A stretch of DNA of 42,785 nucleotides, taken from the NCBI GenBank assembly GCA_009835735.1, contig VXWX01000162.1:1-42785 (forward strand), written 5' to 3'. Both the position numbers and the translations under genes were made by a program. The number at the start of each line of letters is the position of its first letter. Positions within the stretch are counted from its first letter, which is position 1. Positions 1 through 42,785 of this stretch are shown piece after piece. Source of the stretch: Acidimicrobiaceae bacterium. GTDB taxonomy: Bacteria; Actinomycetota; Acidimicrobiia; Acidimicrobiales; Aldehydirespiratoraceae. The notes below the pieces were generated by a model. The model saw only the letters and a program-made list of their open reading frames with translations. It was not told the DNA's origin and ran no database searches.

Positions 1-50
1 GAAAGCGTGTGAGGCGAGAGCCTCCATGGGTTCAAATCCCATACCCTCCG
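1..50 (+). tRNA. tRNA-Ser, 3' part only
   Basis: The window opens inside a tRNA. Visible are the end of the anticodon loop (GAAA, so the anticodon ends in GA), a long variable arm (GAGGC..GCCTC), a T arm with TTCAAAT loop, and the acceptor strand ACCCTCC followed by discriminator G. The long variable arm and discriminator G fit serine; the anticodon is NGA, first base not visible. No CCA is encoded. It is a different serine isoacceptor copy from the complete gene at 9245. Confidence 0.85.
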
Positions 51-104
51 CGCAAGGCACACATGAATGTGCTCTTTGACGTGGTGTTTTGCTAGGGGAA
101 TGCT

Positions 105-938
105 CTATCTTTGGTCATCGTTACCGGATGAGATCGTGGTGTGAGGAATGCACATCGGTGCGCCGGTCCGGGGATCCCTTATCACCGAGGCCTCCACCCC
201 GAAACACTCCCGCAGCAGTCCCGGCGTCAGCACCTCGGTCGGTGGTCCGTCGGCTACAACCTCGCCGTCCAAGACGGCGATCATCCGATCGGCGAATCGG
301 GCGGCGTGATTGAGGTCATGGAGCACCATCACGACTGTGACTCCCTGGTCCTTGTTCAGGCGGGACACCAGCCGTAGCAGATCGAGTTGATGCCCGACGT
401 CGAGAAACGTCGTCGGCTCGTCGAGGAGCAGAAGGTCGGTCTGCTGAGCGAGCGCCAGCGCCATCCAGGCTCGCTGATGCTCCCCACCCGAGAGAGTGTC
501 CACCGGACGGTCCATCAGATCTTCGAGACGGGTCAGTCGGATGGCCTCCTGGACTGCTTCGTCGTCGGTGTGGCGGAGCATCTTGAGCGCACCGACATGA
601 GGAAACCGACCTTGTGACACCAACTCCAGTACGGTGAGCTCCGGAGGCGCCTCGTGAACTTGGGGGAGAATCGCCATCCGGCGGGCAACCTCGCGGGTGG
701 GAAGGCGGCCGATGTCCTCGCCGTTCAGATAGACCGCGCCGGACAGCGGCTTGATGAGCCGGGCCAGGGTCTTGAGAATGGTGCTCTTGCCCGACCCGTT
801 GGGACCGACCAGCGCTGTCCGGCTGCCTCGCTCGATGCTCAGGCTGAGGCGCCGCGAAACCTCATGACCTCGATAGCCAGCCGAGACGCGGTCGGCCCGG
901 ATCGACGGGTGGTTGATGGTCGGATCGGTGTCAGTCAC
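105..938 (-). CDS. Iron-siderophore ABC transporter, ATP-binding protein (FecE/FepC type)
   Basis: ATPase subunit of a siderophore or haem importer; it powers the two permeases encoded just upstream. Seen in the 277 residues: Walker A GPNGSGKST at 45-53, Q-loop Gln at 93, signature LSGGEHQ at 149-155, Walker B LLLLDEP at 169-175, switch His at about 207. Length is normal for FecE/FepC/BtuD. The GTG start overlaps the permease stop by four bases (GTGA), so translation is coupled. Last gene of the four-gene importer operon. Substrate (ferric siderophore rather than cobalamin) is inferred from the Fur-type box in front of the operon. Confidence 0.93.
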   Translation of the reverse strand: MTDTDPTINHPSIRADRVSAGYRGHEVSRRLSLSIERGSRTALVGPNGSGKSTILKTLARLIKPLSGAVYLNGEDIGRLPTREVARRMAILPQVHEAPPELTVLELVSQGRFPHVGALKMLRHTDDEAVQEAIRLTRLEDLMDRPVDTLSGGEHQRAWMALALAQQTDLLLLDEPTTFLDVGHQLDLLRLVSRLNKDQGVTVVMVLHDLNHAARFADRMIAVLDGEVVADGPPTEVLTPGLLRECFGVEASVIRDPRTGAPMCIPHTTISSGNDDQR

Positions 939-2020
939 GCACGCGCCCTCAACAGGTAGACGAAGAACGGCGCACCCACCAAGGCCGTGAAGGCGCCTAC
1001 GGGGACGCGGCTGCCGCTCTCGGTCTCAATACCGAGGAGTGGGATCCAGTCGAGCGAGAACGTCCGGGCCATCAGATCAGCGGCAACGAGGATGATGGCA
1101 CCGACCAGGGCCGAACAAACCACCAGTCGACGGAGATCGGGTCCGACCAGAGTCCGGGCCAGGTGCGGTCCCATCATTCCCAAGAAGGCGATCCCTCCGA
1201 CGACCGACACGGCGCCGGCGGCCAGCACTACCGCAGTAGTGAGCACACCCGCCCGGGCGAGTTCGGCCCGAAGGCCCAGATTGACTGCCGATGCATCTCC
1301 CAGCTGGAGAACATTGCCCACCGGAATGGCAGCCACCACCAAAGGAACGGCCAGGACCGCCACCGGAACCAGAAACCTCAGGTGCTCCCAGGTTCTGGTG
1401 CTGAGCGAGCCCACCAGCCACCTGATGATCGAGTCGGTATGGCTGCCGGACAGGAGCACGAGAAACGAGGTGGCCGCCGAGAGTGCGGCCGCCACAACGA
1501 CCCCGGTCAGGATGAGCCGCAGGGGGTCGGCGCCCGCTCGACGGTAGCTGAGCCCGTACACCAGGCCGCCGGCCGCGAGGCCCCCCGCCATTGCGGCCAT
1601 AGGAACCAAGGTGTTGAGATCGTCGAGCGCACCCTCCGAGCCGAAGGTGAGCACCAACGCAAGGACCGCCCCCAGGACCGCGCCCTGGGTGATGCCGACC
1701 GTGGCCGGAGCCGCCAGCGGGTTCCTGAGCACCGACTGGAGGAACGCTCCGGACGACGACAGCATCGCTCCGGCTAGGCCTGCCATCAAGACTCGCGGCA
1801 GGCGCACTTCCCGCACGGCGATGCGGTGCAGGGGCTCTTCGGGTTGACCGGCAAGGGCCTTGATGACCAGGTCGGGAGCAAACAGCACGGGCCCCAACAT
1901 CACATAGAGCAGCATGAGGGCGACGAGCACGACGGCCAGCACAGCAACCGACCAGCGATAGCGGAGGTTTGAGCGGGCCGCCCGCGTCCGTCGGGCGAGC
2001 CCGGCAGCTGCGACGGTCAT
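935..2020 (-). CDS. Iron-siderophore ABC transporter permease (FecCD family)
   Basis: One of two integral-membrane subunits of the importer, 361 residues, with a basic N-terminus (RRTRAARSNLRYR) followed by about ten hydrophobic segments. The family hallmark, an early arm reading VREVRLPRVLMAGLAGAMLSSSGA, is present, as is GPHLART near the cytoplasmic coupling region and the typical VPVG near the C-terminus. The ATG overlaps the stop of the upstream permease by four bases (ATGA). Forms a heterodimer with its neighbour, inferred from the fec/fep pattern. Confidence 0.93.
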   Translation of the reverse strand: MTVAAAGLARRTRAARSNLRYRWSVAVLAVVLVALMLLYVMLGPVLFAPDLVIKALAGQPEEPLHRIAVREVRLPRVLMAGLAGAMLSSSGAFLQSVLRNPLAAPATVGITQGAVLGAVLALVLTFGSEGALDDLNTLVPMAAMAGGLAAGGLVYGLSYRRAGADPLRLILTGVVVAAALSAATSFLVLLSGSHTDSIIRWLVGSLSTRTWEHLRFLVPVAVLAVPLVVAAIPVGNVLQLGDASAVNLGLRAELARAGVLTTAVVLAAGAVSVVGGIAFLGMMGPHLARTLVGPDLRRLVVCSALVGAIILVAADLMARTFSLDWIPLLGIETESGSRVPVGAFTALVGAPFFVYLLRARA

Positions 2021-3003
2021 GCCGATGGCCTCTTCCCGAAGATGCCCCGTTGCATCAACACGAGAAGCACCGGAGCCCCGAGGAGAGCGGTCCAGAGCCC
2101 GACCGCCACCTCGTGGGGATGCAGCGCGAGGCGGGCCGCTCCATCAGCCGCCAGTACCAGTACTGCCCCTGTCACGGCAGCCACCGGCATCACCACCCGG
2201 GCGTCGGATGTTCGCAGCAAGCGGCGGACGATGTGGGGCGAGACAAGGGCTATGAAGCCGATCGGGCCGGCGATGGCGACCACCGGCGCCACCAGGAGGA
2301 CCGACGTTGCGAAGAGCACCGCCCGGGTACGGCGGACTCCGACACCCAGACCTTCGGCTACCTCATCGCCGAGTCTCAGGATGTTCAAGCGGCGCCCCGC
2401 CAGCAGGATCACCGGCGGAAGAGCGATTGTCCACGGCGCCGCCAGACGGATCTCGTCCCACTGGACGTCCGAGAGACTTCCCACCAAGAAGCGGTAGATG
2501 ATGGAGACACCGCCGAAATTGGGCGCCAGCGTTATCACCGCGATCACCAGCGCATTGATCAGGGCGGTGAGTGCCGCTCCCACCAGCAGCATGTGCATCG
2601 GGTTCGACTTGAGGCTCACCAGGGAGAGAATGAGCGTCCCCGTGATGAGCCCGGCCGCCAGGGCGGCGATGGGCAAGGCGATCCCGGGAAACGGGAGCCG
2701 GAATGCCACGATGGTGGCCACGGCCAAGGAGGCTCCGGCGGACACCCCGATCAGCTCCGGTCCGGCCAGGGGATTGCGGAGCGTGTCCTGCATCACCGCG
2801 CCCGAGGCACCCAGCATTCCGCCGGCCAGCGCTCCCCCGATGACACGGGGAAGCCGGAGATTGCGCACGATGAAGCGGTGGCTGTCCTCCACGCCCGCTG
2901 AACCGAGCAGGGCGCCCACAACCTGTCCCACCGAGAGAGTTGGTGTCCCCCACGCCAGGGAGCAGAGCACCACTCCCGCGGCCAGGCAGGCGAGGACGAT
3001 CAC
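2017..3003 (-). CDS. Iron-siderophore ABC transporter permease (FecCD family)
   Basis: Second membrane subunit of the importer, 328 residues. It carries the FecCD signature VRNLRLPRVIGGALAGGMLGASGAVMQ near residue 45-75 and SPHIVRRLLR near the coupling helix. Start taken at a GTG, since the frame closes at a TGA 51 bases upstream and offers no other ATG/GTG; the upstream bases would encode a basic stretch (LYRSRRR), so an unusual earlier start cannot be excluded. A strong hairpin lies between this gene and the binding-protein gene. Confidence 0.92.
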   Translation of the reverse strand: MIVLACLAAGVVLCSLAWGTPTLSVGQVVGALLGSAGVEDSHRFIVRNLRLPRVIGGALAGGMLGASGAVMQDTLRNPLAGPELIGVSAGASLAVATIVAFRLPFPGIALPIAALAAGLITGTLILSLVSLKSNPMHMLLVGAALTALINALVIAVITLAPNFGGVSIIYRFLVGSLSDVQWDEIRLAAPWTIALPPVILLAGRRLNILRLGDEVAEGLGVGVRRTRAVLFATSVLLVAPVVAIAGPIGFIALVSPHIVRRLLRTSDARVVMPVAAVTGAVLVLAADGAARLALHPHEVAVGLWTALLGAPVLLVLMQRGIFGKRPSA

Positions 3004-3061
3004 AACGGTGACCGCCTGCGTCCGACGACGGCTCCGGTACAGCGAGGCTCCCTCTCAGGTC

Positions 3062-3093
3062 ATGGAGGGCCGCCGTGATCGGCGGCCCTCCAT
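3062..3093 (-). terminator. Intercistronic hairpin between binding protein and permease genes
   Basis: A perfect 13-bp stem (ATGGAGGGCCGCC and its complement) with a six-base loop lies in the 119-base gap between the binding-protein stop and the first permease start. It has no T-run on the minus side, so it may be a partial terminator or a block to RNA decay. Such elements let the binding protein be made in excess over the membrane subunits. Confidence 0.6.
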
Positions 3094-3122
3094 CGTCGCG
3101 TGGGCTCGGTGCTCGGGGTCGT

Positions 3123-4247
3123 TCAGTGGTCCTCTGGCAGCCACACGGCAAGGTCGCCCGGATGATCGTAGATACTCGGCCATCCTGCGTTCAGGTAGCA
3201 CTGATAGGCCCACTGGAGCATCAGCAGTCCATGCCCGAAGGAACCTGCTGAGTCCTCATTGCAGATGCGGCCCTCCCGGTGGGCGGTTGTCTCGAGCCAT
3301 GCCGGCTCGGTGACCGAGTCGGCGCGGGCGCTGCCCTCCCAAGTGATCATCACCCAGACCTCGGGGTCGGCCTCGACGATGAACTCCCATGCGAACTCGC
3401 TGTCCGGAGAGCCGTACTCGGACTCGGGCTGTGCGGGGAAGACGCACGTGCCGGCACCCTCGTCGTGGAGGAACCTGCAGAACGAGGAGGAATCCCAGAT
3501 CATCCAGTTGGTGTCGCCGAATCCGACCGCCACTCGCGTGTTGACGGCATCCGCGGGGAGGTCCTCAGCGAGGTGCTCGACGTTGTGCTCGAACCGGTGG
3601 ATGGCCTCTTCCGCTTCAGCCTGCCTACCGGTCAGGATGCCGATATCGGTCCATCCCTCCTTGAGGGTCTGGACGCCGCCGATGTCGACGAGGTAGACCG
3701 GGGCAACCATCTCAAGCGCGTCGCGCACCTCCTCTTCGCCGACCCGGCCGATGATGAGGTCGGGCTCGAAGGCGGCCACCTCCTCTACGGAGGTGCGATC
3801 GCCGAGAACGGGGATGTCGGCGGCTGCGGTGCCGTAGTAGGCGGCCGCGGTGCCCCACTCACCACCGCGATGCTGGGCGACCGGCACGATTCCGAGATCC
3901 GATGTCAGGTCGGTGCAGTTGTCCTGGACGCACACGATCCGCTCGGCAGGACGGTCGAGCGTGATCTCCCGCCCGCTGCCGTCGGTGACAGTCAGCGAAG
4001 GTGCCGCAGTGGTGACGGGAGCGGCCGTCGTGGTCGGCGCCTCGGTGGTGGCAGGGGCAGCCGTGGTAGTTGGCGCCTCGGTGGTGGCGGGGGCGGCCGT
4101 CGTGGTCGGCGCCTCGGTGGTCGGCGCCTCGGTGGTCGCAGTTTCCGACTCCCCTCCACAGGCAGCCAGCGCCACTAGGACGACCGCAATGCCGACACAC
4201 TGGGCCAACTTCGTGCGGTGGGTAAGGGGTGATGTTCGATGCGCCAT
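3123..4247 (-). CDS. Iron-siderophore substrate-binding lipoprotein (PBP, TroA/FecB fold)
   Basis: Extracellular lipoprotein that captures the iron complex and delivers it to the permeases. Of 374 residues, 1-30 form a lipoprotein signal ending in the lipobox LAAC (Cys30), followed by a flexible linker of TEAPTTTAAP repeats (about 34-80), then the periplasmic-binding-protein domain beginning VTDGSGREITLDRPAERIV. Start chosen at ATG 4247: it has an AGGAGG ribosome site and gives the proper signal peptide; the open frame upstream is not needed. Several cysteines (CVQDNC, CRF, GTC, RICN, YQCY) are unusual for this family and may form disulfides. First gene of the importer operon, behind a Fur-type box. 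Confidence 0.92.
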   Translation of the reverse strand: MAHRTSPLTHRTKLAQCVGIAVVLVALAACGGESETATTEAPTTEAPTTTAAPATTEAPTTTAAPATTEAPTTTAAPVTTAAPSLTVTDGSGREITLDRPAERIVCVQDNCTDLTSDLGIVPVAQHRGGEWGTAAAYYGTAAADIPVLGDRTSVEEVAAFEPDLIIGRVGEEEVRDALEMVAPVYLVDIGGVQTLKEGWTDIGILTGRQAEAEEAIHRFEHNVEHLAEDLPADAVNTRVAVGFGDTNWMIWDSSSFCRFLHDEGAGTCVFPAQPESEYGSPDSEFAWEFIVEADPEVWVMITWEGSARADSVTEPAWLETTAHREGRICNEDSAGSFGHGLLMLQWAYQCYLNAGWPSIYDHPGDLAVWLPEDH

Positions 4248-4286
4248 GCGGCGAGCCTCCTCTGATCGGTCCGGCTGCACGGTAGC

Positions 4287-4305
4287 GATAATGAGAATCA
4301 TTCTC
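4287..4305. promoter_or_regulatory. Fur-type operator
   Basis: GATAATGAGAATCATTCTC matches the classical 19-bp Fur box (GATAATGATAATCATTATC) at 17 of 19 positions. Its core, TGAGAAT-C-ATTCTCA at 4292-4306, is a perfect 7-1-7 palindrome. It lies 40 bases before the binding-protein ATG on the minus strand and about 45 bases before the xylulokinase start on the plus strand. It should repress the importer when iron is plentiful; control of the kinase is possible but unproven. Confidence 0.85.
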
Positions 4306-4351
4306 AACTTCTGCCCGGAACCGTCCCATCCGTGGTGGAAGACTCGTGCCC

Positions 4352-5830
4352 ATGACCCTTGTGGCCGGCGTCGACTCCTCCACCCAGGCGACGAAGGTCG
4401 TTCTGCGCGACATCGACTCTGGAAGGCTTGTGGCCAGTGCGACATCGCCCCACACTCCGACGAACCCTCCGGTTAGCGAGCAGGACCCCACCGATTGGTG
4501 GAGTGCCCTCACCGGCTGCTTCGGGCAACTGGCTGAGCACGCCGCCCAGATCCGAGCCATCAGCGTCGGCGCCCAGCAGCACGGACTCGTACTCATGTCC
4601 GGCAACGAGGTCGTCCGCCCGGCCAAGCTCTGGAACGACCTGACGTCATCTGAGCAGTCCGAGCGGCTCGTCGCCGCGGCCGGAGCGGGCTGGTGGGCCG
4701 CGACCTGCGGATCGGTGCCGGTCGCCTCGTTCACCATCACCAAGCTGGCCTGGTTCCTCGAGCACGAGCGCGAGCTGGCCGCGGCAGTCGACAAGGTCAT
4801 GCTGCCCCACGACTACCTCACCTGGCGCCTCACCGGCGAGCACGTCACCGACCGCGGCGACGCCTCGGGGACCGGCTGGTTCGACCCATCGGGCAACGAG
4901 TACCGATCGGAGCTGCTCGGGCAGGCAGTCGACGAGCCCGACACCTGGCTGGGAAGGCTGCCCCGCGTCCTGAGGCACGACGAAGCAGCCGCCACCGTCA
5001 CACCGGCGGTGGCCGCCGAGTTGGAACTCGGGCCCGGCGCGGTTGTCGGGCCGGGGAGCGGCGACAACATGGCGGCCGCGCTCGGGCTCGGGCTCCGCCC
5101 CAGCGACATCGCCATCTCGATCGGCACGTCTGGAACCGTCTACGCCACCAGCGACACGCCGACGAGCGACAGCACCGGCACGATCGCTGGATTCGCCGAC
5201 GCCACCGGCAACTTCCTGCCGCTGGTCTGCACCGTCAACGCGGCCAAGGTGACCGACGCCGTGGCCGGCTGGCTCGGCGTCGCTCCCGAGCAGCTCTCGG
5301 AGTTGGCCCTGGCCGGGATCGGTGAGGACCTCGGTCCGGTGCTGGTGCCCTACTTCGACGGCGAGCGCACGCCGAACCTGCCCGACGCCACCGGATACTG
5401 GGGCGGGCTCCAGAGCGGAACGACCCGCGAGCAGTTGGCGCTGTCGGCCTTCGACGGGGTGGTCTGCGGCCTGCTCGAAGGGATCGACGTCCTGCGCGCC
5501 CACGGGGTGGACACGGGCGGCAGAACGTTCCTGATCGGCGGCGGATCCCAGTCGCCCGCCTACCGGCGGCGGGTCGCCGATCTGACCGGCCGCGTCATCG
5601 TCGTGCCCCACGACAAGCAACTGGTCGCCAGCGGCGCGGCAGTCCAGGCCGCGGCCATCCTTGCGGCCGAGCCCGTCGACGAGATCGCCCAGCGCTGGGC
5701 GCTCGGCACCGGCGACGCATTCGAGCCCGAACTCCCAACCGGCCACGGACTTCTGCGGGCCCGGTACCGCGATGTCCGGGACAGGCTTTTCGCGGCCGAG
5801 CCGCCCCTGCCGGCTGCGCCGAACCCGTAG
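4352..5830 (+). CDS. xylB: Xylulokinase (FGGY carbohydrate kinase)
   Basis: Phosphorylates D-xylulose to xylulose 5-phosphate for the pentose phosphate pathway. Two FGGY domains are seen: N-terminal MTLVAGVDSSTQATKVVL (phosphate-binding loop) with SVGAQQHGLVLM, a mid part with DASGTGWFD, and a C-terminal nucleotide domain with GSGDNMAAALG, SIGTSGTVYA and GGGSQSPAYRRRVAD. Length 492 is normal. A GTG six bases upstream (4346) is an alternative start; both lie behind GGTGGAA. No other xylose gene is nearby, so it may serve another pentulose. Confidence 0.88.
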   Translation: MTLVAGVDSSTQATKVVLRDIDSGRLVASATSPHTPTNPPVSEQDPTDWWSALTGCFGQLAEHAAQIRAISVGAQQHGLVLMSGNEVVRPAKLWNDLTSSEQSERLVAAAGAGWWAATCGSVPVASFTITKLAWFLEHERELAAAVDKVMLPHDYLTWRLTGEHVTDRGDASGTGWFDPSGNEYRSELLGQAVDEPDTWLGRLPRVLRHDEAAATVTPAVAAELELGPGAVVGPGSGDNMAAALGLGLRPSDIAISIGTSGTVYATSDTPTSDSTGTIAGFADATGNFLPLVCTVNAAKVTDAVAGWLGVAPEQLSELALAGIGEDLGPVLVPYFDGERTPNLPDATGYWGGLQSGTTREQLALSAFDGVVCGLLEGIDVLRAHGVDTGGRTFLIGGGSQSPAYRRRVADLTGRVIVVPHDKQLVASGAAVQAAAILAAEPVDEIAQRWALGTGDAFEPELPTGHGLLRARYRDVRDRLFAAEPPLPAAPNP

Positions 5831-5839
5831 CCTCGCGGC

Positions 5840-7021
5840 ATGGACGCGGCACCGGTTGACAGCCGCGACGACCAACCGGACCGCGGCGAACACGAACGGT
5901 CATGGCGTGCTGCTGGGGGACTCATCGGGGTGCTGGCCGTGCTGGTCGTCGTTCTGTGGCTGCTCAGTCTCACCAGCGACGACGGCCCCGAGGCCGGCGA
6001 CCCCGACGCCGACCCCGTCGACGAGGACAGCTTCGAGGCGCCGACCACCACTGCCGTGCTCCGGGAGCCCGAGACCAGCACCGAGGTCGCCTCCGAGGGC
6101 GCTGAGCCCCGAGACGCTGCTCCCGCTGGCCGGTTCAGCGACCTGGACGGCCGGCTCATGTACCTGAGCGGCCGCCATGTGGCGATGGTGGACCTCGCGA
6201 CCGGAGCGCTTCAAAGAGTGCCCGTCGAACCGTTCGGGTCGGTGCTTCTGCTCGATGGCCTGGTGCTGCTCACCGACGGCCGGCGCACCGTGGGCGTGTC
6301 ATTGGCGGATGATCCACCGACCGCGGTGCTCATCACCACCGGCGCGGAGCTGGTGCCCTCGGCCGAACCGCTGGTCGAGTACTGGGTGATCAGCCGACCC
6401 GACGGGCCCGACGGCTCCGTACGGCTGAATGCCTGGCAGCGCTATGGCGTCCTGACCGGCGAGTTGGAAGCGCCGTCGGGCTCCGACGTGCTGGCGGTCC
6501 ACGGCGCCGGAGTGTTCGTGACTCCCCCCGTGGGCCGGACATTCCAGCCGAAGCTCGAGGGGTTCGAGGTTGTCAGCGAGCACAGGCTGCTCGCGGCGAG
6601 CGACCGGCTGCGCGTGGAGCAGCGCTGCGACGAGGACCTCTCCTGCATCGTGGTGGCCGTGGAGGCGGCCACCGGCCGGGTCACCGAGCTGCCCGAGGAC
6701 TTCGTGGCCGAACTGGCCGGCATATCGGTGTCACCGGACAGTCGCTGGCTGCTCAACGACACCAGCCCGGCGTGGTTGTTCGATCGGCAGACCGACCGAT
6801 TGCGCCTGCTGGACGGAGGCGGCTACGGCCGCCCGCGGTGGTCCGACGACTCCGGCTCGGTGGCCTGGCTGACCTCCGACCGCACGCCGACGCTGGTGGT
6901 AGCCCGACTCGAACCGGCCGACGGAAGCCAGGACTGGTTCGCCGTCGAGCTGACAGGGCTGGGCGTGGACCCCTCGCCCGGCTCGTCTTTCCTGCTCGAA
7001 ACGACCCTCAGCCGGCGGTGA
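5840..7021 (+). CDS. Membrane-anchored protein with beta-propeller-like extracellular part
   Basis: Function unknown, 393 residues. Residues about 27-45 (GGLIGVLAVLVVVLWLLSL) form one membrane helix after a short charged N-terminus, so the rest is outside the cell. An acidic, Pro/Thr-rich linker follows, then repeated short units such as GRHVAMVDLATGALQRVPV, WLFDRQTDRLRLLDGGGYGRPRWSDDSGSVAWL and SPDSRWLL, which look like blades of a WD40/TolB-type propeller. Starts nine bases after the xylulokinase stop; TAGCCT six bases before the ATG could be a leaderless -10 box. Its end overlaps the convergent next gene by 14 bases. Confidence 0.72.
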   Translation: MDAAPVDSRDDQPDRGEHERSWRAAGGLIGVLAVLVVVLWLLSLTSDDGPEAGDPDADPVDEDSFEAPTTTAVLREPETSTEVASEGAEPRDAAPAGRFSDLDGRLMYLSGRHVAMVDLATGALQRVPVEPFGSVLLLDGLVLLTDGRRTVGVSLADDPPTAVLITTGAELVPSAEPLVEYWVISRPDGPDGSVRLNAWQRYGVLTGELEAPSGSDVLAVHGAGVFVTPPVGRTFQPKLEGFEVVSEHRLLAASDRLRVEQRCDEDLSCIVVAVEAATGRVTELPEDFVAELAGISVSPDSRWLLNDTSPAWLFDRQTDRLRLLDGGGYGRPRWSDDSGSVAWLTSDRTPTLVVARLEPADGSQDWFAVELTGLGVDPSPGSSFLLETTLSRR

Positions 7022-7787
7022 GCTCGGCTACGCCGAAGACCACCCCGAAGCGCACGCACCAGATCGCCACCGTGGAGTAGTGGTCCAGGTCGAGCCCGAC
7101 AGGGATCTCGTAGTTCTGAGCGCCGACGTTGCCCTTGAGGTCGCCGAGGTCGACGAAGTCATCGTCGAACTGGCCGGCCGGCGCGTCGGTCGGGGCGGCC
7201 GACAGGTACACGTTCAGGTCGGGCCCGTTGTCGGTGCGGAAGTCCTCGAACCGCAGGAACCGCTGACCGCTGCCGTCGCCCAGCACCACTGCGCTGCCCT
7301 CGGTGGGATGCGAGCGGTCGATGAACGATCCGGAAGCCTCCACGATGATCTGCGGCTGCGCCTGTGTGGTGGCGGGCTCAGTCTCGGTGGGCTGGGTCTC
7401 CTCCGCGGGCTCGGTTTCGGTGGCGGGCTCGGTTTCGGTGGCGGGCTCAGCCGGTTCGGACGCCTCGACGCCGGGCTTGGGGACCTGCGACGTGGCCGGC
7501 CCCGGCATATCGGGCATGGGCTCGTCGACCTCGTCGACCATGGGCATGTCGTCTTCGGCCATGGCGTCGTTCATGGCGTCCGCCATGTCCTCGGTCGTCT
7601 CGTCGCCTGCGAGGCCCGACGGGGCCGGGCCCGCGGTGAAGAACGGGAGCGCCTCGTCCACCTCGTCGTCTTGGAAGTATGTCTGGAAGGCGAAGAAGCC
7701 GAACACCAGCCAGGCTCCCACCCCCGCCAGTACCACCCCTGCCGGGAACGCCCAGCGCCAGTGCCGTCTGATCCAGGATCTCATCAC
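7008..7787 (-). CDS. Membrane-anchored DM13-domain protein
   Basis: 259 residues: a membrane helix at about 13-35 (WAFPAGVVLAGVGAWLVFGFFAF), an acidic Met-rich stretch, a low-complexity TETEPATETEPAEE linker, then a DM13 domain from about 150 (SGSFIDRSHPTEGSAVVL to the C-terminus). The domain shows DLNVYLSA, FVDLGDLKGNVGAQNYEIP and the typical single Cys in AIWCVRF. DM13 is a proposed redox/electron-transfer domain on cell surfaces. A second ATG at 7784 follows GATACT by seven bases and may be the true, leaderless start. Confidence 0.82.
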   Translation of the reverse strand: MMRSWIRRHWRWAFPAGVVLAGVGAWLVFGFFAFQTYFQDDEVDEALPFFTAGPAPSGLAGDETTEDMADAMNDAMAEDDMPMVDEVDEPMPDMPGPATSQVPKPGVEASEPAEPATETEPATETEPAEETQPTETEPATTQAQPQIIVEASGSFIDRSHPTEGSAVVLGDGSGQRFLRFEDFRTDNGPDLNVYLSAAPTDAPAGQFDDDFVDLGDLKGNVGAQNYEIPVGLDLDHYSTVAIWCVRFGVVFGVAELTAG

Positions 7788-7883
7788 TCCCAGTATCGCC
7801 GCCCGGCGCCGCAGATTTCAGAGATTCTTGCCAGCAGCGGAGTCGGGGACCCCGATCTCGCTCCCGCCGGTAGGTTCGGAGCC

Positions 7884-8729
7884 GTGAGCGCGCAAGCCGT
7901 GTGGGTGAACGGACACATGGTCGAGCCAGACCACCCGCATCTGCGGGCCGACGACCACGGCGTGATCGTGGGCGACGGCGTCTTCGAGACGCTGCTGGTT
8001 ATTCCCGACGGCGCTGGGGTGACCGCCTTTGCGGTGCGCCGGCATCTTGAGCGTCTGCGCCGCTCGGCCCGGGCGCTGCGCTTCGAATGCCCCTACAGCG
8101 ACGACGAGTTGCGGGCCGCGATCGCGCGGTGCCTCGACGCCGCGCCCGCGGCCGGGATCGTGCGGGTCACGGCGACCAGCGGCGGCGGCCCGCTGGGATC
8201 GGGGCGCAGCGGGGCGCGGGGCTCGGCCATCGTGATCGCCGGCAACCGGCCGCCCGACTACCCGCCCGGCACCGCGGTGGCGGTGGTGCCCTTCGCCCGC
8301 AACGAGCGGGGCGCCATGGCCGGCGTCAAGACGACCTCCTACGCCGAGAATGTGCTGGCGCTCGACGTCGTCCGGGAGCGGGGCGCGTCGGAGGCGATCT
8401 TCGCCGACACCCGGGGCCGTGTCAGCGAGGGCACCGGCTCCAACATCTTCTGGTCCGACGGGGCGCGGCTGCACACGCCGCCGCTGGACACCGGCTGCCT
8501 GGCCGGAGTCACCCGGGCGCTGCTGCTGGAGCGGCTCGATGTGACCGAGACGCACCTGCCCGTTGAGGAGCTTCCCCGCGTTCCCGAGGCTTTCCTGGCC
8601 TCCTCCACCCGGGCGGTCCAGTCGATCGCTCGCATCGACGGCACCGAACTGCCGGTCGTGGACGGCCCGCTCACGGTGGCCGCGGCCGCGCTGATGGCCG
8701 ATCTGATGGCCAACGACATCGACCCGTGA
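7884..8729 (+). CDS. Class IV PLP aminotransferase (aminodeoxychorismate lyase / branched-chain aminotransferase family)
   Basis: PLP enzyme of 281 residues. Catalytic Lys149 lies in VKTTSYAENVLA; the cofactor Glu lies in SEGTGSNIFW (about 182); TGCLAGVTRALLLE is the third family motif. It could be PabC (4-amino-4-deoxychorismate to p-aminobenzoate, for folate), an IlvE-like or a D-amino-acid aminotransferase; sequence alone does not decide. The start is GTG 7884, because the open frame upstream is antisense to the DM13 gene; TAGGTT lies seven bases before it, a good leaderless -10. Confidence 0.88.
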   Translation: MSAQAVWVNGHMVEPDHPHLRADDHGVIVGDGVFETLLVIPDGAGVTAFAVRRHLERLRRSARALRFECPYSDDELRAAIARCLDAAPAAGIVRVTATSGGGPLGSGRSGARGSAIVIAGNRPPDYPPGTAVAVVPFARNERGAMAGVKTTSYAENVLALDVVRERGASEAIFADTRGRVSEGTGSNIFWSDGARLHTPPLDTGCLAGVTRALLLERLDVTETHLPVEELPRVPEAFLASSTRAVQSIARIDGTELPVVDGPLTVAAAALMADLMANDIDP

Positions 8730-8757
8730 TCCTGGTCTCGCACGTCTTGGGAGCGTC

Positions 8758-9222
8758 GTGACGGACGAGCAGCTCATGGAGCTGGCCCTGGCCGAGGCCC
8801 GGTCCGCCCCTGCGCACGGCGACGTGCCCGTGGGCGCGGTGGTGTGGCACGACGGCGGGGTGGTCGCCCGGGGCCACAACCAGCGGGAGCGCGCCGGCGA
8901 TCCCACTGCCCACGCTGAGATGCTCGCCCTGCGGGACGCCGCGACCCACGTGGGCGGCTGGCGCCTGGACGGGGCCACGGTGGCCGTGACCCTGGAGCCG
9001 TGCCCCATGTGCGCGGGCGCGCTGCAGCAGGCCCGGGTGGGCCGGGTCGTCTACGGCGCCGACGACCCCAAGGCCGGCGCTCTCGGCTCGCTCTACAACC
9101 TGGGCGCCGACCCCCGGCTCAACCACGAGTTCGAGGTGGTGCCGGGTGTGCGGGCCGGCGAGTGCGCCGCCCTCCTGCAGGACTTCTTCTCGGACCTGAG
9201 GGGCTCCGAAGCCGACCGGTAG
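8758..9222 (+). CDS. tadA: tRNA adenosine(34) deaminase
   Basis: Converts A34 of tRNA-Arg(ACG) to inosine, letting one tRNA read several codons. All zinc-deaminase residues are present in 154 residues: H52-A-E54 (zinc ligand and proton shuttle) and P81-C-P-M-C85 (two zinc ligands). Length is normal. GTG start 28 bases after the aminotransferase stop, with GGGAG in front. Followed 22 bases later by tRNA-Ser(CGA). Confidence 0.94.
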   Translation: MTDEQLMELALAEARSAPAHGDVPVGAVVWHDGGVVARGHNQRERAGDPTAHAEMLALRDAATHVGGWRLDGATVAVTLEPCPMCAGALQQARVGRVVYGADDPKAGALGSLYNLGADPRLNHEFEVVPGVRAGECAALLQDFFSDLRGSEADR

Positions 9223-9244
9223 GCCCGCCGGTAGCCTCTGCGGC

Positions 9245-9331
9245 GGAGAGTTGCCAGAGCGGACGAATGGGGCGGCCTCGAAAGCCGTTGTGGCCTCCGG
9301 GTCACCATGGGTTCGAATCCCATACTCTCCG
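9245..9331 (+). tRNA. tRNA-Ser(CGA)
   Basis: Complete 87-base serine tRNA. Acceptor GGAGAGT (9245-9251) pairs with ACTCTCC (9324-9330); discriminator G at 9331; D arm TGCCAGAGCGGACGAATGG; anticodon loop CTCGAAA inside a GGC..GCC stem gives anticodon CGA; long variable arm; T arm GGGTTCGAATCCC. It is the integration target of the element that follows: its last bases are the left attachment site. Confidence 0.96.
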
Positions 9332-9332
9332 C
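9321..9332 (+). repeat. Left attachment site (attL core)
   Basis: CATACTCTCCGC, the end of tRNA-Ser(CGA) plus one base, is repeated at 39593-39604. Integration at this point leaves the tRNA intact because the element brings its own copy of the 3' end. Confidence 0.85.
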
Positions 9333-9362
9333 GGAAATAGAGGACAAAAACCGTAGCTGACC

Positions 9363-9403
9363 TGCTTGTTTATCTCAGACTCAGATCTTCGATGTAACAA
9401 GCA
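9363..9403. promoter_or_regulatory. AT-rich left-end segment with inverted repeat and TGTAAC, possible integrase arm site
   Basis: Within the 125 bases between attL and the first gene lie the inverted repeat TGCTTGTT (9363-9370) / AACAAGCA (9396-9403) and GATGTAAC (9391-9398). The latter matches the repeats in front of the integrase gene (GATGTAAC at 39416-39422). An arm-binding site for the integrase is an inference from that match and position. Confidence 0.4.
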
Positions 9404-9456
9404 GTAGGCCAAACGGTCGAAGTGACCCCCATATTTGGGCCACTTTCTCGCCGGGA

Positions 9457-9726
9457 TCAGACCGTGACGAAGCCCGCCCTCAGGTCGGCGTCAAGCGCAT
9501 CGCGGACATCTTGCTCATGAGCACAGAAATGCCATTGCTCCGACCAGAATCCCCGCCACCAGTGCTCGGCAGCATCCCACCGCCAGGAAGCGAGCCTCAC
9601 CTCACGGCCGTCCCGGTCGGGCTCGGGTGCCAGCACGAGCCGTGTGTCGTCAGCGAGTACCTCGACTCGGCACTCAGCGAGAGACTGTGGGATAGAGATC
9701 GCCGCCGGTGCTGCGGTGCTGCTCAT
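9457..9726 (-). CDS. Hypothetical protein, 89 residues
   Basis: I do not recognise this protein. It is soluble, acidic, Trp-rich in the middle (SWRWDAAEHWWRGFWSEQWHFC) and has no signal or membrane helix; the layout (short beta-rich N-half with REVRLASWRW, helical DVRDALDADLRAG end) suggests a small single domain. TAAGAT lies six bases before the ATG and no ribosome site is visible, so the message is probably leaderless. First gene inside the left end of the element. Confidence 0.6.
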   Translation of the reverse strand: MSSTAAPAAISIPQSLAECRVEVLADDTRLVLAPEPDRDGREVRLASWRWDAAEHWWRGFWSEQWHFCAHEQDVRDALDADLRAGFVTV

Positions 9727-10232
9727 GGCCCAATCTTAGGTGAGTAACACAGGGCGGATGTGGCGCGAAAGGCCACGTCAGGGGAGGTGCTCCAACGGTT
9801 AGGCGGTGGCGCGAACCCTCCGGCGGCCGACATCCCGCAGCCCGCTCTAGATATCGGCACTTCACAGCGGCGCGAAGTTCTGGGCCCACACCAGTGCGGT
9901 GTGACACCTTTCGCGCCACAATTCTTCGCGCCAGAGCACAGAAGCACGGCCACCAGCCCCTCAGCCCGAGAATTCTCTTTCTTGGCACGCGCCCAACCCC
10001 GCCAGAGGTGGGCCAAGCGCCCACTGGTCGACGGTCCACCGGCTCACAGCCACACACATCCAGCCCTTCACGCTTAGGGGATGGGCTTCCTGTTGGTTTG
10101 CTCTGAACATCTGCCAGAAATCTGCGGCCCTCAGCCGAGGCAGCGTCGCAGTGCGACAGTCATCGGCATGAGAACACGGCACCAGTAGCCGCTGGCGCCC
10201 TCAGCAACCGGTGGGTATTACCGTCCGCTGCC
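9727..10232. repeat. Spacer with five GGCGCGAA motifs, a GGCACGCGCC repeat and an AGTAGCCGCTGGCGC box
   Basis: No gene seen. It holds motif copies at 9761-9770 (+), 9807-9815 (+), 9861-9876 (+, TTCACAGCGGCGCGAA), 9909-9918 (-) and 9925-9932 (-). The third and fourth face each other around an inner hairpin CACACC/GGTGTG (9887-9903). A copy of the longer dispersed repeat (GGCACGCGCCC, ending GGTCCACCGGCTCACAGC) spans about 9971-10051 on the plus strand. The CACCAGTAGCCGCTGGCGCC box lies at 10180-10199, 34 bases before the next gene. Confidence 0.8.
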
Positions 10233-11057
10233 ATGAACGAAGCCGAGCCAGCACACAACGAGCGCGAAGCAGCTGACCTTGTTGCCTCCGTAGTCGGAGG
10301 TTCACCTCACTGGCGCGATACGAGAGTCGCCCCGCACAAACACGACTATGACATCGTGCTGCCCGACGCCTCCGTCATCGCTCTGGAGATAACGCGCCAG
10401 ACCTCACAAGACGACCACGAGTTCCAGGGCATCCTCGATAGGGAGAAGAAGCAAGACTGGCGCTTCTCCCGCCTGAGGAACGACTACAGCGTCGTGATCA
10501 ATGCCCCCGCAGGTGGAAATCGTGTCGGCAAGCGCATCAACGACCTGTTGAGGCAGCTTCGTCGCGAGGTTCCTGCGCTCCTTGAAGAGGTAGAGCAGAC
10601 AGGCGCGGATGTCACCTTCATTCCTCTGCGCGGCCCTGTTACACCTCTCCAAGAGAAGCTGAGTGCCCTCCAAATCGTCGCGGTCAACCCCCAAGGCCCA
10701 GCAGCCTCCGAGGACGGTGGGATGGTGTACCTAGTGCGCTGGGTCTCGCCAGTATCGGTTGGTGATGAGATACCAGCCGCGGCAGAACGTCACATCGGCC
10801 TCAAGGCTGCCAAGCTGTTGCACAGAGCCAAGACCACGGGAGCCTCCGAGGCGCACCTGTTCGTATGGCTTGAACCCGGCCCCAACAGCCAAGCTCCGCC
10901 TGTCGCCATGGCAGCGGGACGCTCCCCGGACCGTGTGCCAGAACTCTGCGGCCTGGACACCGTGTGGGTAGCAATCCACGACGGAGACGACCCGCGCAAG
11001 TGGGGTATGTGGCGATGCACCCCCGCCGAGGGATGGACCCACATCCCGTTCACATGA
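10233..11057 (+). CDS. Hypothetical protein, PD-(D/E)xK-like, island family A, copy 1
   Basis: 274 residues, no signal or membrane helix. Near the N-terminus HDYDIVLPDASVIALEITRQ (Asp38/Asp40, Glu52) has the spacing of a PD-(D/E)xK nuclease core, but the third motif reads E-I-T in place of E-x-K. The C-terminal GLDTVWVAI...WGMWRCTPAEGWTHIPF matches the ends of the proteins at 11714 and 22488, so the three are diverged paralogs. A nuclease or nucleic-acid-binding role is inference; loss of Lys may mean an inactive or variant site. TACCGT eight bases before the ATG could be a leaderless promoter. Confidence 0.7.
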   Translation: MNEAEPAHNEREAADLVASVVGGSPHWRDTRVAPHKHDYDIVLPDASVIALEITRQTSQDDHEFQGILDREKKQDWRFSRLRNDYSVVINAPAGGNRVGKRINDLLRQLRREVPALLEEVEQTGADVTFIPLRGPVTPLQEKLSALQIVAVNPQGPAASEDGGMVYLVRWVSPVSVGDEIPAAAERHIGLKAAKLLHRAKTTGASEAHLFVWLEPGPNSQAPPVAMAAGRSPDRVPELCGLDTVWVAIHDGDDPRKWGMWRCTPAEGWTHIPFT

Positions 11058-11315
11058 CCCAACACACAAGACTCTCTCCGCCGAAACCGCTGCCACAGCT
11101 GCCGCGGGGCAGCCGATCACTTTCACAACTCCCGGACCCGCTCAACCCCACAACGAACTGCTGCACGCGCTAACGGCGCAGCCTGACACTGACCGGGGAC
11201 GCTCCATGCTCGCTGTCGCACCTCACGCTTAGTGTCCAAAGCGGGGCTCGGACGGGTGCCCGTGATAGCTGGCCCAGCCATCCGGTCGGTCAGACAGTCA
11301 ACGAGAGAGGGCGCG

Positions 11316-11681
11316 ATGAATAGCGACGTGAGAACCACTGTTGAAGGGATCGCCAAGAAGGTCTACGCGGAGCTTCGTGGCGGTTATCTGGAGAGCGTCT
11401 ACCAGCAGGCGATGGCGATTGAGTTTCGCGAGCTGGGCATCGCCTACGAGATCGAACACACTCGGGAGGTCTTCTACCGGGGCCAACGGGTCGGTGAGCA
11501 CAAGTTGGACTTCCTGGTTCTCGATGATCTCGTGATTGAGCTGAAGTCAGTTGACAAGGTGTCGAAAGCCATGCGGGCTCAGCTCGGGGCCTATCTGCGC
11601 AACATGAACATCAAGGCCGGTCTGCTGGTCAACTTCCCCAACGAGGGGGACGAGCCGATAATCGAGCCCATCGAGGGCTGA
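11316..11681 (+). CDS. GxxExxY family protein (PD-(D/E)xK fold)
   Basis: 121 residues, family of unknown function with a nuclease-like fold. The naming motif is present as G23-YL-E26-SV-Y29, and the core as KLDFLVLDDLVIELKS, giving D65 and E75-x-K77, so unlike its neighbours this one keeps the full D...ExK set. The C-terminal QLGAYLRNMNIKAGLLVNFP is typical. ATG 11316 is preferred over an earlier GTG-frame start because of GAGAGAGGG in front and because it matches family length. Convergent with the next gene, 32 bases away. Confidence 0.88.
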   Translation: MNSDVRTTVEGIAKKVYAELRGGYLESVYQQAMAIEFRELGIAYEIEHTREVFYRGQRVGEHKLDFLVLDDLVIELKSVDKVSKAMRAQLGAYLRNMNIKAGLLVNFPNEGDEPIIEPIEG

Positions 11682-11713
11682 GCCGGATCGGCGACCCCGT
11701 AGCCGCCAGGGGT

Positions 11714-12574
11714 CTAGGAGCGTGGAACTATGTGGCGCTCTTGGCTGTCGCCGGGCTTGAACAGGCGCAGCACGGTGTAAGTCTCTTCAGCGTTGTCTTC
11801 TCCACCACGCGACTGGGCGACCACCCACACCTCGTGGAAGTAGTCAAAGGTGATGGCGTCCATGCTGGGGTGAGGTGACGGCGAGCCGGGACCGAAGAAC
11901 TCGTTGAGCAACGATGCTGGCTCCATTTCAAGCATCACGGCCAGCCACCTCAGATCGGGGGCGTTGTCCAGTTGCGCTTCGCCGGCCTTGGCGTTGATGC
12001 ACTCCTGGATCACTGGGATGAGCCGCCGGTAGTCGACACGCCCACCCTGGGGGGCGTTGCCATAGGTGCGTACCGCCCCGCGCCCGCTCCCCACATGCTG
12101 AGGCACCTTCACCACATCGACGGATCGGGTGCCGCCGCAGCAGCGCATCATCTCCGGGTCGAGGCGCAACACCGTATCGGCCGCACCCCTCATCTGCTGA
12201 GGCGAGTAGCTCCTGCCTTCCACTGACACCAGAACATCACACACCGCGTTCATCAACTCATGGAGAGGAAGGTGTCTGTTGGCGGTGGGGGTGTGATCCG
12301 TCGCGATGACGGTCCACACATAGGACAACCGCTCGTCCGGCCAGCGCCGGGCTGAACCGCGAGGCGAGAACGACTGCATGAACCGGACCCCTGCTTCGTC
12401 GGTGCAGAGCGTGACCTCTACATCGGCGACGCGTCCATCGGACATGAGCACCCGCCAGTCGGGCGTCTTCACGCTTCCTGACGGCACCAGCCGCTCGCAC
12501 TGCTCCACATCTTCAACAGCGCAGATGGCGTCAGCAGCGGCTTGCTCGTCTGCTCGGGGCTTCTCCTCGGCCAT
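11714..12574 (-). CDS. Hypothetical protein, PD-(D/E)xK-like, island family A, copy 2
   Basis: 286 residues. KTPDWRVLMSDGRVADVEVT (Asp39, Glu53) again has PD...E-V-T where nucleases have PD...E-x-K. It is closely similar to the protein at 22488: shared blocks include LVPSG, KTPDWRV, ADVEVT.CTDE, RLSY.WT, LANAP/LDNAP..L.WLAVMLE, NEFFGP.S.SP.P and EVWV near the C-terminus. More distant from the copy at 10233. TAGCGT eight bases before the ATG may be a leaderless -10. Role unknown; nucleic-acid processing is inferred only from the fold-like motif. Confidence 0.72.
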   Translation of the reverse strand: MAEEKPRADEQAAADAICAVEDVEQCERLVPSGSVKTPDWRVLMSDGRVADVEVTLCTDEAGVRFMQSFSPRGSARRWPDERLSYVWTVIATDHTPTANRHLPLHELMNAVCDVLVSVEGRSYSPQQMRGAADTVLRLDPEMMRCCGGTRSVDVVKVPQHVGSGRGAVRTYGNAPQGGRVDYRRLIPVIQECINAKAGEAQLDNAPDLRWLAVMLEMEPASLLNEFFGPGSPSPHPSMDAITFDYFHEVWVVAQSRGGEDNAEETYTVLRLFKPGDSQERHIVPRS

Positions 12575-12652
12575 TGCGAGCGACGCTACCCACCCAACGT
12601 TCTGCTGACAGCGGTGCTCCCCGGGGCCCGAGGGAGCGTCTCGGTGGCTGTT

Positions 12653-13132
12653 CTAGAGTCCGCCAAATATCGACAGCTGGCGGCGCTCCAGCACACCCGA
12701 CCATCCGGCGCGCCGGTACCTGATTAACAGGTCGGTGTTGATGCCGACGCTGGCTGTGAAGGTGTTGCCGGGGTCGACGATGTACCCGCGCCAAGCAGGG
12801 TCGCCTTCGGTGTCGAGGATCAGGTAGTCATCGTCACTGTCGGTCACGTCTATCTCATCGAGCTTGCCCGTGGCTTCGTTGTAGGTCGCCAATCCCCTAA
12901 CGGTGGCCTTCAGGATCCGCACCGGCAGAGGTGACTCGTTCTTGACTCGCCAGAAGCCCCCATGTCCGATCATCTCGTCATCGGGCCACTCGTCGTCGGG
13001 CTCGTCGTCAGACCCCCCAAATATCTCCTCGTAGCTCAGCTCGGTGCTGGTCAGCACCACCCCCCGCGGCAGAAAGAACCACAGCAGCAGCGAACACACG
13101 ATGGAGACACCCCCACCGGCGATGAGTTCCAT
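12653..13132 (-). CDS. Hypothetical membrane-anchored protein, 159 residues
   Basis: Not recognised. Residues about 4-20 (IAGGGVSIVCSLLLWFF) form one membrane helix at the very N-terminus, followed by an acidic stretch (SDDEPDDEWPDDE) and a beta-rich soluble domain (FWRVKNESPLPVRILKATV ... DYLILDTEGDPAWRGYIVDPGNTFTASV) that looks like an immunoglobulin-like or bilayer-facing domain. Translation start is close to AAGGG with little spacing, so it is either leaderless or starts slightly differently. Lies behind an AGTGGCCGCTGGCGC box at about 13190-13208. Confidence 0.62.
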   Translation of the reverse strand: MELIAGGGVSIVCSLLLWFFLPRGVVLTSTELSYEEIFGGSDDEPDDEWPDDEMIGHGGFWRVKNESPLPVRILKATVRGLATYNEATGKLDEIDVTDSDDDYLILDTEGDPAWRGYIVDPGNTFTASVGINTDLLIRYRRAGWSGVLERRQLSIFGGL

Positions 13133-13213
13133 TTCCCTTGTCTACCTTCCCCAGCACGCGCCGAAGCGGTAGCGCAGCCCCAGCATCAGCACCAGTGGCC
13201 GCTGGCGCTCGTG

Positions 13214-13780
13214 CTAGAAGAGGCTCTGCTGCTGCGTGGTGGGCTCAGGCTCGGACAGCAAAATTGGCTCTCGGGGAGACATCGGGTAAAGGTCCACCCT
13301 GGTGTCCGGCGTGAGACAAACAGAGCACATCTCCATCACGATGCCGTCATTGTCGGTGGTCTCCAGCCACATCGGGTTGGCGGTACGGCACGCGATGCAC
13401 ACCCAGAGCGGGTCTGGGTGTGGGGATGGGGCCTGCTTGGTGGGCTGCATCACCCCGACGATGCCATCTGCGGCTGTGGCCCCCACGGTCAGGCCGAGGC
13501 CTGCCAACATCCGCAGCGTCACGGGCCACAGCTCCCCGTCGTCGTGCCCATCCCATGCTCGCTCTCTCAGCAGGCAGAGGCTGCCGAGGTAGCGCTCTTG
13601 TGCCCATTCGTCGACCATCACCTTCAACATCTGTTGTCCAACTGCCGTGTTGACCTGCTCGATGAGCAGCGCGCATATTCGGCTGTCGGCGTCCGGGCTG
13701 GACAGCAGGTCAGCGAGTTCACCCGCAGCCGCTAGTTGGTCGGTGATGCTCACCTCTGTCGAAGAGGTCTGCGAGTTCAT
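13214..13780 (-). CDS. Zinc-ribbon protein, island family B, copy 1
   Basis: 188 residues: a helical N-terminal two thirds and a C-terminal zinc ribbon with ligands C128-x2-C131 and C152-x2-C155. The middle (EWAQERYLGSLCLL ... ELWPVTLRMLAGLGLTV ... GIVGVMQP) aligns with the proteins at 35181 and 35851 in the pattern W..k..L..L......W..TL..L...gL..V....G...v.pL. Start ATG 13780 is chosen because the open frame further upstream runs through intergenic repeat copies. Function unknown; a zinc ribbon suggests nucleic-acid or protein binding. Confidence 0.7.
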   Translation of the reverse strand: MNSQTSSTEVSITDQLAAAGELADLLSSPDADSRICALLIEQVNTAVGQQMLKVMVDEWAQERYLGSLCLLRERAWDGHDDGELWPVTLRMLAGLGLTVGATAADGIVGVMQPTKQAPSPHPDPLWVCIACRTANPMWLETTDNDGIVMEMCSVCLTPDTRVDLYPMSPREPILLSEPEPTTQQQSLF

Positions 13781-14202
13781 TCCAACAGGCTCGCAGACGT
13801 TTCTTGCCGCGACCGGGGAGCCCAGCCCGAGGCCATCGAATTGCAGTCCCAACCGCCAGCGACCGGGTGTCAAGGGCCGACCCTGGCGGCGCGAAACAAA
13901 GCATCGACGACCAGGCCGATCTCGGAATGATCGCTGGCGCGAAACCCGTTCGACACTCAGCACCTCGTCGAGGATCGACTTTCGCGCCGCTGTGACCTGC
14001 CGGGTTCCGGTAGTGGTGCCATCGACGATCAACCTCGGGGGCGGATCGCCGACCGATCACAGGCCCAGAAGCTCCGAATATCGGCCCCAAGAACAAAACC
14101 CCCGCACGCGCCGCAGCCCGCTGACAGCCTCAGCGACAGGCAATCGTCCCTGGAGCCTGCTAGAGGTTGAACTCTTCGTCTCGGACCGAAGGGAGTCGCG
14201 CA
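13781..14202. repeat. Spacer with three GGCGCGAAA motifs, one full-length
   Basis: No gene seen. Copies at 13885-13896 (+), 13935-13944 (+) and 13980-14000 (-); the last is the longest form, TTTCGCGCCGCTGTGACCTG. The second and third face each other across about 35 bases with an inner CCTCG/CGAGG hairpin. A GCACGCGCCGCAGCCCGCTGACAG fragment of the longer repeat lies near 14104-14127. Confidence 0.75.
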
Positions 14203-14760
14203 ATGTCCAACGGTCAAGCCTCAAAGGACACCGCCGAGGTTTGGGGCCAAATCCTTTTTGAGGCCCGCGAGAATCGAAGCAAACAAGATGCCCAACTCGC
14301 CAGCGCGCAGCGCCAGTCCCAGTTTCTCGTTGCGGGATTCCTCGCGGTCACGGCCCTCGTTATCACTGCCGTCTCCACCTACGTCGCATCACAGTCCGAC
14401 GAAGCACGATCTCGGCTCGCAGACTCACTGCTGAACTACGATTACTCGGCACAAGTCGGAATCTCAGTGTTCACCGTTGTCACGCTGATGAACGGCCTCG
14501 CGTGGTTCGTCACCCACAGAATGGCGAGGCGCTTGGCAGAGAAGGTAGAAACCGAGGACTTGTTGCACTACCCCGGTAGCGAGGACGCTCTTGTGCATCT
14601 GCGTCGCCACCTCGTGCGAACCCTCACGGCACAATTGGTCAACAACGAGAGAGCCGTCATATGGGCTCATCGAATCGTCATTGGCCAGGTGGTGCTGACA
14701 TTCTTGTTCTTCTACGCGCTCCAAATCGCCCTTGCTACCTACGCTTTGAGCGCACCATGA
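14203..14760 (+). CDS. Three-helix membrane protein, island family C, copy 1
   Basis: 185 residues. N-terminal cytoplasmic-looking helix (TAEVWGQILFEARENRSKQDAQLASAQRQSQ) followed by membrane segments at about 42-63, 83-103 and 153-178. The protein at 29808 repeats this plan with near-identical N-terminus (EVW.QIL.EARE.R..Q.A.L.SAQRQSQ). Start ATG 14203 has GAAGGGAG at good spacing, the same ribosome site as the paralog. Function unknown; such multi-helix proteins are common effectors in phage-defence loci, but that is inference. Confidence 0.72.
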   Translation: MSNGQASKDTAEVWGQILFEARENRSKQDAQLASAQRQSQFLVAGFLAVTALVITAVSTYVASQSDEARSRLADSLLNYDYSAQVGISVFTVVTLMNGLAWFVTHRMARRLAEKVETEDLLHYPGSEDALVHLRRHLVRTLTAQLVNNERAVIWAHRIVIGQVVLTFLFFYALQIALATYALSAP

Positions 14761-15128
14761 CCCAACAGCACGCGCCGACAGGTGCAGGCTTCCTCCAGCC
14801 GAAGCACCAACCGCCACCAGCCACCAGCCCCCAAGAACAGAAATTGTTGGCACGCGCCGAGCCCCCAGCGAGGCCAGGCTGACACTGGCCCGCACCCCAC
14901 AACACCCCTCGGCTTATCATCCCGAGCCAGCCGCCCCGGAGGAGGCTCACAGCCTGGCGGGAACCAGCCCCCGACAAAGTTCCCCAACACGGGGGCCGAG
15001 ACGAGACACGCGCTGACAGGTGACGGCACAACAGCAAGCGAGACAAGTGGCTGCCAGCTTCCAGGAACGTAGCTCTCTGCCGGTTGGCAGGTTTTCGCCG
15101 CCCTGTCGACTTCGGTCGCAGTTGGGAG
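14761..15128. repeat. Spacer with longer dispersed repeat
   Basis: No gene seen. A plus-strand copy of the long repeat spans about 14838-14895 (CAGAAATTGTTGGCACGCGCC, GGCCAGGCTGACACTGG). A further AGCACGCGCCGACAGGTGCAG fragment begins at 14768 and a related ACACGCGCTGACAGGTG lies near 15007. AAGTGGCTGCCAGC at about 15046-15059 resembles the short palindromic box. Confidence 0.65.
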
Positions 15129-15713
15129 CTACTTGGGGCGCTCACCAGCGTGAAGCGGATGCGTCAACTCATGCGTCAGCTTCTTGGCGTCAAGGCGGTC
15201 CACTGGCAGCCTTGCTGCCCTTGCCATCGCCACGATGAGCGGGACCATATCCTTCGCCTTGCTTTCTGGTCCTAAGTGCGACCGGAACTCTTCCAGGGCC
15301 TTCATGACTCCTTCATCGTCCATGTACGCGATGATGATCTCGTTGAGCGCAACCCAGAACTCACTAGGTGCGAATCGTTCCTCTCTGAGGAGCAGGTATC
15401 GGTGACCAGCGAGCTTGCGCAGCACGTCGCGGCGCAGACGACGCCGTTCGGATCGGTCCGAGAGGCGCTGGGTTGCCAGCACCGTAGCCAGCGACACGAA
15501 TGCGGCGACCGCAGCGCTCACAATCACCGTGGTCAGGTTGGGCCAGCCCTGGCTGGCCGCTTGCTCCGATGCAACTGCGACGGGATGCTCCGTCACGGGC
15601 TCCTGAGCAGATTCACCACCCGTTAGCGCTTCGGCAGTCCCTCCCATGCAGGCCAATGCCAGCAGGGTCAGAAGTGCAAGTCTTGGCATGCGAAAGCGGC
15701 GACGATTCGACAT
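15129..15713 (-). CDS. Membrane protein with DUF6680-like C-terminal domain
   Basis: 194 residues. A signal-like hydrophobic N-terminus (about 9-28) and a second membrane helix (LTTVIVSAAVAAFVSLATVLA, about 59-80) lead into a basic helical domain: RRDVLRKLAGHRYLLLREERFAPSEFWVALNEIIIAYMDDEGVMKALEEFRSHLG. The order N-terminal helix, R-rich, ALNEI..Y.DDE.V..A...., MV.LIV.MA resembles the DUF6680 family as I remember it; this is tentative. ATG 15713 has AGGAGG at nine bases and is preferred over the upstream open frame. Confidence 0.68.
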   Translation of the reverse strand: MSNRRRFRMPRLALLTLLALACMGGTAEALTGGESAQEPVTEHPVAVASEQAASQGWPNLTTVIVSAAVAAFVSLATVLATQRLSDRSERRRLRRDVLRKLAGHRYLLLREERFAPSEFWVALNEIIIAYMDDEGVMKALEEFRSHLGPESKAKDMVPLIVAMARAARLPVDRLDAKKLTHELTHPLHAGERPK

Positions 15714-16346
15714 GGATAGTTCCTCCTGTCGTGCTATGCGGTTCAGCGTCGGGAGCAGGGCCACCTGCCTGCAAGCAAGGTCGCTGTTCCACCAGGTTGA
15801 GGCTAGGCCCAGCGATGTCCGCGGCGTAACACAAGGTCACAGCGGCGCGTAACCCACGTCATGTCGCCGGCGCCCGCTCATGCGAGCGCTGCTCGCCGAT
15901 CCCCATTTCGCGCCGCTCCCGATCCAACTGTCCATGAACGGCCGCTGCTCTCAGGTCTTGTGCCTTGGGCTTGCCGCCATCTCCGGGCGCTGACGGCTGC
16001 CAGGCGGTAGCTGGGAGCCGGTGGACCGTCAGCTAGTGCAAGCCTGGCCCTGCGGGCGCGTGCCGAAGATTTCTGTTCGTCAGCCCACCCCACGCGCCCC
16101 CGGCGCAAGCAACCACTAGCCGCCACACCCGCAGCCTGAACCCGGCAGCCGCCCACCAGCCGCGCCGCTAGATCGCCGCAGATGAACAGCGTCACACCTA
16201 GAACGCCCTTCTCCAGGAGGAAGGCCGAGACAGGGGATCACAACCCAACGCCCGCCTCCAAGAGCGGCGGCACGAGTGGCCGCTGGCGCACAGACGGGCT
16301 GGAGGCATGAGCGTTCGTCACATTCGCTGCTCGCTATGGTGAGCCG
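15714..16346. repeat. Spacer with an inverted GGCGCGAAA pair and a long repeat copy
   Basis: No gene seen over about 630 bases. AGGTCACAGCGGCGCGTAA at 15834-15852 (+) faces TTTCGCGCCGCT at 15906-15917 (-), with GCTC/GAGC pairs in between. A minus-strand copy of the long repeat spans about 16010-16080 (GCTGGGAGCCGGTGGACCG through GCGCGTGCCGAAGATTTCTG). CACGAGTGGCCGCTGGCGCA, the short palindromic box, is at 16271-16290. Confidence 0.75.
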
Positions 16347-16442
16347 ATGCCCAGCAGAATGGACGCCAGATGGTGGCTAGGGATGCTTGTAGCGCTAGCA
16401 GCCATCGTGGTTGGACTAGTCCTGCTTGATGCACTGGTCTAG
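16347..16442 (+). CDS. Putative 31-residue single-helix membrane protein
   Basis: A short open frame begins MPSRMDARWWLGML and runs through one continuous hydrophobic helix (LVALAAIVVGLVLLDALV) to a TAG stop. A basic N-terminus, two Trp at the membrane edge and a helix of about 20 residues are what a real small membrane protein looks like. GGTGAG lies just before the ATG, and TATGGT is six bases upstream. It sits 39 bases before the DUF4238 gene and could be its partner. No homolog is known to me. Confidence 0.45.
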   Translation: MPSRMDARWWLGMLVALAAIVVGLVLLDALV

Positions 16443-16481
16443 TAGCGGATCACGCTGATTGAGCCGCGCTGGGACGGACCC

Positions 16482-17531
16482 ATGACCGGTGATGTGTTCA
16501 GCGACGATACGGCCGACCGGGACGCACTGATCGGGGCGATGGCGTGCGAGCGCTTAGTCGACATGGGGCCGCACTGGGAGGAGGCTCATCGCTCGGATAA
16601 TGAGCGGCCCCGTAACCGCAGACCGCGTGAGAATCTGGTTCAGGCCGCGGGGCCGGATGCCCCGAGAGACCAGCACTACGTTCCCGAGTTCTGGCTCAAG
16701 AAGTTCGCTCAGCGATGCGAACGCGAGCTTGTTGTAGCGGCGATTGATGGGACCGGCGTCAAGGCTCGGGAGACCGTCAGCACTGATCGGGCGGCTACCG
16801 AGCCACACTTCTACACGCTCACTATGGACTCTGGTGAGAGCACGGTCGCTCTGGAGGGTGTGCTCGGCCTCTTGGAGGGTGACGCAGCGCCAGCGTTCAA
16901 GCAGATGGCCAAGGGGCGGCTGCCCGACTCGTGGTTGAAGCGGTTCGAGGTGTCGTTCCTGTTGGCCGCTCAGCTCATCAGGACACCGGCATCGCTGCGC
17001 CCCATTCAACAGGCCATGTCCGATGTGGCGCGCAGGATCATCGAGATGGCCCAGATGGCCGGGGAGTTGCCTCCAATACCGGGCGGTTTCGAGGTAGAGG
17101 TTGACCAACAGAGCGCAATGGGGGCGCTGTGGAGCTACGAGACGCTTGACGAGTGCGCGTTCTACTTCTTCTGCCGCCGATGGTCGTTGGTAGAGGCCGC
17201 TGAGGGGTCTTGCGGTTTCGTCTTGCCCGAGCGTCCGGTGGTGATGTACTCAGCGCGCAGCGCCTGGCCGTATGGTCCGGGTGGTGCGCTCAACGCGCAC
17301 GAGGTATGGGTTCCGGTCAGTCGCCGCCAACTGTTGGTGATGCACTGGGTTGACTCTCCCGGTGGCAAGCGTGAAGCGCTCTCGGATGACCGGGTTCAAG
17401 CCATCAATCGTTACCTCGAGACGGTCGGCGGGCCGATGGTCTTCTGCCATCCCTCTGACGCACGCTCTGTAGAACAGATGGTCGCTGAACAGGCGAACAT
17501 GTCCAATCCTGAGGAGCCGGAGCGGCCCTAG
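16482..17531 (+). CDS. DUF4238 domain protein
   Basis: 349 residues. After a charged 60-residue lead, DQHYVPEFWLKKFA (64-76) is the hallmark of DUF4238, in which an HYVP motif is followed by a helix with a conserved Phe. Later family-like parts include LADQ-type helices around KRFEVSFLLAAQLIRTP and a C-terminal WVPVSRRQLLVMHW beta segment preceded by VLPERPVVMYS. No signal peptide. DUF4238 proteins are of unknown biochemical function and are often found in accessory and defence regions. GGGACGG lies before the ATG. Confidence 0.82.
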   Translation: MTGDVFSDDTADRDALIGAMACERLVDMGPHWEEAHRSDNERPRNRRPRENLVQAAGPDAPRDQHYVPEFWLKKFAQRCERELVVAAIDGTGVKARETVSTDRAATEPHFYTLTMDSGESTVALEGVLGLLEGDAAPAFKQMAKGRLPDSWLKRFEVSFLLAAQLIRTPASLRPIQQAMSDVARRIIEMAQMAGELPPIPGGFEVEVDQQSAMGALWSYETLDECAFYFFCRRWSLVEAAEGSCGFVLPERPVVMYSARSAWPYGPGGALNAHEVWVPVSRRQLLVMHWVDSPGGKREALSDDRVQAINRYLETVGGPMVFCHPSDARSVEQMVAEQANMSNPEEPERP

Positions 17532-18072
17532 TCGCGCAACCTGCCCCGATTCTGTTTGTGCTGGTCCACTGGCGCGAAACCGTGATCCGGCGCGCCGGTG
17601 CCAGCAGCTACTGCTCGCCGGGCCCTCATCTTGGAGCTGATCGCTTTGGCGTTCCCCGCCTACAACCGTATGAGCATGTGCGCCGGTTGGTGGCTGTATC
17701 CCGTCGCCTTCGGCTGGTGCTCAGAGCCGGTGATCGGTGGGCGCTGACTGTTGGTCAGGCTGAGAGTGTTGGCTTGGCCCGCCCCTTGCGGGGTCGGGCG
17801 CGTGCCGGAGATTTCTGCTTGTTGGCCCTATTGGGGTGGCGCTGAACCGCTGCCCCTGTGGCCAGGCATCACCGCCGCTCGAGTACCCGAGCGTCGGCAT
17901 GTCACTCCGGGCTGATATATCGTGCGCTCGCCACCCAAACGCCGGGGCTTACCGAAACCCCGTCAGATGACCTGGCCATGTGTTGGCCACAGCGCTGCCA
18001 TGGCTCTCCCTGGCTAGGTCAGAAAAGCGTTTGGGTGGTACCAGCGCTAGCGCCGACCAGGGAGGGCCACCC
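17532..18072. repeat. Spacer with a GGCGCGAAA motif and a long repeat with strong hairpin
   Basis: No gene seen over about 540 bases. TGGCGCGAAA at 17570-17579 (+). A minus-strand copy of the long repeat covers about 17721-17825; its centre, GCCCGCCCC-TTG-CGGGG-TCGGGC at 17778-17800, forms a strong hairpin. The final 60 bases before 18073 hold the ribosome site of the lipoprotein gene (GGAGGG at 18061-18066). Confidence 0.7.
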
Positions 18073-18450
18073 ATGCCCCGAACAATCCGTTCCATCATTC
18101 TGGCGGTGCTCGCCGTCTGCCTGCTGGCCGCGGCCTGCGGCGGTGGCGGTGGCGGTGGCGGTGGCGGTGGCGATGCTGCTGCTTGGTGCGTCCACCTTGA
18201 CGACATTGTTGAAGAGGGCTGGGACGAATACGACGCCTTCCCAGGGAACACGGCCGTCAGCCGATGGCGTGATGTGACCGACATAGACCCGACTGACCCC
18301 GACCGAGTGTGGGTCTACGACGGAGACCTGACCGATGAAGAGCAGCACGAGCTAGCCGCGGCATTTGATGACGCCGTGCAGGCCGGTCGCCGTTACGACG
18401 GCCGCGAGGCGGTCCGTGCTTGGGAGGAGTCGCTGCGTGATGCGTGCTGA
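18073..18450 (+). CDS. Small secreted lipoprotein with poly-glycine linker
   Basis: 125 residues. Signal peptide ends in lipobox LAAAC (Cys22), immediately followed by eleven glycines encoded by a GGTGGC hexamer tandem, then an acidic domain rich in Trp and Asp (EEGWDEYDAFPGNTAVSRWRDVTDIDPTDPDRVWVYDGDL). One Cys pair (C-terminal DAC and WCVHL) could form a disulfide. GGAGGG precedes the ATG. Its end overlaps the next lipoprotein gene by eleven bases, so the two are coupled. Function unknown. Confidence 0.78.
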   Translation: MPRTIRSIILAVLAVCLLAAACGGGGGGGGGGGDAAAWCVHLDDIVEEGWDEYDAFPGNTAVSRWRDVTDIDPTDPDRVWVYDGDLTDEEQHELAAAFDDAVQAGRRYDGREAVRAWEESLRDAC

Positions 18451-19615
18451 TTCTCAAGCTTCCATGCTCCGAGCCCGCTTCATCGTTGCGACGCTCGCCG
18501 TTGCTCTGCTGGCCGCAGCCTGCGGCGGAGATGACCCCGAAGATGACCCCGCAGGCTTGAAAGCCGACACCTCAACGGTGTCGGAAGTCGCCACAGAGGA
18601 CATCGACTCGCCCTCTGACTCCACTGAGAGCGCCACCCCGGAACAGGCCGACTCTGACGCTGAGCGGGCCGCTGAACCCGATCCAGCAACCCAGCCCGGG
18701 CCTGAGCCCGAACCGGTGCCGGTGCGGCTCGGTGGCCGGTTCGGCTGGTGTAGTGACGTCCAAGAAGACTTTGATGAGATGGCCGAGCACCAAGCAGCTG
18801 TCGCTGCTGCGGAGGCCGATCTTCAAGACGCCCTTGAAACGCTTGACGCCTCGACCGACGAACTGGACCAAGTGGAAGCTCAGAGGGATCGTGACGCCGC
18901 AGCAGAGCAACTGGACTGGCTGCGAGGCCAAGGGGCTGTCCGCCGTGCAGCTCGTTGGCTCTTCTTGTCCGGACTTCGTGGGCAGGATGAAGCCCGCCGA
19001 ATTGCCTTCGACCGCGCCCTGACCGCGTACCACGAAGCGGCCAACCCAGACGTGTCGGCCCTTGTGTGGGCCAGCGTGGATCTTCAGGCAGCGCAGGATC
19101 ATGGTGCCTTGCGACCCCTGCCAGGCACGGCGCTGTCATTCGACGTTTACCTCCCACACCTCTTCCCTGACACAACCGGCACAGAGCCGGTTCTCACCCC
19201 CGAAGAAGCTCTCGCAGCCATTGCCGACTACGAGGCCCAAGCGCTGGCAGTGGTCGACAAAGCCGTCGAGACCCAGACTGACGGCTGGCAAGCATTTCAA
19301 GCCGCAGAGACCACACGCGAGATGCTGGCCGCCCTCACGGTGATAGCTCAGGCGTCAATCACGCTTGAACAAGCCCAAGATGCCGCGTCGGCTGGCCGGA
19401 CCCATGCGGACAGCGTTCTGAACCCCGACGGCAACCCTCGCCACAGAGACGTCTATTTCGCTTCCAGGGATGCTGTCGCTGCGGTGTCCGAGGCGACCTG
19501 GACCGAGGTCAACTTCTTGGACATCGAACGCCGGATCGAGGCTCTCGCTCTTGGTGAAGAAGCTGGACTGGATGCCTTCTGGCGGTCTCTCGCTGAGTCC
19601 TGCCAACCGAACTAA
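18440..19615 (+). CDS. Secreted lipoprotein with coiled-coil segment
   Basis: 391 residues. Signal with lipobox LAAAC at about residue 27-31, an acidic Pro/Glu linker to about 120, then GRFGWCSDVQEDFDEM and a coiled coil (EHQAAVAAAEADLQDALETLDASTDELDQVEAQRDRDAAAEQL). The remainder is alpha-helical with no motif I recognise. Start ATG 18440 follows GGAGGAG by eleven bases; a later ATG at 18464 has no ribosome site. Partner of the lipoprotein upstream; shares its type of lipobox but not its sequence. Confidence 0.75.
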   Translation: MRADSQASMLRARFIVATLAVALLAAACGGDDPEDDPAGLKADTSTVSEVATEDIDSPSDSTESATPEQADSDAERAAEPDPATQPGPEPEPVPVRLGGRFGWCSDVQEDFDEMAEHQAAVAAAEADLQDALETLDASTDELDQVEAQRDRDAAAEQLDWLRGQGAVRRAARWLFLSGLRGQDEARRIAFDRALTAYHEAANPDVSALVWASVDLQAAQDHGALRPLPGTALSFDVYLPHLFPDTTGTEPVLTPEEALAAIADYEAQALAVVDKAVETQTDGWQAFQAAETTREMLAALTVIAQASITLEQAQDAASAGRTHADSVLNPDGNPRHRDVYFASRDAVAAVSEATWTEVNFLDIERRIEALALGEEAGLDAFWRSLAESCQPN

Positions 19616-20084
19616 CGGCCTCGCTCACCTGGTCGGCCGATCCGCTCCTCCTAGGCCGTCCGCCAGTCACCTTCCCGCCGACGTGAGCCACAGAGAGCAG
19701 CCCAGCGACGCTCCCCTATGTTGCCCCAGACAGGCTTCTCTCTGAGCGAGTTAGCGGCGATTGTGGCGGGGTGTTGCTTGACCTCCCCAAGGAACGGGGA
19801 ACCCACGAACACGACATTTGCAGTACTCCCCCCGAGGGGACGGCGGGGATCCTGCAGGGGCAGCGGCGCGAAAGGCTGAAGACGCCACTGGTGTGTGGAT
19901 CGGCGATCAGCGGCGCGAAACCAGATGTCCGGAGCCGCTGCTAAGGCCGCGCCCGTCGCGGCTGGTCACAACGGCGCGAAAGATCGGAGGGCCTGCACCT
20001 CGGTGTGGGTAGCGTTCGTGGCCGCGCTCCGGTCAAGTCCCGCGGCGGCTGAGTATCGAGGCGCATGCCGGAGCGGCGGTGCTG
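19616..20084. repeat. Spacer with three direct GGCGCGAAA motifs
   Basis: No gene seen. Three copies in the same (+) direction at 19861-19873, 19908-19920 and 19964-19981, about 47 and 60 bases apart; the last has the longer form GGTCACAACGGCGCGAAA. The spacer separates two convergent genes, so here the repeats are not promoters of either. Confidence 0.75.
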
Positions 20085-20585
20085 CTACCTGCGTCGCCTA
20101 CCGCGCCATCTCCGTTGGAGTGCATCCGACAGATACGACGCCCCACTGAGCATCTCTTCACACTTCTGTCTACGGAACTCAAACGCTTCCTCGCGCTCAG
20201 GTGGGTGAGCCACTTCGTTGAAGATGTGCGCCAAGCGCTGCTCGAACCTCCGTGGCGCGGACTGGAGCGCCAGAACTTCATACGCGAGGCGCTGGTCAAT
20301 GGTCGTCCAGTCGACGTCCTTAGGGAAGACGGGACCAGTCGGCAGAGGCACCCCAAAGTCTCGTACACCGGTACTCCAGTCGCCTTCGTCGTCGATGGCA
20401 TCTTGGCAGTCGTAGATGAATTCCTCCAGGGCGGCACATACGCGCAGCATTAGGTCTCGTCGTCTTTGCCTCCGAGCGACACGATGAGCCACCACTTGGC
20501 CGGAGACCGACAGCAGCCAACCGACACCCACACTCACTAGCACTATCCACACATCACTCACGGCAATTCCGTCCCCTGGCTGCAT
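20085..20585 (-). CDS. Hypothetical membrane-anchored protein, 166 residues
   Basis: Not recognised. One N-terminal membrane helix (VWIVLVSVGVGWLLSVSGQVVA, about 12-33) is followed by a very basic turn (HRVARRQRRRD) and a mostly helical cytoplasmic domain with FIYDCQDAIDDEGDW and RFEQRLAHIFNEVAHPPEREEAFEF. Start uncertain: the ATG at 20585 or a GTG eight codons later (20561), which lies behind AGGGGACGG. The plan (helix, RRxRR, helical domain) resembles the 15129 gene, though the sequences do not clearly align. Confidence 0.6.
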   Translation of the reverse strand: MQPGDGIAVSDVWIVLVSVGVGWLLSVSGQVVAHRVARRQRRRDLMLRVCAALEEFIYDCQDAIDDEGDWSTGVRDFGVPLPTGPVFPKDVDWTTIDQRLAYEVLALQSAPRRFEQRLAHIFNEVAHPPEREEAFEFRRQKCEEMLSGASYLSDALQRRWRGRRRR

Positions 20586-20941
20586 GGCAGGTCAATGGCC
20601 AGCCACGCTATCGACTCATGCGCAATGGCCGGAGGGCTGCTGGCTGCCGCGGCCCAACAACTCCAAGAGCCCCGGCCCACCGCACGCACCGCCAGGTGCA
20701 AGCGAGCACCTAGCGAGCCGACCATCAGTCCCTTACGCCCAGCTCCCCGCGAGCAGCATCCCTCGTGTTGGCCCCGATCCGTTAGCCCAACATCACAACA
20801 TCGTGGCCCTTGCGGCAGTAGCCGACCCAGGAGCACAGATCGGAAGCCACACCCTAAGAGAGGCAGCGAGAGAGGGGCCGCTGGCCTTCGCTCTCCCACC
20901 GCCAAGCATGAGGCAGGGAGGCCAGCAGCCGCCGGTCGCTG
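20586..20941. other. Spacer, degraded repeat fragments only
   Basis: No gene seen. A weak match to the long repeat (CCGCACGCACCGCCAGGTGCAAGCGAG, about 20685-20711) and GGGGCCGCTGGCC at about 20875-20887, a worn version of the short palindromic box. No full GGCGCGAAA copy. Confidence 0.4.
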
Positions 20942-21376
20942 TCAGTGAGACGCGTAGTCGGCTCGTATAGCCGTCTGAATGTCGCGGTTCACGGCCATCG
21001 CCTTAGCGACGAACTCATCCAGCCACTCCGGCAGAATCCACATGATGGTCTTCGGCCGGGTGGGGTGATCGATGTCGTAACGGTGCAACCGCTGCTGCGA
21101 GGTTCCGCCGTCGGGGAAGGTCGCCGGATGGGAGTGGACCAGGTGTTCCCGGTCGGTCACCAGTTCCGCGTATCTCTCGGCCAACGGCTCTAGCACCGGG
21201 TCACCCTCCCAGGCATCTTTCAGCTTATTGCTGAGATGGCGAGGGGTCTTTGTTTCCAAGACTCCCAAGCCCTCGCCGGTCGCATAGTGCAGCGCGTCGA
21301 TGACGCCGCCCTCCGCGTACTGGAACGCGTAGTGGGCTCGGCTGAGCCGCAGCAGATAATCGTCATCCGGCCACAC
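20942..21376 (-). CDS. Hypothetical protein with Rx4H motif, possible HEPN-type partner
   Basis: 144 residues, all-helical in appearance. TDREHLVHSHPAT contains R76-x4-H81, the arrangement of the catalytic motif of HEPN ribonucleases, preceded by a helix (LAERYAELVT) as in that fold. GTG start inside the end of the TIGR02391-type gene (14-base overlap, different frame), with GGGGAG at seven bases, so the two are made together. Assignment to HEPN is inference from one motif and the neighbour; no named family recognised. Confidence 0.6.
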   Translation of the reverse strand: MWPDDDYLLRLSRAHYAFQYAEGGVIDALHYATGEGLGVLETKTPRHLSNKLKDAWEGDPVLEPLAERYAELVTDREHLVHSHPATFPDGGTSQQRLHRYDIDHPTRPKTIMWILPEWLDEFVAKAMAVNRDIQTAIRADYASH

Positions 21377-22124
21377 GCTCGGACTCCCCGCGCTCAGCTT
21401 GGATCACCTCGCACTCATCCACCCAACGGGCCAGCACGCTCAGCACTGCGAGCTGCTCCAGAGCCTCCTGCTCGGTGATGTCATCGGATGGATGCGCTTG
21501 AGGGTTGCGGATGCCTTGAGCGCAGCCCATCCCGAGGTGCATCGCTCCCTCGTGGGCGGAGGTCCAGTCGTCGGGTCGCTCGTTCCTGTCTATGTGTAAG
21601 AACCGGAGACGTGGCATCTTGCTTGTGGGCTCCTTGACCGAGAAGGCTTGGGCGTACAAGTCCTTACCGTGGAGGTCGCGGCGGCCGACCTTCAACTGGG
21701 TCTGAAGTTGCACCGACAGCCCTGCCTGATGCACGGCTGGCTCGTAGTGCCCGTCATCCCAGAGGCTCGCCACGGCGTTCCAGACCCACAGATGAAACCC
21801 ACTGGCGGCCAGGGTCGGCCCTATGGGGCCAAATATCCGATCTTCGATGTCTCGGTTCTTCAGAATGCCAAGCAGGCGAATCGTTGTCTCGATGGCACCG
21901 GTTAGTTCCCATTTCAGCGCCTTCTTGTTCCATGTCTCCGCAAAGGTCCCAGAGCGACCGGGGTCAATCTCGCGTGCGATCTTCTCGATTAGGGGTTGAA
22001 GCAGGATTCGCTTTCCGGTCGACATCGGTGGCTCGCCCGACGCCAGGGCTTCTGCATCTTCGTTAAGCATCTGGAGGAACTCTCGGAGTTGCTCCATCGC
22101 TAGATCAGGGTCGGCTATGGCCAC
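21363..22124 (-). CDS. Ymh / TIGR02391 family protein (HEPN-type)
   Basis: 253 residues. The C-terminal half from about 108 matches the family: GFHLWVWNAVASLWDDGHYEPAVHQA, then GRRDLHGKDLYAQAFS, PRLRF, HEGAMHLGMGCAQGIRNPQAH and EQEALEQLAVLSVLARWVDEC. R206-NPQA-H211 is the Rx4H motif of HEPN RNases, to which this family has been assigned. The N-terminal 100 residues are a helical region specific to this member. GTG start with GGAG at seven bases. Such proteins occur as toxins or abortive-infection effectors; here it is coupled to the 20942 gene. Confidence 0.85.
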   Translation of the reverse strand: MAIADPDLAMEQLREFLQMLNEDAEALASGEPPMSTGKRILLQPLIEKIAREIDPGRSGTFAETWNKKALKWELTGAIETTIRLLGILKNRDIEDRIFGPIGPTLAASGFHLWVWNAVASLWDDGHYEPAVHQAGLSVQLQTQLKVGRRDLHGKDLYAQAFSVKEPTSKMPRLRFLHIDRNERPDDWTSAHEGAMHLGMGCAQGIRNPQAHPSDDITEQEALEQLAVLSVLARWVDECEVIQAERGESERVAG

Positions 22125-22487
22125 GGTCGATCTCCACGGTCGGTCTTGGTGCCAAGTGAGCGGCTCACCGCGGGGTCAACCTATCGACAGGGCATGACAC
22201 GGAGGCCACCTCCCACCAGCCCAACGATTCCAAATCCTCAGCCCAGCGCACGCGCCGCAGCGGCAGCGGAGGCCAAGCATTAACTAGCTATCTCCCCGTC
22301 AGCTCGTCATCAGCAGCCGCCCACGATCAGCACCCGCAGCGTTGGCGACAGGTTGCCAGCCCCTCACCCGGAACGATCCGCCAACAAGACAACAGCCAAG
22401 ACGAAGCAGACACGCTCACAGCCACAAGTCTTTGGCGGAGAGGCAGTAGCCGCTGGCACCCGCACGGCGACTTGATGAGCGGTCGAT
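22125..22487. repeat. Spacer with GCACGCGCC fragment and AGTAGCCGCTGGC box
   Basis: No gene seen. GCGCACGCGCCGCAGCGGCAG begins near 22247 and is a fragment of the long repeat type; AGGCAGTAGCCGCTGGCACC at 22441-22460 is the short palindromic box, 27 bases before the next start, the same position it has before the 10233 gene. Confidence 0.6.
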
Positions 22488-23354
22488 ATGGTCGGCCGGG
22501 TGAGAGGTAACGAACCCAGTTGGACAGAGAGAGCCGGGCTCAAAATCGTCCGCGGTGTTGTGGATGTCGCGAGATACAAGCGGCTGGTGCCCTCAGGCAA
22601 GAGCGGAGAGAAGACGCCTGACTGGAGGGTGTGGCTGGCTGAGGGGCGCAAGGCCGATGTAGAGGTCACGCGCTGCACCGATGAGGGCATTCGGGCGTTC
22701 AAGGCAGCACTGGAACCGAAGGGGAGGTCGGGGCGTTGGACGGACTCGCGGCTGTCCTATGAGTGGACCATCTCCATAACCGACCACGGCCCCAAGAAGG
22801 AGGACCGCTTCCTCCGCGACTTGCGGAAGGCCATCTGCGATGTGTTGATTTCGGTGGAGGGCCAGGGAGGGCCCCCAGCACAGATGGAAGCTGCCGCCCG
22901 AGACGGAATAGCCACGAGTCTCCAAATTGCCTGTCTCTGTGGGGACTCTCGGTACATCTTCGTGTTGAAACCTCCCAGGCACATCGGAGAGGGAGGTGGG
23001 GTCGTGCGCACCTTTGGAGTTGCACCGCAAAGCAGCTTCGTGGTGCCTGATGTGCTTGTCCCCCTAATCCAAGGCTGCATTGAGGACAAGGCCCCTCAGC
23101 TCGCCAACGCCCCCTGCCTGAAGTGGCTGGCTGTGATGCTCGATGGCATCGCCGCATCGGTGTTCAATGAGTTCTTCGGACCCGATTCCCGGTCGCCGCG
23201 CCCCAGGCTGGAGGGACTCTCGTTGGACGGCATCGATGAGGTGTGGGCGTTCACCGCTGGCCCAGAGAACTACGCCGTGCTGCGCATCTCCGAAGGCGGA
23301 GCCCGACAGCAGCATCACGTCGTCTCGCTCGCCGAGCCCGCCATCTCCGGCTGA
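22488..23354 (+). CDS. Hypothetical protein, PD-(D/E)xK-like, island family A, copy 3
   Basis: 288 residues. EKTPDWRVWLAEGRKADVEVT gives Asp45 and Glu59 in a PD...E-V-T arrangement. It is the closest relative of the protein at 11714 (shared blocks KTPDWRV, ADVEVT.CTDE, RLSY.WT, LANAP.L.WLAVML, NEFFGP.S.SP.P, EVW) although they stand 10 kb apart on opposite strands. No signal or membrane helix. No ribosome site seen at the chosen ATG; a GTG five codons in is possible. The lost Lys of the ExK triad makes nuclease activity uncertain. Confidence 0.72.
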   Translation: MVGRVRGNEPSWTERAGLKIVRGVVDVARYKRLVPSGKSGEKTPDWRVWLAEGRKADVEVTRCTDEGIRAFKAALEPKGRSGRWTDSRLSYEWTISITDHGPKKEDRFLRDLRKAICDVLISVEGQGGPPAQMEAAARDGIATSLQIACLCGDSRYIFVLKPPRHIGEGGGVVRTFGVAPQSSFVVPDVLVPLIQGCIEDKAPQLANAPCLKWLAVMLDGIAASVFNEFFGPDSRSPRPRLEGLSLDGIDEVWAFTAGPENYAVLRISEGGARQQHHVVSLAEPAISG

Positions 23355-23411
23355 CGCTGACTGCTGCGCCTGCTGGTCACCCCTGGGGACTACATCCGTC
23401 AGTAACCGGGG

Positions 23412-23612
23412 TTAGTCGTCGATCCACTCCAACTCGATGATGTCAGGAGCCGCGGGCAGGCGAGTGCTGATGGAATAGTCAAGCAAGCGACCTTCGTCGT
23501 CGAGTTCGTTCCTACGCTGGATCGCCGCTGCCGTGTCGTCCTTAGTGCGACAGACCAGCCGCTCGCGTCTGATATCGCCCTCGCTGAACTGCCCGCCAGA
23601 GCGCTTGGTCAT
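23412..23612 (-). CDS. Small hypothetical protein, 66 residues, coupled to upstream zinc gene
   Basis: Charged, soluble, begins MTKRSGGQFSEGDIRRERLV and ends IIELEWIDD. Its ATG overlaps the stop of the 23609 gene (ATGA), the usual mark of a coupled pair. Not recognised; the QRRNELDDEGRLLDYSI portion could form a helix-turn. The open frame extends far upstream but that part runs over the neighbour and lacks coding character. Confidence 0.55.
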   Translation of the reverse strand: MTKRSGGQFSEGDIRRERLVCRTKDDTAAAIQRRNELDDEGRLLDYSISTRLPAAPDIIELEWIDD

Positions 23613-23815
23613 CTTCCTTCGAGCAGATCCAGCAAGTCCCCTACGGTGTAACCGGCATCTGTGATGGCGTCGACGATGTTCACGCGGTTGCTGGGCGGAC
23701 TGGTCCGCCATGCCTGCGGATCGTCGCAGCTGCATTGCAGGTACTCGGGATCGGGCCAGATATGGCAGTATCCGCACTTGCGGCGCACCGGTGCCGGTGC
23801 CGTGATCGCATTCAT
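23609..23815 (-). CDS. Small zinc-motif protein, 68 residues
   Basis: Starts MNAITAPAPVRRKCGYCHIW; the cysteines C-x2-C and C-x-C (QCSCDD) make a probable zinc knuckle, followed by a helix (NRVNIVDAITDAGYTVGDLLDLLEGR). TAGCCT eight bases before the ATG suggests a leaderless message. First of a two-gene coupled unit with 23412. Function unknown. Confidence 0.55.
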   Translation of the reverse strand: MNAITAPAPVRRKCGYCHIWPDPEYLQCSCDDPQAWRTSPPSNRVNIVDAITDAGYTVGDLLDLLEGR

Positions 23816-24310
23816 GGAGATCGAGGCTAGTGCCTGTCCGCCGGTCCGCGTGTTCCCCCTGCGGCTCTGGGCGCACGCGGCGAGCACCCCAGAAATCAGC
23901 CGTTGTCCGACCACTCCGCACCGCCCACCGGGCGGGGCCACAAGCCCGTGACCGCCTTCCTGTGGGCAGGTTGGTGGTGGCCGTTGGCGTTCCTCGCAGG
24001 GCGACGGTCACAAGTCCCAGGGCGGGTTCCGGCGACGGACCGGGCAGGGCCGTTAGCCGACATGATGCATGCAGCCCATAGAACAACGCCGGGGAGACAG
24101 ATGGAGACGGGTGTGTGGCACTGGCGGGCTTGCGCCCGAGAGGGCTGTGCGCTGTGGGCTGGGGTTCTGAGATTGTGGCCTCTTGGGGGCACGGTCAGGG
24201 GTGCGATCCCCGTGTCAGCACCGTCAGCGTGAGCCTGCGTTGCACTCGGATCGGAAGCGAGAGGGTTTCGGCTGGCGTTCGTGTCGTACCGGCTTCATAC
24301 TGTCGCCGGT
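23816..24310. other. Spacer, no gene, worn long-repeat copy
   Basis: CAGAAATCAGCCGTTGTCC at about 23890 followed by ACCGCCCACCGGGCGGGGCCACAAGC resembles the hairpin part of the long repeat (CCGCCC/GGGCGG stem). Near 24190-24220 is a T-arm-like hairpin that does not belong to a complete tRNA. Nothing else recognised. Confidence 0.35.
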
Positions 24311-24532
24311 ATGCGCCTGCCAGCAGATGACCCTTTGCTGCGGCTCAGAGCCGCCGCCAAACGCAAGGCAAAGGACAAGCCGGCGCCCGTCAAGGAGCGG
24401 AAGCCGACCAAGCCAAAGGTGGTGTTCAGGCGGTCCCAGTTCTGCAAGGTCGGCTGCACCAAACACGAACACGCCTGCTGGAAGTGCCGCAGCTACGAGC
24501 GGTGGCGGCGACATCGGGGGATCATGAACTGA
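24311..24532 (+). CDS. Small Lys-rich zinc-motif protein, 73 residues
   Basis: Starts MRLPADDPLLRLRAAAKRKAK; a strongly basic middle (KDKPAPVKERKPTKPK) is followed by a metal-binding cluster CKVGCTKHEHACWKC (four Cys, two His) and a basic tail. This layout suits nucleic-acid binding. TACTGT lies exactly seven bases before the ATG, a strong leaderless -10. An earlier ATG ten codons upstream is in frame but less likely. Not a family I recognise. Confidence 0.6.
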   Translation: MRLPADDPLLRLRAAAKRKAKDKPAPVKERKPTKPKVVFRRSQFCKVGCTKHEHACWKCRSYERWRRHRGIMN

Positions 24533-24728
24533 GACCCGGCTGGGCAGGGCATATCGCGCTGCTGGGCGGGAGTGTGCCGGATACCGGGGCAGGGGTACGC
24601 CGATCTTGGCCGTGAGACGGCTCACGTGGGCCACGTGGCCGTTTCTGAGCGCTGAGAGGCACCAACAGAGCCGGGAGCCCCAATCGCCGCTTACGTGGCG
24701 ACGTTGCCCGTTTCTGCGGGTGGGGCTG

Positions 24729-25058
24729 CTAGGCGGCGGTGGGAGTGCTGCTGCGGGCTCTCAGCCGTCTCCGCTCACGGACAGAGAGCCCTCCCCACAC
24801 GCCGTGCTGAGTGCCGGTCGCGAGCGCGTCGGCGAGGCAGTTCTCCCGCACTTTGCAGCCAGCGCACACCTGTCTCGCTGCCTGAGCCCTCTTGTGGTCA
24901 CCGATCTCCGGGAAGAACAGCTCCGATCCCATTCCTCGGCACGCGGCCCGCTCGTGCCATCCGAGGCCGGTCACAGAGTTAGGAGCCCAAGCGTCGGTGC
25001 GGCGATCCGCGCAAGAAAGGATGGGGGTGCGCCCGCACCTGGTGAGGATGAGGCGCAC
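24729..25058 (-). CDS. WhiB-family iron-sulfur transcriptional regulator
   Basis: 109 residues. The four cluster cysteines are C40 (AACRG), C65 and C68 (CAGC) and C74 (ENC), followed by the GVWGG turn (86-90) and a basic C-terminal tail (RERRRLRAR) that binds DNA. WhiB proteins bind a [4Fe-4S] cluster and sigma factor, and occur only in actinobacteria and their phages. Start GTG 25058 or a GTG at 24974, which would give a more usual length. Its place in the element suggests it controls element genes or was carried by a phage. Confidence 0.92.
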   Translation of the reverse strand: MRLILTRCGRTPILSCADRRTDAWAPNSVTGLGWHERAACRGMGSELFFPEIGDHKRAQAARQVCAGCKVRENCLADALATGTQHGVWGGLSVRERRRLRARSSTPTAA

Positions 25059-25092
25059 ACCCCATTACGGATCCCCCAATCATTCCCACCGG

Positions 25093-27075
25093 TCACAAGC
25101 CCCAGCTGTCGCCGGTGTGGGCGGTGTCGTCGTCGTTGATGGTCACCACGGCGGTGGTGGGCGATCCGAGTTCTAGCCCGTTGATGCCGGTGGTGGTGAG
25201 CACCAGGGTGACGGTTTCGTCGTCGGGGTCTGTGTCGTCGCAGGCGGTGAGAGTGACCGACGCTGAGGTTGTGTTCGTGAACCGGAACTCGGTGCCGCTC
25301 ACGTAGTAGTCAGCGCCCGCGGAGCACGATCCGGCTCCGTCAATCGCGCCCGTCGTGCTGAAACGCACCGACGCTGTGCCAGCAGGGGCCATATCGAGGG
25401 TCGCGGAGATGGCCACCGATGCGCTCTCGCCCACGGTGAAGGTTGTGGCGTCCAGCGACACGGAAGGCAGGCATTGTGTGTGGGCTTTGCCTTCTTGTCC
25501 GCCGCCTAGACGGAACGGCGTGACGAACACCCAGTAGTCGCCTGCGGAGGGGGCGCTCACCCTGGCACCGGTGTTGGTTTCGCCGTATTGGAGGGTGGGG
25601 GACGACTGCCAGCCCGAGGTGTCCCATGAGTAGGCGCGGTCGCCAAATATCGTCTGGTAGCCGGTAGCGCTTGGCGGCTGGGTCGGTGGGTCCCATGTGG
25701 CGGTGAGGGTGAACGCCCCTCCTGATGCGGTGCAGGTCAACTCCAGATTCGACGGCGCGGTGGGGTTGGTGGGGATGTCGTTGTCAACGATGGTGGCGGT
25801 CGCTTCGGTCGGGCTGCCCAGAGTCGCTCCCGACGGGTTGGAGATGCGGAGGCTGAACGTCTCATCCGGTTCGTCGCGGGCATCGTCAATGACGGTCGGT
25901 GTGACATACACCCCGAGACTGTTAGCCGGGATAGTCACTCGGCCGTAGATGCGGTTGTAGTCGCTGCCTGCTCGGGCGGTGCCGTCCACGGTTTCGACGG
26001 TCACAGTGACGGGCTGCGTAGTGCGGTGAGACAGGCTCACGGTGAAGCTAGCAATGCCGCTGTCTTCGGCAACATCGCTGCTGGGGCCTGTCAGCGAGAG
26101 GGTGGGCGGGGTCGTGTTGACATTCCCGTTACCGCCGTTACCACCATTCCCGCCGTTGCCGCCATTGCCGCCGAGGATTTCTTCGACTCGGCTGAAGAAG
26201 GCGACGAGGTGGCCGTTGGTGGCGCTGCCGTCGGGATCGAACGCGTCAACCATGTCCGACTGGGTGCCATCATGAGGGCGGGTCCCGACGGTGATGCCGA
26301 GGCCATACAACTCTTCGATCTGGTCTTCAGGGTTGGTGCCGGTGCATCCCAGCCCGGCGCACATCATCTCTGCGAGCACTTCACGAGGAATCCCGTCCGT
26401 TGTGTCCACCCCTTCCAGGGCCTCGTTCAACGCCTGTCGGGCCGCGTCGCTGTCGAACCCGTCGCGGTTTCCGAAATCGTTTAGCAGTGCCTCCACATTG
26501 GGACGGGTCGTTTGCAGGCTGGGATCATGAGGGATCGCGGTGACGCCCTCTTCCAGCAGGATGTCCCGGTTCTCCTCAAAGTGATTGCCTTCCCATGGAT
26601 CTTGAGCCCAAGGCGGGTTGGTCCACGGGTCGGAGGGCGTTCCGCCGTACGGGCTAGGGGGTTGCGGATCCTGGTAGCCACCGTCGCCGCCGTTGTTGAT
26701 TGGAGGTGTCCCTCCGTAGCCGCCGTTGTTGATTGGAGGCGTAGGAGTGCCTGTAGAGGGCTCGGGAGCAGGAGGCTCAGGCTCAGGCTCAGGAGGTTCA
26801 CAACCGGGCCCATCATCGCCTCCGTCGCCCGGATCAGGAGCAGGAGGTTCGGGCTGCGGCTGCGGCTGCACGGGAGCAGGGGGGTCAGGATCGCCCCCAC
26901 CGTCGTCATCGCATTCTTCAGCGGCGAGCAACAGGACAAACGAAATGAGGGCAACCCCGCCCAAGCTGAAGCACATGGAAGCTACTCGGCGGTTGAACGC
27001 ACCGAAGCGTTCCCATCGGGTCAGTTCACATGCGGGCTGCAATGCCTTCCTTGCCAGTGCTTCGGTGTCGCTCAT
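25093..27075 (-). CDS. Large cell-surface protein with Calx-beta domains
   Basis: 660 residues. Membrane helix at about 32-52 (MCFSLGGVALISFVLLLAA), then an extracellular Pro/Glu linker (PEPEPEPPAPEP), Gly/Asn-rich repeats, a helical domain (about 165-300, with EEILGGNGGNGG after it), a Calx-beta domain (about 325-430, with TVSLSHRTTQPVTVTVETVDGTA..GSDY and ATIVDNDIP), a fibronectin-III-like part, and a second Calx-beta (SVSLDATTFTVGESASVAI to VVTINDDDTAHTGDSWG). ATG 27075 has AGGAGG. Fourteen bases after the lipoprotein gene upstream, so one operon. Probably a Ca2+-binding adhesion or surface protein; unusual cargo. Confidence 0.8.
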   Translation of the reverse strand: MSDTEALARKALQPACELTRWERFGAFNRRVASMCFSLGGVALISFVLLLAAEECDDDGGGDPDPPAPVQPQPQPEPPAPDPGDGGDDGPGCEPPEPEPEPPAPEPSTGTPTPPINNGGYGGTPPINNGGDGGYQDPQPPSPYGGTPSDPWTNPPWAQDPWEGNHFEENRDILLEEGVTAIPHDPSLQTTRPNVEALLNDFGNRDGFDSDAARQALNEALEGVDTTDGIPREVLAEMMCAGLGCTGTNPEDQIEELYGLGITVGTRPHDGTQSDMVDAFDPDGSATNGHLVAFFSRVEEILGGNGGNGGNGGNGGNGNVNTTPPTLSLTGPSSDVAEDSGIASFTVSLSHRTTQPVTVTVETVDGTARAGSDYNRIYGRVTIPANSLGVYVTPTVIDDARDEPDETFSLRISNPSGATLGSPTEATATIVDNDIPTNPTAPSNLELTCTASGGAFTLTATWDPPTQPPSATGYQTIFGDRAYSWDTSGWQSSPTLQYGETNTGARVSAPSAGDYWVFVTPFRLGGGQEGKAHTQCLPSVSLDATTFTVGESASVAISATLDMAPAGTASVRFSTTGAIDGAGSCSAGADYYVSGTEFRFTNTTSASVTLTACDDTDPDDETVTLVLTTTGINGLELGSPTTAVVTINDDDTAHTGDSWGL

Positions 27076-27088
27076 CGTCGCCCTCCTG

Positions 27089-28537
27089 TCAGCACCACGG
27101 AGCGAAGTAGGTGTTCGGGACGCCGTAGTGGTGCTCCATCCATTCCTCAGCGAGCTGCGCAGAGGCACCGCACTGCGGGAAGCGGCTCACGGACCTCATG
27201 CCCGCGACGTATGTCGCCCAGTCGTCGCAGCCAGCGTGTCCCGCCGCGAACACGGTCGCGGGGTTCAACTCGGGCGTCGGGGGGTCTCCGACAAAGCCCT
27301 TGATGGTCCGGCCCGTCTCCAGTTGCACATCCGAAGGCAGCACAGCCCTGCACCGATCAGCCAAGCTCAGCCCGGTGTCTGACAGCCGATGGCCGATGTC
27401 GGTGGCTCGCCCATCGGGAGGGTCAGGAAGCAGCGGGTCAATGACAGTGGCGCAGTTGTGCCAACCGCTGGTGTCATCGATGGAGGATGTCTCGCTGCGG
27501 CCGGACTGGAGGGCCACCACCCTGTCGTAGTACTCGCTCAACACACACGACGGATGGGCTCCGAGATAGTCCAGCGCCCACTTGGCGTTGCCCAGCAGCG
27601 TCACGCAGGTCGCACCGGGTATCTGTCCGAGGCACCATTCGTGCCACTCAGCGATCTGCGCCGTCCGGCGCGGCACCTCCAGCGGCCGGATCTCCCAGTT
27701 GACCTCATCGACCACATGCCATTCAGATGGCGGCAGGCAATTCTCGCCGTAGGGCGGCAGTTCACACACAGGGAACGTCGGCGGCACCATGCCTGCCTGT
27801 GGGGGAACCCAAGCACCGGGCTGGGGAGCCAAGGGCTCAAGCGCAACGGCCTCCTGATCCGGCTCGCCCTCATACCGCACCGGCTCCTGGCCAAGATCGG
27901 TGTCGCCGGGCTCGGGCTGCGGCAGCGTTGCCTCGGCCTCCTGCTCCGGATCGTTGACCTCCGGCCCCGGTTCAGTTGCCTCCGGCTCAGGTTCCGGTGT
28001 GGTGACCTTTGGCTGCGGGTCCGTCGCTTCGGGCTCCGGCACCGGCTCGGGTATCACAACCTCGTCTGGCTGGTCGAAGTAGGACTCATCGGACCACGGG
28101 TCCGGCACATCCTCATCCCGCTCTGCCCCCGAATCGTGGAGCCAGCCGTAGACGAACTCGGACTGTTGCTCGGTCCTATCTGCCCGCTCAGGCGCCGCCG
28201 CCTCCGGTTCCGGTTCAGGCTCGGTGGCCTGTGCCTGAGGCTCGGGCTCATCCGACTCGACCCACCCGTCCGCGGTCTCACGGAACCACTCACCGTCAAC
28301 GAAGCAGTCACCGTTGTCCCGCCACGCGGTCGATCCGTCGCACGGATGCAGCAACTCATCATCCGCTGCTACTGCTGGTTCGGCGACCGGTTCAGCGACC
28401 GTCGTAGTCGTAGCCGGAGGCGTGGTAACCGTCGGCTCATCACTTCCACAAGCAGAAGCAATCAAAGACAATGCACAAATGACTGCTGCTGTGAGCCAAC
28501 TTCTATGTCTCTGTGAACGCAATTCTTGCATGAGCAT
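27089..28537 (-). CDS. Secreted lipoprotein with long Glu/Pro linker and Cys-rich C-terminal domain
   Basis: 482 residues. Signal with lipobox IASAC near residue 29, a Thr/Pro/Glu stalk with PEPEP repeats up to about 225, then a domain with many cysteines (PVCELPPYGENCLP, EWCLGQIPGATCV, HPSCVLSEYYD, WHNCATVIDP, ADRCRAVL, GHAGCDDWATY, PQCGAS, APWC), likely disulfide-bonded. A second small unit near 38-65 reads HPCDGSTAWRDNGDCFVDGEWFRETADGW. First gene of a two-gene operon with the Calx-beta protein. No catalytic motif recognised. Confidence 0.76.
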   Translation of the reverse strand: MLMQELRSQRHRSWLTAAVICALSLIASACGSDEPTVTTPPATTTTVAEPVAEPAVAADDELLHPCDGSTAWRDNGDCFVDGEWFRETADGWVESDEPEPQAQATEPEPEPEAAAPERADRTEQQSEFVYGWLHDSGAERDEDVPDPWSDESYFDQPDEVVIPEPVPEPEATDPQPKVTTPEPEPEATEPGPEVNDPEQEAEATLPQPEPGDTDLGQEPVRYEGEPDQEAVALEPLAPQPGAWVPPQAGMVPPTFPVCELPPYGENCLPPSEWHVVDEVNWEIRPLEVPRRTAQIAEWHEWCLGQIPGATCVTLLGNAKWALDYLGAHPSCVLSEYYDRVVALQSGRSETSSIDDTSGWHNCATVIDPLLPDPPDGRATDIGHRLSDTGLSLADRCRAVLPSDVQLETGRTIKGFVGDPPTPELNPATVFAAGHAGCDDWATYVAGMRSVSRFPQCGASAQLAEEWMEHHYGVPNTYFAPWC

Positions 28538-28644
28538 TATCGCTTTCTCTCTCTTCCTGGGGCTATGCGGTCGAACGTACCGGATCCATATGACACACGT
28601 CGCAACTTTTCTTGCCGAATCCGTACTGACGAACCAGCAAGACC

Positions 28645-28686
28645 CCACAAAGCAGAGCTTTGTGGATTTCGCGCCGCTCTGACCTC
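28645..28686. promoter_or_regulatory. Hairpin joined to a GGCGCGAAA motif upstream of the lipoprotein gene
   Basis: CCACAAAGC-AGA-GCTTTGTGG (28645-28665) is a perfect 9-bp stem; one base later comes TTTCGCGCCGCTCTGACCTC (28667-28686), a minus-strand copy of the dispersed motif. Read in the gene's direction, the motif precedes the hairpin, about 110-150 bases before the lipoprotein start. Confidence 0.6.
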
Positions 28687-28784
28687 AATCATTTGTCACA
28701 AATGACACCAAATGGAACGGTCTAGAACTTCCTGATTTCTCGGGAGCCGTCACTCCCAAAATGCCCGGCCAGAAACAAAGAAGG

Positions 28785-28860
28785 GTGGGGCTCCGGTAGC
28801 CGATACCAGAGCCCCACCTGATAGCCCCAAGAGCGGAGATATGGACTCCCATGCTCTTGG
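28785..28860 (-). terminator. Two tandem strong hairpins downstream of the AlpA gene
   Basis: Read on the minus strand, 28860-28827 forms CCAAGAGC/GCTCTTGG with an inner GGAG/CTCC stem, then 28817-28785 forms GTGGGGCTC/GAGCCCCAC with an inner GGTA/TACC stem, followed by CCTTCTTTGTTTCT. The second looks like a rho-independent terminator for the regulator gene; the pair may instead be a small structured RNA. Confidence 0.6.
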
Positions 28861-28900
28861 CGCTCCAAGATTATCTCGCAGAGGCAAAATAGTCTGACTC

Positions 28901-29110
28901 TCAGGCGGCTATGGACTCTCGTGCATCGAGCCACTCCCACACAACAGCTCGGGGCCAGCCAACCGCACGAGCGTTCTCTCCACCCAGTCGGATCGGCGGC
29001 GGAAACTCACCCTGCCGGATTCGGCGCCATATGGTCGATTTGCTTAGTCCGATCACCTTTGTCAACTCATCGAGCCGCATAATGCCATCTACAACTGTCG
29101 TCGTCGTCAT
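28901..29110 (-). CDS. AlpA-type MerR-like helix-turn-helix regulator
   Basis: 69 residues. RLDELTKVIGLSKSTIWRRIRQGEFPPPIRLG is the winged-helix signature of the AlpA/excisionase family, and RAVGWPRAVVWEWLDAR its C-terminal helix. AlpA-like proteins in P4-type elements activate or take part in excision. GGAGGAACG precedes the ATG. It stands alone in front of a pair of hairpins, which suggests its own transcription unit. Confidence 0.88.
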   Translation of the reverse strand: MTTTTVVDGIMRLDELTKVIGLSKSTIWRRIRQGEFPPPIRLGGENARAVGWPRAVVWEWLDARESIAA

Positions 29111-29359
29111 CGTTCCTCCGTGACGCTTATGCGGACAATTGATGCCGCAGATGAGGACAGGCCATATGGCCCGTTACGCGGTCTAGTGGCAACGTACCAG
29201 TCTCTATTGCATCGCGTCGCACGTCTTTCAACTTTCTGCGACAACACGAACCCATCAGAGAACTAATGACACACAGTCACAAACGAACAGCCAGCATCCT
29301 AAGTCGGCCTCCCGGCGGCCGTCTCACAAAGCACAACCCCCCAAACTTCTTTCCGATAT

Positions 29360-29551
29360 TCACTCCACCTTCATCGCTGCTGCCTGTTCTCTTGTCTCAC
29401 CGGACTGAGAACCTATTGCTTCGTTCACCGCTAGCGGCTGCACTCCGTCAGGCTGATAGTTCGTGGCTATCTCGCGAGCTGCGAGCCGTATCTCATCGGG
29501 CGAGCAGCTTCCAGCCTCCGCGACGGCCGGAGACTGCAACTCGGCGGCCAT
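29360..29551 (-). CDS. Possible small helical protein, 63 residues
   Basis: Begins MAAELQSPAVAEAGSCSPDEIRLAAREIATNYQ. Composition is soluble and helical. A longer frame extends upstream but lacks coding character. No convincing ribosome site, and no homolog known. Kept as a candidate because it fills an otherwise empty 700 bases and runs in the same direction as the AlpA gene. Confidence 0.35.
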   Translation of the reverse strand: MAAELQSPAVAEAGSCSPDEIRLAAREIATNYQPDGVQPLAVNEAIGSQSGETREQAAAMKVE

Positions 29552-29807
29552 GATCCGGTGGCGGGCGACCCGTATCACCGCAGGCGTGTCGCGCCACTGG
29601 CGGGACCGGGGATGGAGCGGCGATAGGCAGCGGGCCCTTAGCCATCCCCCAGCAGACAGTATGCACACGGCCAGGTAGCCGACCGGGCGGGACAGGCGAC
29701 AGCCCCTCGCCTTGTCGCTGGAGCGCAGTTACTTGTGATGTCGTACCCCGGTGTCATTCTGGACGTAACCGTCTACGACTCGTGCCGGAGATCGAAGGGA
29801 GCCACGC

Positions 29808-30404
29808 ATGTTCGACAACCAGACCCAAACCGACACCCCCGAGGTGTGGGACCAAATCCTGCACGAGGCCCGTGAACTCCGAGACGAACAAAACGCCCGT
29901 CTCGTCAGTGCGCAGCGCCAGTCCCAAGTCATCTTCACCGGGCTACTGGCGGTAACAGCCCTGCTTCTCACTGCCGCCTCCATCTACTTCACATCCCGGC
30001 CCAGGGACACCGCTAGATCTGACGCGCCGCTGTCCACTGACTTCATGACCAACTTCCTGGCGCAACTTGAATTCCCGCTGACGGACAGGACCATGCTGAA
30101 TGTTGGCGGCAGCCTGATAGCGGGTCTCATGATCGTGAACAGCTACGTCTGGTTCTCCGTCCACAGAAGGCGGGGCTGGCGGGAGACCCTCACGGCAAGG
30201 GACCTCAGGGAACTCTTTGATAGGCGCTATGCCCTGGTTCCGTTGCGCCGCAACCTCGTACAAAGAGTGACGATCCAGATCGCCCACAACAAGGCCATCG
30301 CGGACAGGGCCCTGTTCCTCGTTCGGCTTCAGGCAGGCGTGAACTTTGCCTACGTCTGCGGGTTGGTCTTCCTTCTTGCCCTGTCTGTCAGCTATCCCCA
30401 GTGA
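29808..30404 (+). CDS. Three-helix membrane protein, island family C, copy 2
   Basis: 198 residues. N-terminus TDTPEVWDQILHEARELRDEQNARLVSAQRQSQ matches the protein at 14203 almost position by position; then three membrane segments at about 43-63, 95-120 and 168-190. The middle loop is longer and more charged than in copy 1. Same GAAGGGAG ribosome site, spaced alike. Ends 17 bases inside the convergent 30388 gene. Function unknown. Confidence 0.72.
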   Translation: MFDNQTQTDTPEVWDQILHEARELRDEQNARLVSAQRQSQVIFTGLLAVTALLLTAASIYFTSRPRDTARSDAPLSTDFMTNFLAQLEFPLTDRTMLNVGGSLIAGLMIVNSYVWFSVHRRRGWRETLTARDLRELFDRRYALVPLRRNLVQRVTIQIAHNKAIADRALFLVRLQAGVNFAYVCGLVFLLALSVSYPQ

Positions 30405-30951
30405 CCAACTGCCGCGCTCCGTCAATCTGACGCCACAGGCCAACCACCAGCAGCCCTGTCAGCGACCGGGCGCTGCGGTCATCGCACAACAGATCGGTGA
30501 TCCGCCCTGTCCCGCCGTCGTCCTTCACTCTCACCGCTAGTTCGCTTGTCGCGCATAGCTTCTCGCATGCGGCCATGTCCGCTGCCGCGAGCCGCCCCAC
30601 AGCGACCAACGCCTTATGGCGGGTGACCGTCACCCAGCGAACAGCCTCCACATAGCGCTCTTGGGGCTGCCGCCAATCGGGGCCGCTCAGGGCGTCCCGC
30701 CAAAGAGCTTCAGCTTCTTGATGTTCGCCAGCTGCTTCACGGTGAACAGCGACCGCCAACCGGGCAGCAGGTACAAGATCGTCGACCGAGGGGCCGGGAG
30801 GGCGCCGGCTGCTCTCGGTGTGCTGTGCTTCTGAGGCTTGGGGCCGAAACGCCGGAGGGGGCACAGGGCCGCTCGGAGGGTTGCTGGTGGCATCCCCCAA
30901 CGGGCGAGCGGCTGCAGGGAAATCTGCGGGCTGTGAACGGTCACTGGGCAT
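30388..30951 (-). CDS. Hypothetical protein, 187 residues, end of replication operon
   Basis: Not recognised. A Pro/Ser-rich, disordered first third (to about residue 55) is followed by a helical region (DDLVPAARLAVAVHREAAGEHQEAEALWRDAL, RYVEAVRWVTVTRHKALVAVGRL, and AARDMAACEKLC-like helix). The start overlaps the previous stop by one base (TGATG), so translation is coupled. Last gene of the leftward chain that begins at the ribbon-helix-helix gene. Confidence 0.62.
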   Translation of the reverse strand: MPSDRSQPADFPAAARPLGDATSNPPSGPVPPPAFRPQASEAQHTESSRRPPGPSVDDLVPAARLAVAVHREAAGEHQEAEALWRDALSGPDWRQPQERYVEAVRWVTVTRHKALVAVGRLAAADMAACEKLCATSELAVRVKDDGGTGRITDLLCDDRSARSLTGLLVVGLWRQIDGARQLVTGDS

Positions 30952-31244
30952 CAGCCCACCCCCGGCTCACTGCCGTCGCTGAGTAATCGCTCCAAGGCGG
31001 CCTGCGACTCGGAGCGCAACCAACCCAGCAGCCCCGCTGCCGAGCATGCGGCCACTAGCGCACGAGCGTCCGGGGTGAGACGTGCGCCCCGAGAGACGGC
31101 CTCCCCAAGCGGCTCGCACCGACCAACCAGGTGCCGCTCATCGTCAGACAACTGCCCCCACTCCAGATGCCGCCAAGTCTGCGACAAGGCATCCAACTCA
31201 GGGCCGCGGAACAGAGTCTGCTGGCCTCCAGTGCGACGGCTCAT
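30951..31244 (-). CDS. Hypothetical protein, 97 residues
   Basis: Starts MSRRTGGQQTLFRGPELDALSQTW; helical, with RCEPLGEAVSRGARLTPDARALVAACSAAGLLGWLRSESQAALERLL. ATG overlaps the stop of the upstream gene (ATGA), with GAGGAGG in front. Not recognised. Member of the coupled replication operon. Confidence 0.65.
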   Translation of the reverse strand: MSRRTGGQQTLFRGPELDALSQTWRHLEWGQLSDDERHLVGRCEPLGEAVSRGARLTPDARALVAACSAAGLLGWLRSESQAALERLLSDGSEPGVG

Positions 31245-31408
31245 GCAGCCTCCTCCTCGGGCCAACGCCACCGGCCCTTCGCGTCATAGGCACCGTCCGC
31301 CGGTGAGCGCACCCGGTTGCACCACTGGCAGGCCATGCTCACGCCACCCCAACGGTGCTGCCAGCTGTGATCACCGAGAGCGCAAGCGAACCGGTCGACG
31401 ATGCTCAC
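31241..31408 (-). CDS. Small zinc-motif protein, 55 residues
   Basis: GTG start overlapping the upstream stop (GTGA); begins VSIVDRFACALGDHSWQHRWGG and has CQWCNRVR as a C-x2-C pair. Its VSIVDR start repeats the VSIVDR near the start of the gene directly upstream, suggesting a shared binding segment or duplicated leader. Function unknown. Confidence 0.6.
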   Translation of the reverse strand: MSIVDRFACALGDHSWQHRWGGVSMACQWCNRVRSPADGAYDAKGRWRWPEEEAA

Positions 31409-31809
31409 GGCCTGCGCTCCACAACGAGAGACGGGCCGGTAACACGCCACAACCGCTCTCTGCTCTGCTGAGATCGCCGTGGGCCACGCGTCTGCTTCGC
31501 AGGCCGGGACGCTCTCTGCTCATCGGTCTCACAGCACGCCAAACTCAGAGACCGCCACCGTCCGTCCCATGTGCGCTGATCGAGGCGTGACTCATCAAGC
31601 TGCCACTGGTAAGAGCACACAGGGCCGCAATAGACGGTGCGCCGCCCCGGCGGGATCAGGCCAGAGCACACAGCGCAAACGCCGCGGCGGATTCTCGCCC
31701 GTTTCAATTCCGTCATAGCGGCCCTCATCTCACGAGGCGTGGCAGCCGTCGCGATGTCGGCCATGAGCGACTGATCGGAGAGACGGTCAACGATGGAGAC
31801 AGCAGTCAT
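31405..31809 (-). CDS. Zinc-finger protein, 134 residues
   Basis: Begins MTAVSIVDRLSDQSLMADIATAATPREM. A compact metal site GVCAVCSGLIPPGRRTVYCGPVCSYQW has C45-x2-C48 and C61-x3-C65, a type seen in phage-encoded DNA-binding fingers. C-terminal third is basic and disordered (RPAKQTRGPRRSQQSRERLWR). Start overlaps the preceding stop by one base. Likely binds DNA or RNA in the replication module, by inference. Confidence 0.68.
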   Translation of the reverse strand: MTAVSIVDRLSDQSLMADIATAATPREMRAAMTELKRARIRRGVCAVCSGLIPPGRRTVYCGPVCSYQWQLDESRLDQRTWDGRWRSLSLACCETDEQRASRPAKQTRGPRRSQQSRERLWRVTGPSLVVERRP

Positions 31810-32174
31810 CAGTCGCCCTCCCAGATGAAGCTCTCCACACCAAAGTTCGGACCTTCAGTGCTGCCGTCCCACGCCGTCACCGACTGGCACTCTGAGCACT
31901 GGATCAGCACGCCCTCGGACACCCCGGCGGGTGTGTTGTCATGCTCGGACACCAGCCCAGTCCCAGCGGTGAATGTCCACTCGGGCGGGGCCAACGGCTG
32001 TGCCAAAACCGCCGTGTCCCACACAGCGTCGACGGCGGAGTCAAACAGCTCTCGGTTGGTTGGGCCGTGGCGTTCAAAGTGGGCGTCAGTGGCGGCTCGC
32101 ACCCCGGCCCCGACGTTCCTCAAGAATGCCTCCCGGAGAAACCTGCACGCCGCAGGATCATGGTGCTCGGTCAC
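31809..32174 (-). CDS. Hypothetical protein, 121 residues
   Basis: GTG start overlapping the Toprim gene's stop (GTGA), with GGGAGG in front. Helical N-half (AACRFLREAFLRNVGAGVRAATDAHFERHG), then a beta part ending in GVLIQCSECQSVTAWDGS (C-x2-C) and FIWEGD. Not recognised. Coupled on both sides, so it belongs to the replication operon. Confidence 0.65.
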   Translation of the reverse strand: MTEHHDPAACRFLREAFLRNVGAGVRAATDAHFERHGPTNRELFDSAVDAVWDTAVLAQPLAPPEWTFTAGTGLVSEHDNTPAGVSEGVLIQCSECQSVTAWDGSTEGPNFGVESFIWEGD

Positions 32175-32893
32175 GCGACCTCCCTTATCTGCACAACGGG
32201 AGCGGCGTCGGGCTCAACGATGCTGTCAGACGCGCCCGCTGGGATGGCCTCTATCGCAGCGTTAACTGTGTCGGCCCAGGCGGCCCGATAGGTGCGCCAC
32301 CCGTCGGCGATGTCCCACCCCACACGGGCGGGCCGCAAGTAACTGACAGCCGGATAGGTGGCTCGGAGCGTTCGGATGACGCCCCCCAACTGCTGGCGAG
32401 CGCCCACCTTCTCCGGCTTGTCATGATCAGCGATGAGCACTATCCGGGAAGGCTCAATGCCGTGCGCCACTAGCCGCTCGACCGTTGCGACCATGCTTCC
32501 CAATCCCGCCGCGCCAATCGTCGGGCTGCTCCAGGTGCGGAAGAAGTTAGCGACTAGCCAATCCGTGAGGCCCTCGCAAACGGGGATGCGGCTAGTGGCG
32601 TCCGCAATGATGAGGCTCTCCATCCCAAACGGCAGGGCGGGGAGGTCATAAGCGTTCTTCTTGGTGTCACCAGTCGGCCAATTGCGGTAGTCGTCGGGAG
32701 GCGTGCTCACCGACCAGTCGACGTAGCTGTGGCCGCCATTGAGGTCGTAGGTGAGCACGCGCAGCCGATCCGGGATGCGCTTCACGGGATAGATGTCGGC
32801 GGGCTCGTAATGCAGCACCTCGCGCAGGTAGCCGTCGGGTAGGCGCAGCTTGCGGGATGCGGCCGCATATAGGCGGTCGGCTCGGGAGGGCAT
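32171..32893 (-). CDS. Toprim-domain protein, primase-like
   Basis: 240 residues. The Toprim core is clear: VCEGLTDWLVA with Glu106, and VLIADHDKPEKVGARQQL with the D155-x-D157 pair that holds Mg2+. Preceding residues (DRLRVLTYDLNGGHSYVDWS) resemble the region before Toprim in phage primase/helicase proteins. It lacks a visible zinc-binding domain and a helicase part; the helicase is the separate gene just upstream, one base away. Together they would initiate replication of the excised element. Confidence 0.84.
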   Translation of the reverse strand: MPSRADRLYAAASRKLRLPDGYLREVLHYEPADIYPVKRIPDRLRVLTYDLNGGHSYVDWSVSTPPDDYRNWPTGDTKKNAYDLPALPFGMESLIIADATSRIPVCEGLTDWLVANFFRTWSSPTIGAAGLGSMVATVERLVAHGIEPSRIVLIADHDKPEKVGARQQLGGVIRTLRATYPAVSYLRPARVGWDIADGWRTYRAAWADTVNAAIEAIPAGASDSIVEPDAAPVVQIREVA

Positions 32894-32894
32894 A

Positions 32895-34193
32895 TCAGCA
32901 TCCCTTCCGGCATTGATGGATTGGATATCCGTGCTCGCACCGGATTGATGTCACCGGTGACATCGACCGGTGACCGGTCCCCCCTAGGGGGGGTTCCCGG
33001 TCACTAGTGACGTCACTAGTGGTCACCGGTGACGTTCCCGGTCGGGGAATGGCGTATACGGTGCTGTTGCGCGGGCCGGGGGATGAGGTCACCGATCCGG
33101 CATCCTCCAACGCGGCCAATTGTGTCGCTAGCACCTTCTTGCGGCCGCCCAATCGCATGGCCAGCTTGTTGATGGTCAGCCCATCCGGATTGTCGGCCAG
33201 CAGGTCTAACAGTTGCCGTTGCCGTGCCTTGGGTGTGCGGTCAATGGCTCGCCGTTCTATTTGCAGCCACCGCTCACCGTCCGCCTCCCGCCATTCGCCC
33301 ACAATGTCGGCTACCGGTTCTTGCGCCGATCCGACGGTCCCGTGCCGGTCCTTAGTCACCGTGATCCGGATGCGCCCATTGCCGCTATCCGACCAGCATG
33401 GGCCCTCCAGATAAAAGGCGTGCGTAGGGTCGTTGAGGTTGGCTACCGATCCGTATTGCGTAGCTTGCGATTCGGATGCGCCCGTGAAGTGTCCCTTCGC
33501 GACATGGCCGCACATCACTACCGTGATCCCGGCGGCGGTCCATGGGCGCACATGCTCATCTAGCCATTGGTAGGTTTCGGCCGCGCCGTGATGAGTGTTA
33601 CCGGCGGCGGATGCCGTGTCGATGATGACCAGCCCGTAGCCGTCCCCGCCGGTGAGCCATCCGACGGCGGCATCTAATTTCTCGCCCTCCCCGCCGTACA
33701 GCTGTGTCGAATCGACGTAGGCCATCAAGTTCGGGTCGGCCCACAAGTTCAGCAGCCGTCGGCCGTCAAGCATCATGATCCGTTGCTTGTGCCGGGGGAG
33801 GCTCATCTCCCAGTCCCACAACAGAACGCGATCCTGCTTGGTGAGCGCATCGTAGATGAGCATGTGTACTAGCCAGGTCTTACCGGCCGACGGTGCAGAA
33901 AACATGGCCGCTATCTCCCCGCCGGGATAAATCAATGAGCGGCCGTCGTCCAGTGTGAGCCACCGCGGGTCGGGGGGCTCGCCAACCTCATCCCAATCAA
34001 TGCGGGTGCGCCATTGGGCGGGTGCGCCGTTCGGCGGGTCGGCTAGTTCGGTGGGCGGGATGCCGCCACTAGCGGTAAAGAACGAATAGTCGTCACCAGG
34101 CGCGGATGCGGCTAGTTCGTCAGCCCATCCCGTCGGGGCGGATTGTGTGTCCGCCTGTGTGGTGACTGTCTCCGGGGGCTCGGTTGTCGTCAT
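32895..34193 (-). CDS. RepA-like AAA/RecA-fold replication ATPase
   Basis: 432 residues. Walker A near 99-107 (SAPSAGKTW, Lys105), then LLWDWEMS, Walker B GLVIIDTASAAG (187-) and VVMCGHVAKG (His230), the pattern of AAA_25/RepA hexameric helicases. The C-terminus has a winged-helix-like part (RQRQLLDLLADNPDGLTINKLAMRLGGRKKVLATQLAALEDAG). The last ~45 residues are a disordered tail encoded by a cluster of DNA palindromes, ending in a Cys cluster (IRCEHGYPIHQCRKGC). AAGGGAAG precedes the ATG. First large gene of the replication operon. Confidence 0.84.
   Translation of the reverse strand: MTTTEPPETVTTQADTQSAPTGWADELAASAPGDDYSFFTASGGIPPTELADPPNGAPAQWRTRIDWDEVGEPPDPRWLTLDDGRSLIYPGGEIAAMFSAPSAGKTWLVHMLIYDALTKQDRVLLWDWEMSLPRHKQRIMMLDGRRLLNLWADPNLMAYVDSTQLYGGEGEKLDAAVGWLTGGDGYGLVIIDTASAAGNTHHGAAETYQWLDEHVRPWTAAGITVVMCGHVAKGHFTGASESQATQYGSVANLNDPTHAFYLEGPCWSDSGNGRIRITVTKDRHGTVGSAQEPVADIVGEWREADGERWLQIERRAIDRTPKARQRQLLDLLADNPDGLTINKLAMRLGGRKKVLATQLAALEDAGSVTSSPGPRNSTVYAIPRPGTSPVTTSDVTSDREPPLGGTGHRSMSPVTSIRCEHGYPIHQCRKGC
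32949..33033. repeat. Cluster of GTCACnnGTGAC palindromes, possible replication origin
   Basis: Inside the 3' end of the RepA-like gene: TGTCACCGGTGACA (32949-32962), CCCCCCTAGGGGGG (32979-32992), GTCACTAGTGAC (33000-33011), GTCACTAGTG (33012-33021) and GTCACCGGTGAC (33022-33033). The last three are back to back. Such a spaced set of one palindrome is what an initiator binding region looks like. Confidence 0.65.
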
Positions 34194-34231
34194 GGCTTCC
34201 CTTGGCCTGCTTGGGGCCTGTTGGGCTGGGG

Positions 34232-34426
34232 TTATCGCAGCGGCCCCAGCACGGATTGTCGGTGGACAGAACGGAAACGACCCCGCGTGGTGCGGGGCCG
34301 CTCCGAAGCATTTTTGGCAAAGACCATGACGACGTTGCCACGGCCATTGTACCTGGCCGCCAAGACCGGTACGGGGCGCTGCTGCGGCATCGTCAATGCC
34401 CGGAGGGTTGCGGCGAGCAGAGTCAC
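34232..34426 (-). CDS. Possible small basic protein coupled to the ribbon-helix-helix gene
   Basis: 64 residues from a GTG that overlaps the upstream stop (GTGA): MTLLAATLRALTMPQQRPVPVLAARYNGRG then a basic tail. Only the overlap and lack of stops support it; composition is not distinctive. May be chance. Confidence 0.35.
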   Translation of the reverse strand: MTLLAATLRALTMPQQRPVPVLAARYNGRGNVVMVFAKNASERPRTTRGRFRSVHRQSVLGPLR

Positions 34427-34713
34427 GCCACCGCCAAAGATTGCTGCGCTGCTTGCGCTTCTAGCGCGTCTTGTTCGTCTTGGGCCTTCAACACCGCGGT
34501 CTGTGTGTCACACCGACAGATGCATCGCTCGGTCTCCTTAGCGACCATTTGGCGGGCCGTCGGCCGAGCACACATGACGATGGTCGGTCCGACGTCGCGG
34601 CCTTCAATGAGTGCCAACTCTTCGAAGAGTTGTCTGTCTGCGGGTGTCATTCGGATAGAGATCACTGAGTCCCGTTTGTGGTTCTTCAGCGCCCTCGATT
34701 TCCTGGGTTTCAT
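34423..34713 (-). CDS. Ribbon-helix-helix-type regulator
   Basis: 96 residues. RDSVISIRMTPADRQLFEELALIEGRDVGPTIV has the short basic beta strand followed by two helices typical of ribbon-helix-helix (CopG/Arc) proteins. TATTCT stands exactly seven bases before the ATG with no ribosome site, a leaderless promoter. First gene of the replication operon, and a likely repressor of it; the hairpin at 34836-34855 upstream could be an operator. Confidence 0.68.
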   Translation of the reverse strand: MKPRKSRALKNHKRDSVISIRMTPADRQLFEELALIEGRDVGPTIVMCARPTARQMVAKETERCICRCDTQTAVLKAQDEQDALEAQAAQQSLAVA

Positions 34714-35180
34714 GTCACTGAGAATAACCAGCCAGGGTGCATCACTTCAGAAAACTGATGGACATTAGTGGGGCGCCATCACTGTGGGAGGCCAAATACC
34801 AGTGTGGTGTTACATGTATTGAAGAACTCTGTGCTAACCCGTTGACTAATGGGTTGTTCTACAAGTCAAAGAAACTTCTGCCTCTCAGGCGCCGGTCCAG
34901 CCAGAACGCACCAGATTTGGCCCAGACCGGTGTTTCTGTGCCAGCTTCCGCTCGCCTCTCCCCGGTGTCCCTACCCGTTGTCTCTGTCGCCGGGGTCGGC
35001 TCCCGGCTCTTGGTTCGGTGATGTCCGGCGTGCGGTTGTGTGTTGGGTGGCTTCTGTTGCGGGTCTCAGGTGTTAGGTCGCTGACGTGTGGCTCTCAGGC
35101 CAGCATTAGCTGACCCTTGGGGGTGCTGTGGGCTTACGGCAGCGGGGGTTCGCTGGGACGGCAAGAGTGTCCGCTCGCTG
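34714..35180. promoter_or_regulatory. AT-richer control region upstream of the replication operon
   Basis: No gene seen. The first 150 bases are clearly AT-richer than their surroundings and include an inverted repeat AACCCGTT-GACT-AATGGGTT (34836-34855). The TATTCT -10 box of the ribbon-helix-helix gene lies at its edge (about 34721-34726 on the minus strand). The rest is featureless. Confidence 0.45.
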
Positions 35181-35705
35181 TCACCAGAGCGTCTCTTGGC
35201 CGGGGATCTCGCCTTGACGGTGCCGGAACGTGGTGTGGCCGCACTCGGAACAAGAGCGATAGGCCACAGCGAAGCGAAGCCAGCTCTCGGTCCAGGTGTG
35301 CCAGCACGATCCGCACGGCTGCAGGCTGAGGCGACGACCTTGCAGCGCGGTAAGCGGCTCGACGGCGCACGCGCCGTCTCGGTGATGGATGACTGCCGCG
35401 AGACCCTGTTCGGCCAGCACCTCCAGGGTGGGCCACCACAGGTCCTCATCGCTCCACAGCCGGTCCAGGACGGAGAGCAGCCACGCTTCCGTTTTCGTCC
35501 ACAGCGGGACCAGTTGCCTCACGGATGCCCGGAAGGCGTCAGCGCTGAGGGGCTTCATCACCATCTCTCGGACCACCGGGGTCAGGCTCTCGGCGCTGAG
35601 GCAGTCGGCCCTGTTGAGCGGGTTGAAGTTAGCGAACTGTCTGAGTAGGTCCCTAAGCTCACTCGCCGCTCGCTCCGCCTCCATCCCGTCGATGACGGAT
35701 TCCAT
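35181..35705 (-). CDS. Zinc-ribbon protein, island family B, copy 2
   Basis: 174 residues: helical front part, then LVPLWTKTEAWLLSVLDRLWSDEDLWWPTLEVLAEQGLAAVI and a zinc ribbon with C131-x2-C134 and C152-x2-C155. Ribbon spacing matches copy 1 (C128-x2-C131, C152-x2-C155) closely, and the block before it aligns with both paralogs. GGAGGGAGGG precedes the ATG. A GTCGCGCCGTTGTGACCTGC motif copy (35829-35848) lies 125 bases upstream. Function unknown. Confidence 0.72.
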   Translation of the reverse strand: MESVIDGMEAERAASELRDLLRQFANFNPLNRADCLSAESLTPVVREMVMKPLSADAFRASVRQLVPLWTKTEAWLLSVLDRLWSDEDLWWPTLEVLAEQGLAAVIHHRDGACAVEPLTALQGRRLSLQPCGSCWHTWTESWLRFAVAYRSCSECGHTTFRHRQGEIPGQETLW

Positions 35706-35828
35706 GTCTCTGTCCCTCCCTCCTTAGATCGAGGCGGGCGTTTGATCACGGACTTGGCGCGCCATTACGGGGAAGTTCGGGTGTGGAGGAAACCCCGGAT
35801 TCTCGCGACGTAGCTCGGCCCGTCCGGA

Positions 35829-35848
35829 GTCGCGCCGTTGTGACCTGC
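35829..35848 (-). repeat. Dispersed motif copy between two family B genes
   Basis: GTCGCGCCGTTGTGACCTGC on the plus strand, complement GCAGGTCACAACGGCGCGAC, matches the consensus except for the last two As. It lies in the 145-base gap between the stop of one family B gene and the start of the other. Confidence 0.75.
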
Positions 35849-35850
35849 AC

Positions 35851-36390
35851 CTAGTGGGCGGCGTCGGGCTCTGGAGGGAGCAACTCTTCTAGGACGGGGA
35901 TCCCCATGCAGTTGCCGCAGCTCATGCAGATGCAGAGGAAACACCCCTCTCTGATGGCCTCGGCCCACACACCGCAGGAGCAGTCGATCACGGGGAAGGG
36001 TCTCCTGAACTGGCTGAGAGGCATGAGACCCTGCACACCCCCCGTGTTGCTGACCACTGGCAGCAGGTTTCTCTGTGACAGGCATCCCACAGTGACGATC
36101 CACGCGTCGGCAGGTCCGTCGCCGTGGATGGTGGCCAGGCTCCCGATCAAGAGCCCTTTCTCCCACCAGCGCGCCATCGTCGCCGTCAGCTTGCGACGAA
36201 CGCTGGCGCTGACGGGCTGTGACAGCACCCTTCCGGCCTCTTGTTCCAGATGGCGCTTGCGTTCCTTGCCGTCCGGGTCGGCAGGGTCTAGGGCGAGGAA
36301 CTGCTCTACAACCAGAAGCAGCTCGCCTGAAACGCACTGCAGCTGTATCTCCTCCCAGTCAGACAGCGTGTCGTTGTTGATGGATGGCAT
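35851..36390 (-). CDS. Zinc-ribbon protein, island family B, copy 3
   Basis: 179 residues. N-terminal helix, then KLTATMARWWEKGLLIGSLATIHGDGPADAWIVTVGCLSQRNLLPVV..TGGVQGLMPL, aligning with copies 1 and 2, and a richer metal cluster: C137-x-C139, C150, C153, C155, C158, C161. AGGAGG stands ten bases before ATG 36390; the open frame further upstream runs over a motif copy and is not coding. Next door to copy 2 in the same direction, so tandem duplication is likely for these two. Confidence 0.72.
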   Translation of the reverse strand: MPSINNDTLSDWEEIQLQCVSGELLLVVEQFLALDPADPDGKERKRHLEQEAGRVLSQPVSASVRRKLTATMARWWEKGLLIGSLATIHGDGPADAWIVTVGCLSQRNLLPVVSNTGGVQGLMPLSQFRRPFPVIDCSCGVWAEAIREGCFLCICMSCGNCMGIPVLEELLPPEPDAAH

Positions 36391-37114
36391 GGTTGCCTCC
36401 TTGTGTTGTCGAGGAGGCCAATAAAAACAGACGAATTTCTGAAAACCGGGGGGAGCGATCACCTCGCCGAATTCGGTGTCTCGCGCCGCTGTGACCTGCA
36501 GCGATGTGCTCGCTCTGCCTACGACAAGGGGCAATTTCACCGCTGGTTAGGGCCGGAAGAGAACGCAAACATGGTCTCTGGGGGTCTGTGGCGCGCCCAG
36601 GCGTTCTCAGCGGGCTACTCAGTGACCCCCTAATTGTTGCTCTTGTGGGACGCGCCGCAGCACCGCTGCGGCCAAGCGAACGACTCGCCGACCGCTCATC
36701 GGCCTGTGCTCCCTGCCTCTCAGCCCCTCCGCACCTGAAGGCGGCAGCCTGCCCCCTGTGTCTGAACCCCAGCCTCCGTTCACCGGTCTGAAGCCGAGAC
36801 GGGGCCGTGGCGCGAAACGGTCCCAGATCGTGGGGTTCTTGCATGATTGGCCGCTTGGCACCGAGGAGGCGCTCGGGCGCCGGCACGTGTTTTCGCGCCG
36901 CTACGTGGTGCCGTTATGGGCGTGATTTTTCTTGTGGCGCGAAATGGGGCTCGAACGCTCGTCTAAGAAATTGGTAGCGGAGGGCGGGCCTTCGCGCCGC
37001 TACGTAGTGCGGTTTCTTGCGACTGCCCGGTCCGGCACCTGCAACGCGGCACAAGAGGCCAACGTTCTGAAATCCTTGGCACGCGCCCGACCCGCAGGGC
37101 GGGCCAGGCTTGCA
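36391..37114. repeat. Longest spacer: five GGCGCGAAA motifs in alternating direction and a long repeat copy
   Basis: No gene seen over 725 bases. Motif copies at 36479-36499 (-), 36808-36817 (+), 36891-36906 (-), 36935-36944 (+) and 36991-37005 (-). The copies at 36891 and 36991 belong to 25-base near-repeats exactly 100 bases apart (CGCGCCGCTACGTGGTGCCG and CGCGCCGCTACGTAGTGCGG). A plus-strand long repeat (CTTGGCACGCGCCCGACCC, hairpin, GCTTGCACTAGC) covers about 37061-37145, running into the end of the next gene. Confidence 0.8.
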
Positions 37115-37609
37115 CTAGCCGACGCTCTCCCGGCGGGCAGCCACCGACGCCCAGCCCTCAGCATCTTCAAGCGTCGGGCTGGATGTTCCACAGGCTACGG
37201 CGAACGTTCTTCGGAGATGGGCCGGGACAGTCAGACCAGTCGCACTCCCACGGACACAAACGGTTGCGCTAGTGGCTGCCAGCACTAGGCCCCCTGTGCG
37301 GATGGTGGCCCGTCCTCGGCCGGTGAGCCTCCACCGGTCACCGCACCACCAACAACCCATCACCTCGCGGCGCAGGACGCGAGTGCGGCCGGTCCAGCAG
37401 ATGTGCCCGTGAGTGCCGCACCACCCCTCTAGCGGCCAGCCGCCGGGTGGGTGGTCTCGGTCACAGCGCGGGCCGTCACACCGCAAACGGAAGTTCGACA
37501 GCGACTTCTCGCCCCTCCGGCCCCCCGGCACATAGACAACTCGCATCTGGTGCTCTCCGTGGGCGCAGCGGAAGTCATCGATGATGCTCCCGGCGGGCTC
37601 TGGCGTCAC
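37115..37609 (-). CDS. Zinc-motif protein, 164 residues
   Basis: GTG start with GAGGG in front, eight bases after the upstream gene. Many Cys/His pairs in the first 90 residues: FRCAHGEH, LRCDGPRCDRDH, WCGTHGHICW, GCWWCGDRW. The remaining part (ATIRTGGLVLAATS... ) is low in features and overlaps the long repeat at 37061-37145, so the original protein may have ended earlier and the C-terminus been replaced by repeat insertion. Probably nucleic-acid binding; family not recognised. Confidence 0.58.
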   Translation of the reverse strand: MTPEPAGSIIDDFRCAHGEHQMRVVYVPGGRRGEKSLSNFRLRCDGPRCDRDHPPGGWPLEGWCGTHGHICWTGRTRVLRREVMGCWWCGDRWRLTGRGRATIRTGGLVLAATSATVCVRGSATGLTVPAHLRRTFAVACGTSSPTLEDAEGWASVAARRESVG

Positions 37610-37617
37610 GGCACCCT

Positions 37618-37926
37618 CTAGCGGCCCGTTGTGCGGACATAGCGGCTCAGAAGCTCGGCACGGGCAGCGGCCGTGTCGTGGACCACTCGGCCGAATTCAG
37701 CGCCGATCTCGGCCCGGTTCGGGTCGTCGTCGGCCAGGTCTTGGAGATGCCGCCACAGCCGATGAGCCAGCAGCACACCCGCCGAGATGCGAACCGCCAA
37801 GGCGTCGGACTCGGTGTCAGCGACAGGCACAGAATCGTCCCAATCGGAGTCCGCCACCGTCCAGCCGTCGACTGTCACCGCAGCCGAGTCGTCGGCCTTC
37901 ACGGCAGCCAATTTGGGGGTGCTCAT
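37618..37926 (-). CDS. Hypothetical protein, 102 residues
   Basis: Starts MSTPKLAAVKADDSAAVTVDGW; an acidic first half then helices (ISAGVLLAHRLWRHLQDLADDDPNRAEIGAEFGRVVHDTAAARAELLSRYV). Coupled by an 8-base gap to the 37115 gene. Resembles in style small helper proteins of phage replication modules, but I recognise no family. Confidence 0.62.
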   Translation of the reverse strand: MSTPKLAAVKADDSAAVTVDGWTVADSDWDDSVPVADTESDALAVRISAGVLLAHRLWRHLQDLADDDPNRAEIGAEFGRVVHDTAAARAELLSRYVRTTGR

Positions 37927-37968
37927 GCCCCCCATTCTCTCACAATGACCTGCAGGTAAACGAAGAGG

Positions 37969-38200
37969 TCAGGCCGCTTTCTCAGCAGAATGCGGCCACC
38001 AGAAAGTGCTCATCACCTGATCCGGGAGATCTTGGCGCAACAGCCCACAACGGTCGCATTCCCAAACATTGTCCCGGTGATCCCCTAGCCATTCTCCAAC
38101 TCTCAGGGAGCGTGTGATCGGCTTGCTTGGGGCATTCGGGGGCGGCAGCCAGCCAGGGCGAGGTTCTGTGGCTTGTGACGATCCGCTCTGTGGTGTTCAT
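37969..38200 (-). pseudogene. Possible frameshifted small zinc protein
   Basis: One frame starts at ATG 38200 (MNTTERIVTSHRTSPWLAAAPECPKQADHTLPESW). A +1 frame continues with convincing protein character, WLGDHRDNVWECDRCGLLRQDLPDQVMSTFWWPHSAEKAA, to a stop at 37969, but has no start codon of its own before the C-x2-C motif. Joining the two by one frameshift near 38095 gives a single sensible small zinc protein. May be a broken gene, a sequencing error, or a programmed shift. Confidence 0.35.
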
Positions 38201-38248
38201 CGGCTGTTGTTCTCTTTCTTGCGGCTGGCGGCTCTTGTGGGCGCTCCC

Positions 38249-39394
38249 TTAGGTGGACTGCAAGTAGTCGGACCATTCCTGCATCATCGGCCTGCGTCTC
38301 TCAAGCATGTCCGAGCGGGCGTATGCCGCTTCGACCCCCCGGACCACATGGCCGAGCGCCGCCTCGGCTAGCTCTCGGGGCTGGCCCATGTCGCTGCACC
38401 ACGAACGGAACGCGGCTCTCATGCCGTGCGGGGTGCCGTCAAGGTTCAGGCCTCGGAACAGCTTGCTCAGCGTGTTGTCGCTCAGCACCTTGCCTGTCGG
38501 TGATGGGAACACGAATCCATCGTCGCCAAGATCCTCTCGCGCTTCGTTCAGCACCTCTATGGCTCGCGTGGACAGCGGAACTCGATGCTGCATACCGGTC
38601 TTGGTGCGGCTCGCCGGGATCGTCCAGACCTTCTCGCTCAGATCGATCTCGCTCCATCGGGCTCCGCGCACCTCACCAGAGCGGCACGCCGTGATGGTCA
38701 GGAACACCATCGCGTGTTTGACCGAGGGGGTAGCGCTGGAGGCGTCGACAGCAGCAAGAGCGGCACCGACCTGCGAGTGGGGCAGCGCACGATGGTGCTG
38801 TGGGCGAGTGGTGTGTCTTGGGAGCGCAGCCGCGACGGCATCCCCAGCAGGGTTGTCGATGCGATGTCCCTCAGCGATGGCCCACTTCATCACCGCCGAG
38901 ATGCGCCCCCTCAGACGGCGAGCCGTTTCGGGCTTGGTGTTCCAGATCGGGGTCAGCACTGCGAGCACATCTGCGCCGGTGACCTCCGTCACGGGCTTGT
39001 CGTTGAGCCGATGGGCGTAGGTGTTTAGGCTTGATCGCCACTGCTTCTCGCTGCGACCACCGTCGCTCCAGCCGTCCCGATGCAGTTCTATGACTCTCTC
39101 GGCTGCCTCTTTGAAAGTAGGTGCCTTGTCAATGTGGCGGGGGTCACCCCCATCCCGAGCCACCTGCGCGTTCTCCGTCGCCTGGGCTCGGGCGGCTGCA
39201 AGGCTGACTAGCGGATATATGCCCAGTCCGAGATTGGTCCGACGACCCTTGATGGCGATTCTCTGTGTCCACGTCTTGCTCAAAGAGCCGTCGGCCCTTC
39301 TTCGGACGATGAGCGCCAGCCCGTGCGAGTTCCTGCCGTCGCCGTGGCGTCCGATCTTCTTCGTCTGCTTGACGAAGGTCGCTGTGAGCGGCAT
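38249..39394 (-). CDS. int: Tyrosine integrase, P4 type (Arm-binding DUF4102 domain)
   Basis: Inserts and excises the element at the tRNA. 381 residues: N-terminal arm-DNA-binding domain (LTATFVKQTKKIGRHGDGRNSHGLALIVRRR, TNLGLGIYPLVSLAAARAQA), core-binding domain (about 95-185), catalytic domain with R238 (ACRSGE), K265 (RTKTGM), H323-x2-R326 (HGMR), H349 (LGHVV) and nucleophile Y358 (AAYARSD). All six catalytic positions are intact. It reads away from the attachment site into the element. Three TGTAACTT repeats stand in front of its start. Confidence 0.95.
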   Translation of the reverse strand: MPLTATFVKQTKKIGRHGDGRNSHGLALIVRRRADGSLSKTWTQRIAIKGRRTNLGLGIYPLVSLAAARAQATENAQVARDGGDPRHIDKAPTFKEAAERVIELHRDGWSDGGRSEKQWRSSLNTYAHRLNDKPVTEVTGADVLAVLTPIWNTKPETARRLRGRISAVMKWAIAEGHRIDNPAGDAVAAALPRHTTRPQHHRALPHSQVGAALAAVDASSATPSVKHAMVFLTITACRSGEVRGARWSEIDLSEKVWTIPASRTKTGMQHRVPLSTRAIEVLNEAREDLGDDGFVFPSPTGKVLSDNTLSKLFRGLNLDGTPHGMRAAFRSWCSDMGQPRELAEAALGHVVRGVEAAYARSDMLERRRPMMQEWSDYLQST

Positions 39395-39405
39395 GCCATC
39401 TCCGC

Positions 39406-39438
39406 TGTAACTTCCGATGTAACTTTTGAATGTAACTT
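39406..39438. promoter_or_regulatory. Three TGTAACTT repeats at the integrase start
   Basis: TGTAACTT at 39406-39413, 39418-39425 and 39431-39438, spaced 12 and 13 bases, that is about one helical turn, and ending 11 bases before the integrase ATG. A related GATGTAAC occurs near attL (9391-9398). They could be arm sites bound by the integrase or operators for autoregulation. Confidence 0.65.
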
Positions 39439-39584
39439 AGCGCTGGGATGAGACAGCATCGCTTGGCTCTTTCTGACACTGCACGGCGCTTGCCTCTTAG
39501 TCGGAAACCGTGGATGACCTCTGAATTCTTGGCATGCCGTAGATCGGCGTGACGTGGTGTGGCACGGTGTGGCTCAAAGCAGGG

Positions 39585-39607
39585 ATGGCGGACATACTCT
39601 CCGCCAT
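39585..39607 (+). repeat. Right attachment site (attR) with core palindrome
   Basis: ATGGCGGA and TCCGCCAT are perfect inverted 8-base arms around CATACTC, a 7-base spacer. This is the exact layout of a tyrosine-recombinase core site (two arms and an overlap). CATACTC plus TCCGC is identical to the 3' end of tRNA-Ser(CGA). It lies five bases from the stop of the amidohydrolase gene. Confidence 0.82.
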
Positions 39608-39612
39608 TTTCT

Positions 39613-40305
39613 TCAGGTGTGGCGTTGTGTCCAGCGTTGCAGCGCGGTGAGTACGACTTGGCGCTTGCCTTCATTGGACATGAAGGGGGCTCGGGACAGC
39701 TCGATCTGGACCCAGGGCATCTCGGCCGCGTGGAAGCGGGTGATGTAGCCGCCGTCGTAGGGGTCGTTGATCCTCACCGGCCCCTGTAGTTGGTCCTGGA
39801 AGCAGTCCCTCAGCGATTCGATCCACTCCTGCGGGCAGGTCCCGTCGCCGTGGCTGAGGCACACCCAGGGCCGCTCGACGCCCGGGTCCGGCCCCAGCGG
39901 CGGCCCCACCCCCGCCATCGTGTGGCAGTCGACGCCCAGAACCCACTGGCGGCCCGTCCCCAACTCGGTCAGTCGCCGGTGGTAAGGGGCGTGGTAGGCG
40001 TCGAGGAGGCCCTCGATCTCTGCGTGCGACAGCGGGCGGTGCCACACCTCGACGTCCCAGCAGGTGTGGGTCTTCACCACACCGTCGGCCTTGAGGTTGT
40101 CCCGCGCCCGGTTCATGTCGACGATGGCCCGGGCCACGTCGGTGGTGACGAAGGCCCCGACCTCCTCCTCGAAGGAATAGATCTCGTCCGCGCCGCCGTC
40201 GCCGTCATCGGCGACCTCTGACGGCGTGAGCGCGCACAGCGGTTCGACCTCGGCCGGTACCCGCAGGCCGGCATGAGGCACCGAGACCAGCAGCGGCAGC
40301 GTCAT
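39613..40305 (-). CDS. N-formylglutamate amidohydrolase family protein
   Basis: 230 residues. PLLVSVPHAGLRVPAEV at the N-terminus, DVARAIVDMNRARDN, VDCHTMAGVGP and IELSRAPFMSNEGKRQ are the family's metal-site and substrate motifs. The family hydrolyses N-formyl-L-glutamate to glutamate and formate (histidine breakdown) or related N-substituted glutamates. Its ATG overlaps the stop of the gamma-glutamyltransferase gene (ATGA). With that neighbour, a role in handling glutamyl compounds is likely; no hut genes are seen. Confidence 0.88.
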   Translation of the reverse strand: MTLPLLVSVPHAGLRVPAEVEPLCALTPSEVADDGDGGADEIYSFEEEVGAFVTTDVARAIVDMNRARDNLKADGVVKTHTCWDVEVWHRPLSHAEIEGLLDAYHAPYHRRLTELGTGRQWVLGVDCHTMAGVGPPLGPDPGVERPWVCLSHGDGTCPQEWIESLRDCFQDQLQGPVRINDPYDGGYITRFHAAEMPWVQIELSRAPFMSNEGKRQVVLTALQRWTQRHT

Positions 40306-42005
40306 GGCGGCGTCGCCGGCACCGAGTCCGGGCCGGCGGCCGCGCCGTCCCTGCGCGGGTCGGCCACCCCCACCAGCCGGTCACCGTCGGCCATGACCAG
40401 CTGCACGCAGCCCATGTAGAAGGAGTAGGGCTCGCGCCGGGTCAGCTCGAAGCCCGAGCGGCTGAGCGCGTCCAGCACATCGGTCGAGATGCGCGACGCC
40501 TCGGCCGAGACCACGCCGTCGAGCGAGCAGTGGATGCGGGGGGCGTCGACCGCGGCCAGCGGCGAGGACTTCCGGAGTCGCAGCAGCACCTGCAGGATCG
40601 TCGGGGGGATGCGCTCGCTTCCCGGCGAGCCGATCGCCAGCCAGGGCCGTTCGTCCTTGAAGACGATGGTGGGGGCCACACTGGCCCACGGCACCGCGTT
40701 GGGCCTCAAGTAGTAAGGGTGCGAGAGATCCTCGAGGTTGAAGGCGCTCATGTAGTTGTTGTAGAGGAAGCCCAGTTGCGGCGAGGCCGCGCACGAGCCG
40801 TAGACGTTCTCGATCGACTGGGTGAGCGCCACCGTGTTGCCGTCGGCGTCCATCACCGACAGGTGGGTGGTCTCGCCGCTGGTCTGGATCGCCGCGATCC
40901 GGCGGGCCACGCCCCGGGCGTACTGGCGGTTGAGCATCTGCTTGTCGGGGACCTGGTCGTAGAGGTCGGGATCGAAAGGGCGGTCGTTGCGGTCGATCAG
41001 GGCCTGCCGCATGGTCCTGGCCAGGCACACCGCGCCGTCGGGTGTGTCGATGTCCTGCAGCTCGCGGGGGAGGCTCTGGTGGATGTTGAGCATCTCCACC
41101 AGGGTGCGGCCCGCCCCCGGCAGCGGCATCGTCAGCACCCGGTCGCGGCCGAGGCGTCCCGACAGCGGCTCGCGCTCGACGGGCACGGGAACCTGCGCCA
41201 GGTCGTCCTCGCGGAGGAAACCGCCGTTGGCCACCATGTCCTCATGGATCAGGCGGGCGGTCTCACCCGAGTAGAAGTCCTCATAACCCCGCTCGGCCAA
41301 CCGGCGAAGAGTCGCCGCCAGCGCGGGCTGGACGAACCTCGTTCCGGCCCGGCGCGCCCTGCGCCCGTCCTGCAGGAAGAGCGGCCCCGCCGAGTGAGCC
41401 TTCAAGTGCCGGCGCTCCCGCCGGGTGAGGCGGTACTGCAGCACGCTGACCTCATACCCGTCGGCGGCCAGTTCGATGGCCGGCTCGAGGACCGTCGCCC
41501 AGCCGAGGCGCCCGAAGCGCTCCAGCACGTGGGCGTAGGTTGCGGGCGAGCTGGGGACGGTGGTGGCCCGATGGCCGCGCCTGCGGTCGACTCGCAGGTT
41601 GGCGAAGCTGTCGATCAGAGCCCCGCCGGGGGCTCGCGATGACCCGTCCACCGCCACCGTGGTTCCGGAGGCCCGGTGATGGACCAGCATCATGGTCTGG
41701 CCACCCAGTCCCGACGCGGCGGGCTCGCACACGCCCAGGGCCAGCGCGGCCGCCACCGCGGCGTCCACCGCGTTGCCGCCCCGCTCGAGCATCCTCACTC
41801 CGGCGGCCGTGGCCGAATAGTGGGCCGTGCTCACCATCCCATGCGGCGACGCGGCGACCCGCTGGGGCTCGTGGATGCGGGTGTCGGTCAACTCCAGCAG
41901 GTCGGTATCCACCTCGGTCACCCGCCGCGGCTGCCGCGGCCTCGAATGGCGGCGACCCTCCGGCTGGAGCGGCGCGCGAGACGGCTGCGGCTCGGGCCCG
42001 GTCAT
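40302..42005 (-). CDS. ggt: Gamma-glutamyltransferase
   Basis: 567 residues of the Ntn-hydrolase family. Seen: N-terminal GMVSTAHYSATAAGVRMLERGGNAVDAAVAAALALGVCEPAASGLGGQTMMLVH; the autoprocessing site and nucleophile Thr in ETTHLSVMDADGNTVALTQSI; C-terminal PWASVAPTIVFKDERPWLAIGSPGSERIPPTILQVLL. No signal peptide is visible; the first 50 residues are a disordered Pro/Arg-rich lead, so a later start is possible. It cleaves gamma-glutamyl bonds (glutathione or gamma-glutamyl peptides). Coupled to both neighbours. Confidence 0.9.
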   Translation of the reverse strand: MTGPEPQPSRAPLQPEGRRHSRPRQPRRVTEVDTDLLELTDTRIHEPQRVAASPHGMVSTAHYSATAAGVRMLERGGNAVDAAVAAALALGVCEPAASGLGGQTMMLVHHRASGTTVAVDGSSRAPGGALIDSFANLRVDRRRGHRATTVPSSPATYAHVLERFGRLGWATVLEPAIELAADGYEVSVLQYRLTRRERRHLKAHSAGPLFLQDGRRARRAGTRFVQPALAATLRRLAERGYEDFYSGETARLIHEDMVANGGFLREDDLAQVPVPVEREPLSGRLGRDRVLTMPLPGAGRTLVEMLNIHQSLPRELQDIDTPDGAVCLARTMRQALIDRNDRPFDPDLYDQVPDKQMLNRQYARGVARRIAAIQTSGETTHLSVMDADGNTVALTQSIENVYGSCAASPQLGFLYNNYMSAFNLEDLSHPYYLRPNAVPWASVAPTIVFKDERPWLAIGSPGSERIPPTILQVLLRLRKSSPLAAVDAPRIHCSLDGVVSAEASRISTDVLDALSRSGFELTRREPYSFYMGCVQLVMADGDRLVGVADPRRDGAAAGPDSVPATPP

Positions 42006-42009
42006 CGGA

Positions 42010-42785
42010 TCAGCGCCCGATCCAGCCGGTGAGGTACTCGGTCAGCAGCAGGGTCCGCTCCACCAGGCTGATGCGCTGGACGGCCTCCTCGGGGGTTCCG
42101 CCGTCCTTCATGGCGGGGCTCACACCGCAGACGACGGCCGTGCTGTCTCCGACGAGGCCGGCCACCGACGGCCATGCCGACGACTCCCGCTCCACCGCGA
42201 TGTCCCACTTGGCCGCGGCGGCCTCCAGCGCTTCGGCGAGGGGCTGGTTGGCCGGGCGGTCCGGCATGGGCGGCCGGTCGGTGAGCCGGTTGAGGCTCCA
42301 TTTCGGCCCGCCCCGGCCGAGAACCTTCCGCATGGCGGCCTCGGTCTCGTCGGCGTGGGCGACCGAGAGATACGACATCATCAGGGAGACCTCGACCCGG
42401 TGGGGCATGAACATGGCGTGGCGCTCGGTGTTCATGTCGATGACACCGATGGACAGGCGCCTCCTGGGCGAACTCAGCTGGCCGATGGCCTCCACCTTCT
42501 CGCAGGCCCAGCGCACCACCGGCCGGCGGCGCCCCACCTGGCCGGGGCTGAGCCTCTCGCCCTCAATGGTCAGGTCGTAGCGCCGGCTGCCCCGCCGCTG
42601 GGTGACGATGCCGTGGCCGACGGTGCCGGGCCGGCACACGAGGACCTGTTCCGCCCGGGCTGCGGCCTGCTCGATCACGCGCCGGCTGCGGGCCGCGTCG
42701 CGTCCCTCGTCGCAGTACAGCAGCACACCGAGCGGCACGCGCCGGAGGCTCCTGGTGCTGCGAAGCGCCCGCAGCGCGTACTCCA
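42010..42785 (-). CDS. M20-family peptidase/deacylase-like protein, 5' end outside the window
   Basis: The frame is open to the window edge, so the N-terminal metal domain is missing. Visible: ALRALRSTRSLRRVPLGVLLYCDEG (end of the catalytic domain), a dimerisation domain (YDLTIEGERLSPGQV ... LSIGVIDMNTERHAMFMPHRVEVSLMMSYL), and the closing segment AVVCGVSPAMKDGGTPEEAVQRISLVERTLLLTEYL. Two usual metal-site positions differ: the second Glu of D-E-E is Gly, and the His of HTPxE is Gly (DGGTPEE). It may therefore act without the classic two-zinc site or be non-catalytic. Four bases from ggt, same operon. Confidence 0.75.
   Translation of the reverse strand, partial: EYALRALRSTRSLRRVPLGVLLYCDEGRDAARSRRVIEQAAARAEQVLVCRPGTVGHGIVTQRRGSRRYDLTIEGERLSPGQVGRRRPVVRWACEKVEAIGQLSSPRRRLSIGVIDMNTERHAMFMPHRVEVSLMMSYLSVAHADETEAAMRKVLGRGGPKWSLNRLTDRPPMPDRPANQPLAEALEAAAAKWDIAVERESSAWPSVAGLVGDSTAVVCGVSPAMKDGGTPEEAVQRISLVERTLLLTEYLTGWIGR

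Follow-up and report, generated by a model that had tools for sequence, protein, structure and literature searches.

A short asymmetric DNA site recurs 22 times in the window (the whole stretch analysed here, 42,785 nucleotides), spread over nine intergenic gaps and 27 kb of a tRNA-Ser island, an element that encodes a P4-type integrase. A second species has the same sequence next to related genes, suggesting that the copies are docking sites for a cargo-controlling protein; they may well be operators of one dedicated regulator of the cargo genes, resembling phage stoperators. To our knowledge, most genomic-island cargo has no known control, and a site that follows cargo from contig to contig and between species would flag genes under joint control, some of them of defence type, and so point to their regulator.

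The element extends from 9333 to 39604 (30.3 kb), as delimited by two CATACTCTCCGC repeats, the right one of which went unreported by a 23-mer search allowing up to three mismatches. Its principal features are:

about 9245-9332, + strand: tRNA-Ser(CGA), called by ARAGORN
9321-9332, + strand: left attachment core CATACTCTCCGC, the 3' end of tRNA-Ser(CGA) (repeat read by eye)
13214-13780 (- strand), 35181-35705 and 35851-36390: three aligned paralogs, named zinc-ribbon by eye from their cysteines
28901-29110, - strand: AlpA-type HTH protein (Pfam Phage_AlpA, 1.4e-11)
32895-34193, - strand: AAA_25 (RepA-like) ATPase (AAA_25, 5.7e-8), its C-terminus with a weak MarR-like match (MarR_2, 5.7e-4, under its cut-off)
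34423-34713, - strand: ribbon-helix-helix-like small protein, a candidate regulator on a reading of its sequence
38249-39394, - strand: P4-type tyrosine integrase (Pfam Phage_integrase 2.6e-17, Arm-DNA-bind_3 1.5e-11; phrog_1)
39406-39438, + strand: three TGTAACTT direct repeats beside the integrase gene, distinct from the repeated site
39593-39604, + strand: right copy of CATACTCTCCGC (by eye)

The TGTAACTT 8-mer is not above chance in its window-wide count, only its grouping being notable, and these repeats are perhaps integrase arm or Xis sites. A Toprim-like ORF was also seen by eye, and the search for known RNAs gave, besides the tRNA, just two matches, both under gathering scores. The repeated sites themselves are arranged as follows:

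9762-9932: cluster 1, with sites 9762+, 9808+, 9869+, 9909- and 9924-
13888-13998: cluster 2, with sites 13888+, 13936+ and 13980- (long form)
15834-15914: pair 3, with sites 15844+ (long form, GGCGCGTAA) and 15906-
17571-17579, + strand: single site 4
19865-19981, + strand: cluster 5, with sites 19865, 19912 and 19973, exceptional in lying between convergent genes
28667-28685, - strand: single site 6, AGGTCAGAGCGGCGCGAAA, upstream of gene 27089-28537
29587-29598, - strand: the 22nd site, AGTGGCGCGACA, a matrix match
35828-35846, - strand: single site 7, AGGTCACAACGGCGCGA, 122 bp upstream of zinc-ribbon gene 35181-35705
36479-36497, - strand: site 8, AGGTCACAGCGGCGCGA, 88 bp upstream of zinc-ribbon gene 35851-36390
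36809-36998: cluster 9, with sites 36809+, 36891-, 36936+ and 36990-

At all 21 places listed by a sequence-only reading of this DNA, a GGCGCG-type site is present (some of the listed coordinates, counted from the start of a longer motif, differ from those of the 9-mer by a few bases), and its count of 14 copies with the exact 9-mer GGCGCGAAA is borne out. Fewer than one exact copy had been expected by chance in 30 kb; a second-order Markov model gives 0.24 for the element against the 14 seen, and GGCGCGAAA is the most over-represented 9-mer of the 30-kb element. With one mismatch allowed, the window holds 26 copies, a number not reached in any of 100 shuffles (14.6 +/- 3.5); 24 of the 26 lie inside the element, 22 of these in intergenic sequence. 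A 12-column position matrix, a check that the sequence-only reading had proposed, was built from the 21 sites and sets them apart from background: it yields 21 matches of at least 12.9 bits, all intergenic, comprising 20 of the 21 listed sites and one further copy, at 29587 (15.3 bits), and the top score in flanks or coding sequence is 11.8 bits. The remaining listed site, 35828, reaches only 9.6 bits on the core, yet carries AGGTCACAACGGCGCGA.

As had been claimed, none of the sites lies in a confident gene: 22/22 fall between genes by our calls, which are heuristic and include some starts shifted by eye (to 28537 in gene 27089). Were ORF 13214-14032 to begin at its first TTG, its 5' part would include sites 13888, 13936 and 13980, but the start at 13780 scores better. 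The element is 32% intergenic, and all 14 exact copies are in that portion (binomial P = 1.3e-7). The 12 kb of flanks had been described as motif-free, which holds for exact copies (0) but not for one-mismatch copies, of which there are two (851 and 5788). A count over the whole genome (G000, a 3.29-Mb draft, 84% complete), likewise proposed earlier, found 13 copies of RNGGCGCGAAA, 12 within the element and one elsewhere inside an ORF. That the site occurs only inside the element is correct for this genome, bar the one in-ORF copy, but sites recur on three contigs of the second species (G002; C22, C26 and C46).

The full site is asymmetric and up to about 20 bp long, (A)GGTCAsArC-GGCGCGAAA. 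In an alignment of 30 sites, which leaves aside 29587 and L050:3284(+), the base preceding the 9-mer is C or T in 30/30, and information exceeds 0.35 bit only at columns -3 to +8 plus one at +46. By eye, a weak GAGGTG box stands 13 bp past the 9-mer at 9762, 13980 and 36479, and also at the G002 counterparts of the first two; most sites are without it.

Orientation is biased as well. Seven of seven lone sites in same-strand gaps, in the window (17571, 28667, 35828) and in G002 (L274:5306, L274:15619, L275:11357, L276:11557), point at the downstream start; one pair among them is orthologous, so that the independent count is 6/6 (p about 0.016). Start-pointing sites lie 88-629 bp from the start. 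Divergent gaps carry no information on orientation, and 5/22 window sites point at gene ends, namely 19865, 19912 and 19973 in the convergent gap and 36809 and 36936 in the five-site gap 36391-37617.

Comparison with G002 indicates that the sites go with cargo genes and not with the element core. A search with the window's integrase gave no match on its three site-bearing contigs, where the long form occurs six times (three on C46, two on C26, one on C22). By tblastn, eight window cargo proteins have relatives on C26 and C46, within the stretches that bear sites (9457, 14203, 16482, 18440, 25093 and 27089, with 10233 and 22488 more distant at 27-29% identity); in the site-bearing stretch of C22, no relatives of window cargo were found. 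Site 28667 is kept at 20/20 bases upstream of the orthologs 27089 (window) and 9657 (L275, on C46, with the site at L275:11357-), 129 bp from the start in the window and 122 bp in G002 by the same measure, and around it no alignable similarity was found over 118-125 bp on the gene side (z -0.5) or 130 bp on the far side (z 1.0). Cluster 1 recurs at C26:407-581 with the order and orientation of all five sites unchanged, 42/45 core bases identical (by eye) and one extra site at 393. A coding origin of the conserved cluster was rejected, since indels between window and G002 break the frame (by eye). Block 13916-14010 of cluster 2 is 82% identical to C26:6113-6206; it lies upstream of 14203 in the window and downstream of its ortholog in G002, and the shared cargo is ordered differently in the two, with site blocks retained. 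Beside the G002 DUF4238 ortholog there is just a one-mismatch candidate, GGCGCGAAG (L050:3284+), in a gap and pointing away. A relative of cargo 10233 is also found in L113 (G008), where there is no site cluster. A scan with AGGTCASARCGGCGCGAAA (397 genomes of the order, 7 of the genus) gave five matches, all in G000 or G002, against 0 for the reversed control.

If the sites are operators, one dedicated DNA-binding protein would act on the cargo of the island and on related cargo elsewhere in the genus, recognising the full asymmetric site (at most about 20 bp) with the 9-mer end as its essential part. The best-placed single sites would be those about 90-130 bp upstream of a start and facing the gene; in divergent promoter regions, the protein may occupy two to five clustered sites jointly. 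Its effect would be to switch cargo transcription or to silence it, as phage stoperators quiet a prophage. It is from gap confinement, conservation and orientation bias that we infer protein binding, transcriptional control and its direction. Counted against operators are the five end-pointing sites, the spread of distances to starts, the placement of block 13916-14010, the candidate pointing away from the DUF4238 ortholog, L113 without a cluster, and the want of a shared DNA-binding protein among those found. The conserved blocks, 95 and 208 bp long, also exceed the need of a short operator. A sigma-70-type promoter scan of 9700-20100 showed no excess (1 found, 1.3 expected).

Among the closest parallels are phage systems. 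In a stoperator system the cognate repressor is a monomer with an HTH and a stoperator domain, and its binding blocks transcription elongation. Cluster A mycobacteriophages (L5, Bxb1) have more than 20 dispersed asymmetric stoperators, mostly intergenic and with orientation tied to transcription (PMC9283540, PMC3029335). The island resembles them in its many copies of one asymmetric site in the gaps of a mobile element; it differs in not being a phage lysogeny system, in sites that follow cargo over unlinked contigs, in clusters of inverted copies and in the site sequence itself. The start-associated sequence (SAS/ESAS) of Cluster K mycobacteriophages is an asymmetric repeated site upstream of varied gene families, partly with inverted repeats (PMC3203893), and SAS sits immediately upstream of start codons. 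The island site is likewise asymmetric, repeated and upstream of different gene families, but lies at a greater and more variable distance from the start (88-629 bp) and can cluster. KorB is a ParB-family protein whose sites are palindromic. Regulators of plasmid RP4/RK2 have many operators on one element, 7 for KorA and 12 for KorB (PMC7314908), and the island shares that multiplicity; its site, unlike that of KorB, is asymmetric, and none of 29 element proteins matched the ParB family. A limited search of the PMC literature by title found no description of such a cargo-linked site.

A smaller but real chance attaches to recombination, with cargo units exchanged at the sites, whether through a site-specific recombinase or through homologous recombination between repeats, and shuffled between islands as cassettes. 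The reordering of shared cargo around persisting site blocks, among them the block that changes sides relative to 14203, would fit such exchange, as would the borders of cluster 1: similarity begins 2 bp before its outer 9-mer (9760 vs 405), and 33 bp on its gene side are unalignable, with an inverted copy 5 bp away in G002. A tyrosine-recombinase-like protein (by eye, no Pfam match; 40-41% identical) is present on two of the three site-bearing G002 contigs but was not found in the window or L050; moreover, the sites face both ways and are missing from some cargo gaps. Folding divides similarly, 3/10 site stretches beating shuffles (z -2.5 to -3.3; 9861-9935 on both strands and L050:505-590) and 7/10 being unremarkable (z -1.65 to 0.41), and the arms are without covariation between the two species (by eye). 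The specific version in which a recombination system of the genus uses GGTCAsArC-GGCGCGAAA to carry defence-type genes from one island to another, unrelated one, so that each unit border keeps a site or cluster, seems unlikely. Were it true, such a cargo-exchange tag would amount to a cassette system that, in contrast to integrons, works on unfolded double-stranded sites, and exchange tags would reveal a previously unseen way of shuffling genes. The integron attC site is an imperfect palindrome that folds as a single strand; the island shares with it cassette-like cargo and long non-coding gaps, but shows no consistent fold and mixed orientation, and the sole recombinase-family match in its 29 scanned proteins is the P4-type integrase, none being integron-type. 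A hairpin or single-stranded site found no support in the 40 nt on either side of 35 sites, where folding does not exceed that of 150 control windows (mean z -0.29 downstream and -0.10 upstream vs -0.05).

Partition, clustering or nucleoid-type sites, at whose dispersed copies a protein would load and hold or silence the whole element without gene-by-gene control, are doubtful. Many dispersed copies, in clusters of two to five, do occur in an element of replicating type (AAA_25, AlpA and the Toprim-like ORF), but from 29598 to 35828, where the replication-type genes lie, no site reaches 12.9 bits, no ParA/ParB family appears in the 29 proteins scanned, and lone single sites stand upstream of individual G002 cargo genes. 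More doubtful still is a promoter class, with the sites read by an alternative sigma factor or polymerase: the orientation towards starts and the near-equal spacing within one ortholog pair (129 and 122 bp) would suit it, whereas the inverted pairs, the direct repeats 46-64 bp apart and the absence of a consistent second box over all sites would not. That the sites end a small repeat, transposable or of REP type, is disfavoured and highly improbable. The inverted pairs, whose facing 9-mers are 31-73 bp apart, would suit it, but there is no constant unit, no target duplication was seen by eye, and, whereas REP/RAYT repeats are hairpins with copies throughout the chromosome, this site shows no hairpin excess and is practically absent from the remaining genome. 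Of the roles that the sequence-only reading had offered (partition or replication, regulator binding, recombination, transposable-repeat end), the regulator site is best supported and the repeat end unsupported.

Integrase arm sites, which would stand near the attachment site and be shared by related integrases, and an integrase-linked repeat were not supported: the copies span 27 kb and no cluster occurs in 28 stretches at related integrases (from 66 other integrase match rows, many ending at contig ends), which hold four exact 9-mers in all and at most two each; ORFs of at least 800 aa contain three of the four, and the fourth (L117, near a contig end) lies under no ORF longer than 42 aa. 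A phage origin was rejected as well: the exact 18-mer was found in 0 IMG/VR stretches; there, a degenerate 17-mer gave seven lone matches without companion clusters, and a paired-site scan 34 stretches, 29 of them with pair midpoints under an ORF of at least 150 aa. L165 has 19 copies of GGCGCGAA versus 3.1 expected, but 12 of the 19 are in a 15-bp-period repeat inside one ORF. A wide distribution of the site was likewise rejected. Over species genomes, a collection that may omit this genome and near ones, the exact 18-mer gave 15 lone matches in unrelated taxa. The paired-site scan of 397 genomes of the order matched 36, with at most two pairs each except three in G000 (reversed control, 15 genomes, by eye); a direct-pair scan of 16 genus genomes matched eight, with five in G000, against one match in the control.

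As to which protein would bind the putative operators, tblastn with 30 window-element proteins (integrase excluded) found no DNA-binding protein common to the window and the G002 site-bearing stretches, and no HTH plus stoperator-domain repressor was recognised by Pfam (29 element proteins) or PHROGs (10). The zinc-ribbon protein may be considered a weak candidate. Each of its three paralogs has an upstream site at 88-199 bp (199 bp for 13214-13780), but among 51 genomes of the family it occurs only in G000, the other 50, including G002, giving no match; a structure model from 3 sequences is of modest confidence (mean pLDDT 67.5) and has no PDB match at E <=0.001. The ribbon-helix-helix-like protein has just a weak PHROG match, to a function-unknown family. 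AlpA is unlikely as the binder because its relatives (33-56% identical) sit in islands with a different repeated site. The genus has a second, unrelated repeated site in other islands, GAACGC in 10-bp steps, which suggests that island-specific control sites may be common in the genus.

The repeated sites lie in an element of about 30.3 kb, bounded by two copies of CATACTCTCCGC, in a draft genome (3.29 Mb, 167 contigs, 84% complete) of which the window is contig C94.

Features of the element (window coordinates)
9245-9332: tRNA-Ser gene, 3' end CATACTCTCCGC
9762-9932: five sites (cluster 1)
13888-13988: three sites
15844-15914: two sites
17571: lone site
19865-19981: three sites
28667: lone site
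28901-29110: AlpA-type protein
29587: lone site
32895-34193: AAA_25 ATPase
35828: lone site
36391-37617: gap with one site at 36479 and four at 36809-36998
38249-39394: P4-type tyrosine integrase
39593-39604: second copy of CATACTCTCCGC at the right end (repeat recognised by eye)

All 21 copies listed in the sequence-only reading are real, and the site at 29587 is a 22nd, absent from that list. The 9-mer GGCGCGAAA occurs 14 times in the element against 0.24 expected, making it the most over-represented 9-mer there, and the intergenic placement holds for 22/22 sites by heuristic gene calls. Confinement to the element, also claimed, stands with one exception: in a whole-genome count, 12 of 13 RNGGCGCGAAA matches fall in the element, and the thirteenth lies inside a 314-aa ORF elsewhere. 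Across 30 aligned sites (21 from the window, nine from contig C26 of G002, a second species of the genus), the base 5' of the 9-mer is C in 16, T in 14 and a purine in none; the longest site form is (A)GGTCAsArCGGCGCGAAA.

We give roughly even chances to a reading in which a dedicated, putative protein binds this asymmetric site and thereby controls transcription of the cargo genes; it would work by itself where a site stands single, and perhaps cooperatively where sites cluster. Where two genes of the same strand are separated by a gap with a single site, that site faces the downstream start in 7/7 cases (17571, 28667 and 35828 in the window; L274:5306, L274:15619, L275:11357 and L276:11557 in G002 stretches), or, with one orthologous pair among the seven, at 6/6 independent loci (p ~0.016). 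Divergent gaps are uninformative because either orientation points at a start, and the mixed five-site gap at 36391-37617 (three sites toward the start, two away) was left out of the count; 5/22 window sites point at gene ends. Two triple arrays are nearly equal in spacing (46 + 61 bp at 9762, 47 + 61 bp at 19865), a G002 triple array is spaced 47 + 64 bp, and inverted facing pairs leave 31-73 bp between 9-mers.

The site upstream of gene 27089 is identical in 20/20 bases to that of its ortholog in L275, a stretch of G002 contig C46, with no alignable similarity between the two loci over the 118-125 bp from site to start or the 130 bp beyond the site. By one measure the site-to-start distances are 129 bp and 122 bp, respectively, the 27089 start (28537) having been placed by eye and matching the ortholog's called start in the alignment. 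The cluster 1 core shares 42/45 bases between the species (counted by eye); outside the block, the gene side is not alignable (z 0.0) and the other side is weakly similar (z 1.6). In what is essentially a comparison of two species, such keeping of sites amid diverged surroundings is taken as evidence of selection and is the footprint that would be expected of bound sites.

A scan of 16 genus genomes found a single other cluster, at the end of G002 contig C26 (L050). This contig shares cluster 1 (72% identity) and the 13916-14010 block (82%) with the window; relatives of gene 9457, gene 14203 and DUF4238 lie there too, arranged in another order. The long form, searched in 51 family genomes, gave five sites in the source genome, six in G002 (one on C22, two on C26, three on C46) and one each in ten further genomes, against 15 matches in 11 genomes for the reversed control (counted by eye); among these ten, the G006:C16 site precedes a putative small membrane-protein gene (by eye) by 367 bp. 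A 19-bp form gave five matches in 397 order genomes (seven of this genus), all in the source genome and G002, and its reversed control gave none in the same genomes. On G002 contig C46 (L274, L275) lie relatives of genes 18440, 25093 and 27089 and distant ones of 10233 and 22488, with AbiEii and KAP genes beside them, and C22 carries AbiTii; the G002 loci are interrupted by contig ends. A set of 28 stretches fetched at related integrases (from 66 other integrase match rows, many stretches ended by contig ends) held four exact 9-mers and no cluster. Because the relatives' sites accompany cargo and the related integrase stretches hold no cluster, the sites are tied to a pool of cargo in this genus, not to the integrase.

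It is possible that cargo has instead been shuffled at the sites: shared cargo order is unlike between the two species, one conserved block stands on opposite sides of its gene in the two, cluster 1 similarity starts 2 bp before a 9-mer, and 3/10 site-containing stretches fold better than shuffles. We found no recombinase shared by every locus that bears sites, and the site flanks show no fold. G002 site-bearing contigs also encode two related proteins (L252:5685-6668 and L276:8309-9277, 40-41% identical), read by eye as candidate degenerate tyrosine recombinases; Pfam gave no match to them.

As to which protein would bind under transcriptional control, the zinc-ribbon paralogs have a site 88-199 bp upstream in 3/3 cases, which could reflect self-control; the family has no match in G002. 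AlpA is an unlikely binder because the islands that encode its relatives (33-56% identical) have GAACGC arrays in place of these sites. This repeat, GAACGC at 10-bp steps, is carried by many islands with related integrases; GAACGCNCNNGAACGC has 70 matches in the 16 genus genomes versus 3 for the reversed control (summed by eye), and the window element has no GAACGC tandem array. Across six islands, 33/37 arrays are intergenic by heuristic gene calls.

Islands with mostly intergenic GAACGC arrays
Source genome: C123 (L118)
G002: C34 (L123), C39 (L122), C25 (L115)
G004: C40 (L125)
G010: C8 (L126)

Other repeats were seen as well. A second intergenic repeat of ~60-100 bp, TTGGCACGCGCCCGACCC...GGCTTGCACTAGC...CCACCGGC, often lies near GGCGCGAAA clusters (9984-10067, 14840-14930, 15989-16078, 17765-17828 and 37057-37162), with a weaker look-alike in G002 (L050, ~640-700). 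A short near-palindrome, approximately CCAGTGGCCGCTGGCGC, stands at gene borders (10172-10198, 13182-13208, 16263-16289). Seven copies of a unit with palindrome GGCCGGGCACGTGCCCGGCC, 72-74 bp apart with partly differing sequence between them (L123:35-490), may represent a CRISPR array. In an IMG/VR contig (L165:10876-11131), a repeat of 15-bp period with GGCGCGAA lies inside one ORF and was rejected as a chance look-alike of the motif.

Several cargo genes resemble defence genes (PDDEXK_3, DUF4238, Hypoth_Ymh), with small membrane proteins also among them (by eye); a PADLOC scan of 10 proteins gave DUF4238-Pers as its top match (3.3e-5), all others being 1.6e-3 or weaker. Two paralogous cargo pairs (11714-12574 with 22488-23354, and 14203-14760 with 29808-30404; DNA similarity 72-74% over both) suggest duplication or repeated acquisition. 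Three direct copies of TGTAACTT at 12-13-bp spacing (39406-39438), perhaps arm or Xis sites, lie in the interval from the integrase start to the right attachment core, and the very start of the contig (29-51) holds a second tRNA-Ser-like 3' end with two mismatches.
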